A stretch of 64,000 bases of DNA from the NCBI RefSeq assembly GCF_018143015.1, contig NC_054743.1, positions 33,319,934-33,383,933 on the forward strand, given 5' to 3'. A program made the translations under genes and the position numbers. Positions 1-64,000 of the stretch are shown piece by piece (positions within the stretch are counted from its first letter, which is position 1; every line of letters begins with the position of its first letter). This DNA is from Lytechinus variegatus. Lineage: Eukaryota; Echinodermata; Echinoidea; Temnopleuroida; Toxopneustidae. The notes under the pieces are model-generated. The model was not told where the DNA came from, did not search any database, and saw nothing but the letters and a program-made list of their open reading frames with translations.

Positions 1-105
1 AAGAAAACACTTTTTCAGGGTTTGGTGAAACCATGGATCCTACTAGAACTAGGATTCATGGTGAAACCTAAATCAAACCAATCTATTGTATCCATTCTAT
101 AACAG

Positions 106-336
106 CTTGCTGAGCCCAGTTCTGATGAGGATCGCATCAAGGATATTAATATGAAGGTTGATGAAGTCATTCATGAGATCAGAGAAGGGCATGGCAAGCA
201 GCTTCAGGAGTCAGAGAGAACACAGAGCTCACAAAAGAGCATCCAGAATCGGGTGGGCCATCTTGAGGACAACATGAAACTCTTACACAAGAAGATAGAT
301 GCGTTGCTTGAAAGAAGCACACTACCAAGAGAGTGA
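106..336 (+). CDS. possible terminal exon, coiled-coil protein
   Basis: An open frame runs from a plausible splice acceptor (pyrimidine-rich, ending AACAG at 105) to a TGA at 334-336 and encodes about 76 residues. The residues are highly charged with heptad-like spacing (RVGHLEDNMKLLHKKIDALL near the end), which suggests a coiled coil. An in-frame TAA lies at 100-102, so the frame must enter by splicing or start at the Met at 151. The layout suits the last exon of a + strand gene lying left of the window. Channel C-termini often end in such coils, but I do not recognise the family and propose no function. Confidence 0.35.
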   Translation, partial: LAEPSSDEDRIKDINMKVDEVIHEIREGHGKQLQESERTQSSQKSIQNRVGHLEDNMKLLHKKIDALLERSTLPRE

Positions 337-358
337 TTCGCGTTCAAATTCTTAAAGC

Positions 359-498
359 CTGGTCCCCGTTGCATAAAAGTTACGACTATGGAAATTTTGC
401 CATCCAGTTGCTTACGCTAATCAAAAGCCAATCAAAATCAAGTATTTCATGCCAGTTGTCATTGGATGGCAAAGTCACCATAATGTTTTGGGCCCAGG
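359..498. repeat. foldback MITE, GTTGCATAAAAGTTAC family
   Basis: The left arm (CCCGTTGCATAAAAGTTAC then a stretch with TTTGCCATCCA) is matched in inverse by TTGGATGGCAAAGTCACCATAA near 465. A second, half-length copy lies at 16845-16930. It is a short non-coding inverted-repeat element; the right end has drifted. Confidence 0.5.
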
Positions 499-499
499 A

Positions 500-1550
500 G
501 TTTGGAAAGACAAGCAAATATATGGTTTGAAGAAATATTGTTTTTGGAATTCTCCGAAGATCGAGCACTATAATTCCGTTGTTTGCAGATATGGCACTCT
601 GATACTATTAGGCAAGATGCCCTTATACTAAGAATCGCAGACCATAACTGTTTTCTTTTGTATCTCACAATAATTAAGAATGAAGGGCATATTTTTGTTC
701 CTCTCGAATGAAAGCAAACGTTATTTCTTTAATATCTCATTACGTGCTTGAATTGTTGGCGTACAGTGAAACATGAATGACCAGTAGTTTTTTTTTTACT
801 TGCAGAATTTAGTTTCTCATAAATCACAATATCTTTAGTATTTTGCAAAAATATTTGTCTTTAACGAAAAAATCACTTTCTCCAAACATTCTTGGAGTGC
901 ATGTCTATAATGAAAAATGTATAGTTTCAAAAACCAGTTAAACCTCTTTAACTTACACTTTTATTACTGGATATATATTTGTCAGTGATTGAATCAATAT
1001 CCTTTTTTCTTTGTGCACGTATACTGCTTAACATTGGCAATTTAATTTCCAAACCCTTCTTTTACCGTCAACTTTCATCACAAAGACTAAGATCTAAACG
1101 AATCTTTACGACGTTCTTTACGATCCTAAAAGCATTAGATATTTATGTTATACTGCATAATAAATGTATGATCATTTACCTAAATTCAGAAAATGTATAT
1201 CTTACGGTTTTTGAAAGGTAAAAAATAATGAAATATCTGTATATATTCCCTTAATTACAAGCATATACATGTACGTTAAGCATGGAATTAGCAAAAAATC
1301 GAAAGATAAAATACAATTAATCTAGAATCTATCTTACGAAATTCATGTGAATCTCGGTTTACATATAGAAATCAGCTTTAGCAAATAAATATATTGCAAA
1401 TACATTCCGTACTCATAATTTGAATACCGGATTCGTATTAAATATGTTTTGTACTTTATTATTGATCTGTATACTTTATTGAAAGTGTTTTGCTTGAAAT
1501 AAATATGGATGTGTGTGTGCGCGTTTGTATTCATCCACCGTGAAAAACCT
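500..1550. other. AT-rich intergenic, no feature seen
   Basis: Only short chance open frames are present. I see no exon-like run with splice sites, no RNA gene and no clear repeat boundaries. Confidence 0.4.
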
Positions 1551-1556
1551 GGACAC

Positions 1557-2155
1557 TTTAAGGAGAATGAAACCATTGGAACAAGATAGCTTGTATGAAA
1601 ATAGAAAAATCAAAGAAACAGATCAACAAGTTTGAGAAAAATCGGACAAATAATGAGAAAGTTATGAGCATTTGAATATTGCGATCACTAATGCTATGGA
1701 GATCGCAAATTGACAATGCGACAAAGATGTGTGATGTCACTTGTGAACAACTCTTCCCATTACTTTAGTATATATTTCACTTGAATTTCCTTTTTTATCA
1801 CATCTATCCATAGATCACGTGTTCTTTCTACATGAGGGCATGTAATACATATTTTTTATAAATACATCTTGGATAAAGAGTTTATTTCATCATAAGAAAA
1901 AGCAAAAAGAGACATTTTGAGGGTATTTTATAGTCCATCAAAGGGAAAGTTGTTCATCAGTGACATCACACATCCTTGTCGCATTGCCAATGGGAGGAAC
2001 TCCATGGCATTAGTGATTGCAATATTCAAATGCTCATAACTTTCTCATTATTTGTCAAATTTTTCTCAAACTTTCTTTATTCTTACTCTTTTATTTTTCT
2101 GTTTTTACACAGGCCTATTTGTTCCAAAGGTTTTATTCCCCTTTAATCTAAAACA
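1557..2155. repeat. long foldback MITE with TTAA-like ends
   Basis: The left end reads TTAAGGAGAATGAAACCATT and the right end, in reverse complement, TTAAAGGGGAATAAAACCTT. The arms keep pairing inward: AATATTGCGATCACTAATGC near 1676 opposes GCATTAGTGATTGCAATATT near 2009. There is no coding capacity. A related element lies at 47785-48325. TTAA at both edges suggests a TTAA target duplication. Confidence 0.65.
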
Positions 2156-2489
2156 CCACATTCCATAGTGGGCCTGAATCGAATGAATAACATTATTATC
2201 ATGTTTCTACAACGATAAACGTTGATGTATCATGATCATAAAAGTGAAAATTTTGTTGTGTTCTATTTCCGAAACTCCATGGCACATATGAAATTTAATC
2301 GCCATACCGTCGGCGTTCATCTGAACCGTCGTATCAGTCAATTTTGGTCCCACCCCAAAAAACAAAATCGATTTTGAGATTTTTGCAGAAAATGAAAGTA
2401 CACGTCCTATTCTATTCATAACTAAATTTCTAGGCAGTAATTTGTTTTCGTTTCTTAGATAAGAAAAAAAAAATGAAAAAAAAAAATTC

Positions 2490-2690
2490 TCGCACACAAT
2501 GTGTGCACATCCTCCACTCCCTGTGGAGTATTCCAGTCAGTCGCCGTTGAGGCGCACACAGTTCTGGACACGCTATATGACTTTCACATCCTACCGGGTA
2601 CCCATGTAGCACCTGCTTGGGTCAAGAGTGGCAAAGTGTGGATTAACGCCTTGCCAAGGACGCTAGACCGCGGAGGGATCAACTGGTTAA
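2490..2690 (-). repeat. SINE 3' portion, minus strand
   Basis: Read on the - strand, this holds a run I recognise from sea-urchin-type SINE tails: CCTTGGCAAGGCGTTAATCC, a GGGTACCCGGTAGGATGTGA box, then GGAGTGGAGGATGTGCACAC and an A-rich end. The same GGGTACC..GG block sits in the fuller SINE at 60411-60705. Short open frames here are chance frames. Confidence 0.55.
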
Positions 2691-3104
2691 GGTAAAATGT
2701 TTTATTCTATTCTTGTGATGTATGCAATTAAGTTTGTATTTATGTATAGGGACTATCAAGTATCAGTAATCATGCGAGCAAAATTTCAAGTCATTGGATG
2801 AAACTCAAAGATCATTTAAGGTCAAAAGCTTGGACAATCAATGTTTTTCACATGGAAATTGTTATTATATTCAAAGGAATATATGAATAAAAAAGAATGC
2901 TTGATATTTCAATGTTCAGTGTTCAGACGCATTATTTTGACGGACATTCTTTTACAATTATCCAATGTTGGATTGACCATGATTAATGTATCGAGTTGAA
3001 TTTACCTTTTTGGAATTTGTGAAGTTTTGTTTTACTAGTTTTTATTTCTTCGAATTATAGTGTTATATATCGATAAACGAACTTTGTCATATTATTTTTT
3101 CAAA

Positions 3105-3560
3105 TACACTTAAAAGAGTGCTTCCTCTTCTTATAAATGAGAACCAATAAGGTTTTATGGAAGTGTGTTATATTGTCGAAAATATTCGACTGTTATATGA
3201 TGCACTTTTGTGTAGAGGTGTGAACGATTGATTTGTAACGATTTAAAGAAGGCTTTTGATTCGATCTCATAATTTTTATCATAAACATTTTGATATTTTA
3301 TATGAGAACATCAATTCATGTACATGGTTACCTTACTCCAAGATTTAGAATAGAAAGTTTTGTCGCCAAGCGGACCATTTCCTCTCTTTATAATTTCCTA
3401 TTAGATACTTGAAAAAAATTCAAGGTTTATTAATAGAAGACTGATTATTTATCTTCTGAATCCTATACAGTGACAAAGTTTTAAAGGACTAAACTTATTA
3501 CTTGTAATTTCATTTTCTCAATCGTTAAAAATTCTTGGATTTCGAGGATTTTGAAAGGGT
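3105..3560 (+). mobile_element. decayed LINE reverse transcriptase (Tx1/L1-like)
   Basis: Translated pieces in shifting frames match the L1/Tx1 reverse-transcriptase order: LKRVLPLLINENQ, then GFMEVCYIVENIRLLYDALL, then the catalytic-region block DLKKAFDSISHNFYHKHFDI, then a weak IQGLLIED-like block near 3420. Stops and frame changes are frequent, so it is a dead fragment. Both ends of the element are missing. The clade call rests on the block order alone. Confidence 0.55.
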
Positions 3561-3631
3561 CAATTGGTGTAACATTTTTTTTTCGTCTTTCGTAACTCAC
3601 ATTGCCAAGACAAGAAGATGCTGTTTCGGTA

Positions 3632-3788
3632 CATCACATGTACTTAGCACTTAAAGTGCTTGTATAGTGACTGCACTACGAGTGCTGATTTTCTAGTTTA
3701 AATTTTAACTAAAAATATCAGCACTCGTAGTGCAACCACTATGCAAGCACTGCAAGTGCTTAATTTGCACTTCATTTTTTCTACAGTC
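3632..3788. repeat. palindromic MITE, CACTGT-type
   Basis: Two arms of about 70 bp (AGCACTTAAAGTGCTTGTAT and the inverse AAGCACTGCAAGTGCTTAAT) flank a short AT-rich centre. Flanking TA dinucleotides fit a TA target duplication. It is close kin to the element at 5805-5970. Confidence 0.65.
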
Positions 3789-3993
3789 TACAAGTATAAT
3801 TACTTTGACCAATAAAATACGTGAACGTATTCCACTGTTAATATATATATACATTTGGCCTTGTTGAAACGATTTATTAGTTAATAATGCTAGATTAAAT
3901 TCGAAAGGATTAATACTTGGATTTACCAATTAGTAAAAAAAGCAGAAACATAACATTTCTCTTTCCTTCAACTCTTTTCACTGTTGTATCTAG

Positions 3994-4609
3994 ATCAGCT
4001 TCAGGATCATTTCGTCCGGTCAAGCAGGGGTGCATTTTCTCTTTCCGACACTTATCCAAGTATGATCACCTTGCAGAGTGCCAATCTATCCACAATGACT
4101 ACTGATTTGGACGCCAGATTTGACTGGTTCATCACAGCCACTTCTACCTCCTGGATCCAGGTTGATATCCTGGACATAAAGTTAGGAATGGGGGCTGTTG
4201 TCTGCATCCACGACCTCATAAGATACTTTGGTGGATGGGTGTGCATGAGGAACTTGGGATCATCTACCACATGGTATTCCTACGATGGCGAGATTTGGTT
4301 GATGTTCCATGTCCGTACACTGTAAAAACTGCGGTGTTAAAACTGACACAAATTGGTGTTAAGAGGACTACACCCTGAGGTGTTAAAATTACACCCTAGA
4401 GATTATACATAACACTAAAAGAGTGTAAATGTAGCAACAAAAGGTGTTGTAGACACCTATAGGTGTAAAACTAACACCACCAATTTCACACCGGTGTAAA
4501 ATAACTGGTGTGGTCCTCTATGTACACCGTTTAACACCACAGTTTTTGCTGTGTAGAGAGGAACAGCCACAGCCTGGCGCTGGCCTGACAGTGAAGCTCA
4601 CTCTCATTG
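3994..4609 (+). pseudogene. orphan CUB-like exon split by a MITE
   Basis: An acceptor (TTGTATCTAG) opens a frame in phase 1, as in the 14 CUB exons downstream, and a donor (ATTG|GTAATA) closes it in phase 1. The translation has CUB-like spacing: GAFSLSDTYPSMITLQS early, a central IHDL where the receptor has VYDHP, and PGAGLTVKLTLIG at the end, matching NGPGFxAEAxxLG. A MITE with its extra TA occupies 238 nt; without it the exon is 378 nt, an exact in-frame match to the commonest receptor CUB exon. With it, the frame meets TAA at once. I see no signal peptide, stalk or partner exon nearby, so it looks like a relic of a lost paralogue or a discarded exon. The conserved domain cysteines are absent. 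Confidence 0.6.
4318..4553. repeat. MITE inserted in CUB-like exon
   Basis: The ends are near-perfect inverted repeats of about 24 bp: CACTGTAAAAACTGCGGTGT on the left and, in reverse complement, CACAGCAAAAACTGTGGTGT on the right. TA is duplicated at 4316-4317 and 4554-4555. The interior is rich in GGTGTNAAA and its inverse. The strong match of the ends and the open host frame on both sides suggest a fairly recent insertion. Confidence 0.8.
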
Positions 4610-5294
4610 GTAATATCAAGGAAATTTCACCTCTTACATATATCTCCTTGGTAATATTTAGTGAAAGAGGTTTAGTAAGAATGCAAGCGGCTATTCTTTC
4701 ATTGAAAAGACGTCAAATAAACTTGTCGACCGATTTGTTTGGGATTTGTTTACCAGACCCCGCAAAAGTGAAGGCTTGAAAACGATTGATTTCTTTTCAT
4801 GATAATACACGTGAGGTTGCGATTGGTAATTAATAATCAACGTAAACTTTATTTTACTTGTCTTTTGACTGTATCTTCAGAAATATCGTAGTTGATATAT
4901 ACGATGTTTGATACGACAGTTGACTAAAACTGACTATACTATCCATCAAGCGCAACAATTCACTGTACGAACAATGTTCGCGATCATTTAGATGCAATAA
5001 TGAAGCCAAGATAAGAACATCCAAAAGCGAACACAAACAAGTTTCGTCTTACATATAGCACAACATTTAATTTTTACACTTTTGAAAAAAAATTGTCAAA
5101 TTTTTTTAGTCAGGTATCTATATTCCTGATTTGCCCAATAAATATTACACAAATTAAACTGCAACAACACAGTTTACGGCAGTATTGTGAATGAATTCCC
5201 ACCATGTTGGATGAAGCGATATAATGGTTCCCTTTCCCATCATCTAGTAGGGTGTATGCTGTATATACATAAATATGTGTGTGTAAAGTTATCA

Positions 5295-5600
5295 TGTACA
5301 ACAGCTTTTGGCAACTCTTTTTATTTAAATATTGTAAAGAAATGGATGAAGAGAAAATGGTATGCGTAGCTTAAATCAATGTTCCCCAGAGCTATCTACC
5401 CTTTGGTTTGGCCTAGCCACTAGCCCGTCTCTGTGGTCTAGTGGTTTAGGTACCGACGTTCAAAGCTGGGGGCCCGGGTTCGATTCACGGCAGAGGCATT
5501 TTTCGGCATCACCAATTTTTCCAAAGGGTAGATAGCTCTGGGGAACCTTGATTTAAGCTACACCTACCATTGTTCTCTTCATCATTTTCTTTACAATGTA
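5295..5600. mobile_element. inverted-repeat element with tRNA-like core, copy 1
   Basis: Arms of about 73 bp at 5333-5405 and 5523-5598 pair in inverse (for example CCCCAGAGCTATCTACCCTT against AAGGGTAGATAGCTCTGGGG). Between them lies a tRNA-like sequence at 5427-5497 with a 7-bp acceptor stem that has one wobble, box A (TGGTCTAGTGG) and box B (GGTTCGATTC), but mismatches in the anticodon and T stems. (TA)n lies at the right edge. Copy 2 is at 45761-46097. Confidence 0.7.
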
Positions 5601-5804
5601 TATATATATATATATAAATATATATATATTAGCAAACTGATAAAGGAAAGTAGAAGGAAATTTCACTCTAACTAGGTTCGATTTATTCGTTCTGAAGAAT
5701 AAATGGAAACTAGTGAAAGTGGAATTTTCTTCGACTTTTCTTCGATTAGTTTATTATTTTCTTTCCTTGATGGAGAACATAATTATTTCATTACATTGTG
5801 TTTA

Positions 5805-5970
5805 CACTGTAAAAAAATGAGGTGCAAATTTAGCACTTACAATGCTTGCATAGTGACTGTATACGAGCGCTGATTTTCTAGTTTAAATTTGAGGTAGAAA
5901 ATCAGCACTCGCAGTACAGTCACTATACAAGCACTGTTAGTGCTAAATCAGCACTTTATTTTTTACAGTG
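5805..5970. repeat. palindromic MITE, CACTGT-type
   Basis: A 166-bp near-complete hairpin starts CACTGTAAAAAAATGAGGTG and ends with its inverse, TTATTTTTTACAGTG, with TA on both sides. It has no coding capacity. Confidence 0.8.
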
Positions 5971-5986
5971 TATGCTTATTGTATAC

Positions 5987-6546
5987 TTAATGGTAAAGTC
6001 CACCTCAGAATATCAGATGAGCACAATATGAAAATGTCATCAAAATCGGATGTAAAATTAAAAAGTTATGAAATTTCAAAGTTTCGCTTATTTTATAATT
6101 ATAGTTATATGAAAGAGCCAGTAACATCCAAATGAGAGAGTCGATGATGTGACTCACTCACTATTTCTTTTGTTTTTTATTGTTAAAAAATTAAACAATA
6201 TTTCAATTTTTACGAATTTGACTATTAATAATTAATAATGGAATTCCACTTGTTCAGGGAGGAATGAAACTTCATTTCACATGACAATGACGAGAAAATC
6301 AAAATATTTCATACTTTCATATGAAATACGAAATACAAAAGAAAAAGTGAGTGAGTGATGTCATCAGTTCCCTCATTTGCATACCGACCGAGATGTTCAT
6401 ATAACTGTTTTGTAAATAAAGCGAAACTTTAAAATGTCACTTTCTTATTTTACATCCGATTTTGATGAAATATTCGGTGTTATGCTTGTTGAATTTTTCT
6501 CTTTTTATTCAAATCAAGTTTTTGTTGGGGTGGACTTGTCCTTTTA
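5987..6546. repeat. foldback MITE, GTCCACC family, copy 1
   Basis: The left edge is TTAATGGTAAAGTCCACCTC and the right edge GGGGTGGACTTGTCCTTTTAA. Inside each arm sits the family signature CATCAAAATCGGATGTAAAA or its inverse. Further copies lie at 9296-9888, 25855-26405 and 37722-38335, with a more distant form at 61190-61800. Confidence 0.8.
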
Positions 6547-6569
6547 ATAATGCCTACATGTTTGTATCA

Positions 6570-6880
6570 TTACACCTTTGGATGGTTTAGCACCAGGATA
6601 CGTGACCTCGTTTATGGAACAACGCTCATCTGGTACTGGTGTCACTCATCATGTACCCATCACACACCTGAGGGGATTTGGAGGCTGTGCCTTTCCTTTT
6701 ATCATGTTTATTGCTCCACGCCTTTGGAACTCCCTCCCGTCTTCGCTCCGTGAATTTGACAGCATTGAACTCTTCCAATCATTCCTCAAAACTCACTTTT
6801 TCAGCAATGTGCAGTAATTAGCATTGGATGAGCCTGCACCTATGAATGTTTTTAAATATGGCACAATATAAATTCTGTGG
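6570..6880 (+). mobile_element. LINE 3' end fragment
   Basis: The open frame ending at 6817 encodes the C-terminal tail typical of CR1/L2/Jockey-group LINE proteins: LAPGYV early, GCAFPFIMFIAPRLWNSLPS in the middle, then FQSFLKTHFFSNVQ and a stop. A short 3' non-coding tail follows. The rest of the element is missing. Confidence 0.75.
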
Positions 6881-7042
6881 ATCGTCGTCTTCATCATGTC
6901 AGTGCGTCATTTTACCACTTTTTCTTCTTAGATCTTATTAGCGCCATCTAACGGTTTGCTGCAAATATTAAACGGATTGCAGTTTCCTTATTGAAAAGTG
7001 GGAGTATTTTTAATTTGTGTCAATTCTCAAATGTGTTTTCTG

Positions 7043-7048
7043 TATAAA
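7043..7048 (+). promoter_or_regulatory. possible TATA box of the CUB receptor
   Basis: TATAAA lies 64 nt upstream of the receptor start codon, a spacing that would give a short 5' leader. In an AT-rich genome the motif is common, and a separate non-coding first exon cannot be excluded. Confidence 0.25.
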
Positions 7049-7111
7049 TCATATTTAAATAAATGATCGCACATCCGTCCATATGTTGACCACCATGAAC
7101 AAAGAACCACA

Positions 7112-7178
7112 ATGGGAGACTCAAACCACAATCTTCCTGCTGTAATAATATTTATCTTGGTATCTGGATATTTCACAG
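7112..7178 (+). CDS. CUB receptor exon 1: signal peptide
   Basis: It encodes [20 protein letters not shown] then FT, with a hydrophobic core typical of a secretion signal, and ends CACAG|GTAAGC in phase 1. An upstream ATG at 7094 in another frame stops within 17 codons and may be a small upstream frame. Confidence 0.75.
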
Positions 7179-8155
7179 GTAAGCCTTGTGTTCAATAATA
7201 TTATTTTTATTTGATTTTATTTTCTTCTGCTTGCCTCTCATTCGATAATATTTTTTCCCAAAATATAACAAACATTTATCTAAAAAACTGTATAAATAAA
7301 TATATATATTTATGTATATATATATGTATATATATATATAGATATATGTGTATATATATATCTTTTTAAAAAGCAACATCGCCAATATGGCCATTTATAG
7401 TCCACATTGTCTATACATTTGTAATCTGTTTATCTTTAATATTAAATTGGTAACATACGCACTGCATATTTTCTTATCTCAAAAGACTTGAATTCCTGTG
7501 CTAAAACTCATTACCAGCAACGTTAACCCGATCCCTTCTAGAATCAGCGCGGTCCATGTAGAAAATATATATGGAAACCATAGAATATAGAAGTCAACGG
7601 GTTAAAAATGTATTACATGCCCTTGTCTACATGGTCCTCGAAACAACGACAGAAAAATTAAACAAAAAATTGAATGACATAGTAAATAGGACTCTGAGCC
7701 CGCAATAAAAATGATTCATGTCTGTTTGTCGTATGCAATCTATATGATCATGACAATGTAAATTTGATTGAAGTGCCTGGTCACGTATGATTCAATTCAA
7801 TGTACCTGTATCTGCTGGCGGTTAAAAATTATTAATTTAACGCTAAGACCATCCCATCTGGGGGCGTTTCATCATTATTTTCGTCCGACAAGTTGTCAGA
7901 TCTGACAATTTCCTGGATTCTGATTGGTTGAGAAGCACTGTTACTTTAGTAACTGTCGGATAAAACAGGACTTGTCGGATGAAACGTCTGACAAGTCCTT
8001 TCATGAAACGCTCCCCTGCAAATGACTCAAATGAGTATACATAGCGGAGATTCAAACATTGCTAACAATTTCACCGAAATCCGATCTGGCGATGGAAGGA
8101 TGTAATTAAATTTTCAGATTTAATTTTTTTTTCAAAGGGATAGATATGTACGTAA

Positions 8156-8210
<55 letters not shown>

Positions 8211-11200
8211 AAAATATACAGTGCGTATTTTACCAATTTAATATTAAAGAGAAACAGATTACAAATGTATAGACAATGTGGACGTTACATGGCCATCTGG
8301 GCGATGTTGCTTTTTAAAAAGATATTTACGATATAACCATATATATATATGTGTGTGTGTGTGGGTGTGTGTACATAAACATTGTAGCCAAACCGGCTTT
8401 CTCTCCTTACGAGCTGGTTCGTTTCGGCTGCAATATGTGAAGTCCGTCTATGCACTTCTGACTGTTTGCTCCTTCTCTGTAATTTGGATTATATCTCATG
8501 AATTTCAACATCTCAGTCATTCCGTATCTCCATTATATCTGTCATTCCAGTATATCAGTATCTCCGTAATTTCATTATTTCGGTATCTCAGTAATTTCAG
8601 TACTTTCACTCCTCAATTCCTGTCAGTATTCTCAGTAATCTCACTATTTTCATTATCTCGGTAAATTCGGTATTTTCCCTGTCTTAATAAAGTCAGTATT
8701 CTCAGTCCTCGTCAGTCTTCGAACACTTTCGTATTTCTGTTTTTCCAACTATCCATTCTTGTAGCTCCATACAACGAAATAACAATCAAGCATGAAAGCA
8801 ATATTATTTTATTACTTAAGAAATCATGCTCATTCTGTCGCAACAGGTTCCATTCAAAATTGGACAGAATTTCGTGCAGAAATCTCTAAATGCCAAGCAT
8901 ATTGCCTGGCTCATAATCGAGCATGGAGCCAGATTGTGCTCAACGATTCAGGAGGGAGATTGACATAATCATACACTTGTAAACTCTATGTAGTAAATAC
9001 TGCTTGAATACATTTCAAAGAAAAAAAAACAATCGATTACAAACGATTACTGAATTTCCCTATGCAACTATATACATGGATTAAAAATTGTTCAACACTC
9101 TTCACTTTTACGAAACCATGCTGAACCTTAAACTAACTTTTCAATTCTTTACATGTAGATGCACACCCACCCAATTTTCCACAGGTTTTACTGGATATGT
9201 AATATAAGGGTGGTAAGCTAGGATCTGGATGATCAGGACGGAGTTGTGGTGGCAGTAATGATTCGTTATGGAGATGGGCCGATGGAGATTAAAGAACAAG
9301 TCCACCCCAACAAAAACTTGATTTTAATAAAAAGAGAAAAATTCAACAAGCACAACACTGAAAATTTCATCAAAATCGGATGTAAAATGAGAAAGTTATG
9401 GCATTTTAAAGTTTCGCTTCATTTTACAAAACAGTTATATGCACATCTCGGTCGGTATGCAAATGAGGAACTGATGACATATCACACCCACTATCTTTTT
9501 TGTATTTTATTATATGAAATGTGATTTTTGTTCTCGTCATTGTCATGTGAAATAAAGTTTCATTGCTCCCTGACAACGTGGAATTCCATTATATTAACAT
9601 TTTGTGTTTCAGGCAAGGAGGTCCTAATCGTCAAATTCGTAAAAATTGAAATATTGTATAATTCAAACAAAAAAAACAAAAGAAATAGGGAGTGAGTGAC
9701 ATCGTCGACTCTCTCATTTGGATGTAACTGGCTCGTTCATATGACTATTTTGTTGAAAATAAGTGAAACTTTGAAATGGCATAAGTTTTTTTTACATCCG
9801 ATTTTGATGAAATTTTCGGCATTGTGCTTGGCTGATTTTTCTCTATTGATTCAAATTAACATTTTTCTGAGGTGGACTTGACCTATAATGTTTATCGGTC
9901 ACTATAACTTGACAAAATGGGTTTAATGATTTCGGATGAAATTCTCATTTTGTTATTCATACCAGTGGAATCCGTGTTTGGTCAGACTGAAGTATGTGAT
10001 GACACAATCACCCTGAGTTTGTCGTCACCAAATATGACGGTTACCAATCCCTTTTTCGGCGATCCTTCCTCGACACTCAACTCTCGGGTGAACTGCATTA
10101 CTACTTTCGTTGCCATTCCCGACAGCATGCAGATTGAACTGCGGTTCATTGAGGTCCAGACGACGAGTTACGAAAGAATATCTATCTACGACGATTGGTC
10201 GACGGCTTCTTCAACCTTCCTTATTGCAAATTTTAGAGGGGTCCTTGAAATGTCTCCAGTCGTCACATCTTCCCGTGGAGGATTGATCTTGATCTACAGC
10301 GATTTAAATAATGCTGTAAATGGACCTGGGTACTTAGCCGAAGCTCGAATAATAGGTAGGTACAATTCATTTTTTACATGTAACATAAAGAAAATTATAT
10401 ATTTGGTGACAATCAGTATATATAACAACTGATACACGTTATTCTCCGCTTACATATGCCTTATTTCCACTTTAAAAAAATATAGTTTCTTTCAAAAATT
10501 AATACAACATACTGAAAACCCTTTTTTGCGATTAAAAATTACACCATATTATGACGAGGTATCGAGGTTTAAATTTTTAAAAAATCAATAAAATTCGAAT
10601 CTTATCTGCATATTGATGAGCCGAATATAAAAATACATTAACATGTTTTTGCTTGCAACTTGTGAGTGCTTCAGTAAAATTTGTTCGAATTTCGAATACA
10701 AGTACAATTAAGAAATTGCATGTATTGAGTGGACTTGCAAGAGTAGGAATGAATAATTTCTTAAATGCCAATCCATAGACGGGTAAAACAAATTATGAAA
10801 AAGTTATGTCATCACCTACCCACATTTTTTGTGGTTCAGGACGTCAAGAATATTCAAAAGATGATTTTTTACAGGTAAATACCTATATCATTTCAAAGGG
10901 TATAGGGAAACGGTGCAATAAAATGAGTATAACGCGTTTAAAGTCGCGCGAACCCGTTTTAATCATTCTCATTAAATATATGGAATTTTTATTAATTTTT
11001 TATTGAGATTATTATCTTGAAAGTTAGCATGATAATGTTTTTGTTGTATCATTTTCCCTTTCTATAATACTGGTTGGATTAATGCTCCCATCTTTTTCAA
11101 CTTATTTAATTGTATACATCAAATATAATTATTATGTATATAGTGATTTGCATAGGTATCGGGGTAGCTGCATTGTGTACCACATGGCACTTTGCCATGC

Positions 11201-14200
11201 ACAGTTAAAAGCCATTACATCATTTCTAAAAATAGCTGCACAGGAATGGTGGAAGGTTCTACTTTAAGGTAAGGGAAATTAATTATACATTTACGATCAT
11301 AAATAAAACATAAATAATTATAGACCTTACGTCTACTGAGTTGACAGATGTGCAATATATCCAATAAATAATCCAAAGTAAAAGTCCAATTTGGCTGGCG
11401 AAAAGTAAAAGTTCACAATGATGGCAATGATGAAACCGATGTTGAAGCACGATGAATATCAAGAGTTACTCTAATGAGTTGAAATGTCCGTGAAGGCGAT
11501 GTTCAATTCAATTCAATTTATTAATAATTCATAAAATGCAAAGCAGATATATACAATAAAATGTGTATGGGTATCACTACAAAAGCCTATGGCTTGCTAA
11601 ACAGTGATCCCCTTACATACAAAATATACATCATGACATGGTAAATCAAGAACTTAAAGAACAATCAAATCTACAATAGGTCAATTACAACCAGACTACA
11701 AACAACAGACACACAAAAGAAAACACACACACACATTAAAAAAAATGTTTGTGTAGGTTTTCTAGAATCAATATGCAGATAAAATAATTTTTCTATATTT
11801 AGATTTAATAGCATATTGTGAATGTATATTTTTTATTTCAGATGTAAGAGCATTCCATAACTTATGTTGATGATTAACAGTCAATGGGTTGAAAAGCGTT
11901 CATTAAACAGGTTGATGATCTCGATGAGAACTGAGAATTCCTCTCTCAAAGTAACGGCAAACAGTTCATTGATGGTGTGCAAATAATTCCACAGAAGATG
12001 ATTATTCCAGGTGGAAATAAATTCTGCTCTGACATAAAGTCTCTTAGCTCTGATCTGATGAAGTGATCTGGTATGATATGATGATGATGTCCTTGAAGAA
12101 TCTGCCAGTTTTATATACTAATTACAACAATTCTAGATCCTTCTAGTATTCACTATTCTAGAGGCTTCTGGTATTGTCTTTTAAAACAACGTTCTCCGTC
12201 TTTCTGGAGCATTCTACATTTTTAAAACAATCTTGAATGACCTAAGTGAAATCAACAACAATGTCAATAAAATAGCTAAGCCTATTGTAAACATGGTAAA
12301 GTAATCTGTATTCCGATTTAAAAATATAATTGGCCTTTAAATAGGCAGAGGCCTGCTTAACAAAAGCTTTTACAAATATGTTGTGGAATGTTCTTGATCA
12401 TTCTAAGAAATAGATATCATTAAAGAGAAAATAACGAAATAGATGAATGTAATTGCTTTTACAATTCTTCTTATATGTAACATTATAACTAGAAAGGTAT
12501 AGAAATGACGAGGTTTCAAAGATTTGCAGGCTGTTGCCATGGTAACCAAAAGTAAACAAATGTGCATCGGTTATTTTTGACTTATGATCACGCCTTTTGA
12601 TATCATGTTGTTGTTGATGTTGTTCTTATTGGGGGGGGGGGTATTCAATGGTAACAATTTTCACGCGATCTATAATACATTCCCATTTCGCTTGGTGTCT
12701 TGGCAGAGTACATCAAAGGTTTTGCAAAGACGAAAATCCTTCCAATTCAAGGTCGTTCCAGAGTTAAAATTAAAAATCCGCGTCATTTTCACCAAATGTT
12801 GCACAGTTATAATTTAGAACCGCAATATTCCAAATATGCCTACATTAACGTGGGTTCATGAGCTTGATTTTTTGCTATCGCTCTTTGAAGTTCACCCATT
12901 TGAAAGGTCTCGAGAAATAAAATCAATTTTGCATTTTTAGACACCACGAGATCACCACGTTGAGTCTAAACCGTTTAATTCTCAGTCAAAATCCATCTAC
13001 ATACTTCACAAAATATTTACATTAAAGTTCAGAATTATGTACTTACTATTCTCGTGCTCTTTAAAGAGTTGGAGCACCTTCAATTTAAAAAATAGGGTGT
13101 GAAAGACGACAAAAACATATCTAAAAAAATTAAATTCATATTAAACAAAAGTTATTTTACTGGTACCTTTCTGTTCTGTACTTTTTGTTATATATATATA
13201 TATATATATATATATTAATATATGTCTGTGTGTGTATGTATATACATGTATGTATATATTGCTCTATAACATACATAGCTTACCATGTCAAGCTTCGTAG
13301 ACATCAATTCAGATTCATTTCTTTTAAAGATGTCTATCTAAACTTTGGAGAAATTTACCTGGGTCTTACATAAAAATGCACACAAAGATTTTATTAATTG
13401 AGTCTTTGTCTCACTAAACAGATCTTCCTATGCTCCCTGCATCGCTACCAGGAATTTGTGGCGGCACGATGACTTTGACCGATTCTAGATCTTCCATTAG
13501 CTTCTCTTCTCTTATCTACGACAACGGCGAATCGTCCGCATCATCGTTTGCAGCTGAATGCACCATGCACATTAACAGTCAGTCGGGTCAGGATGTCCAG
13601 GCAGTTCTGGATGATATCCAATTAATCAATGAGTACGTACGAATCTACGACCATCCTTCATCAAGCGATACAGAGTTCTTGGTGACTACCTTATACAGCA
13701 CTGAACAGGCAAGGGCAACTGTGTTTTCATCACAAGGCGGGCTGACCCTTGTGTATTCTGCAAATCAACTAACATCGCATGGTCGAGGGTTCCGGGCTGA
13801 AGTCAGTATCTTGGGTGAGTGCGGGGGCCAGGAAACGATTTTAGAAGAGGGGGTGCTGGTTTGGAAAAAAAAAACATTTGATAAGGGTTTTTGCTATAAA
13901 AAAAGAAAGGTGCTCTTGGTCAAATTTCAACATGGTACACAAAAAAATTTTGGGCAACATACTGTCCACACAACAATGGGTTAAAACTTTATCCAATTCT
14001 GGGTAGTTTTTAAACCAATAACGTGTGCTTTGGGTGAAACTTCACAGTATCGGTTGAAAACTACCCAGAGTTGGATAAATTGTCTAACCATTTGTTGTGT
14101 GGACAGCATGTTGCCCAACATTTTAAGAGTGTAGCATGCCAGCATGATTTCCAGGTGCTATGGCGCATAACATATACGCAGCACCTCCGGAAAATCTTGG

Positions 14201-17200
14201 GGTTGCTTTAGCACCGTACTGCTAGAAGAGGGGTTGTCCCCGGATGGAGATGCTCCACGCTTCCCAGAGCCATGAGTGAGTGAGGGTAGGAACTATGATG
14301 CAATGATTATAGCTTTGCGTTGCAATGACTTCTCTGTATTACTAGTATACATGTAGGGTGAGTAATGGAAATTTCTCAACTTTTTTTCCGTATTGGCATG
14401 TCGTACATGTACTTTCTACTATAAATTAAGGCTCAGGAGAAATGTCGTTGGAAAGTATACATTAGCTTAAGGGCGTAGGCTGGGAATGCACCGGGTGCAC
14501 CCTCCCGCTGAGGCAGAGGAGTTCCGACACTGACAAGCAAAACGAAATTCGCACCCCTTCTTCTGCTTTCAACAGCTGATTTTCCAAACTTTAGTTCCAC
14601 CTCCACAAGATGTGCACCCCATACCACTTAAGTTTCATCTTCCCAGGATGTGCGCCTCCCCATGCTCAAACCAGCTTACTCCCTTGTAGCTCTTACCCAC
14701 CACTTTTATGTCTTAAACTTAAATACTTGTATCATTAAATAGCTTTGCTAAGCAACCCCAGTTTAGCCTTCAGAAAGGGCTACAACATGGATTAGTTCTT
14801 CAAAGTAATCTCTCCTCCAAAACGGTAGAATCAAGCTCAGTGTTTAGGAGACTTGGTTTCTGTTATTTCATGATACAGCCATGGGCGGAAATCCCAGGGG
14901 GGACAGGGGGGTCGTGTCCCCCCTACTCAAAATAGTAGTGGGGGACACAATATCAAATGTCCCCCCTACTATTTTGGGTCTTTGGTGATGCTAAGAAATA
15001 TATCACTGAAAATGGAAATAAAACGTGCGTTTTGGGACGAGATGACCTTTTTTTTTTGCTTGTCAAATATATTTTCGTCGAAATGACCTTAAATTTTAGG
15101 TAATACCTTTCTTTTTTTTTGCTTGTCAAATTTTCCAGACCCTTGACCCCCTACCTTTTGGGAGAGATTTCCTCCCCTGGATACAGCAAAGAAAAGGCAC
15201 CAAATCGGCAAATTATTCTTCTGCATTTTCTAATGTAATAAATCAAATAGACCACACACCAATGGAAATTCGACCTTCAGTGGCACCAACCCTGCTGGAA
15301 AGACCACAGTGTGATCATAGTGTGTTCACATAGTGGACTTTGTGAACATTTTATTCATACTACTCAAATTCAACAGTGTGAAGATATTCTTACACTGTGG
15401 ACACCTCAAAAGTGTGAGAGTGTTCACATTGTCGACTAAATGAAAATGTGATTCGCACTGTTGAAATGCTAAAATTTAACAGTGTGATTGTAATTTCACT
15501 TTGTGTTCCACGCCATGAACACACTGCGGCACACACTGTGAGACCATGTGTTATTTCATCATTCTAATAATTTGCTCTGTCTTAATTGCTCTAAAAAGAT
15601 GGTATTCCATATGAAAGTGATGGACTCTGCGGGGGCGTTATCTCTCTCTCGGATTCTACACCAAACCATACCTTCACCACTCCCCTTTACAACAATCCAT
15701 CAATGGACAACGTTGAAATCGACTTCACTCTCCACATCCTATCCCCCGAAGGAAAGCAGGTGCAACTGATGTTCCTTGATATTTCAACAACCACGAGTGA
15801 GACTATTTCAGTCTATGATTACCCACAATCCTCTTCGCAGCGTTTTACCTATATCTCCGGATCGGTCAATGTCGAGGTGACAGTCTATTCATCCGCTAAT
15901 GGACTGACTGTCATCTATCTGGATAGCTCTTATAAATACAACGGCCGTGGTTTCAAAGCAGTTGCTAGCGTCATTGGCAAGTTTTCTATGTTTTATTCCA
16001 TTAACCTTTAATCTATAGCAATAAACTGGACATGGACGGGCAGGAAGGGGCACTTAATTAAGTCATAAGTGTTTTGAGGAACTTCCAAATGAATTAGTTC
16101 ACACGACTCTGAAGCAAAAGTTACATTGCAAGATTATATGCGGAATATATAGACATCCTTATTCCGATCCCCTCTTTCCCATATACTTTATTTCTTTATC
16201 TATATATTTATATATGTATATGTTGAATGTTTGTTTTTCATAGTCATTTTACTTGCCAAACATAATAAACCTGCCCACGTAACACCTGCAGTTCCAGTAA
16301 ATTTTGTTTTCTTGTTCTCGTCCATTTCCCCTCAGTCTGACTTCTTAATCTTTAAAAAAAATCCAATGTCTGTAACCTGCTTATTCTACCAGCAGATGTG
16401 TCACCATGGACTTTTCCGAGTTTTGCTGGTGGAACTATCGATTTATTTGAATCAAGACCGAATGCGACCTTCTACACTCCTTTCTACTTCCCATCGTCGA
16501 ATAATGACGTGACCCTTGATATTCTATTCCACATCTTGTCTCCGGCGGGTAGCCAAGTCCTACTTTCCTTTATTGATATTGCTACAACCTCGAACGAGAA
16601 GATTTCTGTCTACGACCATCCGTTTTCCATGTCTACAGAGTATAGGGTAGCTCACATCTACGGCCTACTCGACACAGGTGCCGCTTTTTTCTCAACGCAA
16701 GGTGGTTTTACAGTAGTGTACGATGACAGCAGTAGCTCAAGCAATGGTCCAGGATTCCGTGCCGTAGCGAGAATATTAGGTAAGTATAATAGTTTGTAAC
16801 AGAATTCTGCAAACCAAAAAAAATCATTACGACGATATGCGTTGCATTAGTAATCAGCGTTACCGTGGTAGTTACTGTTGGATGGCAAAGTTACCATAAC
16901 ACTTAACTTTTATGCAACGGGGCATTGAGCCTCGTTAAAAACCTGGGGGATTAATGAGCTCTAAAGCGGAATAAGCATGTAACAGTCGTTTGATTGTGAG
17001 TGCACTGCCAAAAATGAGTAATTGCATTTCTTGTGCCACCGGTTACTGAGCACTAGATCTCAACACGGGCAGTCTGTCATTAAATCATCCATGAAGATGG
17101 TGATTTTATTTATTTAATCTAATTGTGTCTTGCAGATATCGTTCCTTCCGGTCAGTCAGCACTTTGTGGTGGAACTGTAGTGCTTGACCAAACAACACCT

Positions 17201-20200
17201 AAACTCAATTTCTCGTCACCCCTGTATGATAGTCCATCCTTTGTAGATGTCCACGTCGACTGTAGAATTCATATTACAAGCCCTGAAGGGAAGCAGGTAC
17301 GACTTAACTTTATTTACATCTATACAACTATTAGTGAAAGTATCTCTGTTTACGACCATCCATATTTGTTGACATCCCGTGTAGCCTTCTTCGTAGGGAC
17401 CCTTACAGCGCCCTCAGCGGTGTACTCGTCTTCTGGAGGGTTAACCATCACCTACGACGATGGAAACGATCTGTTCAACGGGCCCGGATATCTAGCTGAA
17501 GCAAGCGTTCTAGGTATTTACCACTATAATCTGGTTTTTATATTTGTATGACGTCATTTTGAATCATGTTACAGAACATAATACAAATGACATATGCGGT
17601 ATGTTAGTTTTAAGGCAAGAGCCCTTTTGGTAATGTTATTCAATAAGAATATCACTGGTTGAGAAAATATTGATTTTTGTGTAAATTGTTTAAAATAATT
17701 ATTTTTTCGACCAAAAGTTTTCGGAACCTCTTTAGTCCAGTCAATCTAGCCAGAATAGGGGGGTGACCCGCCACTAATTGCAACACTTGATTTTCCACTG
17801 CAATGCTTTCCAGGAAGGTCCCCTTAACAACATACTAAAAGTCCCAAAAAATCCAAGCAGTGGAAATTTATGAAATTTGCATATTATGCAAATTAGCCAT
17901 AAAAAGTTAGAAAAATAAGGAAAATAGTCCAAAGATTACAAATTAAGCGTCCAAAACAATTTAATTTGAGCGAAAAGTAATGATAAATAACTGTATTCAA
18001 TGTTTTTATTCAAAAGCGCAAACAAATCTACCTAATTTGCATATTATGCAAATAAGCATCCTTATATGGAAAAAATTTAAGATATTGCAATTGTTCTCAT
18101 ATAGACTGCTTGAAAACATTTGATTTATGTAGACATTTATATGCTACTATCACTAAGCATGAGAATTCATCACAATGCCTGAAAATTAATTTGCATATTA
18201 TGCAAATTAGCCATTAAAAATAGGAAATGAGGAAAATAATCCAAAGATTATATTATTAAATGTCAAAAGCAATTAATTTGAACAAAATTTTAATGATGAA
18301 TAAATAAGTACAATGTTTTTATTTTAAAAAGCTAGCAAATCTGCCTCATTTGCATATTATGCAAATAGGTATCCATATATGGAAAATGTCAAGAAATTTT
18401 GATTTTCTCACATTGACTGTTGTTCAAATCATTATGCTGCTATCACTAAGCATGCATATTTATCCTAATATAATTTGTATTTAAGGAAATACTGGAAATG
18501 TGCTCTTCACGTCCTAAAACCATGTTGTTAGTCTGACAAGATGATGCAATTGGCAAGAACAAAGCACATTATTTGAAATTGGTGAGTAGTTTGTTAGAGC
18601 TGACATCCCTTTCTTATATGGATGGGAACGACAGAAGGGGGGCCAAGAAAAGCAAACTTATGGCAGGTGAGAAGTCTCATAAAGAAGTGTAACAGAGATT
18701 CCATCTGGCCTAGTAGCTTCATGCAGATTGCTTTCTTTAACAATTTCTTCAGTAGTTTGGCTACACCCGCTTGACTAAAAAATAATATGTTTTCTGGCCA
18801 TGTCTGGGTCAGAACAGGGTTCCAGGACTTGCAGAGCAGCGTCATCATCATCATGATCAGTGGTAAATACTAAGACTAAAAAATCTGTTGTCTTCCAATG
18901 TCTTCCATGATATTAAGGGCTTCCAACATGCTAGTTGTTACAGCCTGGATCATTGCCAATCCGGTCAACAAATTATGTACTATAGGCTTGTCTATAACCA
19001 TTCTATGGTCCTCTAATGCATTGTAGCTATTCTGAGCTTCACCTTACTGATGCTTTAGGAGCTCAACATGCGCAAGCCTTCCTATAAAACTTTTTTTCCG
19101 ACACAATTTATGTCCAGTGTCTCATTGACAAAGTCCTCTTGATTGACATTCAATCTCCTATGCTCGACTTGTCGGATTTCAGTATGTACAGAGAGTTGTA
19201 TGATTGTCCAAAGTACATCTGCATGACACTATGAAATTCAGCATTCCTCCAGAAGACATCCTTAGTCGTACCATAATTTCTGAAAGGTTTATTCCTCTGT
19301 ATACCCTCACGGTATACCAATGAATAACACAAAGTGGCAAACAAATCCTGGAATGGGTACACACTGTTTAATCAATGTTGGATGGTATTTGATGGTGATG
19401 TTAATGGTGTTCCGTTGGCTTAGTCCTTCATCTGTTAACGTCTACTTGGTTGTTCATTGTCTCACTGAGGAATTTCCATTTGCCATAAATATCAGGAAAT
19501 TGATATTATTTGCATACGATTTGCTTAGAAACTATAGCTACAATATATGGAGATAGTTGCCATCCTTAGGAGATTCATCAAAGAGGAAAGAACAGAAAAC
19601 GGATGCTTCATCCTGAAGCAGCAACTGGATTCAGCAAGGACGTCTAATCATGATTCCTGTATCTGAAAAGATGTCTATATACACTTTAAGCCTTTATCAT
19701 GACTTTATGAATGGCTTTCATGTCGCTCGTATGGGCAAATGCTCATTGGTACAGTACTTATAAACCATGCCCAGGGATCTCGTGATCCAAGGAAGTTACT
19801 CATATTCACCACCAAGACAAGTGGTGTGCTACAAGGAACAAATATTCAAAGCTAACGAGCTTTTATTTGTACTGGTTGTGACATCTTGTACTGATCACAT
19901 GACAATCAAGGAGCATGATAGCGTGGACTATACTAGCAAGAAACGCAAAGACTCTACCAAGTCAAGGAGAGAACAAGGGTAGAAATATGAAGCATTCAAA
20001 CAGTGGGACCCATGTAGAACTGATTCATCTTTGCACAATATGAGTGGGGTATCTACTCCGGTGGTAACTGCTCATGAAAAAAGTCAATAACCAAGCAAGG
20101 TCATCAAGGTTACATATATATAATCAACGTGGAATTTTAGAGGAAAATATCACAAGTTTTCTTGATTATTTATAACATGCCGGATGCTTCTTTGCATAAT

Positions 20201-23200
20201 ATGTACATTCCACTTCAGATATTAAGCTGATAATTAATGTACTAGGCATTCTTAGTAGTCATATATTGATCTAGATCCACAGAGGGGAGACCTTTGAAAG
20301 GCCTTTCAAAGACCAAAAATTGGCAAGGTCTTATACAGCAGTCTCCAAGATCACTGAATTTTGTCATTTCTGTGGAATGGCTCAGAAAGACCCCTCGAAG
20401 AACTCTGAAAGACAACTGTCCTATAGAGATCTTTCAATGGTCTTTCAGAGATGTTTATGCATCAAGTGATCCTTCAGAATTCTTTCCATAGACTTTGCCT
20501 GGTCTTTCAATTATCTTTCGACGATTTTTCAATGATCTCTCATGAGTCTTACAGTAATCTCTGAAAAAATATCGAGAGACTGCCGAAAGATCATAGAAAG
20601 ACTAATAAGAACTTCGAAAGTTCATTGAAAGACCAGCAAAAACAATTTTCCGGTAAGACCGCTGAAAGACTGTTTTGAACCGTTTTAAAAAGTTTTGGAC
20701 TTAGGGGACCACAAAGACCATTGAAAGATCTATCAGGAATCGTGAAAGACATCAGATATCTTTAAAAGTTTGTTGAAATATCAAGCAAGTTTTATGGTCT
20801 TACAGCAGTCTTTCAGAGGTCTTGGTCTCTGTGGAATGAGGGTTTAACTGTTTGTGTGAGAAAAATAAAAATTTCTGGTTTGTTCTTTTCCTACAAGGAT
20901 GCTCATAATTATGATGTAGATTTATTTACATTATTTTTTATTTGAAGAATTATTAAATTTGTAAAGATTATCATGAACTTCCGTTCAATTTATATTGTTT
21001 TCCGCACTTGATTTCCAAATTTGGGATTATTTTCCTCATTTGCAAATTTTTATGGCTAATTTGCATAAAATGCAAATTTTGTGATTTTCCCATGCTTGTC
21101 TATTTAATGACTTTTAATATGGTTTTAACTTCCTGTAACTTAAGGCATTGCCATATTCAAATTTCAATAAATAATCTACTTGCATTTTTTGAGGAATGTA
21201 TCACCAGTGTGTTTTCTTGAATATTTATTACATACTTATTTGCATAATATGCAAATGACACTACAGACACTAAGCTAAATATAAATCTATTCAACGTCCT
21301 TAGTGATAGCAGCATGTAAATTTCAACATTATTGAAATTTTCAAGCAGTCAATGAGAGAAAACTCACAATATCTTGACAATTTTTCCATATAAGGATGCT
21401 TATTTGCATATTATGCAAATGAGGTAGATTTTTTTGCACTTTTGATTAAAAACATTGATTAAAGTTATTTATCATGAATTTTCGCTCAAATAAAATTGTT
21501 TTGGACACTTTATTTGTAATTTTCGGACTATTTTCCTTATTTTTCTAACTTTTTATGGCTAATTTGCATAATATGCAAATTTCATAAATTTCCACTGCTT
21601 GGATTTTTTGGGACTTTTAGTATGTTGTTCAGGGGACCTTCCTGGAAAGCATTGCAGTGGAATATCAAGTGTTGCAATTAGTGGTGGGTCAAACCCTATA
21701 TTGACTGGACTACTTGATCAATCTGAAAAATTATTACAACAATTCATAGTTAGTAACAATAGGTTTACTGGACGGAAAAGGCGACAGTTGTTCTGATTGG
21801 ACATGTGCTTGTTTTTTACGTGCATATATTTTTCTTTTCAAAGATGGCCTTCCCGCCAATGAGACTGGATTCTGCGGCGGAACTATGACTTTTACTGCGG
21901 ATTCACCAGTAGTCACCTTTGCCACGCCTATGTATGATGATCCCTCTACTTCCGATATCAACATGGACTGCACCATGCACTTTGTTGCTCCATCTGGCAG
22001 TCATATCCAGCTCATCTTCTCCAACTTTGTTACAACAACCTCAGAAGAGCTTGTTGTCTATGACCATCCTTCGAGTCAATCAGCAAATGCCGAAACATCG
22101 CACCTTTGGGGACCTTTGAACTCCAGAGTTGCCTTCTTCTCGAGTCAAGAAGGATTAACTCTCAATTACATAGATGGGAGTAACTCATTCAATGGACCCG
22201 GTTTTAAAGCCGAGGTTCGGCTTTTAGGTAGTGTATGCAACGGTTCATGATATATTCACGCTAACATACGTGTTCGCCACTTCCCCAACTATCCCTTCAT
22301 TTAGCCCAAGGCGAACCATTTTTGTTCCTCATTTTTTTGCAGAACAGAATATGACAAACATGTGTTATTTACATTTTCTAAGTATAATTCTGACTCGGTC
22401 AAAGAGATTTCATGTCCCAGAAGATTGTACATAGGCAAATTTACTTGTTAGTAACTACTAAAGAACTACTTAAGGTAATCTACTGAAGGACAATAATTCA
22501 AATTATTTTCAGAGAAGTGTCACCATTTTTGTTCTAATCATAATATTCCCTATTCGTTTCCCATTTCATGTAAGATTGGATGGATGGGGACATTGTACCC
22601 AACCAACGAGGATTCTGCGGGGGAACATTCGCCCTGTCTTCCTTCTTGCCAAATGTGACATTCTCCTCCCCGATCAACAACAATCCTTTTAGCAGTGCCT
22701 TCTCCAAATGTGAAATCCATATCACAAGTCCTATTGGAAAACAAGTTCGGGTTATTTTCTCTAAGATAGAAACAGCGGAAAATGAATACGAACATGTTCA
22801 CTTCTACGACAATCCTACAGCTGCGCTAAACTACGTGTTGATGAGTGTTAATGGTGTCATTGATGTCCCTTTAGTCGTGTACTCTTCGACAGGAGGACTC
22901 ACATTGCTCTACGATGATACACGTTATCCAGACAACGGAAAAGGTTACTCTGCTGAAGCTCAGGTCCTGGGTATGTATCGTCCTGTTCTTATATAGCCAG
23001 GCCTTTCCTTTATCTCAATCATCATCTTATCATTGCATTAAAATTGATGTCAAAGGGTTCTCGAAACACGGAGACGTAATGTAGGCCTGTCCTTTTCTTC
23101 AAAGCTAACCTAACCGGGAAAGGTTTTCAGGATAAAACCTAGCCGTGTCGTTTAGATATCTACAATATAAGGCTTTAATGCTATATCAGCCTTCACGCTC

Positions 23201-26200
23201 CATTATACCTGCAAAGACTAGAGGCCAAAATATTGACAATTTAAATTTTACAGAAAAGCACTTTGTCAACGATCGCTCACTCTTGTAGTAGATACATACG
23301 ACGAACATATATGCAGCATACTAACATGGAGAGGAATATGAATATAATAACGTGCATGTCGAATCACATACATGTATTTACTCAGTTACATTTCTACTAA
23401 GAGGGAGGACATATTTTCCTCATTTGCTGAGCTCGCATTTACAGATTCAGGTTAGATACAGAAGGAAATAATTTTAATAAGGCTGTGCAGCTGTGTTCTT
23501 CAATGAAGGAAAGGTTTCAATCTGACATCTTGTTACGAAAAAAATACAGATCAAACGCATTCTTCCCACCCCCGCCGTTCTGACGTTTGACTTGTTTAAC
23601 CGATATTCCTTTAATCTAAAGTTGAAAGATTTCATTACATTTATTCACATCACAAAAGGAAAGAAAGCGAGATCAAAATTCTCCAGATTCCTGCCCTTGT
23701 AATCACAGGGAATCTTACGGATTAACAGATAACGAAAAGTGTTCACAAAAACGGTGTTCGTAATGCTTTATAAAACAATTTGAAAGAAAATAATGTTTGA
23801 GTGATGAAGGGTTAAATCTACTGACGAGTATCTTGAAGAAACTTTCTAAGCTTAATTTTTGTGTATATTGAGCCCTAAAGGATTATTTTTAAGGAATTCA
23901 TGAGAAGTATCCATATCTCACCATCGTCAGCCAATACATGTGCATTTTTTTAGAATTATACCTAAACAAAATCATGTTTGAGTGATGAAGAGTTAAATCA
24001 ACTGACGAGTATCATGAAGAATTTTTTTAAACTTAAATTTAAAAAGAGTTTAGGAAGGGAAAATCTTTGGTATTATCAAGAGTGCCCCCAAATCAAGGGC
24101 CTTCGAAAGTGAATATTGATTTAGCAAGAATTGTCTGGGGTAGAGGTAGATAAATTCGTCGGACTGATGTGTAGGATATTTGTGAGTAGCTTTGTTTTTG
24201 TTACATCAAGAATCAAACAGAATCAAACAGTATCAAACAATCAAGTATTTCCAAACTCAGACTCATATCAAATATCAAATTAAGTATATCAGACTAAGCA
24301 ACCTGGACATACCTTTCAAGAAGGGAGCTGTTTTACCAGTGTGTCATACATGCCTTTTCTAAGCATTTATCACGTGTTTCAGGTTACGTGATCAAAGTCA
24401 AAGGTCATAGTTTCACTGAGGTTTGACCATGTTTAGTGTAAATTTTAACCAAGGTTAAATATTTGAAAGGTCATGATAACCTACAAAGGGTATGGGTAAT
24501 AGTATCATAGATCATCTTGCGTGTGTTTCTTGTCACGTGATCAAGGTCAAGGGTCATTAATTTTAGGGTTAATGCGCTTTGACCATGATGTGATTTCTCT
24601 ACCCAAAACTTAACCATTGCTAAGAATTTCATTTTCAATCTAGGCCTAATTTTTCAAGTCCCTATTCTATAAAACTTCCATATAAGGATAATCAAGTATC
24701 AGCAAATAGATAAATGACTTTCAGTTTTCCATTTAAAGGTCAGTGGTCAATAGGGGGTCAAAATTAAACAAATTTTTTTAAAGAGTTTAGATATGATTTC
24801 TAGTTACTGGGTCAAGGTTCATTTTAGATCTATTTTTTACAATAATTTTGCTCATAATCTTTGAATAAGACCTTTTTTGGGATCACAAATGTTATCAAAT
24901 GAAAGGAAATTTTTCAGTCAAGGTAAAAGGTCACTTGAGGTCAGTGAACTTTGGATGTAAGATGAAGTTCCTTTTCTCTTTTTGAAAAACGATTAATCTT
25001 AAGTGAATGCTGGTATTTCATTTTTTTAAGTAAGCACTGGTGCTTCATTGAATATCTTAGTGCAGGTGATGTCGTGGAACGCTTCTTGCAACGGCTGCCA
25101 GAAGCGTTCCACTTGTTAAGTTCAAAACAATGTTCCCCAAAATTACCTTTGACCTCATACTGACCTGATATTCACCAATTTACTTGAAAACGTTTTCATT
25201 AAATATGTCCTTCCACTTTCAAAGTTATTCGACACTTTAAAAACTAATTTGTTGCAATGTTGATACCACGAACATGGTCAAAGTTCATTAACCCTAAACG
25301 ATCTTTGGCCATGATCATGTGACAGCCTGAAATTCATGGAAGGACATACGTGATACTACATTAGCCATATTATTTTGTGGTATCAACATTTCAGTCTTAA
25401 CCAAGGATTAGTTTTTGAATTGTCATCGCAACTCTGAAAGTACAAGGACATATTTCATGAATATTATATATAATAGTAGGCATGTCACCAAATCGAATGG
25501 CTGAGTCTGCTTACTTAGGTTACTTAATGGTCATTTGGCGTCAATAAATTGTCAACTTTAAACTTAGTTAAATTCTTACCTTTGACCTTGACATAAAATA
25601 TTCTTTTCAATTCACATCATTTGTGATATCCAATATATCGGTTGACGCAAACAGGTTTCATTTATCGTTATCAAGTATTTTTTCGGGTTACTATCAAAAT
25701 ATTAGTACTTATCCAAGTTATTTGATCTGACATGAGCTTTCACCTTGTACCAGTAACATGAAATTATTCTCATCTATTCTCATCTCATTTCTGATATCTT
25801 ATAACTGTTATATGGATGTTTATCCTAACTGATAGTTTCAAATATCAAACTGCATAACGCTGAAAATGTCATAAAAATCAGATGTAAAATGAGAAAGATA
25901 TGGCATTTTTTAATTTAGCTTATTTTTTCACAAAACAATGATTTGCACAACTCAGTGTCATGCAAACGTGTCAGTTGATGTTCATCTCTCACTATTTCCT
26001 TAGATTTTTTATTGTTTGAATTATGCAATATTTCAATTTTCACAGATTTGACAATGAGTACCAACTTAACTGAGCCACAGAATATTAAGCAGTGGTAATT
26101 CCACAAGTTTGCGGAGAAATAAAACCTTGTTTTACAGAACAATGAGGGGAAAATTAGATTGTTTCATTTTTCATATAAAGTAAACCCCCCCCCCCCCCCG

Positions 26201-29200
26201 AGAGAGAGTTATGCCACCACCTCATTTGCATACCGACCGGGATGTACATATAACTGTTTTGTGAAATTAAACTTAGAAATGCCATAATTTTTTTTTTTAT
26301 TTCACTTCCAATTTTGATGACATTTTCAGCGATATGCTTATTTGATTTTTCTCTACTTGATTGGGTCATATCAACATTTTCGTGGGGTGGACATGACCTT
26401 TAAAGAGATGGAGAATACAAAATTCTTTGTGCGAGGCATTATCTGTAACAATACGAGACACAATAAATTGATAAAATGATTTACATAAAAATTCATTGAT
26501 AATAACCTACCAAGAGGGACAAGGTGTTAGAAACGTTTGGGTTTTTTTTCATGACGTTGCAGATACATCTTCATCTTTTGAACTGGGTTTCTGCGGAGGT
26601 GAAATCGTATTGACAGAATCGATGCCTCGCTTTAATTTTACTACTCCGTTGTACAAGATGTCTTCACTGGCTGAGGTCGATATTAGTTGCGTCCTTTCCA
26701 TTACGAGCGACTCAGGACAACAAGTTCGATTCAGGGTGCATAACTTTGACAGTCCTTTGGGTTCAAATTTTCGTGTGCACGACCATCCTCGATCGTACCA
26801 CAATAACCTGATATCGACACTCTACGGTCCTCTGAATACAAGTGTTGTTTATTTGTCGTCTGAGGGCGGGCTGACTGTGGTTTACTCTGATCTGTCGAAG
26901 TCCAACGCTGAAAGAGGGTTCTTTGGGGAAGCTAGCATTTTAGGTGACTTTTTCTTATTTTCTCTCTATCTTGTACAATTAAGCGGGAAATAATTGTATG
27001 TTAGCAAAGGCGCAGGATTGGCATTGGAACGCTTAACATGGTGTAAGGACACGACATAACCATGCTTACATGAACTTGATAGACATTTCGAGGAAATACC
27101 GGAGAAAAGAAAATTACAATTTACTTTCAGATCCTTTGCTTCATATGTTCTCAATTGAAAAGTCTCACCTCCCTGTTCCTACGTTTCATAAAATCTTCCA
27201 TATACTTTATATGTGGTGCATGGGTACGTTACCATATTTCTCACCTATACCAATTATTATTTCAGGATTGTAAACAAAAGGCAGAAAGTGAAGAATTGCA
27301 CACAAAAAATATAAATAAAAAATAAGGACATAGGATTGCGGGAATAAAAGGGTTTTTTTTTCTTCTTTTCTTACAAATATCTTGCAGATTCATTGCAATC
27401 CAACCAACATGGATTCTGTGGCGGTACGGCTGACCTAACTATGTCGACACCGAAACTTTCACTTTCCTCTCCCCTTTACAACAACCCGTCAACAAAAAGT
27501 CTGCACGTCGATTGTTCATTTCACATCAAAAGTCCAGCTGGGCAAAAAGTCCTTTTGACATTCTTGGATATCGAGACAACGACCGATGAAAGAATATCAG
27601 TATATGATCACCCGACAGCCACTAGTTCCCGTATCGCCTATCTATATGGGACCGTCAGGACGCCAACAGTCCTGTATTCATCGGATGTCGGATTGACAGT
27701 AATCTTGGAAGACCGCAGTGATGCTTACAACGGACCTGGTTATGCAGCTGAGGCTAGTATTCTTGGTAAATAATTCTAAAAATCTCCAATAACACCTATT
27801 CAAGTTATTTTCAGTCGAATGGTCGGAAGCTCACAGTCAGTCGGCAAGCCCTGAAAAAGTAGCTTCTTTTATCCAAGTGATATTCATGACTATAGGGTTT
27901 TTGCATAGTTAATGAGCTTGGTGCGAACCAAAACACGTCTTTTTATTCTGCCATTGCTGCTCTAAATATTAACCAAATTTCATTTTTGGTATCTTTGTAA
28001 AGAAGAAGAATCATTCTTTTAGGTCATGTGTTTGGAATTTTTTTAAAAATGTTGTAATATAGGGAAAACTTTTGATATAAAACATGAAACAAAATGATTT
28101 TTTCATGCAACAAATGTTGTTGTTTTCACACTTGATTTCTGTTTGAGTACAAATGATTTTCAGATCATAATAAAGCTGAAGATCTACGCTTTAATAGGAT
28201 ATATTTTGTATAAGAAGATGTATCTTAGATGGGTCAGCAGCCAGCTTTTCATAGGCCAAGTACATTTAGCAGCTCAAAAACAAGGATACTGCACTCTGAT
28301 TGGTCACAGAGACCACACACCCACGCAAATTCCAATGTTCCCCACACTGGGCCTCTGCAAGGTCACACTCACCATGTGGTAATCTCTTCAAATAACCCGC
28401 GCCTGTTGTTGTGAAAACATTATTCAGCCAATCAGAACTCTGGATTTTATGTTACTCAGAAATTTTAGAAATCTCGTCTTGCATCTTGATGGAAAAAGCT
28501 GGCTGCTGACCCATCTAAAAGATGCCACATATCAAGAGTGACATTGTAAGAAAGTATAGAGTTTGAGCTTTCTGATGATATAAATAATGTTGGTACCTAA
28601 AACACAAAATGTTGCACAATTTGCAAGTGAAAACAGAGGAAGAAATTTCTGTTTGATGCATCTTTTCTGGTAAAAAAATCACTTATTTATCAAAATATTT
28701 TATTCAAAAGAAATAACCAATATGAAAGAGTAACATTTACTCTTCCCAATGGTACAAAAATTATCAATTTTACTCCAACAAAAAGTGGTTAAATTCTTCG
28801 AGAAAGAAAGTCTCACAATTCACGAGATTTTGCAGGGACATGAATTCAGCCACGAGAGGACTTGGATAAATCTAGCCCACTGCTCAAAAAGAGTGTCATT
28901 CACAAACTTAACACATGCTCTTTCTTCTTCTTCTTCTTCTTCTTCCTCTGCTTCTTCATTTCCTTCTTCCTCTTTTTCTTCTTCTGCTTCTCTTTTTTTC
29001 CCCTTCCCGTTACCCCCGGACGTTACCCGTAGCTACAAATTGGTCTACATAAAGAACGATGCTCATATTATGCATAGCACTACACCCCGTTTATCGGCCT
29101 TCTCATCGTTTACGAGCGCACATGATTTGCATAAATGCATAGAATAAACAAGTCTCTGAACGATGCGAAATAAGTAAGCGATTTTAGAATCGACTGTAAT

Positions 29201-32200
29201 TGATGATCAAAAATCTAACGGAAGAGAGACCTATTGGTCATAGCGATTCAGTTCACCTGTCGCCTCCCAGACAGGTGACGAAAAAAAAATAACAAATAAT
29301 AAAAATAGTAATAATAATGATAATAGTAAAAATAATGATATTGATGATAAAAATGATACTAATAACACTCTAAAAACTTTTTTTGTTCTTTTGAGACTTG
29401 CCGGCTTACCAACCTGGCTTCTGCGGCGGTTCGATGGTTCTCAATTTTACCACGCCTCGTGTTGCTTTTTCAACTCCAGTCTACGACAACCCGTTTGTAG
29501 ACAATGTTGTTACACTCTGCAAGATGTACATAAAAGCACCAACCAACTATCAGGTTAAGCTCACTTTAAAAGTCATCGAAACCAGTATGGACAAGCAGAT
29601 TACAGTCTACGATCATCCCTCATCAACTTCATCCAGTTACCAACTGTTTCATTTCTACGGTATCTTGAACGGGAGTGCCATCATCATTTCTACGCGTGGG
29701 GGACTGACGTTGGACATGCAAGACGTGACAAGTCATTACAATGGAAAAGGTTTCAGTGCAGAAGCTCGAATATACGACTTCGGTAATTAAATAGTAATAT
29801 AAAGCAATAAAAGTATATTTTCTATTATCATAATAAAAAATCAGTATAAATTAGATTAGAAAGTAGTAGTAGTAGTAGTAGTAGAAGTAGTAGTAGAATT
29901 AGTGTAGTAATAATAGTAGAAGAAGTAGAGCAGGCTTCGTGATACCTTGGATCTTGTCGAGTAGAACCTTGTGATGACGCTTGGCACCATCATTTCCTAG
30001 ACCCGTTCCTCCTTTTCAGCTAACTAATAATGATAATAACAATAATTATAATAGTAATAAAAACATTGAAAAGAAGATGATAAAATGATAAGAATTAGGA
30101 TAGCAGTAACAAAAGAAATAATAACCGTGAAAAAATAATCTAGTACTAGATCTATTGCTGACCCCTTGTAAAAATACAAATTATGAATTACTGTAAAAGG
30201 ATAACAATAATCTGAAGAAATGAAAGACAATAAATTGCACTTATCAACACTAGCAACTGAGGATTTGAATAAAAACTGCACGTATTAAATGAGGACACAG
30301 AGCGAGTCGAGGACTTCGTATGCTTAAGCCTGCATCCCGAATCACCGTTAAGGGTTCAAAGGATGTTCTCGGATGTAAAGTAGATGTGATCCTCGGTTGA
30401 CCATAGTCCTCAGCTATCGATTATGTAGTAGAATAGTCGTTGATCTCCGTCCGTAAGGTTGTGCGTTTGTGGGTATGTGTGCGTGCATGGGAAGTTGCGC
30501 AGGAGGGTGTGTACGTGAGGGTGGATGGGCGTGTGTACCCGCTTTGGTGTACGGCTCGTTTTGCAAGTAGTCCTGAGCCGCTCGCATTGGCGGCGGAAGC
30601 CAAAAAAATTAGGGGGGGGGTCTACCTGAAATTTTGTGACGGACACATGTAAAAAAATTGACAAGCAAAAAAAAAAAGGTCATCAACCAAAATTTTAGGG
30701 GGGACAATATACATTTTAAGGGGGGTTCACCAGAATTTAGGGGGGACGCAGGAAACAAAATTGGCGAGGAAAAAAAAGAGCTTATCAACTAAAATTTAGG
30801 GGGGCCGTCCCCCCACCTCAAATTTTTTGGGGGATCTGTCCCCCCCCCCCACTTCCGCCGCCTATGGCCGCTCGCAAGTATCCGTGGATTTAATTTGAAA
30901 AAAAATCCGTTTTCCTTTTATATTTACAAGGTTCTACATTGTTATTTTTAATTCAGGTGGGATCTCGTCCACGGAGCTCGGATTCTGTGGAGGTACAATT
31001 GAATTGAGCGATGAACTACGTTTCGTCAACATATCGTCCCCATTCTTCGGGAATCCGCTGACTGCTGCCGATGCATTCATGGAGTGTATAATGCACATAA
31101 AAGCGCCTTCTGAAAAGCAAGTGGCTCTAACTTTCCTAGTCTTTAATACTACTAACAATGAAATGGTTAGGGTGTATGACCATCCTTCATCGGCTTCTTA
31201 CATGGTTGGTAGTTTTCAAGGTGATCTGCAAGATGGAGATGCAGTCATTGTTTCTTCCCGAGAGGGCATCACTATTGTTTATGAAGATGACAGTGCTTCT
31301 CCGAATGGACCAGGATTCCTTGCTCAAGCACAGATTCAAGGTGGGCACGGCTGTTGGTTCTAATATATTTCATCCATGTTTGGCGAGTGCAGCCGTCTGG
31401 CTCCTGCAGGCGCTGCAAATGTACCAGATAAACTTAATTTCGGCTGTAACCTGCCTAAAAAGAACACAGTGTCAATCACAGTGTGATATACTGTATACGC
31501 ATGCTGAGAACAATGTGGTTACAATGTTAGGACTATGTGGATTTATCCCATTTTCACAGTGTATCAACACTGTGAACACAGGGTGACAGTGTATTCTCAT
31601 TGCGTCCACACTGATCACACCATCGGGACTGTGTTTTTTTCTGATAGAATACACCCTCCGTAATAACTATAATTTTCTTCTTATATAATTTATATTTCAG
31701 ATTCTTTCTCGGACACCGTAACTGGTCTGTGTGGGGGTGTCATGGACATCACCGAGTCTTATCCCAGTCTGACGTTCACCACTCCTCTCTACGGCACCTC
31801 TGTCCCTTCTAGCGTGTCTCTTTACTGCAAAATCACTATTACCTGTCCCCCAGAGGAGCATATAGAGCTTACATTGTTCGACGTCGCAGTCAGTGGGCAA
31901 GTCGGCATCTTCGATGTACCACCAACAGGAGCTGGAAGCATTGTGTTCACTTGCACAGGTATCCTCAATGCCTCCACGGTCATCTTTTCGAGACACTCCA
32001 GCCTGCTTATCGACTACAGTGGAACTACTGGTGTGCTTGCAAAGGGTCGCGGATTTACGGCGGAAGCTCGACTAGCAGGTAAAGATAAAAAAAATAGTGA
32101 AATAATATATACAGTATGAGGAGCTTCCATGAGAAAGATCTGGTGAATTGATAACTCTTAGTGATTGTATGATGATAGGAGTCACTGAAGTATTGATTTG

Positions 32201-35200
32201 AAAGATTTATGTTAAATTGTGTAATTTGAATTCAAGTTTGACTGCTATTATACAAAATATTAGGCAAAATGTCGTTATTGTTACATTCTAGAAGAACTAA
32301 ACGAACGTTAGTGTCATCAATGCTCTTGTATTTGTAAGGGTAAGTAGATAATGACATTTTCCTTTAGGAGACTTTTGACATGTTGAACTCGGTCTTATGT
32401 AAATCGGACAATAATTAAAAGATGCAGATGATTTTAACTTTAATTAAAAAGACCTGAATTACGAATCATTGTCCCACTCATAGTCATACCTTTATATTTA
32501 TGGCCAATTCATTGAATTTTCAGGTGGCAATTCATCAAACATCGACGGATTCTGTGGCGGCACGGTCAGCCTGTCTGAATCTCTCCCAAGCGCCACCATC
32601 ACAACTCCTCTTTATGGTCTTACATCACAATTCGGTTTGCACTTAGAGTGTACGATGCATATTACCAGCACCCCGGGAACCCAAGTCCAGTTGACATTCA
32701 TAGACTTTGAGACAACTGCAAGTGAAGGTCTGGCTATATATGATCAACCTTTATCTACCTACAACAAGATTGCTTATTTCTCAGGAAAGCTCGATGTGAG
32801 AACGACAGTTTCGTCTTCCAGAGGAGGTCTGACTTTGACATACCAAGACGACAGTGATTTATATAATGGACAAGGATATCTCTCCGAAGCAAGTCTGTTA
32901 GGTATTGCTAGAAAGTATTTTGTTTGTGACACACTGGCATATATAACCTTATCTACTTTCTTCATCAAACGCGTAATGATTAATTAGTGATAATGGTATA
33001 TCAAGATTTCAGTCAATATTAATGTCAACAAGGTCAATGGCTTTTCAAGTGTACCTTCTGCTTTGGAAATGACAATTGAAAAATCAAGGTGACAAAAGAG
33101 GAAAAAATATACATAATAAATAATGTGCCTTTTAATAGATATGTTCGATCGGTGATAAATGAACACATTATGCGTGATGCAGCTGAAAAGAATCAGATTC
33201 TTTAAAGTGACATGCGCCAAATCTAATATAATGAATATGTTAAAATCAAACATATCACAAGATTAAGAATACACACTTCGGATTTGTTTACAAGAAACAG
33301 AAAACCAAGGTCATCCACCAGTCCCCTTCTCTTTCTCACTCTCTATTTCATCCTTACCTTTCTCCGAACATTCAAACCCGAACCTTTTAAGCATAACTGG
33401 ACGCCACTTTGGTCGAATTAGGCGTTTAAGACGTGCAATGTATATGCTGTAGAGGTATGTTAAAGAATGTAATAGTTCAAGGAAGAACGGCAATTCAATA
33501 ATTTTCTATTGGTATGAGAGCACAAATGAAATGTCGATATCAATCATCCATGGTTTTTACATCTTCACTCACAGATATTCAGCCGATCTCTCTGGAGCGC
33601 GCATGTGGAGGATATGTCGCCTTGAACAAGAACGTTCTCCCAAGAATGACGATAACATCCCCTCTGTATGGCACGTCTTCACCATCAAACGTAACTATCA
33701 GTTGCTGGTGGTTCTTCTCAAACATTTTACGTGACCGGCAAATTGAGGTGGTTCTGAAAAACGTGGGCATTTCTGGAGATGAACGAATCAACGTATACGA
33801 CCACCCCTCTACTCAATCGTATCTAATTGCTTCGCTGTCTGGTCCGTCCGCGGATTCCATATTCACATCGACAAGGTACGGATTGTCGATATATCTAGAA
33901 GACATCTCACCAGGCGCCAATGGAGGTGGATTCATTATTGACGCACGACTCCAAGGTACGTGTATGTGTGTAATGGTGTGGTGATGGCGTTGGTGTTTGT
34001 GGTGATGATGGGGATTATGTTGATGATGATGATTAAGATGATGGCGGCGATAATGCTGATTATGGTGACGGGGATAATGAATGAGATGGTGGTGACGATG
34101 ATGCTGATGATGATAATGGCGATGGTGATGTTTTCATCGTAATGATAGCTGTTATGATTGTGACGATGATGATGATGATTACGGTGTTGATATAACTTAA
34201 ATTTAGAACATTATTAAGAGGTGATGAACGAATCCCCCCCCCCTTGGATAGACCAATGATCGATAGCTTTTTACAAGTACGATTGAGCAGTAATCCAGCA
34301 TAGTTAATTCTATTTCCTCACATTTCCTTCAGGAACAGAAACAACGATGTCACCAACATCATCAAGCAACATGTTACCCACGGCAACAACAGGTGTGCTT
34401 AAAAATAAATTAAACATATTCAAATGTTAATAGAATAGTAGGGGCTCAGTTAAAATCAGCTTAATGACTGTAAAGATGCAGTAAATCTAGAAATAGCTTG
34501 GAATTCCAATGAATATCCCCATCTCATGGCAGAAGCAAAGGAAATTTGAAGCAAATTCTGTAGCGAGATTTTATTAATTGAATTATTTTGACATCATAGA
34601 AATGCATGTACACGATTTCTGTCAGACACTCAAGAACATTGGAAGAAAATCATGAAGGTAAAACAATAATTGAACCAAAATACAATTTCATATCCGTGAA
34701 AATGTTAAGGGGTCTGCACCGCCACCGCTCCCCTACCCACTCAAAAAGAAAAAAAATTACCAGTCCACTAGTAGAGATTAATGACCGATATTGCCTTTCT
34801 GATGTTGCGTTTCGTACTAAATTGTACGACAATGTTACTTTTTTAATATTTCCTTTTCTCCCTTCGTTAGCAGACGTCTTGTCGACAAAGGGAGCCGGTG
34901 AAATGACACAGTCGAACCCGGACACATCGATCACCTTGACAACATCGACATCCGTGTCCAGTTCAACCACCCATGCACTGGAGGAAAACGGTATGTTTAA
35001 TCCATCTAGTAAAAACAAGTCACGGACGAGTGGGTTCTTTCCGATAGAAAATCAGATCAATTTATCAATTTCAAAGCTTAAATTTCTGGAAAACAGAAAG
35101 TCGGGATTAAAATCTGTTAGGCAAGTCGATCAGCGAAACATTATTATAACCATGCTCCAAATTCTTGCTCTGTATATTACACTTCATAATTAACAATTAC

Positions 35201-35973
35201 CGGGCAACTAATTGATATAAATTTTGGCTGTTTCTCGTATCTCTAGTTTACAGTATTAAAATGCTCTGTTAAGGTGATTGATGATATCTATATTACTTTG
35301 ATCTTCCACCCCACCTCGTGTGGCGTGTCTCAACAAATTGGCTTAATCAGCACAGAAACGTTTTTTAATTCATTTAACACAAGCTGTAAAATGTACCTTG
35401 CCAATGCCTAAACGTCTGTAGATATACTGATACGCTAAATGCAGTGTGTATTTATGATGTGACCATTATTATTGTATTACCCGCATTATTTTGACAAATC
35501 ATGTAGGTACTACACCTGTAGATAACCTCATTGGTATCGCAGCTGGTGTGGCGTCATCTGTAGCAGTGGTCATACTCGCCATTGCCATCATCACCCTAAT
35601 CGCCATACGATCACGTAGAAAACGTCACGAAAACGGTGCCTCGGCGGCGTCCGGTTCCAGTGTTAAACCACCGAGCCCGCCCCCGCGTGGCGATGGATCT
35701 CGATCACATGAAACAACCTTCACTTATGGAAAGGACGATGGCAGCCTGGTTGACGATGTCGGTGACGATCACCACTATTCGCGGGCGGTGTATTCTGCTA
35801 TCGACAATAAACCCGGTGATGAAGAGGAGGATCATTACTACATGATTCCTCAGAGTTGTGAGGAGAGTGACGTCATAACAGAAGGCCCGACTTACATCAA
35901 TGATCATGTGACTAAACCTAGAAGATACTTGGGCCAACATGTTACTCACGGTAATGATACAGAACTTGTATGA
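7112..35973 (+). CDS. 14x CUB-like type I receptor with ITAM-like tail (whole gene, 18 exons)
   Basis: The predicted protein has 2026 residues: signal peptide (1-22), fourteen CUB-like domains of 126-132 residues (23-1812), a Thr/Ser/Pro-rich stalk (1813-1877), a transmembrane helix (about 1879-1905), an RSRRKR stop-transfer and a 120-residue tail. Each domain is one exon with both introns in phase 1, and the exon lengths sum to one open frame. The domain signature is [FL]CGG at the start, a second Cys about 45 residues on, then VYDHP, SSxGGLT and NGPGFxAEA at the end. CUB domains bind protein or sugar ligands outside cells; here only the first of the usual two disulphides is kept. The tail holds seven tyrosines, including an ITAM-like pair. 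Exons were assembled by eye from splice consensus. I know no named orthologue; a scavenger- or pathogen-recognition role is inference. Confidence 0.85.
7853..8022. repeat. palindromic MITE, GCGTTTCATCA type
   Basis: The arm GGGGGCGTTTCATCA with TTTTCGTCCGACAAGT opposes ACTTGTCGGATGAAACG and CATGAAACGCTCCCC. There is no coding capacity. Confidence 0.55.
8156..8210. repeat. (CA)n(TA)n microsatellite
   Basis: About eight CA units run straight into about eighteen TA units. It is likely to vary in length between individuals. Confidence 0.85.
8490..8715. repeat. degenerate short-period repeat (TCTCAGTAATTTC-like)
   Basis: Units such as ATCTCAGTAATTTCAGTA and variants recur with a period of about 8-16 bp. 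The open frame reported across it is low in complexity and shows no protein signature. Confidence 0.5.
9296..9888. repeat. foldback MITE, GTCCACC family, copy 2
   Basis: The left edge AAGTCCACCCCAAC and right edge GAGGTGGACTTGACC enclose arms with ATCAAAATCGGATGTAAAA and its inverse. It ends 77 bp before CUB exon 2. Confidence 0.8.
9966..10355 (+). CDS. CUB receptor exon 2: domain 1
   Basis: The acceptor is ATACCAG and the donor ATAG|GTAGGT; length 390 nt. It is divergent: it has VCDD in place of CGG, and IYDDW in place of VYDHP. The end [13 protein letters not shown] and both cysteines are kept. It is the membrane-distal domain. Confidence 0.85.
10440..11500. other. intron 2, left part: no feature seen
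   Basis: AT-rich intron sequence with chance frames only. No exon with domain-like content or clear repeat was found. Confidence 0.4.
11505..11890 (-). mobile_element. LINE 3' end, minus strand
   Basis: On the - strand a frame near 11880-11790 reads [20 protein letters not shown] and on to a stop, the LINE C-terminal pattern LWNxLP..IK. A tail follows with AAGCCATAGGCTTTTGTAG and ends in AATTGAATTGAA repeats at 11505, typical of a LINE 3' terminus. It is 5'-truncated. Confidence 0.7.
13190..13260. repeat. (TA)n microsatellite
   Basis: TA repeats followed by TG/TA mixed repeats, 160 bp before CUB exon 3. Confidence 0.8.
13422..13814 (+). CDS. CUB receptor exon 3: domain 2
   Basis: 393 nt, phase 1 at both ends (AAACAG acceptor, TTGG|GTGAGT donor). 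It has [20 protein letters not shown] and [11 protein letters not shown], and ends [11 protein letters not shown]. The cysteine pair is intact. Confidence 0.88.
13938..14131. repeat. foldback MITE with TA duplication
   Basis: Arms containing TTGGGCAACATACTGTCCAC and the inverse GTGGACAGCATGTTGCCCAA, plus ACTACCCAGAGTTGGATAAA against its inverse, form a hairpin of about 194 bp with TA at 13936-13937 and 14132-14133. The outer ends (CACACAAAA and TTTTAAGAGTG) resemble the CACTGT-type MITEs. Confidence 0.75.
14880..15185. repeat. G/C-run repeat, GGGGGGAC family
   Basis: Starts GGGCGGAAATCCCAGGGGGG and holds runs of G and C around CCCCCCTACTATTTTGGG, then two TTTTTTTTGCTTGTCAAAT units. Related stretches lie at 30582-30872, 52125-52370 and 55436-55700. 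It is non-coding. Confidence 0.5.
15301..15547. repeat. MITE rich in CACAGTGTGA
   Basis: The outer parts AGACCACAGTGTGATCATAG and CACACACTGTGAGACCATGT are inverse to each other, and CACAGTGT or ACACTGTG recurs at least eight times inside. It sits just before CUB exon 4. Confidence 0.55.
15599..15976 (+). CDS. CUB receptor exon 4: domain 3, one Cys lost
   Basis: 378 nt. The first Cys (LCGG) is present but its partner position reads IDFTLHI, so the domain has a single unpaired cysteine. VYDYP replaces VYDHP. The donor reads ATTG|GCAAGT, a GC-AG intron rather than GT-AG. Confidence 0.85.
16396..16779 (+). CDS. CUB receptor exon 5: domain 4, no Cys
   Basis: 384 nt, phase 1 at both ends. The start reads FAGG instead of FCGG and the second position LDILFHI, so the domain contains no cysteine at all, while VYDHP and [13 protein letters not shown] are kept. 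The acceptor has tandem CAGCAG, which could add or drop one residue. Confidence 0.87.
16845..16930. repeat. partial foldback MITE, second copy of the 359-498 family
   Basis: TGGATGGCAAAGTTACCATAA followed by AACTTTTATGCAACGGGGC is the inverse of the left arm at 359-410. Only one arm is clear. Confidence 0.5.
17136..17513 (+). CDS. CUB receptor exon 6: domain 5
   Basis: 378 nt (TCTTGCAG acceptor, CTAG|GTATTT donor). Consensus domain with [36 protein letters not shown] and [13 protein letters not shown]. Confidence 0.9.
17735..21710. mobile_element. DNA transposon with about 750-bp inverted repeats
   Basis: The ends GTCCAGTCAAT and their inverse are flanked by TA. The arms (about 17735-18480 and 20930-21710) are long inverted copies; each arm is itself two tandem units of about 310 bp. 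Every unit carries the palindrome ATTTGCATATTATGCAAAT or a near match twice, eight in all. The interior holds decayed coding on the - strand (an acidic [20 protein letters not shown] stretch near 18860, and [15 protein letters not shown] near 19300) that I could not place in a transposase family. Stops are frequent, so it is inactive. It lies in the intron between CUB exons 6 and 7. Confidence 0.75.
20278..20840. repeat. foldback made of GAAAGACC/GGTCTTTC units
   Basis: The ends CCACAGAGGGGAGACCTTTG and, in reverse complement, CCACAGAGACCAAGACCTCT form an inverted repeat, and the interior is packed with variants of CTTTCAATGATCTTTC and its inverse every 20-40 bp. It is nested inside the 4 kb transposon. 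Confidence 0.6.
21844..22227 (+). CDS. CUB receptor exon 7: domain 6
   Basis: 384 nt (TTTTCAAAG acceptor, TTAG|GTAGTG donor). [18 protein letters not shown] and [13 protein letters not shown] are present. It follows the long intron that holds the 4 kb transposon. Confidence 0.9.
22575..22970 (+). CDS. CUB receptor exon 8: domain 7
   Basis: 396 nt, the longest of the set (ATGTAAG acceptor, CTGG|GTATGT donor). FCGG and SKCEIHI keep the cysteine pair; HFYDNP replaces VYDHP; the end is [13 protein letters not shown]. Confidence 0.88.
22990..23790. other. intron 8, left part: no feature seen
   Basis: No exon-like frame, RNA gene or clear repeat in this part of the intron. Confidence 0.4.
23797..24035. 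repeat. direct repeat of about 60 bp, two copies
   Basis: GTTTGAGTGATGAAGGGTTAA with CTGACGAGTATCTTGAAGAA at 23797-23850 recurs, slightly changed, at 23975-24030. Function unknown. Confidence 0.6.
24360..25620. repeat. AGGTCA-rich repeat
   Basis: AGGTCA or GGGTCA and the inverses (TGACCT, TTTGACC) occur many times, with two blocks reading CACGTGATCAAGGTCA-like near 24380 and 24535 and inverse forms near 25265-25330. This looks like an old dispersed repeat that contains nuclear-receptor half-site sequence. Confidence 0.5.
25855..26405. repeat. foldback MITE, GTCCACC family, copy 3
   Basis: CATAAAAATCAGATGTAAAA on the left and the GTGGGGTGGACATGACCTTTAA edge on the right identify it. The left terminus is eroded. 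A 15-18 bp poly-C run at 26187 lies inside it. Confidence 0.65.
26563..26943 (+). CDS. CUB receptor exon 9: domain 8
   Basis: 381 nt (GACGTTGCAG acceptor, TTAG|GTGACT donor). FCGG and ISCVLSI keep the cysteine pair; VHDHP replaces [17 protein letters not shown] follows; the end [12 protein letters not shown] departs from NGPGF. Confidence 0.87.
27388..27765 (+). CDS. CUB receptor exon 10: domain 9
   Basis: 378 nt (TATCTTGCAG acceptor, CTTG|GTAAAT donor). [26 protein letters not shown] and [13 protein letters not shown]: a consensus member. Confidence 0.9.
28090..28715. repeat. foldback element in intron 10
   Basis: TTAGATGGGTCAGCAGCCAG at 28226 is matched in inverse by CTGGCTGCTGACCCATCTAA at 28499. 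Outer parts (TGATTTTTT.., TTTTCACACTTG) pair more loosely. No coding capacity was seen. Confidence 0.6.
28921..28998. repeat. (TTC)n-rich polypyrimidine tract
   Basis: TTC and CTT repeats run for about 78 bp; the serine-rich open frame over them is a by-product of the microsatellite. Confidence 0.85.
29225..29300 (+). repeat. SINE 3' tail fragment
   Basis: GAGAGACC..GGTCATAGCGATTCAGTT, CGCCTCCCAGACAGGTGACG and an A-rich end repeat the tail of the fuller SINE at 52750-53130. The tRNA-like head is absent. It ends 95 bp before CUB exon 11. Confidence 0.6.
29396..29782 (+). CDS. CUB receptor exon 11: domain 10
   Basis: 387 nt (TTCTTTTGAG acceptor, TTCG|GTAATT donor). [21 protein letters not shown] and [15 protein letters not shown]. 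The end carries two extra residues before the splice. Confidence 0.88.
29858..29925. repeat. (AGT)n microsatellite
   Basis: AGT repeated about ten times with AGA and ATA variants, followed by TAATAA-type repeats near 30025-30060. Confidence 0.8.
30582..30872. repeat. G/C-run repeat with GGCGGCGGAAG ends
   Basis: ATTGGCGGCGGAAGC at the left is matched in inverse by ACTTCCGCCGCCTATGG at the right; the interior has several AATTTTAGGGGGG-like units and AAAAAAAAAGGTCATCAACC units. It lies 85 bp before CUB exon 12. Confidence 0.6.
30957..31340 (+). CDS. CUB receptor exon 12: domain 11
   Basis: 384 nt (TTTAATTCAG acceptor, CAAG|GTGGGC donor). [34 protein letters not shown] and [13 protein letters not shown]. 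Confidence 0.88.
31460..31640. repeat. MITE rich in CACAGTGT
   Basis: AACACAGTGTCAATCACAGT on the left opposes GATCACACCATCGGGACTGT on the right, with several ACAGTGT and ACACTGT units between. It is related to 15301-15547 and sits between CUB exons 12 and 13. Confidence 0.55.
31701..32078 (+). CDS. CUB receptor exon 13: domain 12, four Cys
   Basis: 378 nt (TATATTTCAG acceptor, GCAG|GTAAAG donor). Besides LCGG and LYCKI it has cysteines in ITCPPE and VFTCTG, so this domain may carry a second disulphide. IFDVP replaces VYDHP and the GGLT block is lost. Confidence 0.85.
32524..32901 (+). CDS. CUB receptor exon 14: domain 13
   Basis: 378 nt (GAATTTTCAG acceptor, TTAG|GTATTG donor). [37 protein letters not shown] and [13 protein letters not shown]. 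Confidence 0.88.
33575..33955 (+). CDS. CUB receptor exon 15: domain 14
   Basis: 381 nt (TCACTCACAG acceptor, CAAG|GTACGT donor). This membrane-proximal domain starts ACGGY, keeps [10 protein letters not shown], and ends [13 protein letters not shown]. It is more divergent than the middle domains. Confidence 0.86.
33990..34185. repeat. (GAT)n-rich minisatellite
   Basis: GATGATGATG units with GGTGATG variants cover about 190 bp; the Met-rich open frame here is an artefact of it. Confidence 0.8.
34333..34392 (+). CDS. CUB receptor exon 16: stalk
   Basis: A 60-nt exon (TTCCTTCAG acceptor, ACAG|GTGTGC donor) encodes 20 residues, mostly Thr, Ser and Pro. It looks like a mucin-type O-glycosylated stalk and, being 60 nt in symmetric phase 1, could be skipped without a frameshift. 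Confidence 0.7.
34874..34990 (+). CDS. CUB receptor exon 17: stalk
   Basis: 117 nt (GTTAGCAG acceptor, AACG|GTATGT donor) encode 39 residues rich in Thr and Ser, including [13 protein letters not shown]. It extends the stalk between domain 14 and the membrane and is also symmetric in phase 1. Confidence 0.75.
35507..35973 (+). CDS. CUB receptor exon 18: transmembrane helix and signalling tail
   Basis: The exon encodes a hydrophobic helix with a small-residue start ([20 protein letters not shown]), basic RSRRKR, a proline stretch ([10 protein letters not shown]) and a tyrosine-rich tail. [19 protein letters not shown] (protein residues about 1967-1985) is YxxI-x11-YxxI, an ITAM-like pair with the wide spacing known from Fc-gamma-RIIA. 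PTYINDH fits a Grb2-type YxN site and RRYLGQ a STAT3-type YxxQ. Function of each site is inference from motif rules. The stop is TGA. Confidence 0.88.
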
Positions 35974-36002
35974 TCATGATCTTTACAAATATATAGAAGC
36001 AG

Positions 36003-36008
36003 AATAAA
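36003..36008 (+). terminator. polyadenylation signal of the CUB receptor
   Basis: AATAAA lies 30 nt after the TGA stop, so the 3' UTR would be very short. It is the first canonical signal downstream. Confidence 0.55.
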
Positions 36009-36009
36009 G

Positions 36010-37715
36010 GCTGTAATCCTGGAGTCGAATAGAGGTATCACGAATGATTCGCCTAGATTTTAAGCCAATGGGCAGGCATTGTTAGAAAATATTATCTCAT
36101 TTAAGCGAGCTGAGTGCATGCGACGTCATAAAATTATTGAAATCATTTCATAATCTCTAGTTGAATCTGTCTGTTGCTCTAATTTTCCTGCATTTATCTC
36201 AATCACCTTGAAGTCAGTGTTATCTTCCTTTTAAGTGCACCTTTTTTGCTTGCATGGTCGTTGAATTTAAGCCTTAATCAGACCAATATGCAAAGAAGTA
36301 CATTTGTGTTTTTTAAATACAAAATGCTTGTGAGTTTGTGTGTTTTTCATTTTGAAACTGCGTTTACCCAGAAATTTCGAATTACAAGCATAATAATGTA
36401 GAATTTTGAATTTAGATGAATGCAATGGGTTATAACACAGATAAAATACTTTGTGCCAAGAATTTTTTACCTTACCTAACACATTTCCATCAATTGATTG
36501 TTTGATGTATTTATGGAGCTCTTAATTTGTTCATTCTAAGGTGAGACGTAACTTTAAAGAGGTGATTTATATTTGACATTTTTTACATCATTACCTATCA
36601 TTTACTGTAAATGTGTCTCAGGATTTTTCACCCAAAGCCGCCTTTATAACAACGCCTTGTTCAGAATATGTCAGCCCACACCTACTTATTTATTCTTTTG
36701 CTCTGTACTTACGGCTGAATATTATTTAAAAGAAAACTCACTAATGACATTTCAAACTGTCTGTTCGTAGTTATGACGTTTTAAGTTGTTAATGGTATTT
36801 ACAATTCTCATATTTAACTAATACCATTTTCTGTGAATTGATGTATTTCTCCTGGAATTTTATTATTTACCTGCTTACTTTAACATCTGGGTTGGAATAA
36901 AATGTAAACTTTAAAAAAATATCATTATCAATTGGTAATAAGACGATATGTGCATACATGTCAATCAGATTTCTAAACCAATTACTTTAACATAAATTAC
37001 CGTAGCGTGAAGAAAAAATTATGTTCACAAAATTCCCCCAATTTTCATATGTGTCGAATCCAAGAAATAGAATATTGCCCTCCCCCTTTCTCTCCCCCCC
37101 CCCCTCTCTCTCTCTCTCTCTCTTTCTCCTTTTCTCTATCAATATCCCCTACTCTTTCATATTATCCACCCGTCCATTTTCTTCTCCTTCGTCCCCCATA
37201 TCTTATGCTGTAGATTTTCGTTCTATTTATGATAAATTTTGAAATGCTTCTATTGTTCAGTTTTTAATCTGTTTATTCTTAAGCCCACCTGAATCTTTTA
37301 ATGTTCATTGGTTCTATGACGTTTGTTCCGGTGACAATCTTTCTGCTGTAAAATACCACAGTGGAACTTTCACCCTTTATCAACCCTAACCCTATAGACG
37401 AAATAAAAACACATAGCAAATGTCGCGTGATCCATTCATTGTCTATTACCAGTCAAATGTAAGATTTTTTGAAACTTTATTCTTATGTCTCTACATAATG
37501 TAAAATAGTTCAGCCATTCATTGCTCATGTCGAATCCTGCTACACCAATCATTTAGTCGTGTATATATCGTGTTGTAAATCTATGATATGACAGGTAGTC
37601 TCAATAATCGTAAAGTGTCCCTCCATGCAAATGACACGTGTATGTACGTAGCAAATAAAACAAAAATAGCAAATGTGAACACTCAGTTTGTGAACAACCT
37701 TAATGGTGATCTTGC
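36010..37715. other. intergenic, no gene seen; (CT)n at 37090-37130
   Basis: Between the receptor polyadenylation signal and the next MITE I see only AT-rich sequence and one C/T-rich microsatellite. Reported frames are short and lack signatures. Confidence 0.4.
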
Positions 37716-37721
37716 TACAGT

Positions 37722-38335
37722 TAAAGGTCAAGGCCACCTCAGAAAAATGTTGATTTATATCAATAGAGAAAAATCAGACAAGCACAATGCTGAAAGTTTC
37801 ATCAAAATCGGATGTAAAATAAGAAAGTTATGACATTTCAAAGTTTCGCTTATTTTCAACAAAATAGTTATATGAACGAGCCAGTTACATCCAAATGAGA
37901 GAGTCGATGACGTCACTCACTCACTATTTCTTTTGTTTTTTATTGTTTAATTTATACAATATTTCAATTTTTACGAATTTGATGATAAGGACCTCATTGC
38001 CTGAAGCACAAAATGTTAAAATAATGGAATTCCACGTGTTCAGGGAGGAATGAAACTTCATTTCACATGATAATGACGAGAAAATAAAAATATTTCATAG
38101 TTCATATAATAAAATACAAAAGAAATAGTGAGTGAGTGATGTCATCAATTCTCTCATTTGGATGTAACTGGCTCCTTCATACAACTATTTTGTTGAAAAT
38201 AAGCGAAACTTTAAAATGCCATAACTTTCTTATTTTACATCCGATTTTGATGAAATTTTCAGTGTTATGCTTGTTGAATTTTTCACTTTTTATTCAAATC
38301 AAGTTTTTGTTGGGGTGGACTTGTCCTTTAACATA
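37722..38335. repeat. foldback MITE, GTCCACC family, copy 4
   Basis: AAAGGTCAAGGCCACCTCAG at the left and GGGGTGGACTTGTCCTTTAA at the right, with ATCAAAATCGGATGTAAAAT and its inverse inside. It is among the best-preserved copies in the window. Confidence 0.82.
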
Positions 38336-38339
38336 ATTA

Positions 38340-38985
38340 GCGAAGAATAGATTGAATATCGATATATGCCGAGTTTTTGTTGGTTTGGAGTAGACATCGG
38401 ATTATAAAGATAGAGGTACCAAATGTTTTCATAGGACCTAATGCAATCAAAAGAGTCAATCAAATGAAATACTTCGGAATTTTGATTGATCAATATCTTG
38501 AGCCAGAAGCAAACAGAAAAACTGAAACGAGGAAAGAAAGAAACGCATGACTAAACAAACAGCGCTTGTATTGTATTAGAGTTCAATACAAAGCAAATTT
38601 GATTACTGTGATGTAATTTGGGGGAACTTAGGGAAATCAGTTAGTAATAATATATTCAAAGCTTCAGAATAGATCCCTTCGTTGTGTTTTGGATGTGTCT
38701 GGATGTATCCACTTGAACTAGTATGTAATAACTGGTAGATAGAAGAAATATAGGCTACGTGCACTTAATACAATTTATGAAATAACGCATGGTATGCTGC
38801 CAGAAATTACGTGTATGTTAAAGATCTTCATCCGTAGAAATACAATTACTGCCAGAGAAAACCAACTATAAGAAAAGAAGTCTCCAATGAAGGGGTGCTA
38901 GAAGCTGGAATAAACTACCCAATGATGTAAAAATAGCTAATTTTGACAGATTTAAATTGGACACAAGAGTGTTTTGAGCCCCCCC
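38340..38985 (+). mobile_element. LINE 3' half fragment, decayed
   Basis: Frame-shifted pieces read MKYFGILID, then YCDVIWGNLGKSVSNNIFK, then LQNRSLRCVLDVSG, LRALNTIYEITHGMLPEIT and finally WNKLPNDVKIANFDRFKLDT. This is the order of the region after the reverse transcriptase in CR1/Jockey-type LINEs. Stops and shifts are common. A poly-C run follows at 38977. Confidence 0.75.
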
Positions 38986-39239
38986 CCCCCCCAATTTTTC
39001 CCCTTTGTTTTGAATATATATATTTTTTCCTTTCTTTTATGAATACTTTTGCTTTTGTGTAATATCAATTTTTTATCTGTACATTGAATTGTATTACTTT
39101 GCATTTCTTAATTATACATGTAGTGTGTTTTTATTATAAACGGAAGTTCTGAAGAACAGACATCAACCGATGTACGTGTACCGTCACGTGTCGAAAGAGA
39201 ATAAATGAAAAATGAAATGAAATATTTTTACGTCTCAAA

Positions 39240-39560
39240 TATATATATATGAGATGGAGAGTATGGAGAGGGCCGTAGCAAGGTCAATATCAGTCTTCAT
39301 CAAGCTTTCGGGTACATGCCCTTCATCAGGATCTGAATCAATATATATAATACAAAATACAGGCCTACTAATAATAATGTTAAATAAAATACAATGCAAT
39401 ATATATCGGAGATAAGTAATTATAGTCCATAAATAATAGCCAATGATTTATATAAGGTTATGGTGAGTCAATATGTTACGAATATGTAAATGAATATGAA
39501 CAAAATATTAATAATTGGTTATTATTTATGGACTATAATTACTTATCTCCTTGATACATT
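39240..39560. repeat. inverted repeat next to a dispersed-repeat end
   Basis: GGAGATAAGTAATTATAGTC at 39408 is matched in inverse at 39522-39551, with about 60-bp arms around a 70-bp loop. To the left, the - strand reads CCTGATGAAGGGCATGTACC then CGAAAGCTTGATGAAGACTG, a motif seen at the ends of many invertebrate retroelements. The parent element is not identified. Confidence 0.45.
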
Positions 39561-40185
39561 GCATTATGTTGTATTTATCATTGATATACACATACATATG
39601 CTCACGATCACAAAGTGCATGCAATGTCCAATATGCAGATTTAATCCACTGCTCCATTTCGATTTATGATGTATTTATTGTAATCATTTTTTTACGATTT
39701 GTACTGGAGATAAAAAGTTTGATTGTATGTCTGCCTTCCAGAACATCTACATCCATCTTCAATATATTTCAATCCATTTGCCAACTCCAACTACGTGCAT
39801 GAAAAAAGAGGTTAACAGGATGTCCAGAATCATGAACGCATGTGTCCTATGTTATTCATAAAAAATATAGGATAACCCACATCCTGGCCTTTCGATCCAG
39901 ATTCAACAACAATAATACAGTGCGAGTCAGAAAAAAGCTTTACACCTTTATAACTTTTGTAATTTTTGCGGGTTTAGATAGGGTACCTTTTCCTGTTTCT
40001 TTTAATACCGAATTTGTTAGGATCATATGTCCTGGTTGACTAAGCATGAGTGAGTGAAGCCGACTAGTTGAAAACCCATTTGCACCAACTATAATCAATA
40101 AGGAGTATTTTGCTCAGCGACCATGGCGACGCGGAATGAATCCTACAACGTAACTAATGCACTGAAAATACAAGTCAAAGTCTTT

Positions 40186-40526
40186 CGGCGTGTTTCTACA
40201 GATAATCGTTAAAAAACGACTGAACTTTTTTCCGGAATCTAAAAATCGTATCGCCCTTATACCAACCCGTTTCCACAGAGCGAATAATCAGATTAACTCA
40301 CATTCTACGTCGCGGAACACGGCAACCACCTCCTAGGGCCGTCTGCACCATCCCGAGTTTTCAAATTAGCGCGCTCTTAGAGATACCTTTTGGAGGTGGT
40401 TATGAGAAACCGTATTTTGCGCGATGCGGTTTACCAATAAACCACATCGCGTCTGTTTCTACAGGGAAGTTTTCCGGAATTATGCGCGTCTAATACCGTT
40501 AAACGATTCTCTGTAGAAACACGCCG
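40186..40526. repeat. MITE with 16-bp perfect ends, CGGCGTGTTTCTACAG
   Basis: CGGCGTGTTTCTACAG at the left is matched exactly in inverse at the right, and the pairing extends loosely to about 30 bp (ATAATCGTTAAA against GTTAAACGATTCTC). The interior is unusually rich in CG dinucleotides. No target duplication is clear. Confidence 0.65.
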
Positions 40527-40529
40527 AAT

Positions 40530-41925
40530 GTTGAGAGTCGGTGAAAAAGCAGTTTCGTTCAAGACTCATCTGGACACACGACATATTTTCGTCAGCTTTG
40601 AAACATCGGACGAACCTACTTTTCCAATTCACCGATTTTCATACATAAGAACGAATAAAGAAAAATAATTCGTCATAATAATTATAAACTCTATTTCAAT
40701 GATTTCATGCCGAGCTGCAGGTAGGGGACATGGGAACTGCCATAGCTAAACTTGACGTTGTAAATTATTCAAAAGATTGAACGTTGTATTTGGACTTATA
40801 GGGCTCAACTCCCAATGTCTAACGAATTTAAAGTACACCAATGCACATTATCAAGGGCATAGGGTAAGAACATCTGATGGCAGATGTTAACATAGTACAT
40901 TACATTATTTGATTTACGATCCTGCATGTCCCAACGTGGCAAAGACCAAAGAAGCAGTTTATACGAATGTCAACTCGAAAAGTTATAATATCTTACTCTA
41001 AATCATAATTTGAACTGTTCTCGAGCAGGGAAATTCCTGTTATGGGATGTACCATCTTGAAAGATCAAATGAAATGAAAAAAAAATAATTATTCTTCACT
41101 CAAATCAGCTCCAACAGGAGGTAAGGTTATTCAGTGTGCCCGGTAAGTTTATCTGGTTTGGAAACTCATATTTGACCGCCGCCAGGTCCGCCGCAAAGGT
41201 ACCTTTGCAGTATTAAAGGCCAAATATGGAAAATGGTACAAAAACGTACCAGTCAATTGCCCATGTCACCGTTTTATGGTGCAAAGTAATTTCACAAAAG
41301 GAAAGAAAAAACAAACTAGAGCGAAGTTTGCATAGAAATTTCAAAGAAAACAAACTAGGGCATAGTGGAAACGGAGTGATGAAGATGCGATAAACATGGT
41401 AGATAGGTATTATCATAAATATGTTGTAGGAAAGCATTGGTAAAACTATGTACAGAAGCTAAATACATCAACCTTGTCAAATACACATCGGGAGTTCGTT
41501 TGTATAAATCGGATCCGTTGATACCATTCTGTGTTATTCAAATAAATACATTTACTATTATAAAGGATCTTTCATAAATGAACCCAGAAGTCCAAATTAG
41601 TCTGAGAACATGTACTAGTAGCTTGTTCAAAACCACAATAAGAGGAGGCTTGCGAGAGAAACCATTGCAATTACATTTCGCTAACTCGGAATTTACTACC
41701 GTCTTGTTTGTAGATGACTCATATAATTTACAGTGCTTGGGAGAGGAAATTTACAAGACCAGATGTCATGCAAGTCGATAGCAAAATACGATAACAGTGT
41801 TTAGCATATTGTTTGATAGTCGGTCCTTTCTTGAATCGGTTGAAGATATCCATCGCTGTTGGCACGCGTTTGTGGTTCTATCTGTTCATTCGTAGCTATC
41901 GGAGATGCATAGTCATTATTGATAT
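40530..41925. other. intergenic, no feature seen
   Basis: Only short chance frames lie here. This is the region 3' of the Ig receptor gene on the - strand; no obvious polyadenylation signal close to its stop stood out. Confidence 0.4.
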
Positions 41926-43905
41926 TTACATAATGTGGTTCTTTGGAACTAGTGCTCTCCGGGCTTTATTGTCATCAGGAGGTAAATTTGGTACAGGCGG
42001 GGGATCAATACTAGGTTTCGGTGATAATGGTTTTCGAGCTACCTTTGGTTTCTTACTTGTGGAAGGTCCGTTACTACGAATAGGATGTGTGGACACGGTG
42101 GATGGTGTTTCAGAACACTCTTTCTGGTGAGCTGACGTCGCATATTCTGGTTCTGGGGCATCATCCACTGGGGATGAAGGAGGTGATGGATGGAACACAG
42201 CCATCGTGTTGGCATCAAGAACATCATAATCGGAACTGTTCCTTGGACTTATGTCGTCAGAAAGGACAGTGCTTTCGCTTGGTCGGCTTATAACGCGCTC
42301 ACGGAGGTGAACAGACTGTGCGGAATTTGGATCTATGGCCCCGTACGTGATGGCTACATTTTCCGTCTGACTCGAATTGCTCTGGCGTGCTGCTTGACGT
42401 GCATTCCGCAAGTAATGACGCTGGATGACGTGATGACGCAAGCGACGAGGAAAATTGCGGATGTTGCGCAATAAAGAATACGGTTCGTCATAATAACGTT
42501 CCGCAAGATACTCATACCGTCCGCGTGGATGGACTGGATCAGCTGGGTTCGTTGTGTCTGTTGCATTGGCATCACTGCTAGGATGACGCCCTCTACGGTG
42601 ATCCAATGAACGTCTGTGGCGTGAAGGATTGTGCACAATGGGTCGACACAATAAAACGACAATGAATAATAGAACTACCGTTGTTCCTACAAGAATCCAT
42701 TCCGTGATGGACAGTGGCCATAACTTTAGATTTTCTTTGTCTTTGCCATCTGGACCATCTGTACATTCCAGCAAAGAGTATTCGCTATTAGTATAACAGG
42801 AAACCTGGGTGGGTGATCGTCGTAGGACTCTTAAAACTGCAGGGTTACTTTTCGATGTATAGTTTGTTCTACCGTCCGGATCAAAATAACATTGTACAGT
42901 TACAAAATCATCATCAAGTCTGACTGTTGACAATTCTAATTTCCCGTAATACCCCGTGGTACTGGCTATTGGTTTACTAGATATAGAATTGACACTCGTG
43001 AAATGTGAGTGAATGATATACCAACGAAAAGACCCACTTGTTGGGTGAGCGTTGTTGATATGGCAGAAAAATATGGCGTTGAATCCTTCTTCAACAAAGT
43101 TAATTTCTGGTTCAGCCTTTAACACGACTTTTCTCGGTGTTTCGTTTGTATTTATTGTGCATGATTCTTTAACCCTACTCTCTCCCAAAATCTCCAAGTT
43201 GCAGGTGAAATTCGCACACTCGGTCCGACTATTTGGTTCCAGCTTACCGATGGCTCTATCGGCTAGCATAACCTTGTTAGCACCCCTAATCTCTTGTCCA
43301 TCACAGAAAAGGTGGACATGGATGTCAGTGTTACTATATTCGGGAGTCCATATGCATGTTGCTTGTGCCTCTAGTTCGGTCGATGGTGCAAGTCCTGTCG
43401 GGTAGTACGACACTTCGCAACAGACACCAGCTGAACATTCACCGGGCAGGGGAGTCACAGGCGTAGTGTTTGGAACCCGAGGTAGCACCACCAAGAGAGC
43501 GGAAGCAAGAATGCTACTCTCGTTCTTGCAAATGTATTTCCCGGCATCTTCATCCGAAACGTTGTCGATTTCGATGGTGTAGATACGGTGAATGGTGTCG
43601 ATCTCTACTCGGTAGTGATGCATGTTGATCCCGCACGTCTTGCGGAGTTTTTCATTGCGAGTGATGTAAAGGAAACAGTCGGATGTCTCAAAAAGCCACC
43701 AGATAGCATCGTTTCTGGCGGCTAGGTTGAGGTCACATGAGAATCGTGCAGTCTCCCCAGCAATGACGGTAAGGTCTTCGGGTCCGTGTTCTACTACCGT
43801 GTAGGGAACCCAACTTGATCTGTTAGCTTTCACAAGTACTAATCCAACCTGAAGAATCATGACGAAAATCAGAAACTGTTCCATTTTGCGTGAAATGTAG
43901 CACAC
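41926..43905 (-). CDS. intronless Ig-family receptor with ITAM and ITIM-like motifs
   Basis: An uninterrupted 659-residue frame. A signal peptide lies at the start (MEQFLIFVMILQVGLVLVKA from a second Met at residue 8, probably the true start). Ig domain 1 spans about 41-140 (Cys57, WW at 69-70, DEDAGKYIC ending at Cys126). A Cys-rich domain runs 156-262 and a further Ig-like domain about 265-362 (Cys281, Trp295, Cys339). A single helix follows at about 403-420. In the tail, YEYLAERYYDEPYSLL (464-479) is a textbook ITAM, YxxL-x8-YxxL. AITYGAI at Tyr521 and SDYDVL at Tyr560 fit the ITIM rule [SIVL]xYxx[IVL]. A proline-rich C-terminus could bind SH3 domains. In vertebrates ITAMs recruit Syk-type kinases and ITIMs phosphatases; that use here is inference. 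I know no named orthologue. Confidence 0.88.
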   Translation of the reverse strand: MCYISRKMEQFLIFVMILQVGLVLVKANRSSWVPYTVVEHGPEDLTVIAGETARFSCDLNLAARNDAIWWLFETSDCFLYITRNEKLRKTCGINMHHYRVEIDTIHRIYTIEIDNVSDEDAGKYICKNESSILASALLVVLPRVPNTTPVTPLPGECSAGVCCEVSYYPTGLAPSTELEAQATCIWTPEYSNTDIHVHLFCDGQEIRGANKVMLADRAIGKLEPNSRTECANFTCNLEILGESRVKESCTINTNETPRKVVLKAEPEINFVEEGFNAIFFCHINNAHPTSGSFRWYIIHSHFTSVNSISSKPIASTTGYYGKLELSTVRLDDDFVTVQCYFDPDGRTNYTSKSNPAVLRVLRRSPTQVSCYTNSEYSLLECTDGPDGKDKENLKLWPLSITEWILVGTTVVLLFIVVLLCRPIVHNPSRHRRSLDHRRGRHPSSDANATDTTNPADPVHPRGRYEYLAERYYDEPYSLLRNIRNFPRRLRHHVIQRHYLRNARQAARQSNSSQTENVAITYGAIDPNSAQSVHLRERVISRPSESTVLSDDISPRNSSDYDVLDANTMAVFHPSPPSSPVDDAPEPEYATSAHQKECSETPSTVSTHPIRSNGPSTSKKPKVARKPLSPKPSIDPPPVPNLPPDDNKARRALVPKNHIM

Positions 43906-43909
43906 TTGA

Positions 43910-44980
43910 AGAAATTTTTTTTATGGTATATCAATTCGGTGCTGCAAACAGTAATCAAAATATCAGGTCTCAAGAAACATATCCAAAATAGATCTGTTCA
44001 CTGTTTTTCGTCCATGACAGGAAACAAATGAAGAGGATACGTAAGTGAGAATCATGCTGTCCACCCAACTTGCTAGAATCATGGAGTACTGGCTGCTATC
44101 ATGGAGTCCTACTGATTTTCCCCGATGCACCTGATAAAATGTGAACTATTGCGGGAACTATTTTGACTGGATGATTAGGTTGAATCTCTACCTTGGTTTC
44201 CGACAAGACTCCAACGCAATAACAATGACCAATCAACCATGAGATCGAGCGAACTTCCGGTTGCAGGATGCCGTTTCTGAGGCATTGTCAGGTTATATGA
44301 TTCTCCCTATAGTAGGGGCTATCAGATACAATAATAACTGTCATTGCTGCCAGAGGTAATGTGGAAGCAAATGAGCTCGAGTCAAAAGCTAAATATTTGT
44401 TTACATCATCAATGGTTATTTACTCACTTTGATGATACATGTATATAAATTACATTCAAGCCCATTTATCATGATTATCATCAACAAAAGATAAAGAATG
44501 GAAAGGTGAAACTGAGTAAAAAGTTTGATAGTTAAACAAAGGGCTCGTCAATAAAGGAGCAGCGGGAGGGACGGGGCACATAATACAGAGGATGTGAAGA
44601 ACTGAGATTTGGCCAACAAAAGGAAAATGGTGAGGATGACGATTATGGGGATTGTATGACCTCCAAACTCACAGTCTCCATATTAAGGAGCATTTAAAAT
44701 TTTCACAGTTTTTTTATACAATTTCTCTGATAGCGCCTTCTACATTAACGTCCTAATTTTTCAGCACCCCACATATCAATTGAGATAAAGGATATTATTT
44801 TTGGTATTGTAAAAGCAGGAGTCATGCCTCGTCGGTTCACTTACGGTAACTCCCTTGTCATTCCTTTTTAGAGGGGATGGTTTGCTTGATCCTATAAAAT
44901 ACAACCAGAAGTGTATTTCCTCAATATGTCTGTCCTCCTTCGCTTTAAAGTGATTTTAAGTCAATACAGAAATAAACAGA
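43910..44980. other. upstream region of the Ig receptor, no feature seen
   Basis: This stretch should hold the - strand promoter. I could not pick out a convincing TATA box, and an upstream non-coding exon is possible. Confidence 0.35.
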
Positions 44981-44984
44981 GGCG

Positions 44985-45630
44985 TCGATCCAGGGTTTTG
45001 CCCCCCCCCAAAAAAAAAAATAATAATAATAATAATTATTCCAAATGCATGCAAAAATAAATAATATTGTAATGTTACACAGAAATCAGCAAGCGAGATT
45101 GATACACATAACTCGTTCTTTATTATTTTCAGATTGGAATATAAAATTTCTCAGCTCGCGCTTCGCGCTCGCATCATTTCTGAAGCAAAAGCCCATACTT
45201 TTCATGATTAAATAGGTAAATAGAATGTCCCGTTTTCAGTTCTAAACCTCAAAAGAACTACCGCTTAGATTTGCAATAATCTTTTGTTGGATATATATTT
45301 TGTTCTTCATTAAAAACGTCCATTAAACTGTCAGGTTGTTTCAAATCGTAATATCAAAATTTTCAGCTCGCGCTTCGCGCTCGCATCTATTGTTATTCTA
45401 GACACCCATCTTAATCATTGGTACCAAAAATGCTTATAATATCAAGCTTTCAGGTCAGAATATAAAGAAACTTCATCTCACTCTCGGCACTCGCATTATC
45501 TGTAGTGAGAAATGTATACATCCATATGAGTTACCTCAAACAGTCTTAAACAGGTACCTATATCCTGTTTTCAGTTCAGTATACCAAAAAATTTCAGCTC
45601 GCGCTTCCCGCTCGCATGAATTTGTTCAGA
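44985..45630. repeat. tandem degenerate repeat with CTCGCGCTTCGCGCTCGCAT
   Basis: A block TTTCAGCTCGCGCTTCGCG followed by CTCGCAT appears near 45150, 45360 and 45592, with a decayed copy near 45475, spaced about 115-215 bp. A poly-C/poly-A run begins the array at 45001. The core is itself a near palindrome. Confidence 0.65.
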
Positions 45631-45660
45631 TAATTGTCTCTTTCTCATGAGTCATATATG

Positions 45661-45714
<54 letters not shown>

Positions 45715-45717
45715 TGT

Positions 45718-45751
<34 letters not shown>

Positions 45752-45760
45752 AAGCTATAC

Positions 45761-46097
45761 ATGTACAACAGCTTTGGCAAATCTTTTATTTTAAATATTG
45801 TGTAAAGAAATGGATGAAGAGAACAATGGTAGAAGAGAACCCGACAAAGGAAATTATGATTGGTATGGTGTCGAAAATATGTCTGTCTGACGGTCAATTG
45901 GATCAGAGTCGCCCTAGCCACTAACCCGTCTCTGTGGTCTAGTGGTTAAGGCACCGGCGTTCAAAGCTGGGGGCCCGGGTTCGATTCCCGGCAGAGACAT
46001 TTTTCGGCATCACCAAGTTTTCCAAAGGGTAGATAGCTCTGGGGAACCTTCATTTAAGCTACGCCTACCATTGTTCTCTTCATCCATTTCTTTACAC
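45761..46097. mobile_element. inverted-repeat element with tRNA-like core, copy 2
   Basis: It matches copy 1 at 5295-5600 from TGTACAACAGCTTTGGCAA on the left to TTCATCCATTTCTTTACA on the right, but its left arm differs after the first 30 bp, so the hairpin is incomplete. (TA)n lies on both sides, suggesting insertion into or growth of TA microsatellites. Confidence 0.7.
45928..45998 (+). tRNA. tRNA-like sequence, anticodon UCA, inside a repeat
   Basis: The 71 nt fold by eye into a full cloverleaf: acceptor GTCTCTG/CAGAGAC (7 of 7 pairs), D stem GTC/GGC, anticodon stem CCGGC/GCTGG with loop GTTCAAA, four-base variable loop, T stem CCGGG/CCCGG with loop TTCGATT. Box A and box B resemble tRNA-Glu. 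The loop gives anticodon UCA, which reads UGA. The short variable loop argues against selenocysteine tRNA. Since copy 1 sits in the same repeat, this is most likely a mobile tRNA-like promoter rather than a working tRNA. Confidence 0.5.
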
Positions 46098-46739
46098 TAT
46101 ATATTTGTATATATATATATATATATATATATTGTTTGTTTGTTTTGTGTGATCGAGCGCCTTTGAAACGTAGTTGCCTGAAAAACACCGTCTCCATCAT
46201 TCATTTTTATTCATAAACATGATGAAGGAATATAATTCTTACTTTCTCTGTCATGATGTATCAACTCTCGAATCTTTGAAGTTATCATTCTATTATTCTT
46301 TGGAAAAGTGTGAGCAAACCAATCGGCAACTTGCTTAAAGAATCGAAAACATTCGTCTTCATTTATTTTATGCTCTGCCCTCTTCATTCTTATTCGTGCA
46401 AACGATAAGTCTGTCATTTCCTTTCTTTCTTGTATGAACCTAACAAACGTTACACAATTTTGTTAATGAAACGCCAATTTTGATTATGTAAGTTGAGTAA
46501 AATCCTTTCCATGTCAAAATCCTCGAATATGATGATAAGATGCTATTTATTTTGTAGACCGAGCAAGATACCAATATGAAAGTTTTGCCTGTGATTTTCA
46601 CCGACTGATATTTTTAGGACTGGTTTCTGCAAATGTATTTCTTTTCTGTTTATGGTAACTCGGCAGGACAGCTTTTTTGCTGGTAAACGCCGAGCTGGTA
46701 TATAACCAATTGCCTGGGAAACATTTTACGTCTAGGTTA

Positions 46740-46887
46740 TTTAGTCATAGCGGTTGACCCTATAGACGACAGATATTACTCTCGGGCCTTCTTATCAAAG
46801 TGGAGACAATTATAGCAGAGTGGGGATTCGAACTCACAACCTTGCAATTATGAGTCCAATGATCTGACCACTGACCACACGACCCGT
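46740..46887 (-). repeat. tRNA-derived SINE head, minus strand
   Basis: On the - strand, GGTCGTGTGGTCAGTGGTCA (box A region) is followed by an anticodon-like loop CTCATAA and by GTGAGTTCGAATCCCCAC (T arm with box B). It resembles a tRNA-Met-like SINE head; the tail toward 46740 is not recognised. Confidence 0.5.
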
Positions 46888-47109
46888 TTCATTTAATCTG
46901 ACTGACCGAGAGAAAATTATTCAGTCAAAATCATTGGCAATAATTTCCATTTTGTTTCCCTGATAGACCCTTCACGTGGATTTTTGCAATTTTCAATAAA
47001 AATTTCTGGGGAACAACATGCCCCCCCCCCTCTCCCCCGCTGTAAAAAAGAAATGTTGAGTAAAAATTTTATCACTAGGAGGGTAATTATGTGTCCAACC
47101 AATTTGGGG

Positions 47110-47780
47110 CAGTACTCTACCCAATGCGGTAAACATATTGTCCAGTAAGGGTAAACAAATTAAGCAGCAATTACTTTAGAATGGGAAACAGTTTTATTAC
47201 ACTGGATAAATAAAAAATGACCAAAAGAAATGTCCAATGTTGGTTGGACACATAATTACACTCATTAAGCACTTTTATCAAATTTTTATTTAGTTTCGGC
47301 TAGCTACGTACAGACAGTAATCCATCTAAATTTATATTATTATGGAAAGAGGAACACAGAGTGAAGAGAAAGCATGGACAATGTTTAAATATTTTTGATC
47401 GTTAAACGCGAATTCGCTTCATATGATTTTGTTCCTAGTTCCTAATTTCTTCCTTGCGTGTGTATCCCATTTTTATTTTGTTTTATTTCGAAGGAAACTG
47501 AGGTCGGCGTCATGCCTATTTTCTAACAGTGACATAAGTCTCGGGAAATCCGGAGCTTTGTTTGTAACATGGGACATGGGTTTAGTTTGGTAATCAATAA
47601 AGCCAGAATTACTATCTAGACATTTAAAAATGCATAGAGTATACATGTATTTGCCAGAGTATCCACTCTTACTGAATAATGTTGTATCTCGGCTTAGACC
47701 CACGTCCCTAATCATATAAGAAGAAAATGTATTTCTTCTTCTTCTTCCGCATCTACTTCTCCTCTCAATCTGTGAAATTC
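47110..47780. other. intergenic, no feature seen
   Basis: AT-rich sequence with chance frames only. Confidence 0.35.
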
Positions 47781-47784
47781 AATC

Positions 47785-48325
47785 CTTTAAAGGGGAATCC
47801 AGTCTTGGTCATAAAATGTTGTGTTGGGAAGGAGAAAAATAAATTAAACAGAATGTTGAAATTTTGAAAGAAATTTGACAAGCAATAAGAAAGTTATAGC
47901 TGCTTTAAAATTGAGATCACTAACACTATGTAGATTTCAAATTGGCAACTGGGTCAGTAAATTATGACAAGGGGCAAGGACAACTTTCTCTTAGGCCATG
48001 TAATCCAGGTAGTATATTGTTTTATGTCTCCATGAAAGAAAAATATAATTTGAAATAAAACTTTTGGGAAAAATGACATTTTAGCCATAATATGTATTGG
48101 AGTACATGGAAGAGTAGTCCTTACCTTACATCACTATGACATCCCATATGCAGCCAATTTGAAGTCTCCATGGGTATAGTGATTACCAATATTTACAACT
48201 TTTAAACATTCATAACTTTCTTGTTGTTTGTCCAATATTGTTCAAACTTTCACCTATCAACTTGTCTGATTTTTCTATTCCTTATAAAAACAAGTTTTTA
48301 TTTGGGTTGGATTCCCCTTTAAAAA
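47785..48325. repeat. long foldback MITE, kin of 1557-2155
   Basis: TTTAAAGGGGAATCCAGTCT at the left is matched in inverse by TTGGATTCCCCTTTAAA at the right. Interior blocks AAGAAAGTTATAG and CATAACTTTCTTGTT pair with each other. Both edges are TTTAAA. Confidence 0.75.
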
Positions 48326-48329
48326 AAAT

Positions 48330-49720
48330 GGGGGGCCCTTATCATTTTAGCTTTATTTATATCAAAGATATGCGTTTGTTGACGAACACGACTTTCCATT
48401 TTTGATTCGGCACCAAAATGACAGAAAATCAACAAGGCCAAGAATTATTCTCATAAGAGTGAAATGACCTAACTATACAGGAAGATTGTGTAAGCCATCA
48501 AGACTCTTTAAATTACCTTTGTCTGTTTTCTTTTCCTAGTAACGTACCTTGAAATCGAGAATACAATCGCTGACTAATTGCTATCATATATAAACAGATA
48601 AAGTTCTTGTATAATGTTTATCTCGGTTACATACTCTTCTTTCGTATTTTTATTTTCCTGTATCACGTTTCAAAAAGAGTGTAGGAGAAATTATGAAGGG
48701 ATGAGTCATTTCTGGTAAAGTGCCACAATAAAATTGACCACGGCAGAAGGGGCTTCGTGTAGTAAGTACACGGCTAATAATTATTGTCATTGTTAATCAG
48801 GTATTCATTAATTAATGCAAATGCAGTGTGAAAAAAATTTATCAGACTATGCATTAATATATTTTGATGCAAGCAATTATTAAAAATATAGCATCTACTT
48901 TTAATTATATAAACACCTCTTTTCGCTCTCTCTTTCTCTTCTTCCTTCCTCAGTCCTTCTTGTAATTGTTCAAAAACAATGCATCTATATAATAATTGAT
49001 TATTATGATAAGAATTATTGTTTTATATTAGTTTGTCTAAGCTTATCATGATTTGGTTGTACACCGTTTGCCTTTCCACTTACAGAAAAGAAACCATACA
49101 GGTTATTTAGTCGAATTATGCTCCATGATAACAAATCAAGAAAATATACTTAAGAGAGATATTTTATCAGTTTCACTCCCAGGACTAATAGTTTGTTTTC
49201 TTTTTTGATGCCCTTATTTGAAATATTATAATGATGACTCAATATTTACATGACTAATATGACAGTTTTAATATTACTTTTTTAATGGCCTACACCAAAA
49301 TTCAGTTTTTAGTAATCTCCGCCTCCTAAGGTTGTGGTAAAAAATTGGGTAGGCCATAATTGTCTCAATCTAATAAAGAGATTAAACGGATAAAAAACGG
49401 AAGATGAAATTTCAACAATGGTTTGAAGCGGATATTTCACGAAGATCTGTAGGAATTAGCTACATTCTTGTGTCATCTATTAACTCTCAAGACATTACCC
49501 CTGAAATCTATCATTTCTATGATACGTTTGTTTATCCCTTGACTTTTAAATCGTCACTGGGTTTTCCCCAATTATTGCATGGATATACTCACCGTGGTTA
49601 GAGATACACGTCATTGTTGTTTCATCTTCTCTATTTTTGTTATCTCTTGGTGTATACACCTACTAACAGTCGCATTAATTGACTTCCAATAGATTGATAC
49701 TTCTATCATCACCATAAGAT
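48330..49720. other. AT-rich intergenic, no feature seen
   Basis: No gene, RNA or bounded repeat could be supported. Confidence 0.35.
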
Positions 49721-49739
49721 GTGTCGTTGTCCTTGTTAT

Positions 49740-49960
49740 TGGTATTCATTATCATCATCAGCAGCAGTCTGTGTCACCATCACCATCATCATCACCACCA
49801 CCATAATCATCACCACCACCCTCATCATCACCATTATCATCATCATCGTGCACCATCATCACCACCGCCACCATTAAACTCATCATCATCATCATTATCT
49901 TCTCCGTCAGCAGCATCATCACCGGCATTAGCGACATCACATCACTATCACTTCCCTTAA
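49740..49960. repeat. (CAT/CAC)n microsatellite
   Basis: CAT, CAC and CATCAT units dominate; the His-rich and Ser-rich frames over it are artefacts. Confidence 0.85.
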
Positions 49961-50234
49961 CTAAAAAAAGCAAACAAACAAAAACCAGAAACGCCACCAT
50001 CAATGTTGCACCATGCAACATTGAATATAATTATCTCCACCACCACCTGAATTTTCACGATAATCACCATCTTTACTATCCTTATACAACTAGTTTACCA
50101 TTGAAACCCCAACCATCGATATTGCTTCATCCCCACCACTCTCACGATCGTCATCATCATCAAGGACAAAAAAACAGACGTCATATCATTTACCCCCACC
50201 TATCGAGAACCCAATAATGTTAAAATAATACCCT

Positions 50235-50700
50235 CCGCCCCCCCCCCCCCCAGAAAAAAAATATTGATGATAATAATGTAACAATAATAATAGATACATA
50301 AATGAATAATTAAACAAATAAAAATAAATAATGAATTAAAAAATAAATGAAAAATTGAATGAAATGAAATGAGATGAGATGAAATAAAAGGAAATAAAAT
50401 GAAATAAAATGAAATAAAATAAAACAAAATAAAATAAAATAAAATAAAATGAAATAAAATAAAATGAAATAAAATTATATAAATAAAATAAACTAAATAA
50501 ACAAGATAAATAAGATAAATAAAATGAAATAGAATAAATGAAATGAAACAAAATAAAATAGATTAAAATAACATAAAATGAAATTAACTGAAATTAAAAA
50601 AAAATAACACAGAATTAAAATGAATTAAAATTTAATAAAATAAAGAATGAAATAAAATGAAATAAGAAGGTAAATAAATAATCATAAATGAAAAAAGAAA
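50235..50700. repeat. A-rich satellite of AAATG/AAATAA units
   Basis: Over 400 bp of five- to six-base units (AAATG, AAATA, AAAATA) with almost no C on this strand, starting after a poly-C run. The Phe/Ile/Ser-rich frame on the - strand is a by-product. Confidence 0.85.
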
Positions 50701-51313
50701 ACTAAGAATCATTTCCAGGTTGTTGCTTGCGTGCTATGAGGATTAAAAATGTAAAAGTTCAATCGTACTTGCTTTGGCTTTTTTGGCTTTCACTGCTCTT
50801 TTCATTGGAGCACCAACACATCATGGACATGATGACAAAACAATGATCATACCCCAGTCTTGTTGATATTCGTGATAATTTCTTCGTGAGTTGTACTTTT
50901 TTCTTTGATTGTTCACGGAAAGGAAGACCTTACAGTTGACGGGATGTTAGACCACATAAATCTAGGACAGATTCCCGTCACCTTCCGCTAACCCTCGACT
51001 GAACCTTGGTCGAAGTTCCCTTTTTTTTCATTTGTGTGCATTTTTTCCAATTTTTGTCACGTGAATATAACCACAAAATGTACCACTGTGCCCCATGTAC
51101 GAGACGAGCGCGCGCGCACACACACCCACGCACACATGCCAAGATGGAGGCTGTAGGGTAGGCAAACTAATTTCGGCATACCGTGAGTTGGGCATTGGTT
51201 TGTGAGGAAAATTAAAAGTTTGCTAATCTGTTAATGAATTCTCCAAAACAATAAACAAAGTATCAATTTTTCGCGTTTAGCACACACTTCTGTCAATCTC
51301 TCTATATCTTATA

Positions 51314-51593
51314 CACTGTTAAAAAACCTTATTTCACTGGAAAAAGAAGATTTTGCAGAAAGCAATAACAGAATTATTCTGTAAATTAAAAAACAAGAAT
51401 TTTCTGCAATTTAACAGAACAGGTCTGTTTAAAAGGGGGAAAATTGTGTCTTATTAAAGGAAATTTGAAAGGTTCCATACACCAAATACCAATTTCCTGT
51501 AATTTTTCATGATCTGGTAAGATTACAGACCTGTGTTCTCCAGACTTTGCTGCAGGAACTTCTTTTATTTTAAGGATAAATTTTCTAACAGTG
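51314..51593. repeat. MITE, CACTGTTA ends, TA duplication
   Basis: CACTGTTAAAAAACCTTATTT at the left opposes AAATTTTCTAACAGTG at the right, with TA on both sides and AGAAGATTTTGCAG / CTGCAGGAACTTC-type pairing inside. It belongs to the CACTGT group. Confidence 0.7.
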
Positions 51594-52124
51594 TACACTC
51601 TCTCATTAGCGGCACCAGAGGGGGGACCACATCCTCTGCCAAAATTGGAAGCGCCGTGCCCCCCCCCCCCCGAAAATTAAAAAAAAGTGACAAAAATATA
51701 GAGCAATTGGTGACTAATCAGTATATGCTGTCATGAGCATCGCATCTGTAAGGGCTCTATCATTTTACACTCTTCAGAACTTGAAAAAAATCCCACATTT
51801 TTAAAATGTAAAATTCCGCCGTTGTTGCCCCCCCCCCCTTAAACGTCTTGATTCTGCATAGCATCAGAAATAGATAAAGCCAGTGCCACGCAAGGCATGT
51901 GGTTAAGATTTTTTTTTACATACAATAAGATTTTTCTGTCTAGGCTCTTTCACTTCCTCCATATTCTTCACCCATTTCTCATTTTTTATCATTATCGGAA
52001 GGCCTGGGTTTGTCAGTCCCCATCCTCGGGGCCCGTTTCATAAAACTGGTTTTAGCTACTGAAATCCTTCAGTCTGACTGGCTGACAGCAAACTTGGTCT
52101 TGAAATTGTGCATTTGTAATTGTA

Positions 52125-52370
52125 ACAAGTGCAAGGGCGCCGGAAGCGGGGGGGCAGGGGGGGGGCACTTGCCCCCCCAAATAAAATTTTGGGGGGGCAA
52201 AACGAGATTTTGCCCCCCCCCCCCCAACGTGCCCCCCTGAAAGATGAAAATGATAAATTATTTAAGGACAAAAGTAAATGAAGGCACTTTTCTGCCTGAA
52301 AATTGTCATTTCCATTGTCAAAAATGAAAAAAATTTGCCCCTGACGGGGCAAATACATTATCATATTAAG
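52125..52370. repeat. G/C-run repeat with GGGGGGGCA units
   Basis: GCGCCGGAAGCGGGGGG opens it; then alternating G runs, C runs and AAAATTTTG follow, ending near TTTGCCCCTGACGGGGCAAA. Intramolecular G/C pairing is strong. Kin of 30582-30872. Confidence 0.55.
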
Positions 52371-52749
52371 CCTCGCGTCTTTCGACGAACAGTTCCTCTG
52401 TGAAACATAGCTTTGATAAGCCCCTTTTCCATCTTATTACAGTGTGATAACGTTTAACCTTTTAATGAATACATTTCAGACTAAAAGCGAATGGCAAATT
52501 GATAAGTGGTCCACCAATGATTAGGTTTATAATTCTATGATGCTGGCTGTGTCGTCTAACAAACGCGCGGTCGCCCAGAAACGCTCAGACCGGACCCGAT
52601 ATCGCTAACGCGCGTGAACACTAGTTACTCGAGCAGGATATGGAATCTATGTCATAGCTGTCAAGCCCAGAAACCATAACATCTCGAGAAACTTGTTTCA
52701 ATTATTTCATTTTCAACTAAATATAAATTGAGTTAATACAGTGATAACA

Positions 52750-53130
52750 TGAGAGCGGTGTTGGTTCAGGCGGTAACGCGTCTGCCCGTCGAAGTCGAAC
52801 CAAAGATCGTAGGTTCGAGTCCACCCTGGGCGGATGACTGAAGTCAGTGCGTTGTGTGTAAACGTCTCTCCCAAATTTCATAGATGTAGGCTATGTTACA
52901 ATGGAAAACACTCCGTCCCCGGGATAGGACGTTAAATGGAGGCCCCGTGTAGAGGAGAGTCACCACCTTTGCACGTTAAGAACCCACTGCACTATTCGTA
53001 TAAGCGTAGGGGGAAACCCCGGCCGGTGTCGAGGTCCACCTGCATCCCCCCAATCAGTTATATCGGGAGGAGAGACCTGTGGATCATAGTGATTCAGTTC
53101 GCTTTTCGCCTCCCAGGCACAGGTGACGCC
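52750..53130 (+). repeat. tRNA-derived SINE, near full length
   Basis: The head has box A (GGTTCAGGCGG) and box B (GGTTCGAGTCC), then a body of about 250 bp (CTCCGTCCCCGGGATAGGAC, GTTAAGAACCCACTGCAC, GGGGAAACCCCGGCCGG) and the tail CGCCTCCCAGGCACAGGTGA before an A-rich end. The tail recurs alone at 29225-29300. Confidence 0.75.
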
Positions 53131-53139
53131 AAACAAATA

Positions 53140-55430
53140 ATTCAGTGCCCTAAAGAAAATACCAAGGTCATTTCAACTCAATATAGACATCAGAAAATAG
53201 ATATCAGAAAATTACACTCAGAATAGTTGTGTAGAGGATTATAATTTATAATTTGTAAAAATGGTGTATCCCACTCGAAAGCAACTTATAGAGATAATGT
53301 TAAGACATGAAAAAAATAAAATCATCTGTGAAAGTGTCTTCTTGACCGGACTCGTATTATCCGAGATATGAATGAAATTTAAAGAATATAAAAGAAAAAA
53401 ATAAGCGTTACAGTACTGCTCTACTATAAAAAAAATCTTAAGATATTTTCACAGCCCCGTATTTTCCTTATTTCTTTTCATTGGCATGATTGGAAGGCGT
53501 TTTGTCTGATACTATTTCAGCTGATATATAGCACTTATGTATTTTAGGTTCCAAAATTTCTTCCCATTACCTGTTACTAATCAGATCGAGATGGCAGCTA
53601 TGTTCTCTGGTTCATCCCAGCTTTTGTTATTCATGGACGTTTGCAAAAATTAAAAAAACAACCCGGGAGTGGGTGGGGCTGCAAGACCTAAATTTTCGAA
53701 GAAACGTAAGAGCGAGGGGATTTGTGATGGGGGAGCTTTTGCATTTTCTAGAATAAAATTGAAGGATTTCGTGCACACTTTTGGTGAATTTTGTGAATTT
53801 TGCCATCTCGATCGGCGGCCCCCGGCTGCGTACGGTCATGTTTGTCATCTTAAAGTCTTTAAAAGGCCTATATTACATTGGTTTGAAACAATTTGTAATT
53901 CGTAATTTGCTGGAACTGCGACCCTGGTCATGAAGAAACACCAGGCTGGGTCAGAAGGAGCAAAAAAGAACTCCAAGACTGTTTAATTCTCAAGAAATTT
54001 TTGAATGCACTTAGAAACGCAACTTTTATACTCCATTTTTACACAAAATCCTTACCGGGGGGGGGGGTCCCATATCCTCTCCCGCTCGATCGCTTCGGTA
54101 TCTCACGCTGTCAAAAATTTGTGCCTCTTCGGGATTTTGCCACCCAAAATTGAAAGTGTTCCGGCGCGCTTGAACAAGTGTTCATGAAACCGACCCCTGG
54201 CCATCCCTCAGCTCCCTTTCCTGTTACGTAGACATTCTTAGAATTCAAAGATTATAGGTTGGAAACAACAAATTGCGTGTTGTAATAAACATAATTATGT
54301 GCTATTTATTAATCACTTTCTTTCGTATCATTTTAAAGACACATTACATTTATGGACACCATGTGAAAAATCAAATATAATTCTTGGAATATTGCGCAGG
54401 CTGGGGGGTCAATTTCATTCCAGGGAATGCATCTTATATTCGATGTTCTGTAGTCTACCTGGGATTTCCCTAGATTCAATGATTTTTAGGTGCTTGTAAT
54501 TTTTTGTGGTTCTAAGCAAAGTTTTATAGCACACACAAAACACTAACACTTTCGTCATCCACTCAATGTAATGTCTTCTTTTTAAACCTTATCATGAAAT
54601 AGTGAAGCAACGGTAGCATATTTCCAATATGATCATACCTGAATATTATAAAACATAACCTCTTCTCAACTTTTTTTTATAATGTATTCAACATTACCCA
54701 GAACCAGACAAGATAAACTGTATAAAGTAACATCGTATATATCCCTCAATTAACAAGTAAATCAAATATGAATTACTAAGTTACTACAATTAATACAATG
54801 CTATGTGTGAAGTTTAAAACAAAAACAGACATACGTTTAAAAGACACCAGTATTTTGAATTACCGAAAGATTAATTCTTTCATTTAAAAAAAAAAGAGAG
54901 ACCTCCCTTCGACTTCCAACTACACTATACGGCAATGAAATATGATAGTAAAATTCAATGTTCATGCCGTCTATTGTGTGTCATTTTGATTAATTATCAT
55001 GTATTATACTATGTTTTTGATAGATAAAGAATGCATATCATCCATTATGTATTTTTCAAGAAAGGTACACGAGAATGTGCATTGATGTGCTGAAAATATG
55101 GTTTGTAAATATTCAGGCAACTCCTACACTATAACCGTGACAACGCCTAATCGTAAACATGATACAACTTCACATATTTGGTGCTATCGCTGATAGACTT
55201 GGAAACTTCTTGGAAGTTGAAAATTGCATAACTTTATTTAGAATGTGATCTTTGGTTCATGTACTAAGTTTCAAAGTTACACTTTGATATACTGTTACAC
55301 AAGGTAAACACACGATAGCCAACAAGGCAGTACTTTGAATTCCATATGTACTCGAGCATGCACTGAAATAATGACAGATCGTGATGATTTATAATAAATA
55401 TCAACCATTTTTTGATCCACTAATCGTTGA
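53140..55430. other. intergenic, no gene seen
   Basis: AT-rich with a poly-G run at 54058 and chance frames. No exon, RNA gene or bounded element could be supported. Confidence 0.35.
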
Positions 55431-55435
55431 CAACC

Positions 55436-55700
55436 AGTAGCGTACGCAGGATTTTTGAAAGGAGGGGGTTTTCAAGCTGAATGAAATGTTGACAATCACA
55501 AATTTTAGGTAGTTTCCTACCCCAAAAAATTGACAAGTGAAAAAAAGGTCTTTACCACCAACTTTACGTCATTTTGTAGCTGAAAAAAGTGACACGGAAA
55601 AAAAAGGTCTTCAAATGTGTTTTTAGGGGTGGAAGTCTTAAGGGGGATTTCAAAAAATTAAGGGGGTGAACCCCTGGAGCCAACCCCCTGCGTACGCTAT
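55436..55700. repeat. repeat with AGCGTACGCAGG ends
   Basis: GTAGCGTACGCAGGATTTTTG at the left is matched in inverse by CCTGCGTACGCTATTG at the right. Interior AAAAAAAGGTCTT units and GGGGG runs link it to the G/C-run family. Confidence 0.6.
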
Positions 55701-56480
55701 TGTTGACACCGAATTTGTTAACATAAGCACTGATAATTGTACCTCAAGAAAATCATATCATAATGGCACTTCCCTGAAATGTAGGACCATGGTAGGACGA
55801 AGTACAAACATATTGGAGTACTTTTGGTTTTGTTTTAGTTTGGTTTTTTGGATTTTTTGGCTTGTAATTTTCAAGGAAATTAGGACGGTGTTGTAAGATT
55901 TCTTGCACTTTTTATATTATTTTGACGTAATACTTTTTACACTTTAAGTTTGGTCTTCTTTAGTGTATTCTTCCCATCGAATTTAATGAAGGAATCATGT
56001 CAAAACGAAAACTGTGAATGTTCCAGAAATACTCTACTATACTTAAAATATAAATATAAATTTGTATGACTATCTATATTGTCTCAAGATGACAAAAAAT
56101 TATGTAATATAGATTTATATCCAATTATAACAATAATTTCCAATTAGAACAACAATATTTATCTTTGCTTTTATCGAGAACTCGAAAGAATTAAAACGCT
56201 GAAGTCTTTAACTCTAAATATTTCAAAGTAGTAAAAGATATTTAAACCTTTAACTAAATGGTAGATATCATAAAACTGTGTCAATATTTTACATTGATAG
56301 TTGACAATGTGCTGGCGTTGTAATAGCGGCAATTGCGCTCTGAGAAATAGGATGATTTGTTCACGAGCAGTGGGAAAAAATGTTTCTTAGCGTTGGTTAG
56401 TTGATATCATCATCGCAATAATCCGTTAATAGCATTTTGAACGCTTTTAAAAAAAATACAGGTTGGCGATGATTGAAAGT

Positions 56481-56486
56481 TTTATT
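56481..56486 (-). terminator. polyadenylation signal of the NOX2 gene
   Basis: AATAAA on the - strand lies about 28 nt past the TAA stop, giving a very short 3' UTR if used. Confidence 0.5.
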
Positions 56487-56513
56487 TTCGTTATCCCGAC
56501 CGAACGTTGATGC

Positions 56514-56640
56514 TTAGAAGTTTTCCTTGTTGTAGAAAAACTTGGCTCCGTCCGGCGTCAAGCTGGTGAATTTGTTGGCATTCTCGTGTAGTACTGACGA
56601 TAAGGCTTTGGGACCACAGAAAAATACTCCGATACTCGTC
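56514..56640 (-). CDS. CYBB: NOX2 last exon: NADPH-binding C-terminus
   Basis: 127 nt, acceptor CCTCATAG. It encodes [17 protein letters not shown], which contains the conserved CGP loop of the NADPH site, and ends FFYNKENF then TAA. Confidence 0.93.
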
Positions 56641-59600
56641 CTATGAGGGGGGGTAGGATGTAAAAAAGCAAAGAAGATATAGTAGAAGCGCATTGTGTGA
56701 ACACATCATCACTGGTATAAATTATAACCTGTTCTTCAAGGCAGCAAATTATTTCCATGACATGGTAAGTTCGAGGGTACTCTCTAACTTTCTTTGATTA
56801 AAATCAATAGTGCCTGGTATTAGGGACCAAACCAAAATTAGATTTTAAATTTTAAGATTTGTGAGGTTTAGATTATTAATCTAATTCTAGTTTGGTCCCT
56901 TTAATTACATACCAAGGAGTTAGAGTGAAATAATAATTTGATATCTTGAAAATTTCCAGGGATGCAACTTTCCATCCTCGAAATCAGGGGGCTTCAAAAC
57001 GCCCCCCCCCCCCTCCCCCCCCCCCCCACATTCCCCTGAACGTCCCACCTACTCACAGAAGTTCCAGTCATAGCGTGAAAATCGAAAGAGTTTTCTATGT
57101 CTATACCCGGCAAAAATTGTCTCACCCTGGATTCTCCTCTGCGATCATCTTAAAGTTCGAGTCCCATTTAGGACGACCGTAGTGGGTTTTCTGTCTCAGG
57201 CCGGTGATGGCGTCAATCTCCTGTTCCTCCTGGAGGTAAATGTTCTTTGCCTGATGGAGAAAATCAGGAAGAGAGATCGAGAGGGGGGAATTTGGAGATA
57301 GAGAGACAGAAAGACAGAAAGAAAGAAGAAGGAGAAGAAGAAGAAGGGGAAGGAGGAGGAGGAGAAGAAGAAGTAGATCAAGAAGAAGAAGAAGCAGAAG
57401 AAGAACAAGAAGAAGAAGAAAAAGGGGAAGGAGGGGGAGGAGAAGAAGAAGAAGTAGATTAAGAAGAAGAAGGAGGAGAAGAAGAAAATATATAAAATTA
57501 GTCAAAGGTGTGTAGATGGTTCAAATTTTCGTCAATATAATGTCATATGACCTGTTGATCTAAAAAATCATTATTTTTATAATTCAACCGATTTATGAGT
57601 TTATTTGCATTGTTTTAAGATAGAGTTTAGATCAGTACAAAGAGATAGTAATCCAAAATGATTCACCATTCCCAGGCATGAGTTTTATCCTATATTTAGT
57701 TTGAAAGATGAAATTGTTTTATTATTAAACAGATGGGGAAAATGTACTTGTGAACCCTATAACTCACGAATGTTTCCGTTGTGAAGTGAAAGGGGTTCAT
57801 TTTTTTTTCAATTCCCATAGTCATGGCCCAAAATGTTAAAAAATGCTTCCAATTTTTTTTTTTTCATTAAGTTTTTATTGATCGATTAAATGATTACACA
57901 AATATCAAAATACAATCGAAATCAAAAACAAAAAAAACAAAAAAAAATAACATAATCATAATGCTTCCAATTCTTGGAAATTCCATTCAAATCATGGGGT
58001 GTTTTCATGATCTGATCAAAATGAAAACGGGAAAAAAATGATTAAAAGTTTTCTCGGGAAATTTAGGACAACACCAATGGAATTGCTAGATGAAGGTAAT
58101 CACCATTGAGATAAATTCATGACTTTCCTGTCAAATATATAGATCTGTTCCCAGTTGCATTTAGAACCGTTATAACAAATGCTCAATTTCTAGAAGACAA
58201 TCGCTATCGGCCAATCAAATTGCTTGATTTCAGTAGCTTTCAACTGTTATATTTGTAAAAAGTTTTATGAAACTAGCCATTGGTTATTTTATTGATATAA
58301 TATGTAATTACCTGAGTATTGTTCCAACCCCTTGAAAGATAGATGTAGTATTTGAGGAAGTCAGGTTTACCCTGCTCCGTAAAGTGGGTATCAATGGAGT
58401 CAAGGAGTGTTGAGAACCACTCGAAGGCATTCGTATCGGGGCAGATCCAGAAGAAATACACCTTCTTCAGCTTCAGCGAGGCGCTGTTGTTGACACTCTT
58501 TAGCCTGCAGAGGGCGACATGTAAAAATCCTGATTCATCCGGCTTGATCAGTTATTTAGTGATTTGTCTCTGATACTAGTCTATGGGCCACATTTGTTCT
58601 TATGTTTGGGAGGGGGGAAATTGTTGATTTAGTCATATTACCATGATTATGATTATTGCATGGATTGTCTTCACAAAATGTCAACAATTTTAAGAAACTG
58701 CATAGTCCAACTATATCCATGCAATATATAACCATATTGATGTAGGGGTGGTGGTATAATCTATTTCCTTTGCCATGTATCTGACATTCTTAAAAGTTGT
58801 ACGTAACTTTTTAGAGTGTTTCATAAAATCGCTGAGATCCACCAGAAATGAGGATCTTATGAGCAAAAAACAAAATTAAACACCATGTATAGATATAATA
58901 CATTCTGGTATACTGTATGAAGGCACAGTTGCTCTTTATAAACTGGATTAAAAAAAAGTTTTAAAAACTTATGAACAGCAATATTGAATAGCAATGAATA
59001 TTAGCACTCAAAAATCATTTCCGTATAAATATTGAACATTTCTTTAATATTTGAACAATATCTGATTAGTTTATGTAGTAAACCAGGCTGTATATTGTTT
59101 TGACCTGGAAGGTATGAATTTGAAGGATACCATACCAGATAGATTTAAGGATGGATGCGAATGGTGTTACTCCTATACCAGCTCCCACACAAATAGCAGC
59201 CTGGTATTTGAAGATATCAATACTGGCTGTTCCAAATGGACCATCAACGGCAACTCTGGAAAGAAAAGATAAAAAGGTATTAGAAACACGGTATTATATA
59301 CAATTATATGAATCACTTTGTACTTCATAAATTGGTTGGAGGAAATTCCAGATTTTATTCGATATATCAGTCCAAAGTTTTAGGGAATATGGGTAAATTA
59401 TATAGTAGAGAGCAAATTGCCAGGGAGAAGGGTGGTTCAGAGAGCGAGGTATAAAGGGAGAGAAGGATAAGAAGAAGAGAGAAACAAAATCATATACAGA
59501 GAAGGAGGTAATGAGTTTTGATTTAATGTTTAGAAGAAAAAAAGTAACAATTTTCCGCTTTTGTTTAATAACTGCAATACTGTATATACTGGGAGAGAAA

Positions 59601-62600
59601 AAGATCGCACCACATATATCATAAAAAAATTATACGAAATAAGAACAAATATCAGGATAAATTTTAGAAAATTGCAGAATGTTCTGGAAGGAATCGGTAA
59701 AAGATTACCTAGCTAGATCGTCCTGTGATTGTTGCTCTGGCTTGTCAGCTCCCATAGCTTTGAATAGATCAGAAGTCCAATCACCAACTATACGGATATG
59801 AACACTAAAATGATCCTCTTCCGGGGCCTGTATCAAAAAATCAGAACCATGGTAAATGCAATGTGTGAATTAGAATTCATGGTTCGTTTTTGCTTATGCC
59901 ATTCCTTCGTATTCAGTGCCGTGATGAGCCAAAAATTGTGAGGGGGCTATGGCGTATCGGGTAAAATCAATCTTTAAAAAAAAGTGCGAGCAAGCGAAGC
60001 AACCGAGCAAAGATTTCGACATTTTTATTACCAAAAATCAAATTTTGTGATCGATCTGGATATAATATTCAGAAAATTATATCAAAGTTCACCCTTCTAT
60101 CCTTATCTTCTTTTTTTTTTGGGGGGGGGGTAGGTCTGCGAGCGCAGAAAGTGATGTCTATTTCCAAAATAGACGGATTGATGATGATCCCATAATAATG
60201 TAGCTTATACTTACCGATGTAAGAGTAAATGGATGCCACTGTACGTGTGAGATGGATGGACATTTAAGAAAGATGTATTGACCGGCTTCCATCTTAAATC
60301 CTTTCTTCTTCATCTGAAGCTCAATTACCTTCGATGGATGTTTCACAACCTGTAATAATAAGCACATGATTTCAAGTTCATTATGTTCATGTTCAAAGTG
60401 TAAACTTTATGTGGAGCGTTGTGGCCCAGTGGATTAGTCTCCGGACTCTGAAACAGGGGGTCGTGGGTTCGAATCCCAACCATGGCGTAAGTTCCTTCAG
60501 CAAGAAATTGATCCGCAATGTGCTGCACTCAACCCAGGTGAGGTAAATGGGTACCTGGCAGGAATTTATTCCTTGAAACGCAGCGCGCGTAACAGCTGCA
60601 CTGCTAAAGCTAGGGTATATATGCTGCATACTGTAGAGTGCTTAGAGACTTCTGACAAAGTAAGTATTAAGCGCTATATAAGCAAGTATAATTATTATTA
60701 TTATTTTGATATTAGTTTTACCCAATATAGCGACATCAGCGTATTTGATAGGAGCAAGACGCGCTAAAGGTGGAGCAGTGTATTTTTTCTCTCTCTCAAT
60801 CGAATAATAAGGGTAATACAGATTTAAACGATAGAAGCCTCTCTTTCTTTTTACTTCCTATGCTACATCCTGCTCCTTTTTTGCTTCTTTCTCTTCTTTT
60901 TTCTTCTTCACTGTCTCTTATTTGCCCTTTCCTCCTATTTCATCTCTTCCTTTTTAACTACTCGGACATCCCCCTATCTACACCCCCTAGTTTTATCCAT
61001 CTCAGTTTCTATATCATGAGTGTAATATGCTTACCTTTGTTAGAGTGACTTTCTGACAGCTCCTCCAGAAGCGGATACTCCTCTCAATAAAGTAGATGAT
61101 GAGGGGAGCGGTCACCCACTTGTAACTCTGTAAACAAGGTAAAGATTGAAAATGGGTTAACGTTCCAGACCCAGGTGGCACCCTCTTAAAGGGGTTGTCC
61201 TGGCTGAAAATATTTATAGCTTAATAAATAGAGTACAATTCACTAGGCAAAATGCTGAAAATTTCATCAAAATCGGATAACAAATAACAAAGTTATTGAA
61301 TTTCAAAGTTAAGCAATATTTTGTGAAAACAGTTACATGCACATCGTCATGAATATTCATTAGGTGGGCTGATGGTGACACATCCCTACTTTCCCTTTTC
61401 TTATGTTATTACATGAAATCATAAATGTTTCATTTGTAAATGACGTGTCTCCATTGTGATGAAATATGTTGCGGCAATAAATAAATTATGCATTTAATCT
61501 GTTGTCAATCCAATTGTTTTAGTTCTTGGTAGAAAATTTTTGAATAAACCTAATTTCATATAATAAGATTATAAAAAAAAGAACAAGTGGGGATATGACA
61601 TCATCAGCCCACCTAATGAATATTCATAAAGACATGCCTAGAACTGCATCGGAAAAATGCATATCTTGAAAATTCGATAACTTCATTATTTGTAATCCGA
61701 TTTTGATGAGATTTTCAGCATTTTGCTCTGTGAATTTTACTCTTTTTATTGATATATATATATATATATCAAGCCTGGACTATCCCTGTAAGAAAAGTAC
61801 AACATTGGTTTGGCATTACACAAGGTTGCACCTCACGGTCATAACAAATGTTTCATGTACTTGACTAACTGTACTCATGGCAGAATGGTCGTAAGAAGAC
61901 AAAGAAAAAATCAAGACCCCAAATGTAATAATTTGTCTGACTTTGTACTTAAAACCACAACGGATAAAATCATGATAGTGCAAATAGTCTTTGAAAGAAA
62001 TTGACCAAGAGGTTTTTCTTCAACTTTTTGTAGATAGGGTTTCTCCCTCAAATGCATGACCGACCTTATATGAAAGTACGTCGGCCTACCTGGGCCACAG
62101 AGGGGCAGTTGCTTCCTCCGCATACAACGTACATATTGAAGCAAAATACCCCTTTAAAAATGTAAAAATATCACAAATGCAAAAGCACCAAAGTATTCTA
62201 AATCAAGTTTGAAAATAGTGCCATGAATAACTAAATCGCGTTGCACTTTCTCTGGAAAAAAAAAAACACTTATCCTCGCCCAACTTGGGGGAATTACTAA
62301 CATTCCGAAAATATATATGACTCTGCATCGGAAGCGGGTGGTGCTGGGGTGCTGGAAATCAGGTTAGTATTCTAAAATGTAGAAATTTGCTTGTCCATTT
62401 TTTTTCTCTGACCAAATCACCTCCGATTTGGAATGAAAAACTTTTTTTTGTTCTGCTTATATATATATCTTTCAAAACCAGCATCCATTTGACGAATCGT
62501 ACCCAGACCTCTGAAATCATACTCACCGCAGCGGATCCGTCTTTAAATACCGGATCTTCACATCTGTCTGATGTTGGACTCCATTGATCAAGGTTTTCAG

Positions 62601-63231
62601 AACAGAACACTACATCATGGCGATCAAGATTTGTTTGTGAGCGGATGATACCACTGAAACATAAACACAAGTTATCCATTGATTTGAGATAATTGGTCTC
62701 AATAATCATAATGATAATAATGAGGATGATATGTCATAAAGCGGCTTGTATTTAGGGCTGGTCACATACGAAGGAACTAGTAGTATATAAAAGTTAGATG
62801 AATTTGACTAAAAGTAAATCTTAATCCAATTCAGTTTCCAAATATCATTGTTAGCTCATCACTACAAATAAATTATTCAAGAAAAAAAATGATTGATATC
62901 CCCCGATCCCCATTTTTCACCAACCAATCATAATATCTAATAATTTTTGAGCATTTTTTAATAATCATATGATTTCTATATTCTGCAAGTCTAAGAAATT
63001 TCTTTAAAAATAGGCTTTCGTTTGCAATAAAAAGGACAATATCGCGCCATATATTCATTGATGTCATTTAATATTAACTTTCCCAAATCGAATACACATC
63101 TCAGAAATACTACACCAAGAAACTGTTGCCTGTTTTTTTTTTTTACTCACCCTACACCATGGGCAAGTATCATAGCGAAATAGACGATGAAGAGATGATG
63201 CGTGATCCAGAAAGTCTCGAAATACGAACGC
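56514..63231 (-). CDS. CYBB: NOX2-type NADPH oxidase, 3' nine exons (partial gene)
   Basis: The enzyme passes electrons from cytosolic NADPH through FAD and two hemes to oxygen outside, making superoxide. Nine exons (1120 nt, about 373 residues) join in one frame and align to human gp91phox from the helix with THHLF to the C-terminus. Visible: two heme histidines spaced 13 apart, the FAD motif HPFTLTS, the NADPH motifs [13 protein letters not shown] and FFCGP, and the terminal NKENF, identical to human NOX2. [16 protein letters not shown] also matches gp91phox closely, which argues for NOX2 over NOX5 or DUOX. The first 200 or so residues lie beyond the right edge. No internal stops or odd splice sites were seen. 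The symbol is given by similarity. Confidence 0.93.
57126..57250 (-). CDS. CYBB: NOX2 exon: ITGLxQKTxYGRPxW region
   Basis: 125 nt, acceptor CCATCAG, donor CCAGG|GTGAGA. It encodes [20 protein letters not shown], then [13 protein letters not shown], matching the gp91phox stretch [21 protein letters not shown]. A 200-bp polypyrimidine tract lies just upstream. Confidence 0.92.
57288..57482. repeat. polypurine/polypyrimidine tract (GAA/AGG)n
   Basis: About 195 bp of almost pure A and G on the + strand, hence C and T on the transcribed NOX2 strand, begins 38 bp upstream of a NOX2 splice acceptor. The Leu-rich and Glu-rich frames are artefacts. Confidence 0.85.
58312..58504 (-). CDS. CYBB: NOX2 exon: NADPH domain, [15 protein letters not shown]
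   Basis: 193 nt (CTCTGCAG acceptor, ACTCAG|GTAATT donor). It encodes [18 protein letters not shown], matching KKIYFYWLCRDTHAFEWF of human NOX2, and ends [13 protein letters not shown]. Confidence 0.93.
59136..59255 (-). CDS. CYBB: NOX2 exon: NADPH-binding [13 protein letters not shown]
   Basis: 120 nt (CTTTCCAG acceptor, ATCTG|GTATGG donor). [15 protein letters not shown] and [17 protein letters not shown] are nearly identical to human gp91phox and carry the glycine-rich nucleotide-binding loop. Confidence 0.94.
59709..59827 (-). CDS. CYBB: NOX2 exon: FAD domain, [18 protein letters not shown]
   Basis: 119 nt (TTGATACAG acceptor, GCTAG|GTAATC donor). [18 protein letters not shown] aligns with [18 protein letters not shown] in human NOX2. 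Confidence 0.94.
60215..60349 (-). CDS. CYBB: NOX2 exon: FAD-binding HPFTLTS
   Basis: 135 nt (TATTACAG acceptor, ACATCG|GTAAGT donor). It encodes 45 residues including [16 protein letters not shown] and HPFTLTS, the FAD-binding motif; close to identical to gp91phox. Confidence 0.95.
60411..60705 (+). repeat. sea-urchin-type tRNA-derived SINE
   Basis: The head GCGTTGTGGCCCAGTGGATT (box A) and GTGGGTTCGAATCCCAACCA (box B) are followed by CAGCAAGAAATTGATCCGCA, CTCAACCCAGGTGAGGTAAA, GGGTACCTGGCAGGAATTTA, GCGCTATATAAGCAAG and (ATT)n. I recall this as a common sea urchin SINE (SURF1-like); the name is from memory. It lies in a NOX2 intron, antisense to the gene. Confidence 0.8.
61035..61127 (-). 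CDS. CYBB: NOX2 exon: last helix to FAD domain
   Basis: 93 nt (TGTTTACAG acceptor, ACAAAG|GTAAGC donor). It encodes [20 protein letters not shown] then [11 protein letters not shown], aligned to the last helix and WRSQQKVVITK of human NOX2. Confidence 0.93.
61190..61800. repeat. foldback MITE, distant GTCCACC-family relative
   Basis: GGGTTGTCCTGGCTGAAAAT at the left and GCCTGGACTATCCCTGTAA at the right, with ATCAAAATCGGATAACAAAT and its inverse inside, and CCTAATGAATATTCAT near the centre opposing ATGAATATTCATTAGG. (TA)n lies near the right end. It sits in a NOX2 intron. Confidence 0.7.
62527..62653 (-). CDS. CYBB: NOX2 exon: third extracellular loop
   Basis: 127 nt (TATGTTTCAG acceptor, GCTGCG|GTGAGT donor). 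It encodes [20 protein letters not shown] then [13 protein letters not shown], matching the loop with RGQTAESL and two cysteines in human NOX2; the loop sequence is less conserved, as in the family. Confidence 0.9.
63151..63231 (-). CDS. CYBB: NOX2 exon: heme-binding helix, first exon visible
   Basis: 81 nt (CATGTCAG acceptor, TGTAGG|GTGAGT donor). It encodes [20 protein letters not shown] then ILAHGV. The His in THHLF and the His in LAHG are 13 residues apart, as are His209 and His222 of human NOX2, which bind heme. Confidence 0.93.
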
Positions 63232-63789
63232 CTGACATGAGTAGCGAGAAATGATTTGATTTGATTTATTGTTTTCTTCTACATCCATAACATTCGTATA
63301 ATACATTTTTTATAACATAATAAACGTAATATGTTACCATTTTTGGCATTAAGCATAAATAAAGAGTACTAAAAATATAATTCCAGACAAAAATGATTAA
63401 CTATATGATATTCACAACTTGCATGAGAAGAAAATGATGAAAAAATGTACCATATGACATCATTGTAATTATTGTTCATCGAACGTTGTCTAATGAAAAT
63501 TTTAACTGTCTTCCGGATGAAGGAGGTAGGCCAGAATGACTTACTTTGAAATGTTTCAAAGTTAAACCATATATTTTTCGCATGCACTTAAGAGAGCAGT
63601 GGCGGTGCAGTCCAGCATTATAAGCCGTGGGGGCCGTTTTCAGAAAAAGAAGAGAACAAATGACTGGCAAAAAGTATATGTTCACCATTGACATTGTGTA
63701 TTCTCCGTCATTCTTTCACAAGGACAATTATGATATAAAAGAACTTCTTCCCTCAGAATACTCGATTATTCTAACCACATGAATTAACC

Positions 63790-63925
63790 AGGGGCCCATA
63801 ACACAAAACTTAGCAATCATCACAGAACATTTTTAACAATTGATTGTGCATTGACTACGATGTACAATCAATCGTTGAAATCAAGCGTACAATTAATCGC
63901 TAACCTTTGTGTTACGGGACCCTCC
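63790..63925. repeat. foldback MITE, GGGGCCCATAACAC type
   Basis: GGGGCCCATAACACAAAACTTAG-like left arm opposes CTAACCTTTGTGTTACGGGAC on the right, with ATTGATTGTGCATTGA / TACAATCAATCG pairing in the middle. It lies upstream of the last NOX2 exon in view. Confidence 0.6.
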
Positions 63926-64000
63926 ATGGTTATCGATGGATGAAGTGAGGTTGATCTCGTTTGCGATCCAGGATTTTCCAGAGGGGGGATTTTTTGTTCA

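Follow-up and report, generated by a model that had tools for sequence, protein, structure and literature searches.

A Lytechinus variegatus locus predicted to encode a modular transmembrane protein with 14 CUB domains

The locus and its gene model

The DNA analysed here (the window) is a stretch of 64,000 nucleotides of the sea urchin Lytechinus variegatus, spanning positions 33,319,934–33,383,933 of contig C4, and the genome against which it was searched comprises 869.6 Mb in 33 contigs. The gene model places 18 exons on the + strand between window positions 7112 and 35973; spliced together, they give 6081 nt of open frame, which encodes 2026 residues and a stop. A signal exon is followed by 14 CUB exons, two stalk exons and a single exon for the transmembrane segment and tail. 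The CUB exons, 378–396 nt long and each divisible by three, are all flanked by phase 1 introns; the stalk exons, of 60 and 117 nt and rich in Ser and Thr, share the symmetric 1-1 phase. The introns are of the GT-AG type in 16 of 17 cases, with one GC-AG intron after domain 3. Exon placement and protein length agree with the original prediction. The model likewise bears out its outline of single-exon, phase 1-1 domains followed by a stalk and a transmembrane/signalling exon, and the tail encoded there carries tyrosine motifs. All exons listed below derive from the gene model, and the 14 domain exons were also recovered by the leave-one-out profiles described in the next section.

7112–7178, + strand: first exon, signal peptide with the ATG, ending in phase 1; in a quiet block between the two copies of the locus
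9966–10355, + strand: CUB domain 1 exon, 390 nt; translation from another possible start, the ATG at 9917, would run into it
13422–13814, + strand: CUB domain 2 exon, 393 nt
15599–15976, + strand: CUB domain 3 exon, 378 nt; GC donor, one Cys
16396–16779, + strand: CUB domain 4 exon, 384 nt; no Cys
17136–17513, + strand: CUB domain 5 exon, 378 nt
21844–22227, + strand: CUB domain 6 exon, 384 nt
22575–22970, + strand: CUB domain 7 exon, 396 nt
26563–26943, + strand: CUB domain 8 exon, 381 nt
27388–27765, + strand: CUB domain 9 exon, 378 nt; also a PDB match
29396–29782, + strand: CUB domain 10 exon, 387 nt
30957–31340, + strand: CUB domain 11 exon, 384 nt
31701–32078, + strand: CUB domain 12 exon, 378 nt; four Cys
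32524–32901, + strand: CUB domain 13 exon, 378 nt
33575–33955, + strand: CUB domain 14 exon, 381 nt
34333–34392, + strand: stalk exon 1, 60 nt, Thr/Ser-rich; present in the second copy
34874–34990, + strand: stalk exon 2, 117 nt, Thr/Ser-rich; present in the second copy
35507–35973, + strand: last exon, with the transmembrane segment, a basic stretch, a 121-residue tail and the stop codon

CUB identity of the domains

The domains had been described as CUB-like, and profile searches now bear this out. Against Pfam CUB (PF00431, cut-off 21.4 bits), the signal exon joined to domains 1–7 scored E 4e-28 (98.4 bits), and domains 8–14 joined scored E 1.3e-33 (116.1 bits). Searched singly, nine of the 14 domains reach E 0.01 and five miss it, domain 1 among them. 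Each domain was scored against a profile built from the remaining 13; E-values ranged from 6.5e-49 to 2.6e-26, whereas the best shuffled domain sequence (20 shuffles per domain, search size set to 1000) reached E 1.2. The 14-domain profile found 14 distinct matches at E 0.01 among the sequences of solved structures, including cubilin (3kq4, the best, E 4e-17), the enteropeptidase heavy chain (E 1.4e-8), PCPE-1 (E 5e-5) and MASP and C1r chains, all of them CUB-domain proteins. Domain 9 on its own matched procollagen C-endopeptidase enhancer 1 in the PDB (E 7e-4). Because of these Pfam and solved-structure matches, the sequence profiles give no placement of the domains outside the CUB fold, an outcome that the original prediction had named as counting against it.

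The domains are nevertheless CUBs of a weak, derived subtype, because five of 14 miss Pfam singly and a whole-genome Pfam search that scored 150 CUB matches, out of 613 candidates, has none of the 14 among those scored. The usual, though not universal, state of a CUB domain is four cysteines in two disulfides, whereas 11 of 14 domains here have exactly two, close to positions 11 and 43. Of the other three, domain 3 has one Cys, domain 4 has none and domain 12 has four; a Pfam match does not need the four cysteines. On the cubilin alignment, one of the three acidic positions that mark a calcium-binding CUB appears, by eye, to be Thr; we claim no such signature.

A second copy on the same contig

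The same contig carries a near copy of the gene in reverse orientation, 4.4 Mb away. It retains 18 of 18 exons and the same 14 domains in unchanged order, has no indel in 6081 coding nt and keeps the donors and acceptors of all 17 introns. The two coding sequences differ at 97 nucleotides (21, 19 and 57 by codon position) and 44 amino acids, with dN 0.0101, dS 0.0355 and a dN/dS of 0.286. Window bases that face a gap number 169 of 16,014 aligned in introns and 0 of 6,014 in exons. Substitutions per aligned base are alike in exons (1.6%) and introns (1.5%), and therefore dS (3.6%) exceeds intron divergence (1.5%), an excess for which simple constraint does not account. The similarity continues, with gaps, through the 3' part of the window at 93–98%, and at 96–97% over 59,000–63,900. 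A repeat of ~600 bp at 61186–61791 is 83–86% identical to at least 38 other places in the genome (40 candidates scored).

The second copy is most likely the other haplotype. Whether haplotype or duplication, it tests the gene model separately, and the model passed. Five near-identical pairs within C4:31.3–39.8 Mb mirror each other around an axis at 35.551–35.569 Mb, with separations of 2.2–8.5 Mb, and mirrored pairs also occur on C8 (n = 2, axis 11.87), C15 (n = 2, 21.77) and C16 (n = 3, 27.81); this mirror analysis rests on 12 hand-picked match pairs. The probable cause is a heterozygous animal whose two haplotypes were left uncollapsed and assembled head to head. We prefer this reading to the alternative, a genuine giant inverted duplication.

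Divergence between the copies is very patchy over 9925–36500, in introns and exons alike, being ~6% at 22.4–22.9 kb and ~0.15% at 22.9–26.9 kb, a pattern compatible with haplotype recombination or gene conversion. A 4-kb insert (17733–21712) in the intron between domains 5 and 6 has no counterpart in the second copy. Among 34 scored of 991 candidates, 20 are further full-length copies of its inner 3.3 kb at 91–97% identity, and we read the insert as a polymorphic, transposon-like insertion.

Among the domains, dS is very uneven, at 0 in domains 5, 8 and 13 and 0.09–0.11 in domains 3, 7, 10 and 14; 11 of 100,000 random spreads matched this unevenness. Domain 9 has nine differences in 378 nt, compared with 1/300 and 2/300 in its flanks, and domain 10 has 16 in 387, compared with 5/300 and 2/300. 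Domain 9 is also the only domain in which dN exceeds dS (8 vs 1 changes). We have mostly set aside the idea of hypervariable domains because the patchiness extends to introns and the overall dN/dS is 0.29. A local cause may lie behind the divergence of domains 9 and 10.

The 5' end and the probable unity of the gene

The signal exon falls within 7045–7245, a block of 201 nt with one mismatch and no gap between the copies and the longest quiet block of 6900–9054. Because the exon sits in this block, 7112 is kept as the likely start of the gene, which is plausible and not proven. The signal exon is less certain because domain 1 has its own in-frame ATG at 9917 with a hydrophobic leader, which offers an alternative start. 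The second copy does not have this ATG, and the in-frame ATG found there matches window position 9926.

A profile search of the window (stop-to-stop frames of at least 40 codons, both strands, E < 0.1) returned the 14 known domains and one further frame at 3954–4322, which belongs to the following feature.

3994–4609, + strand: upstream CUB-like exon, interrupted by a repeat with a stop; found by the profile search and uninterrupted in the second copy

We read this frame as a broken CUB-like exon whose membership of the gene is uncertain. The interruption is a 239-bp repeat at ~4318–4556 that introduces the stop; the genome holds 1,274 first-look candidates for this repeat and at least 39 other copies at 93–94% identity (40 scored). 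The uninterrupted version in the second copy is ~80% identical. A further weak CUB-like exon (E 0.13) stands ~3 kb before it in that copy, and a match to this exon was not found in the window or in the preceding 10 kb. Both upstream exons precede the signal exon, from which they lie ~27 kb away in the second copy. Divergent CUB-like exons also stand ahead of the main array at related loci on C1, C2 and C15. The upstream exons may be remnants of a longer ancestor or part of another transcript, and because such remains stand there, the 5' end is less certain than earlier stated.

These features bear on whether the exons might be split over two or more neighbouring genes, or whether the 5' part might be a decayed gene fragment. 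Large introns, the broken or missing state of the upstream CUB-like exons in the window copy and the possible own start at domain 1 would all suit such a split. However, phases and frames are consistent all along the gene and are preserved in the second copy. Further, four hydrophobic + strand frames of at least 60 codons occur across domains 1–14, and none of these looks transmembrane-like by eye, as they are low-complexity or overlap a domain exon in another frame. We regard a split as the least probable of the readings considered. The exons likely belong to one gene, because they form a single frame and all 18 are kept together in the second copy. The locus is a real gene, and looks like an intact one for a large modular cell-surface protein.

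Domain duplication and related arrays

Pairwise identity among the 14 domains is 23–52%, with a median of 34%. The proposal that the array was built by exact exon duplication therefore stands for the exon boundaries and not for the sequences. Because identity is so low, the duplications are old, and the array would have arisen by old duplication of intron-bounded exons. Recent exon duplication was ruled out, the top pairwise identity being 52%.

A genome search with domains 5–6 as query gave 65 matches at E up to 10, 52 of them below 1e-5. The two copies of the locus account for 28 (14 each), and the others fall at C1:78.54–78.55 Mb (12), at C2:79.38–79.40 (7), on C15 (8, in two mirrored loci), on C8 (8) and elsewhere (2). 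At least four other contigs (C1, C2, C15 and C8) carry related CUB arrays, and the domain profile counts 13 domains on C1, nine on C2, seven at one C15 locus and three at one C8 locus. The related arrays consist largely of phase 1-1 single exons; 34 of 47 domains were scored as such by a naive pick of the best splice site, a rule that undercounts because four of the window's own 14 domains fail it.

Candidate transmembrane exons with phase 1 acceptors lie 3.7 kb (C1) and 7.4 kb (C2) past the last domain, and their tails contain the motifs NPNYTEL and YHLV. The C15 and C8 loci have no convincing transmembrane exon in the parts examined. The last exon of the gene has one strong match in the genome, the second copy (99%); two other matches have E 0.18 and 0.45.

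A domain tree of 37 rows was built from the 14 window domains, 22 paralogue domains (E < 1e-6, > 100 residues) and an outgroup. It is mostly unresolved, with two of 34 inner branches starred and 22 open, and the window domains are intermixed with those of C1 and form no single clade. The outgroup, a CUB-like consensus written by hand, carries no conclusion. The mixing with C1 domains is a weak hint that the array is perhaps partly older than the split of the gene family.

Symmetric exons and splice variants

The original prediction further saw in the locus a design for producing many ectodomain variants, through skipping or duplication of symmetric exons. Omission of any of the 16 internal exons would indeed keep the frame, and an excerpt of PMC8001218 describes class 1-1 modules as suited to exon skipping. 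However, the same excerpt, which does not name CUB, presents class 1-1 symmetry as a general mark of exon-shuffled extracellular modules (PMC8001218), and a property so general carries no specific message about splicing. The 14 exons are identical in order and number in both copies. Among frames of 40 codons or more, searched by profile on both strands of the window, no further domain exon turned up in the introns, and the profile showed none between the 14 of the second copy either. Diversity of the Dscam kind draws on arrays of alternative or mutually exclusive exons, whereas here each domain position has a single exon and no alternative-exon arrays were found. The claim of many variants is unsupported, and we consider a diversity generator very unlikely.

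The tail and its possible function

The 121-residue tail contains YSAI-x11-YYMI, one YxN site (YIND) and a PxxP motif. The ITAM pattern is YxxL/I-x6-12-YxxL/I. YSAI-x11-YYMI fits it, although the second YxxI is a YYMI and the spacer, at 11, is a long one, and 143 of 20,000 shuffled tails also match. The pair is found in neither candidate paralogue tail (C1, C2). Because we looked for the motif with the tail already in view, it carries modest weight.

On balance, we lean towards a single-pass type I receptor with 14 CUB domains, a stalk and a possible SH2-docking tail, its gene structure read from the sequence and its ligand, cell type and signalling inferred. One gene would produce a surface receptor whose CUB array stands on a short Ser/Thr-rich stalk and most likely binds protein or carbohydrate ligands. 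Clustering of the receptor would lead to phosphorylation of the tail by a Src-type kinase, and the phosphorylated YxxI pair and YxN site could then dock SH2-domain proteins. The closest model of action is CDCP1 (Trask), which resembles the present protein by description in its CUB-type ectodomain, single transmembrane segment and tail. CDCP1 has three CUB-like domains, as against the array of 14 here. Excerpts of PMC3534080 describe it as a CUB-type membrane protein with a tail, itself short, that is phosphorylated by Src kinases.

The comparison with cubilin suggests a different reading, in which an endocytic or scavenger receptor binds many soluble ligands through its array and uses the YxxI motifs as uptake sorting signals. 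Cubilin is the top solved-structure match and shares a long CUB run. Yxx-hydrophobic is a sorting-signal pattern, which YSAI and YYMI fit too, and the paralogue tails have motifs of their own (NPNYTEL, YHLV). Cubilin has an EGF stretch, whereas no EGF family appears in the Pfam results for the protein here. According to excerpts of the sources, cubilin has 27 CUB domains (PMC6283879), compared with 14 here, and has no transmembrane segment and acts through amnionless (PMC5799345), whereas the present protein is anchored by its own transmembrane exon. In addition, the tail seems long for pure sorting and carries the YxN and PxxP motifs besides. An endocytic role is possible but unlikely.

Sea urchins also offer a precedent for adhesion. 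The egg bindin receptor EBR1, which functions in sperm-egg binding, is described in an excerpt of PMC9265791 as having repeated CUB domains and thrombospondin repeats. The present protein might similarly be a structural or developmental adhesion protein, for example of an epithelial surface or the egg coat, that recognises no foreign ligand, and the overall purifying selection between the copies is consistent with this. However, EBR1 belongs to the ADAMTS family, and the Pfam results for the whole model (E up to 10, with HMMER filters dropping most matches above 0.1) contain no thrombospondin, ADAMTS, sushi or EGF family. The transmembrane tail with its tyrosine motifs also argues against adhesion, which we judge improbable. 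The same absence of sushi separates the protein from CSMD1–3, which pair CUB with sushi domains. The likeness to these proteins lies in CUB repeats with a single transmembrane segment, as an excerpt of PMC6506821 describes for CSMD2.

Among the matches listed, no CUB-only transmembrane family with an activating-type tail was recognised in the open-access literature. ITAM receptors include FcR gamma and CD3. The YxxI-x11-YxxI of the tail resembles theirs, whereas their ectodomains are Ig-type and unrelated to the CUB ectodomain here. At 41926–43920 on the − strand, the window has an open frame, contained in one exon, for a protein with an Ig domain (652 aa counted from the first Met, Pfam Ig_3 E 1e-9) and an ITAM-type YEYL-x8-YSLL in its tail, a pattern matched by 321 of 20,000 shuffled tails. 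It is doubtful, though conceivable, that the locus represents an animal ITAM-receptor family that recognises ligands through a single-disulfide CUB array instead of Ig domains and stands near an Ig-type ITAM-like gene.

Significance

The protein is probably an ordinary kind of modular animal receptor, most plausibly of the recognition type. With a silent tail, it would be another large surface protein of modular build. A signalling tail would bring a further receptor class into the question of how ligands are sensed in animals that lack antibodies, and the neighbouring Ig receptor would then mark the region as worth exploring.
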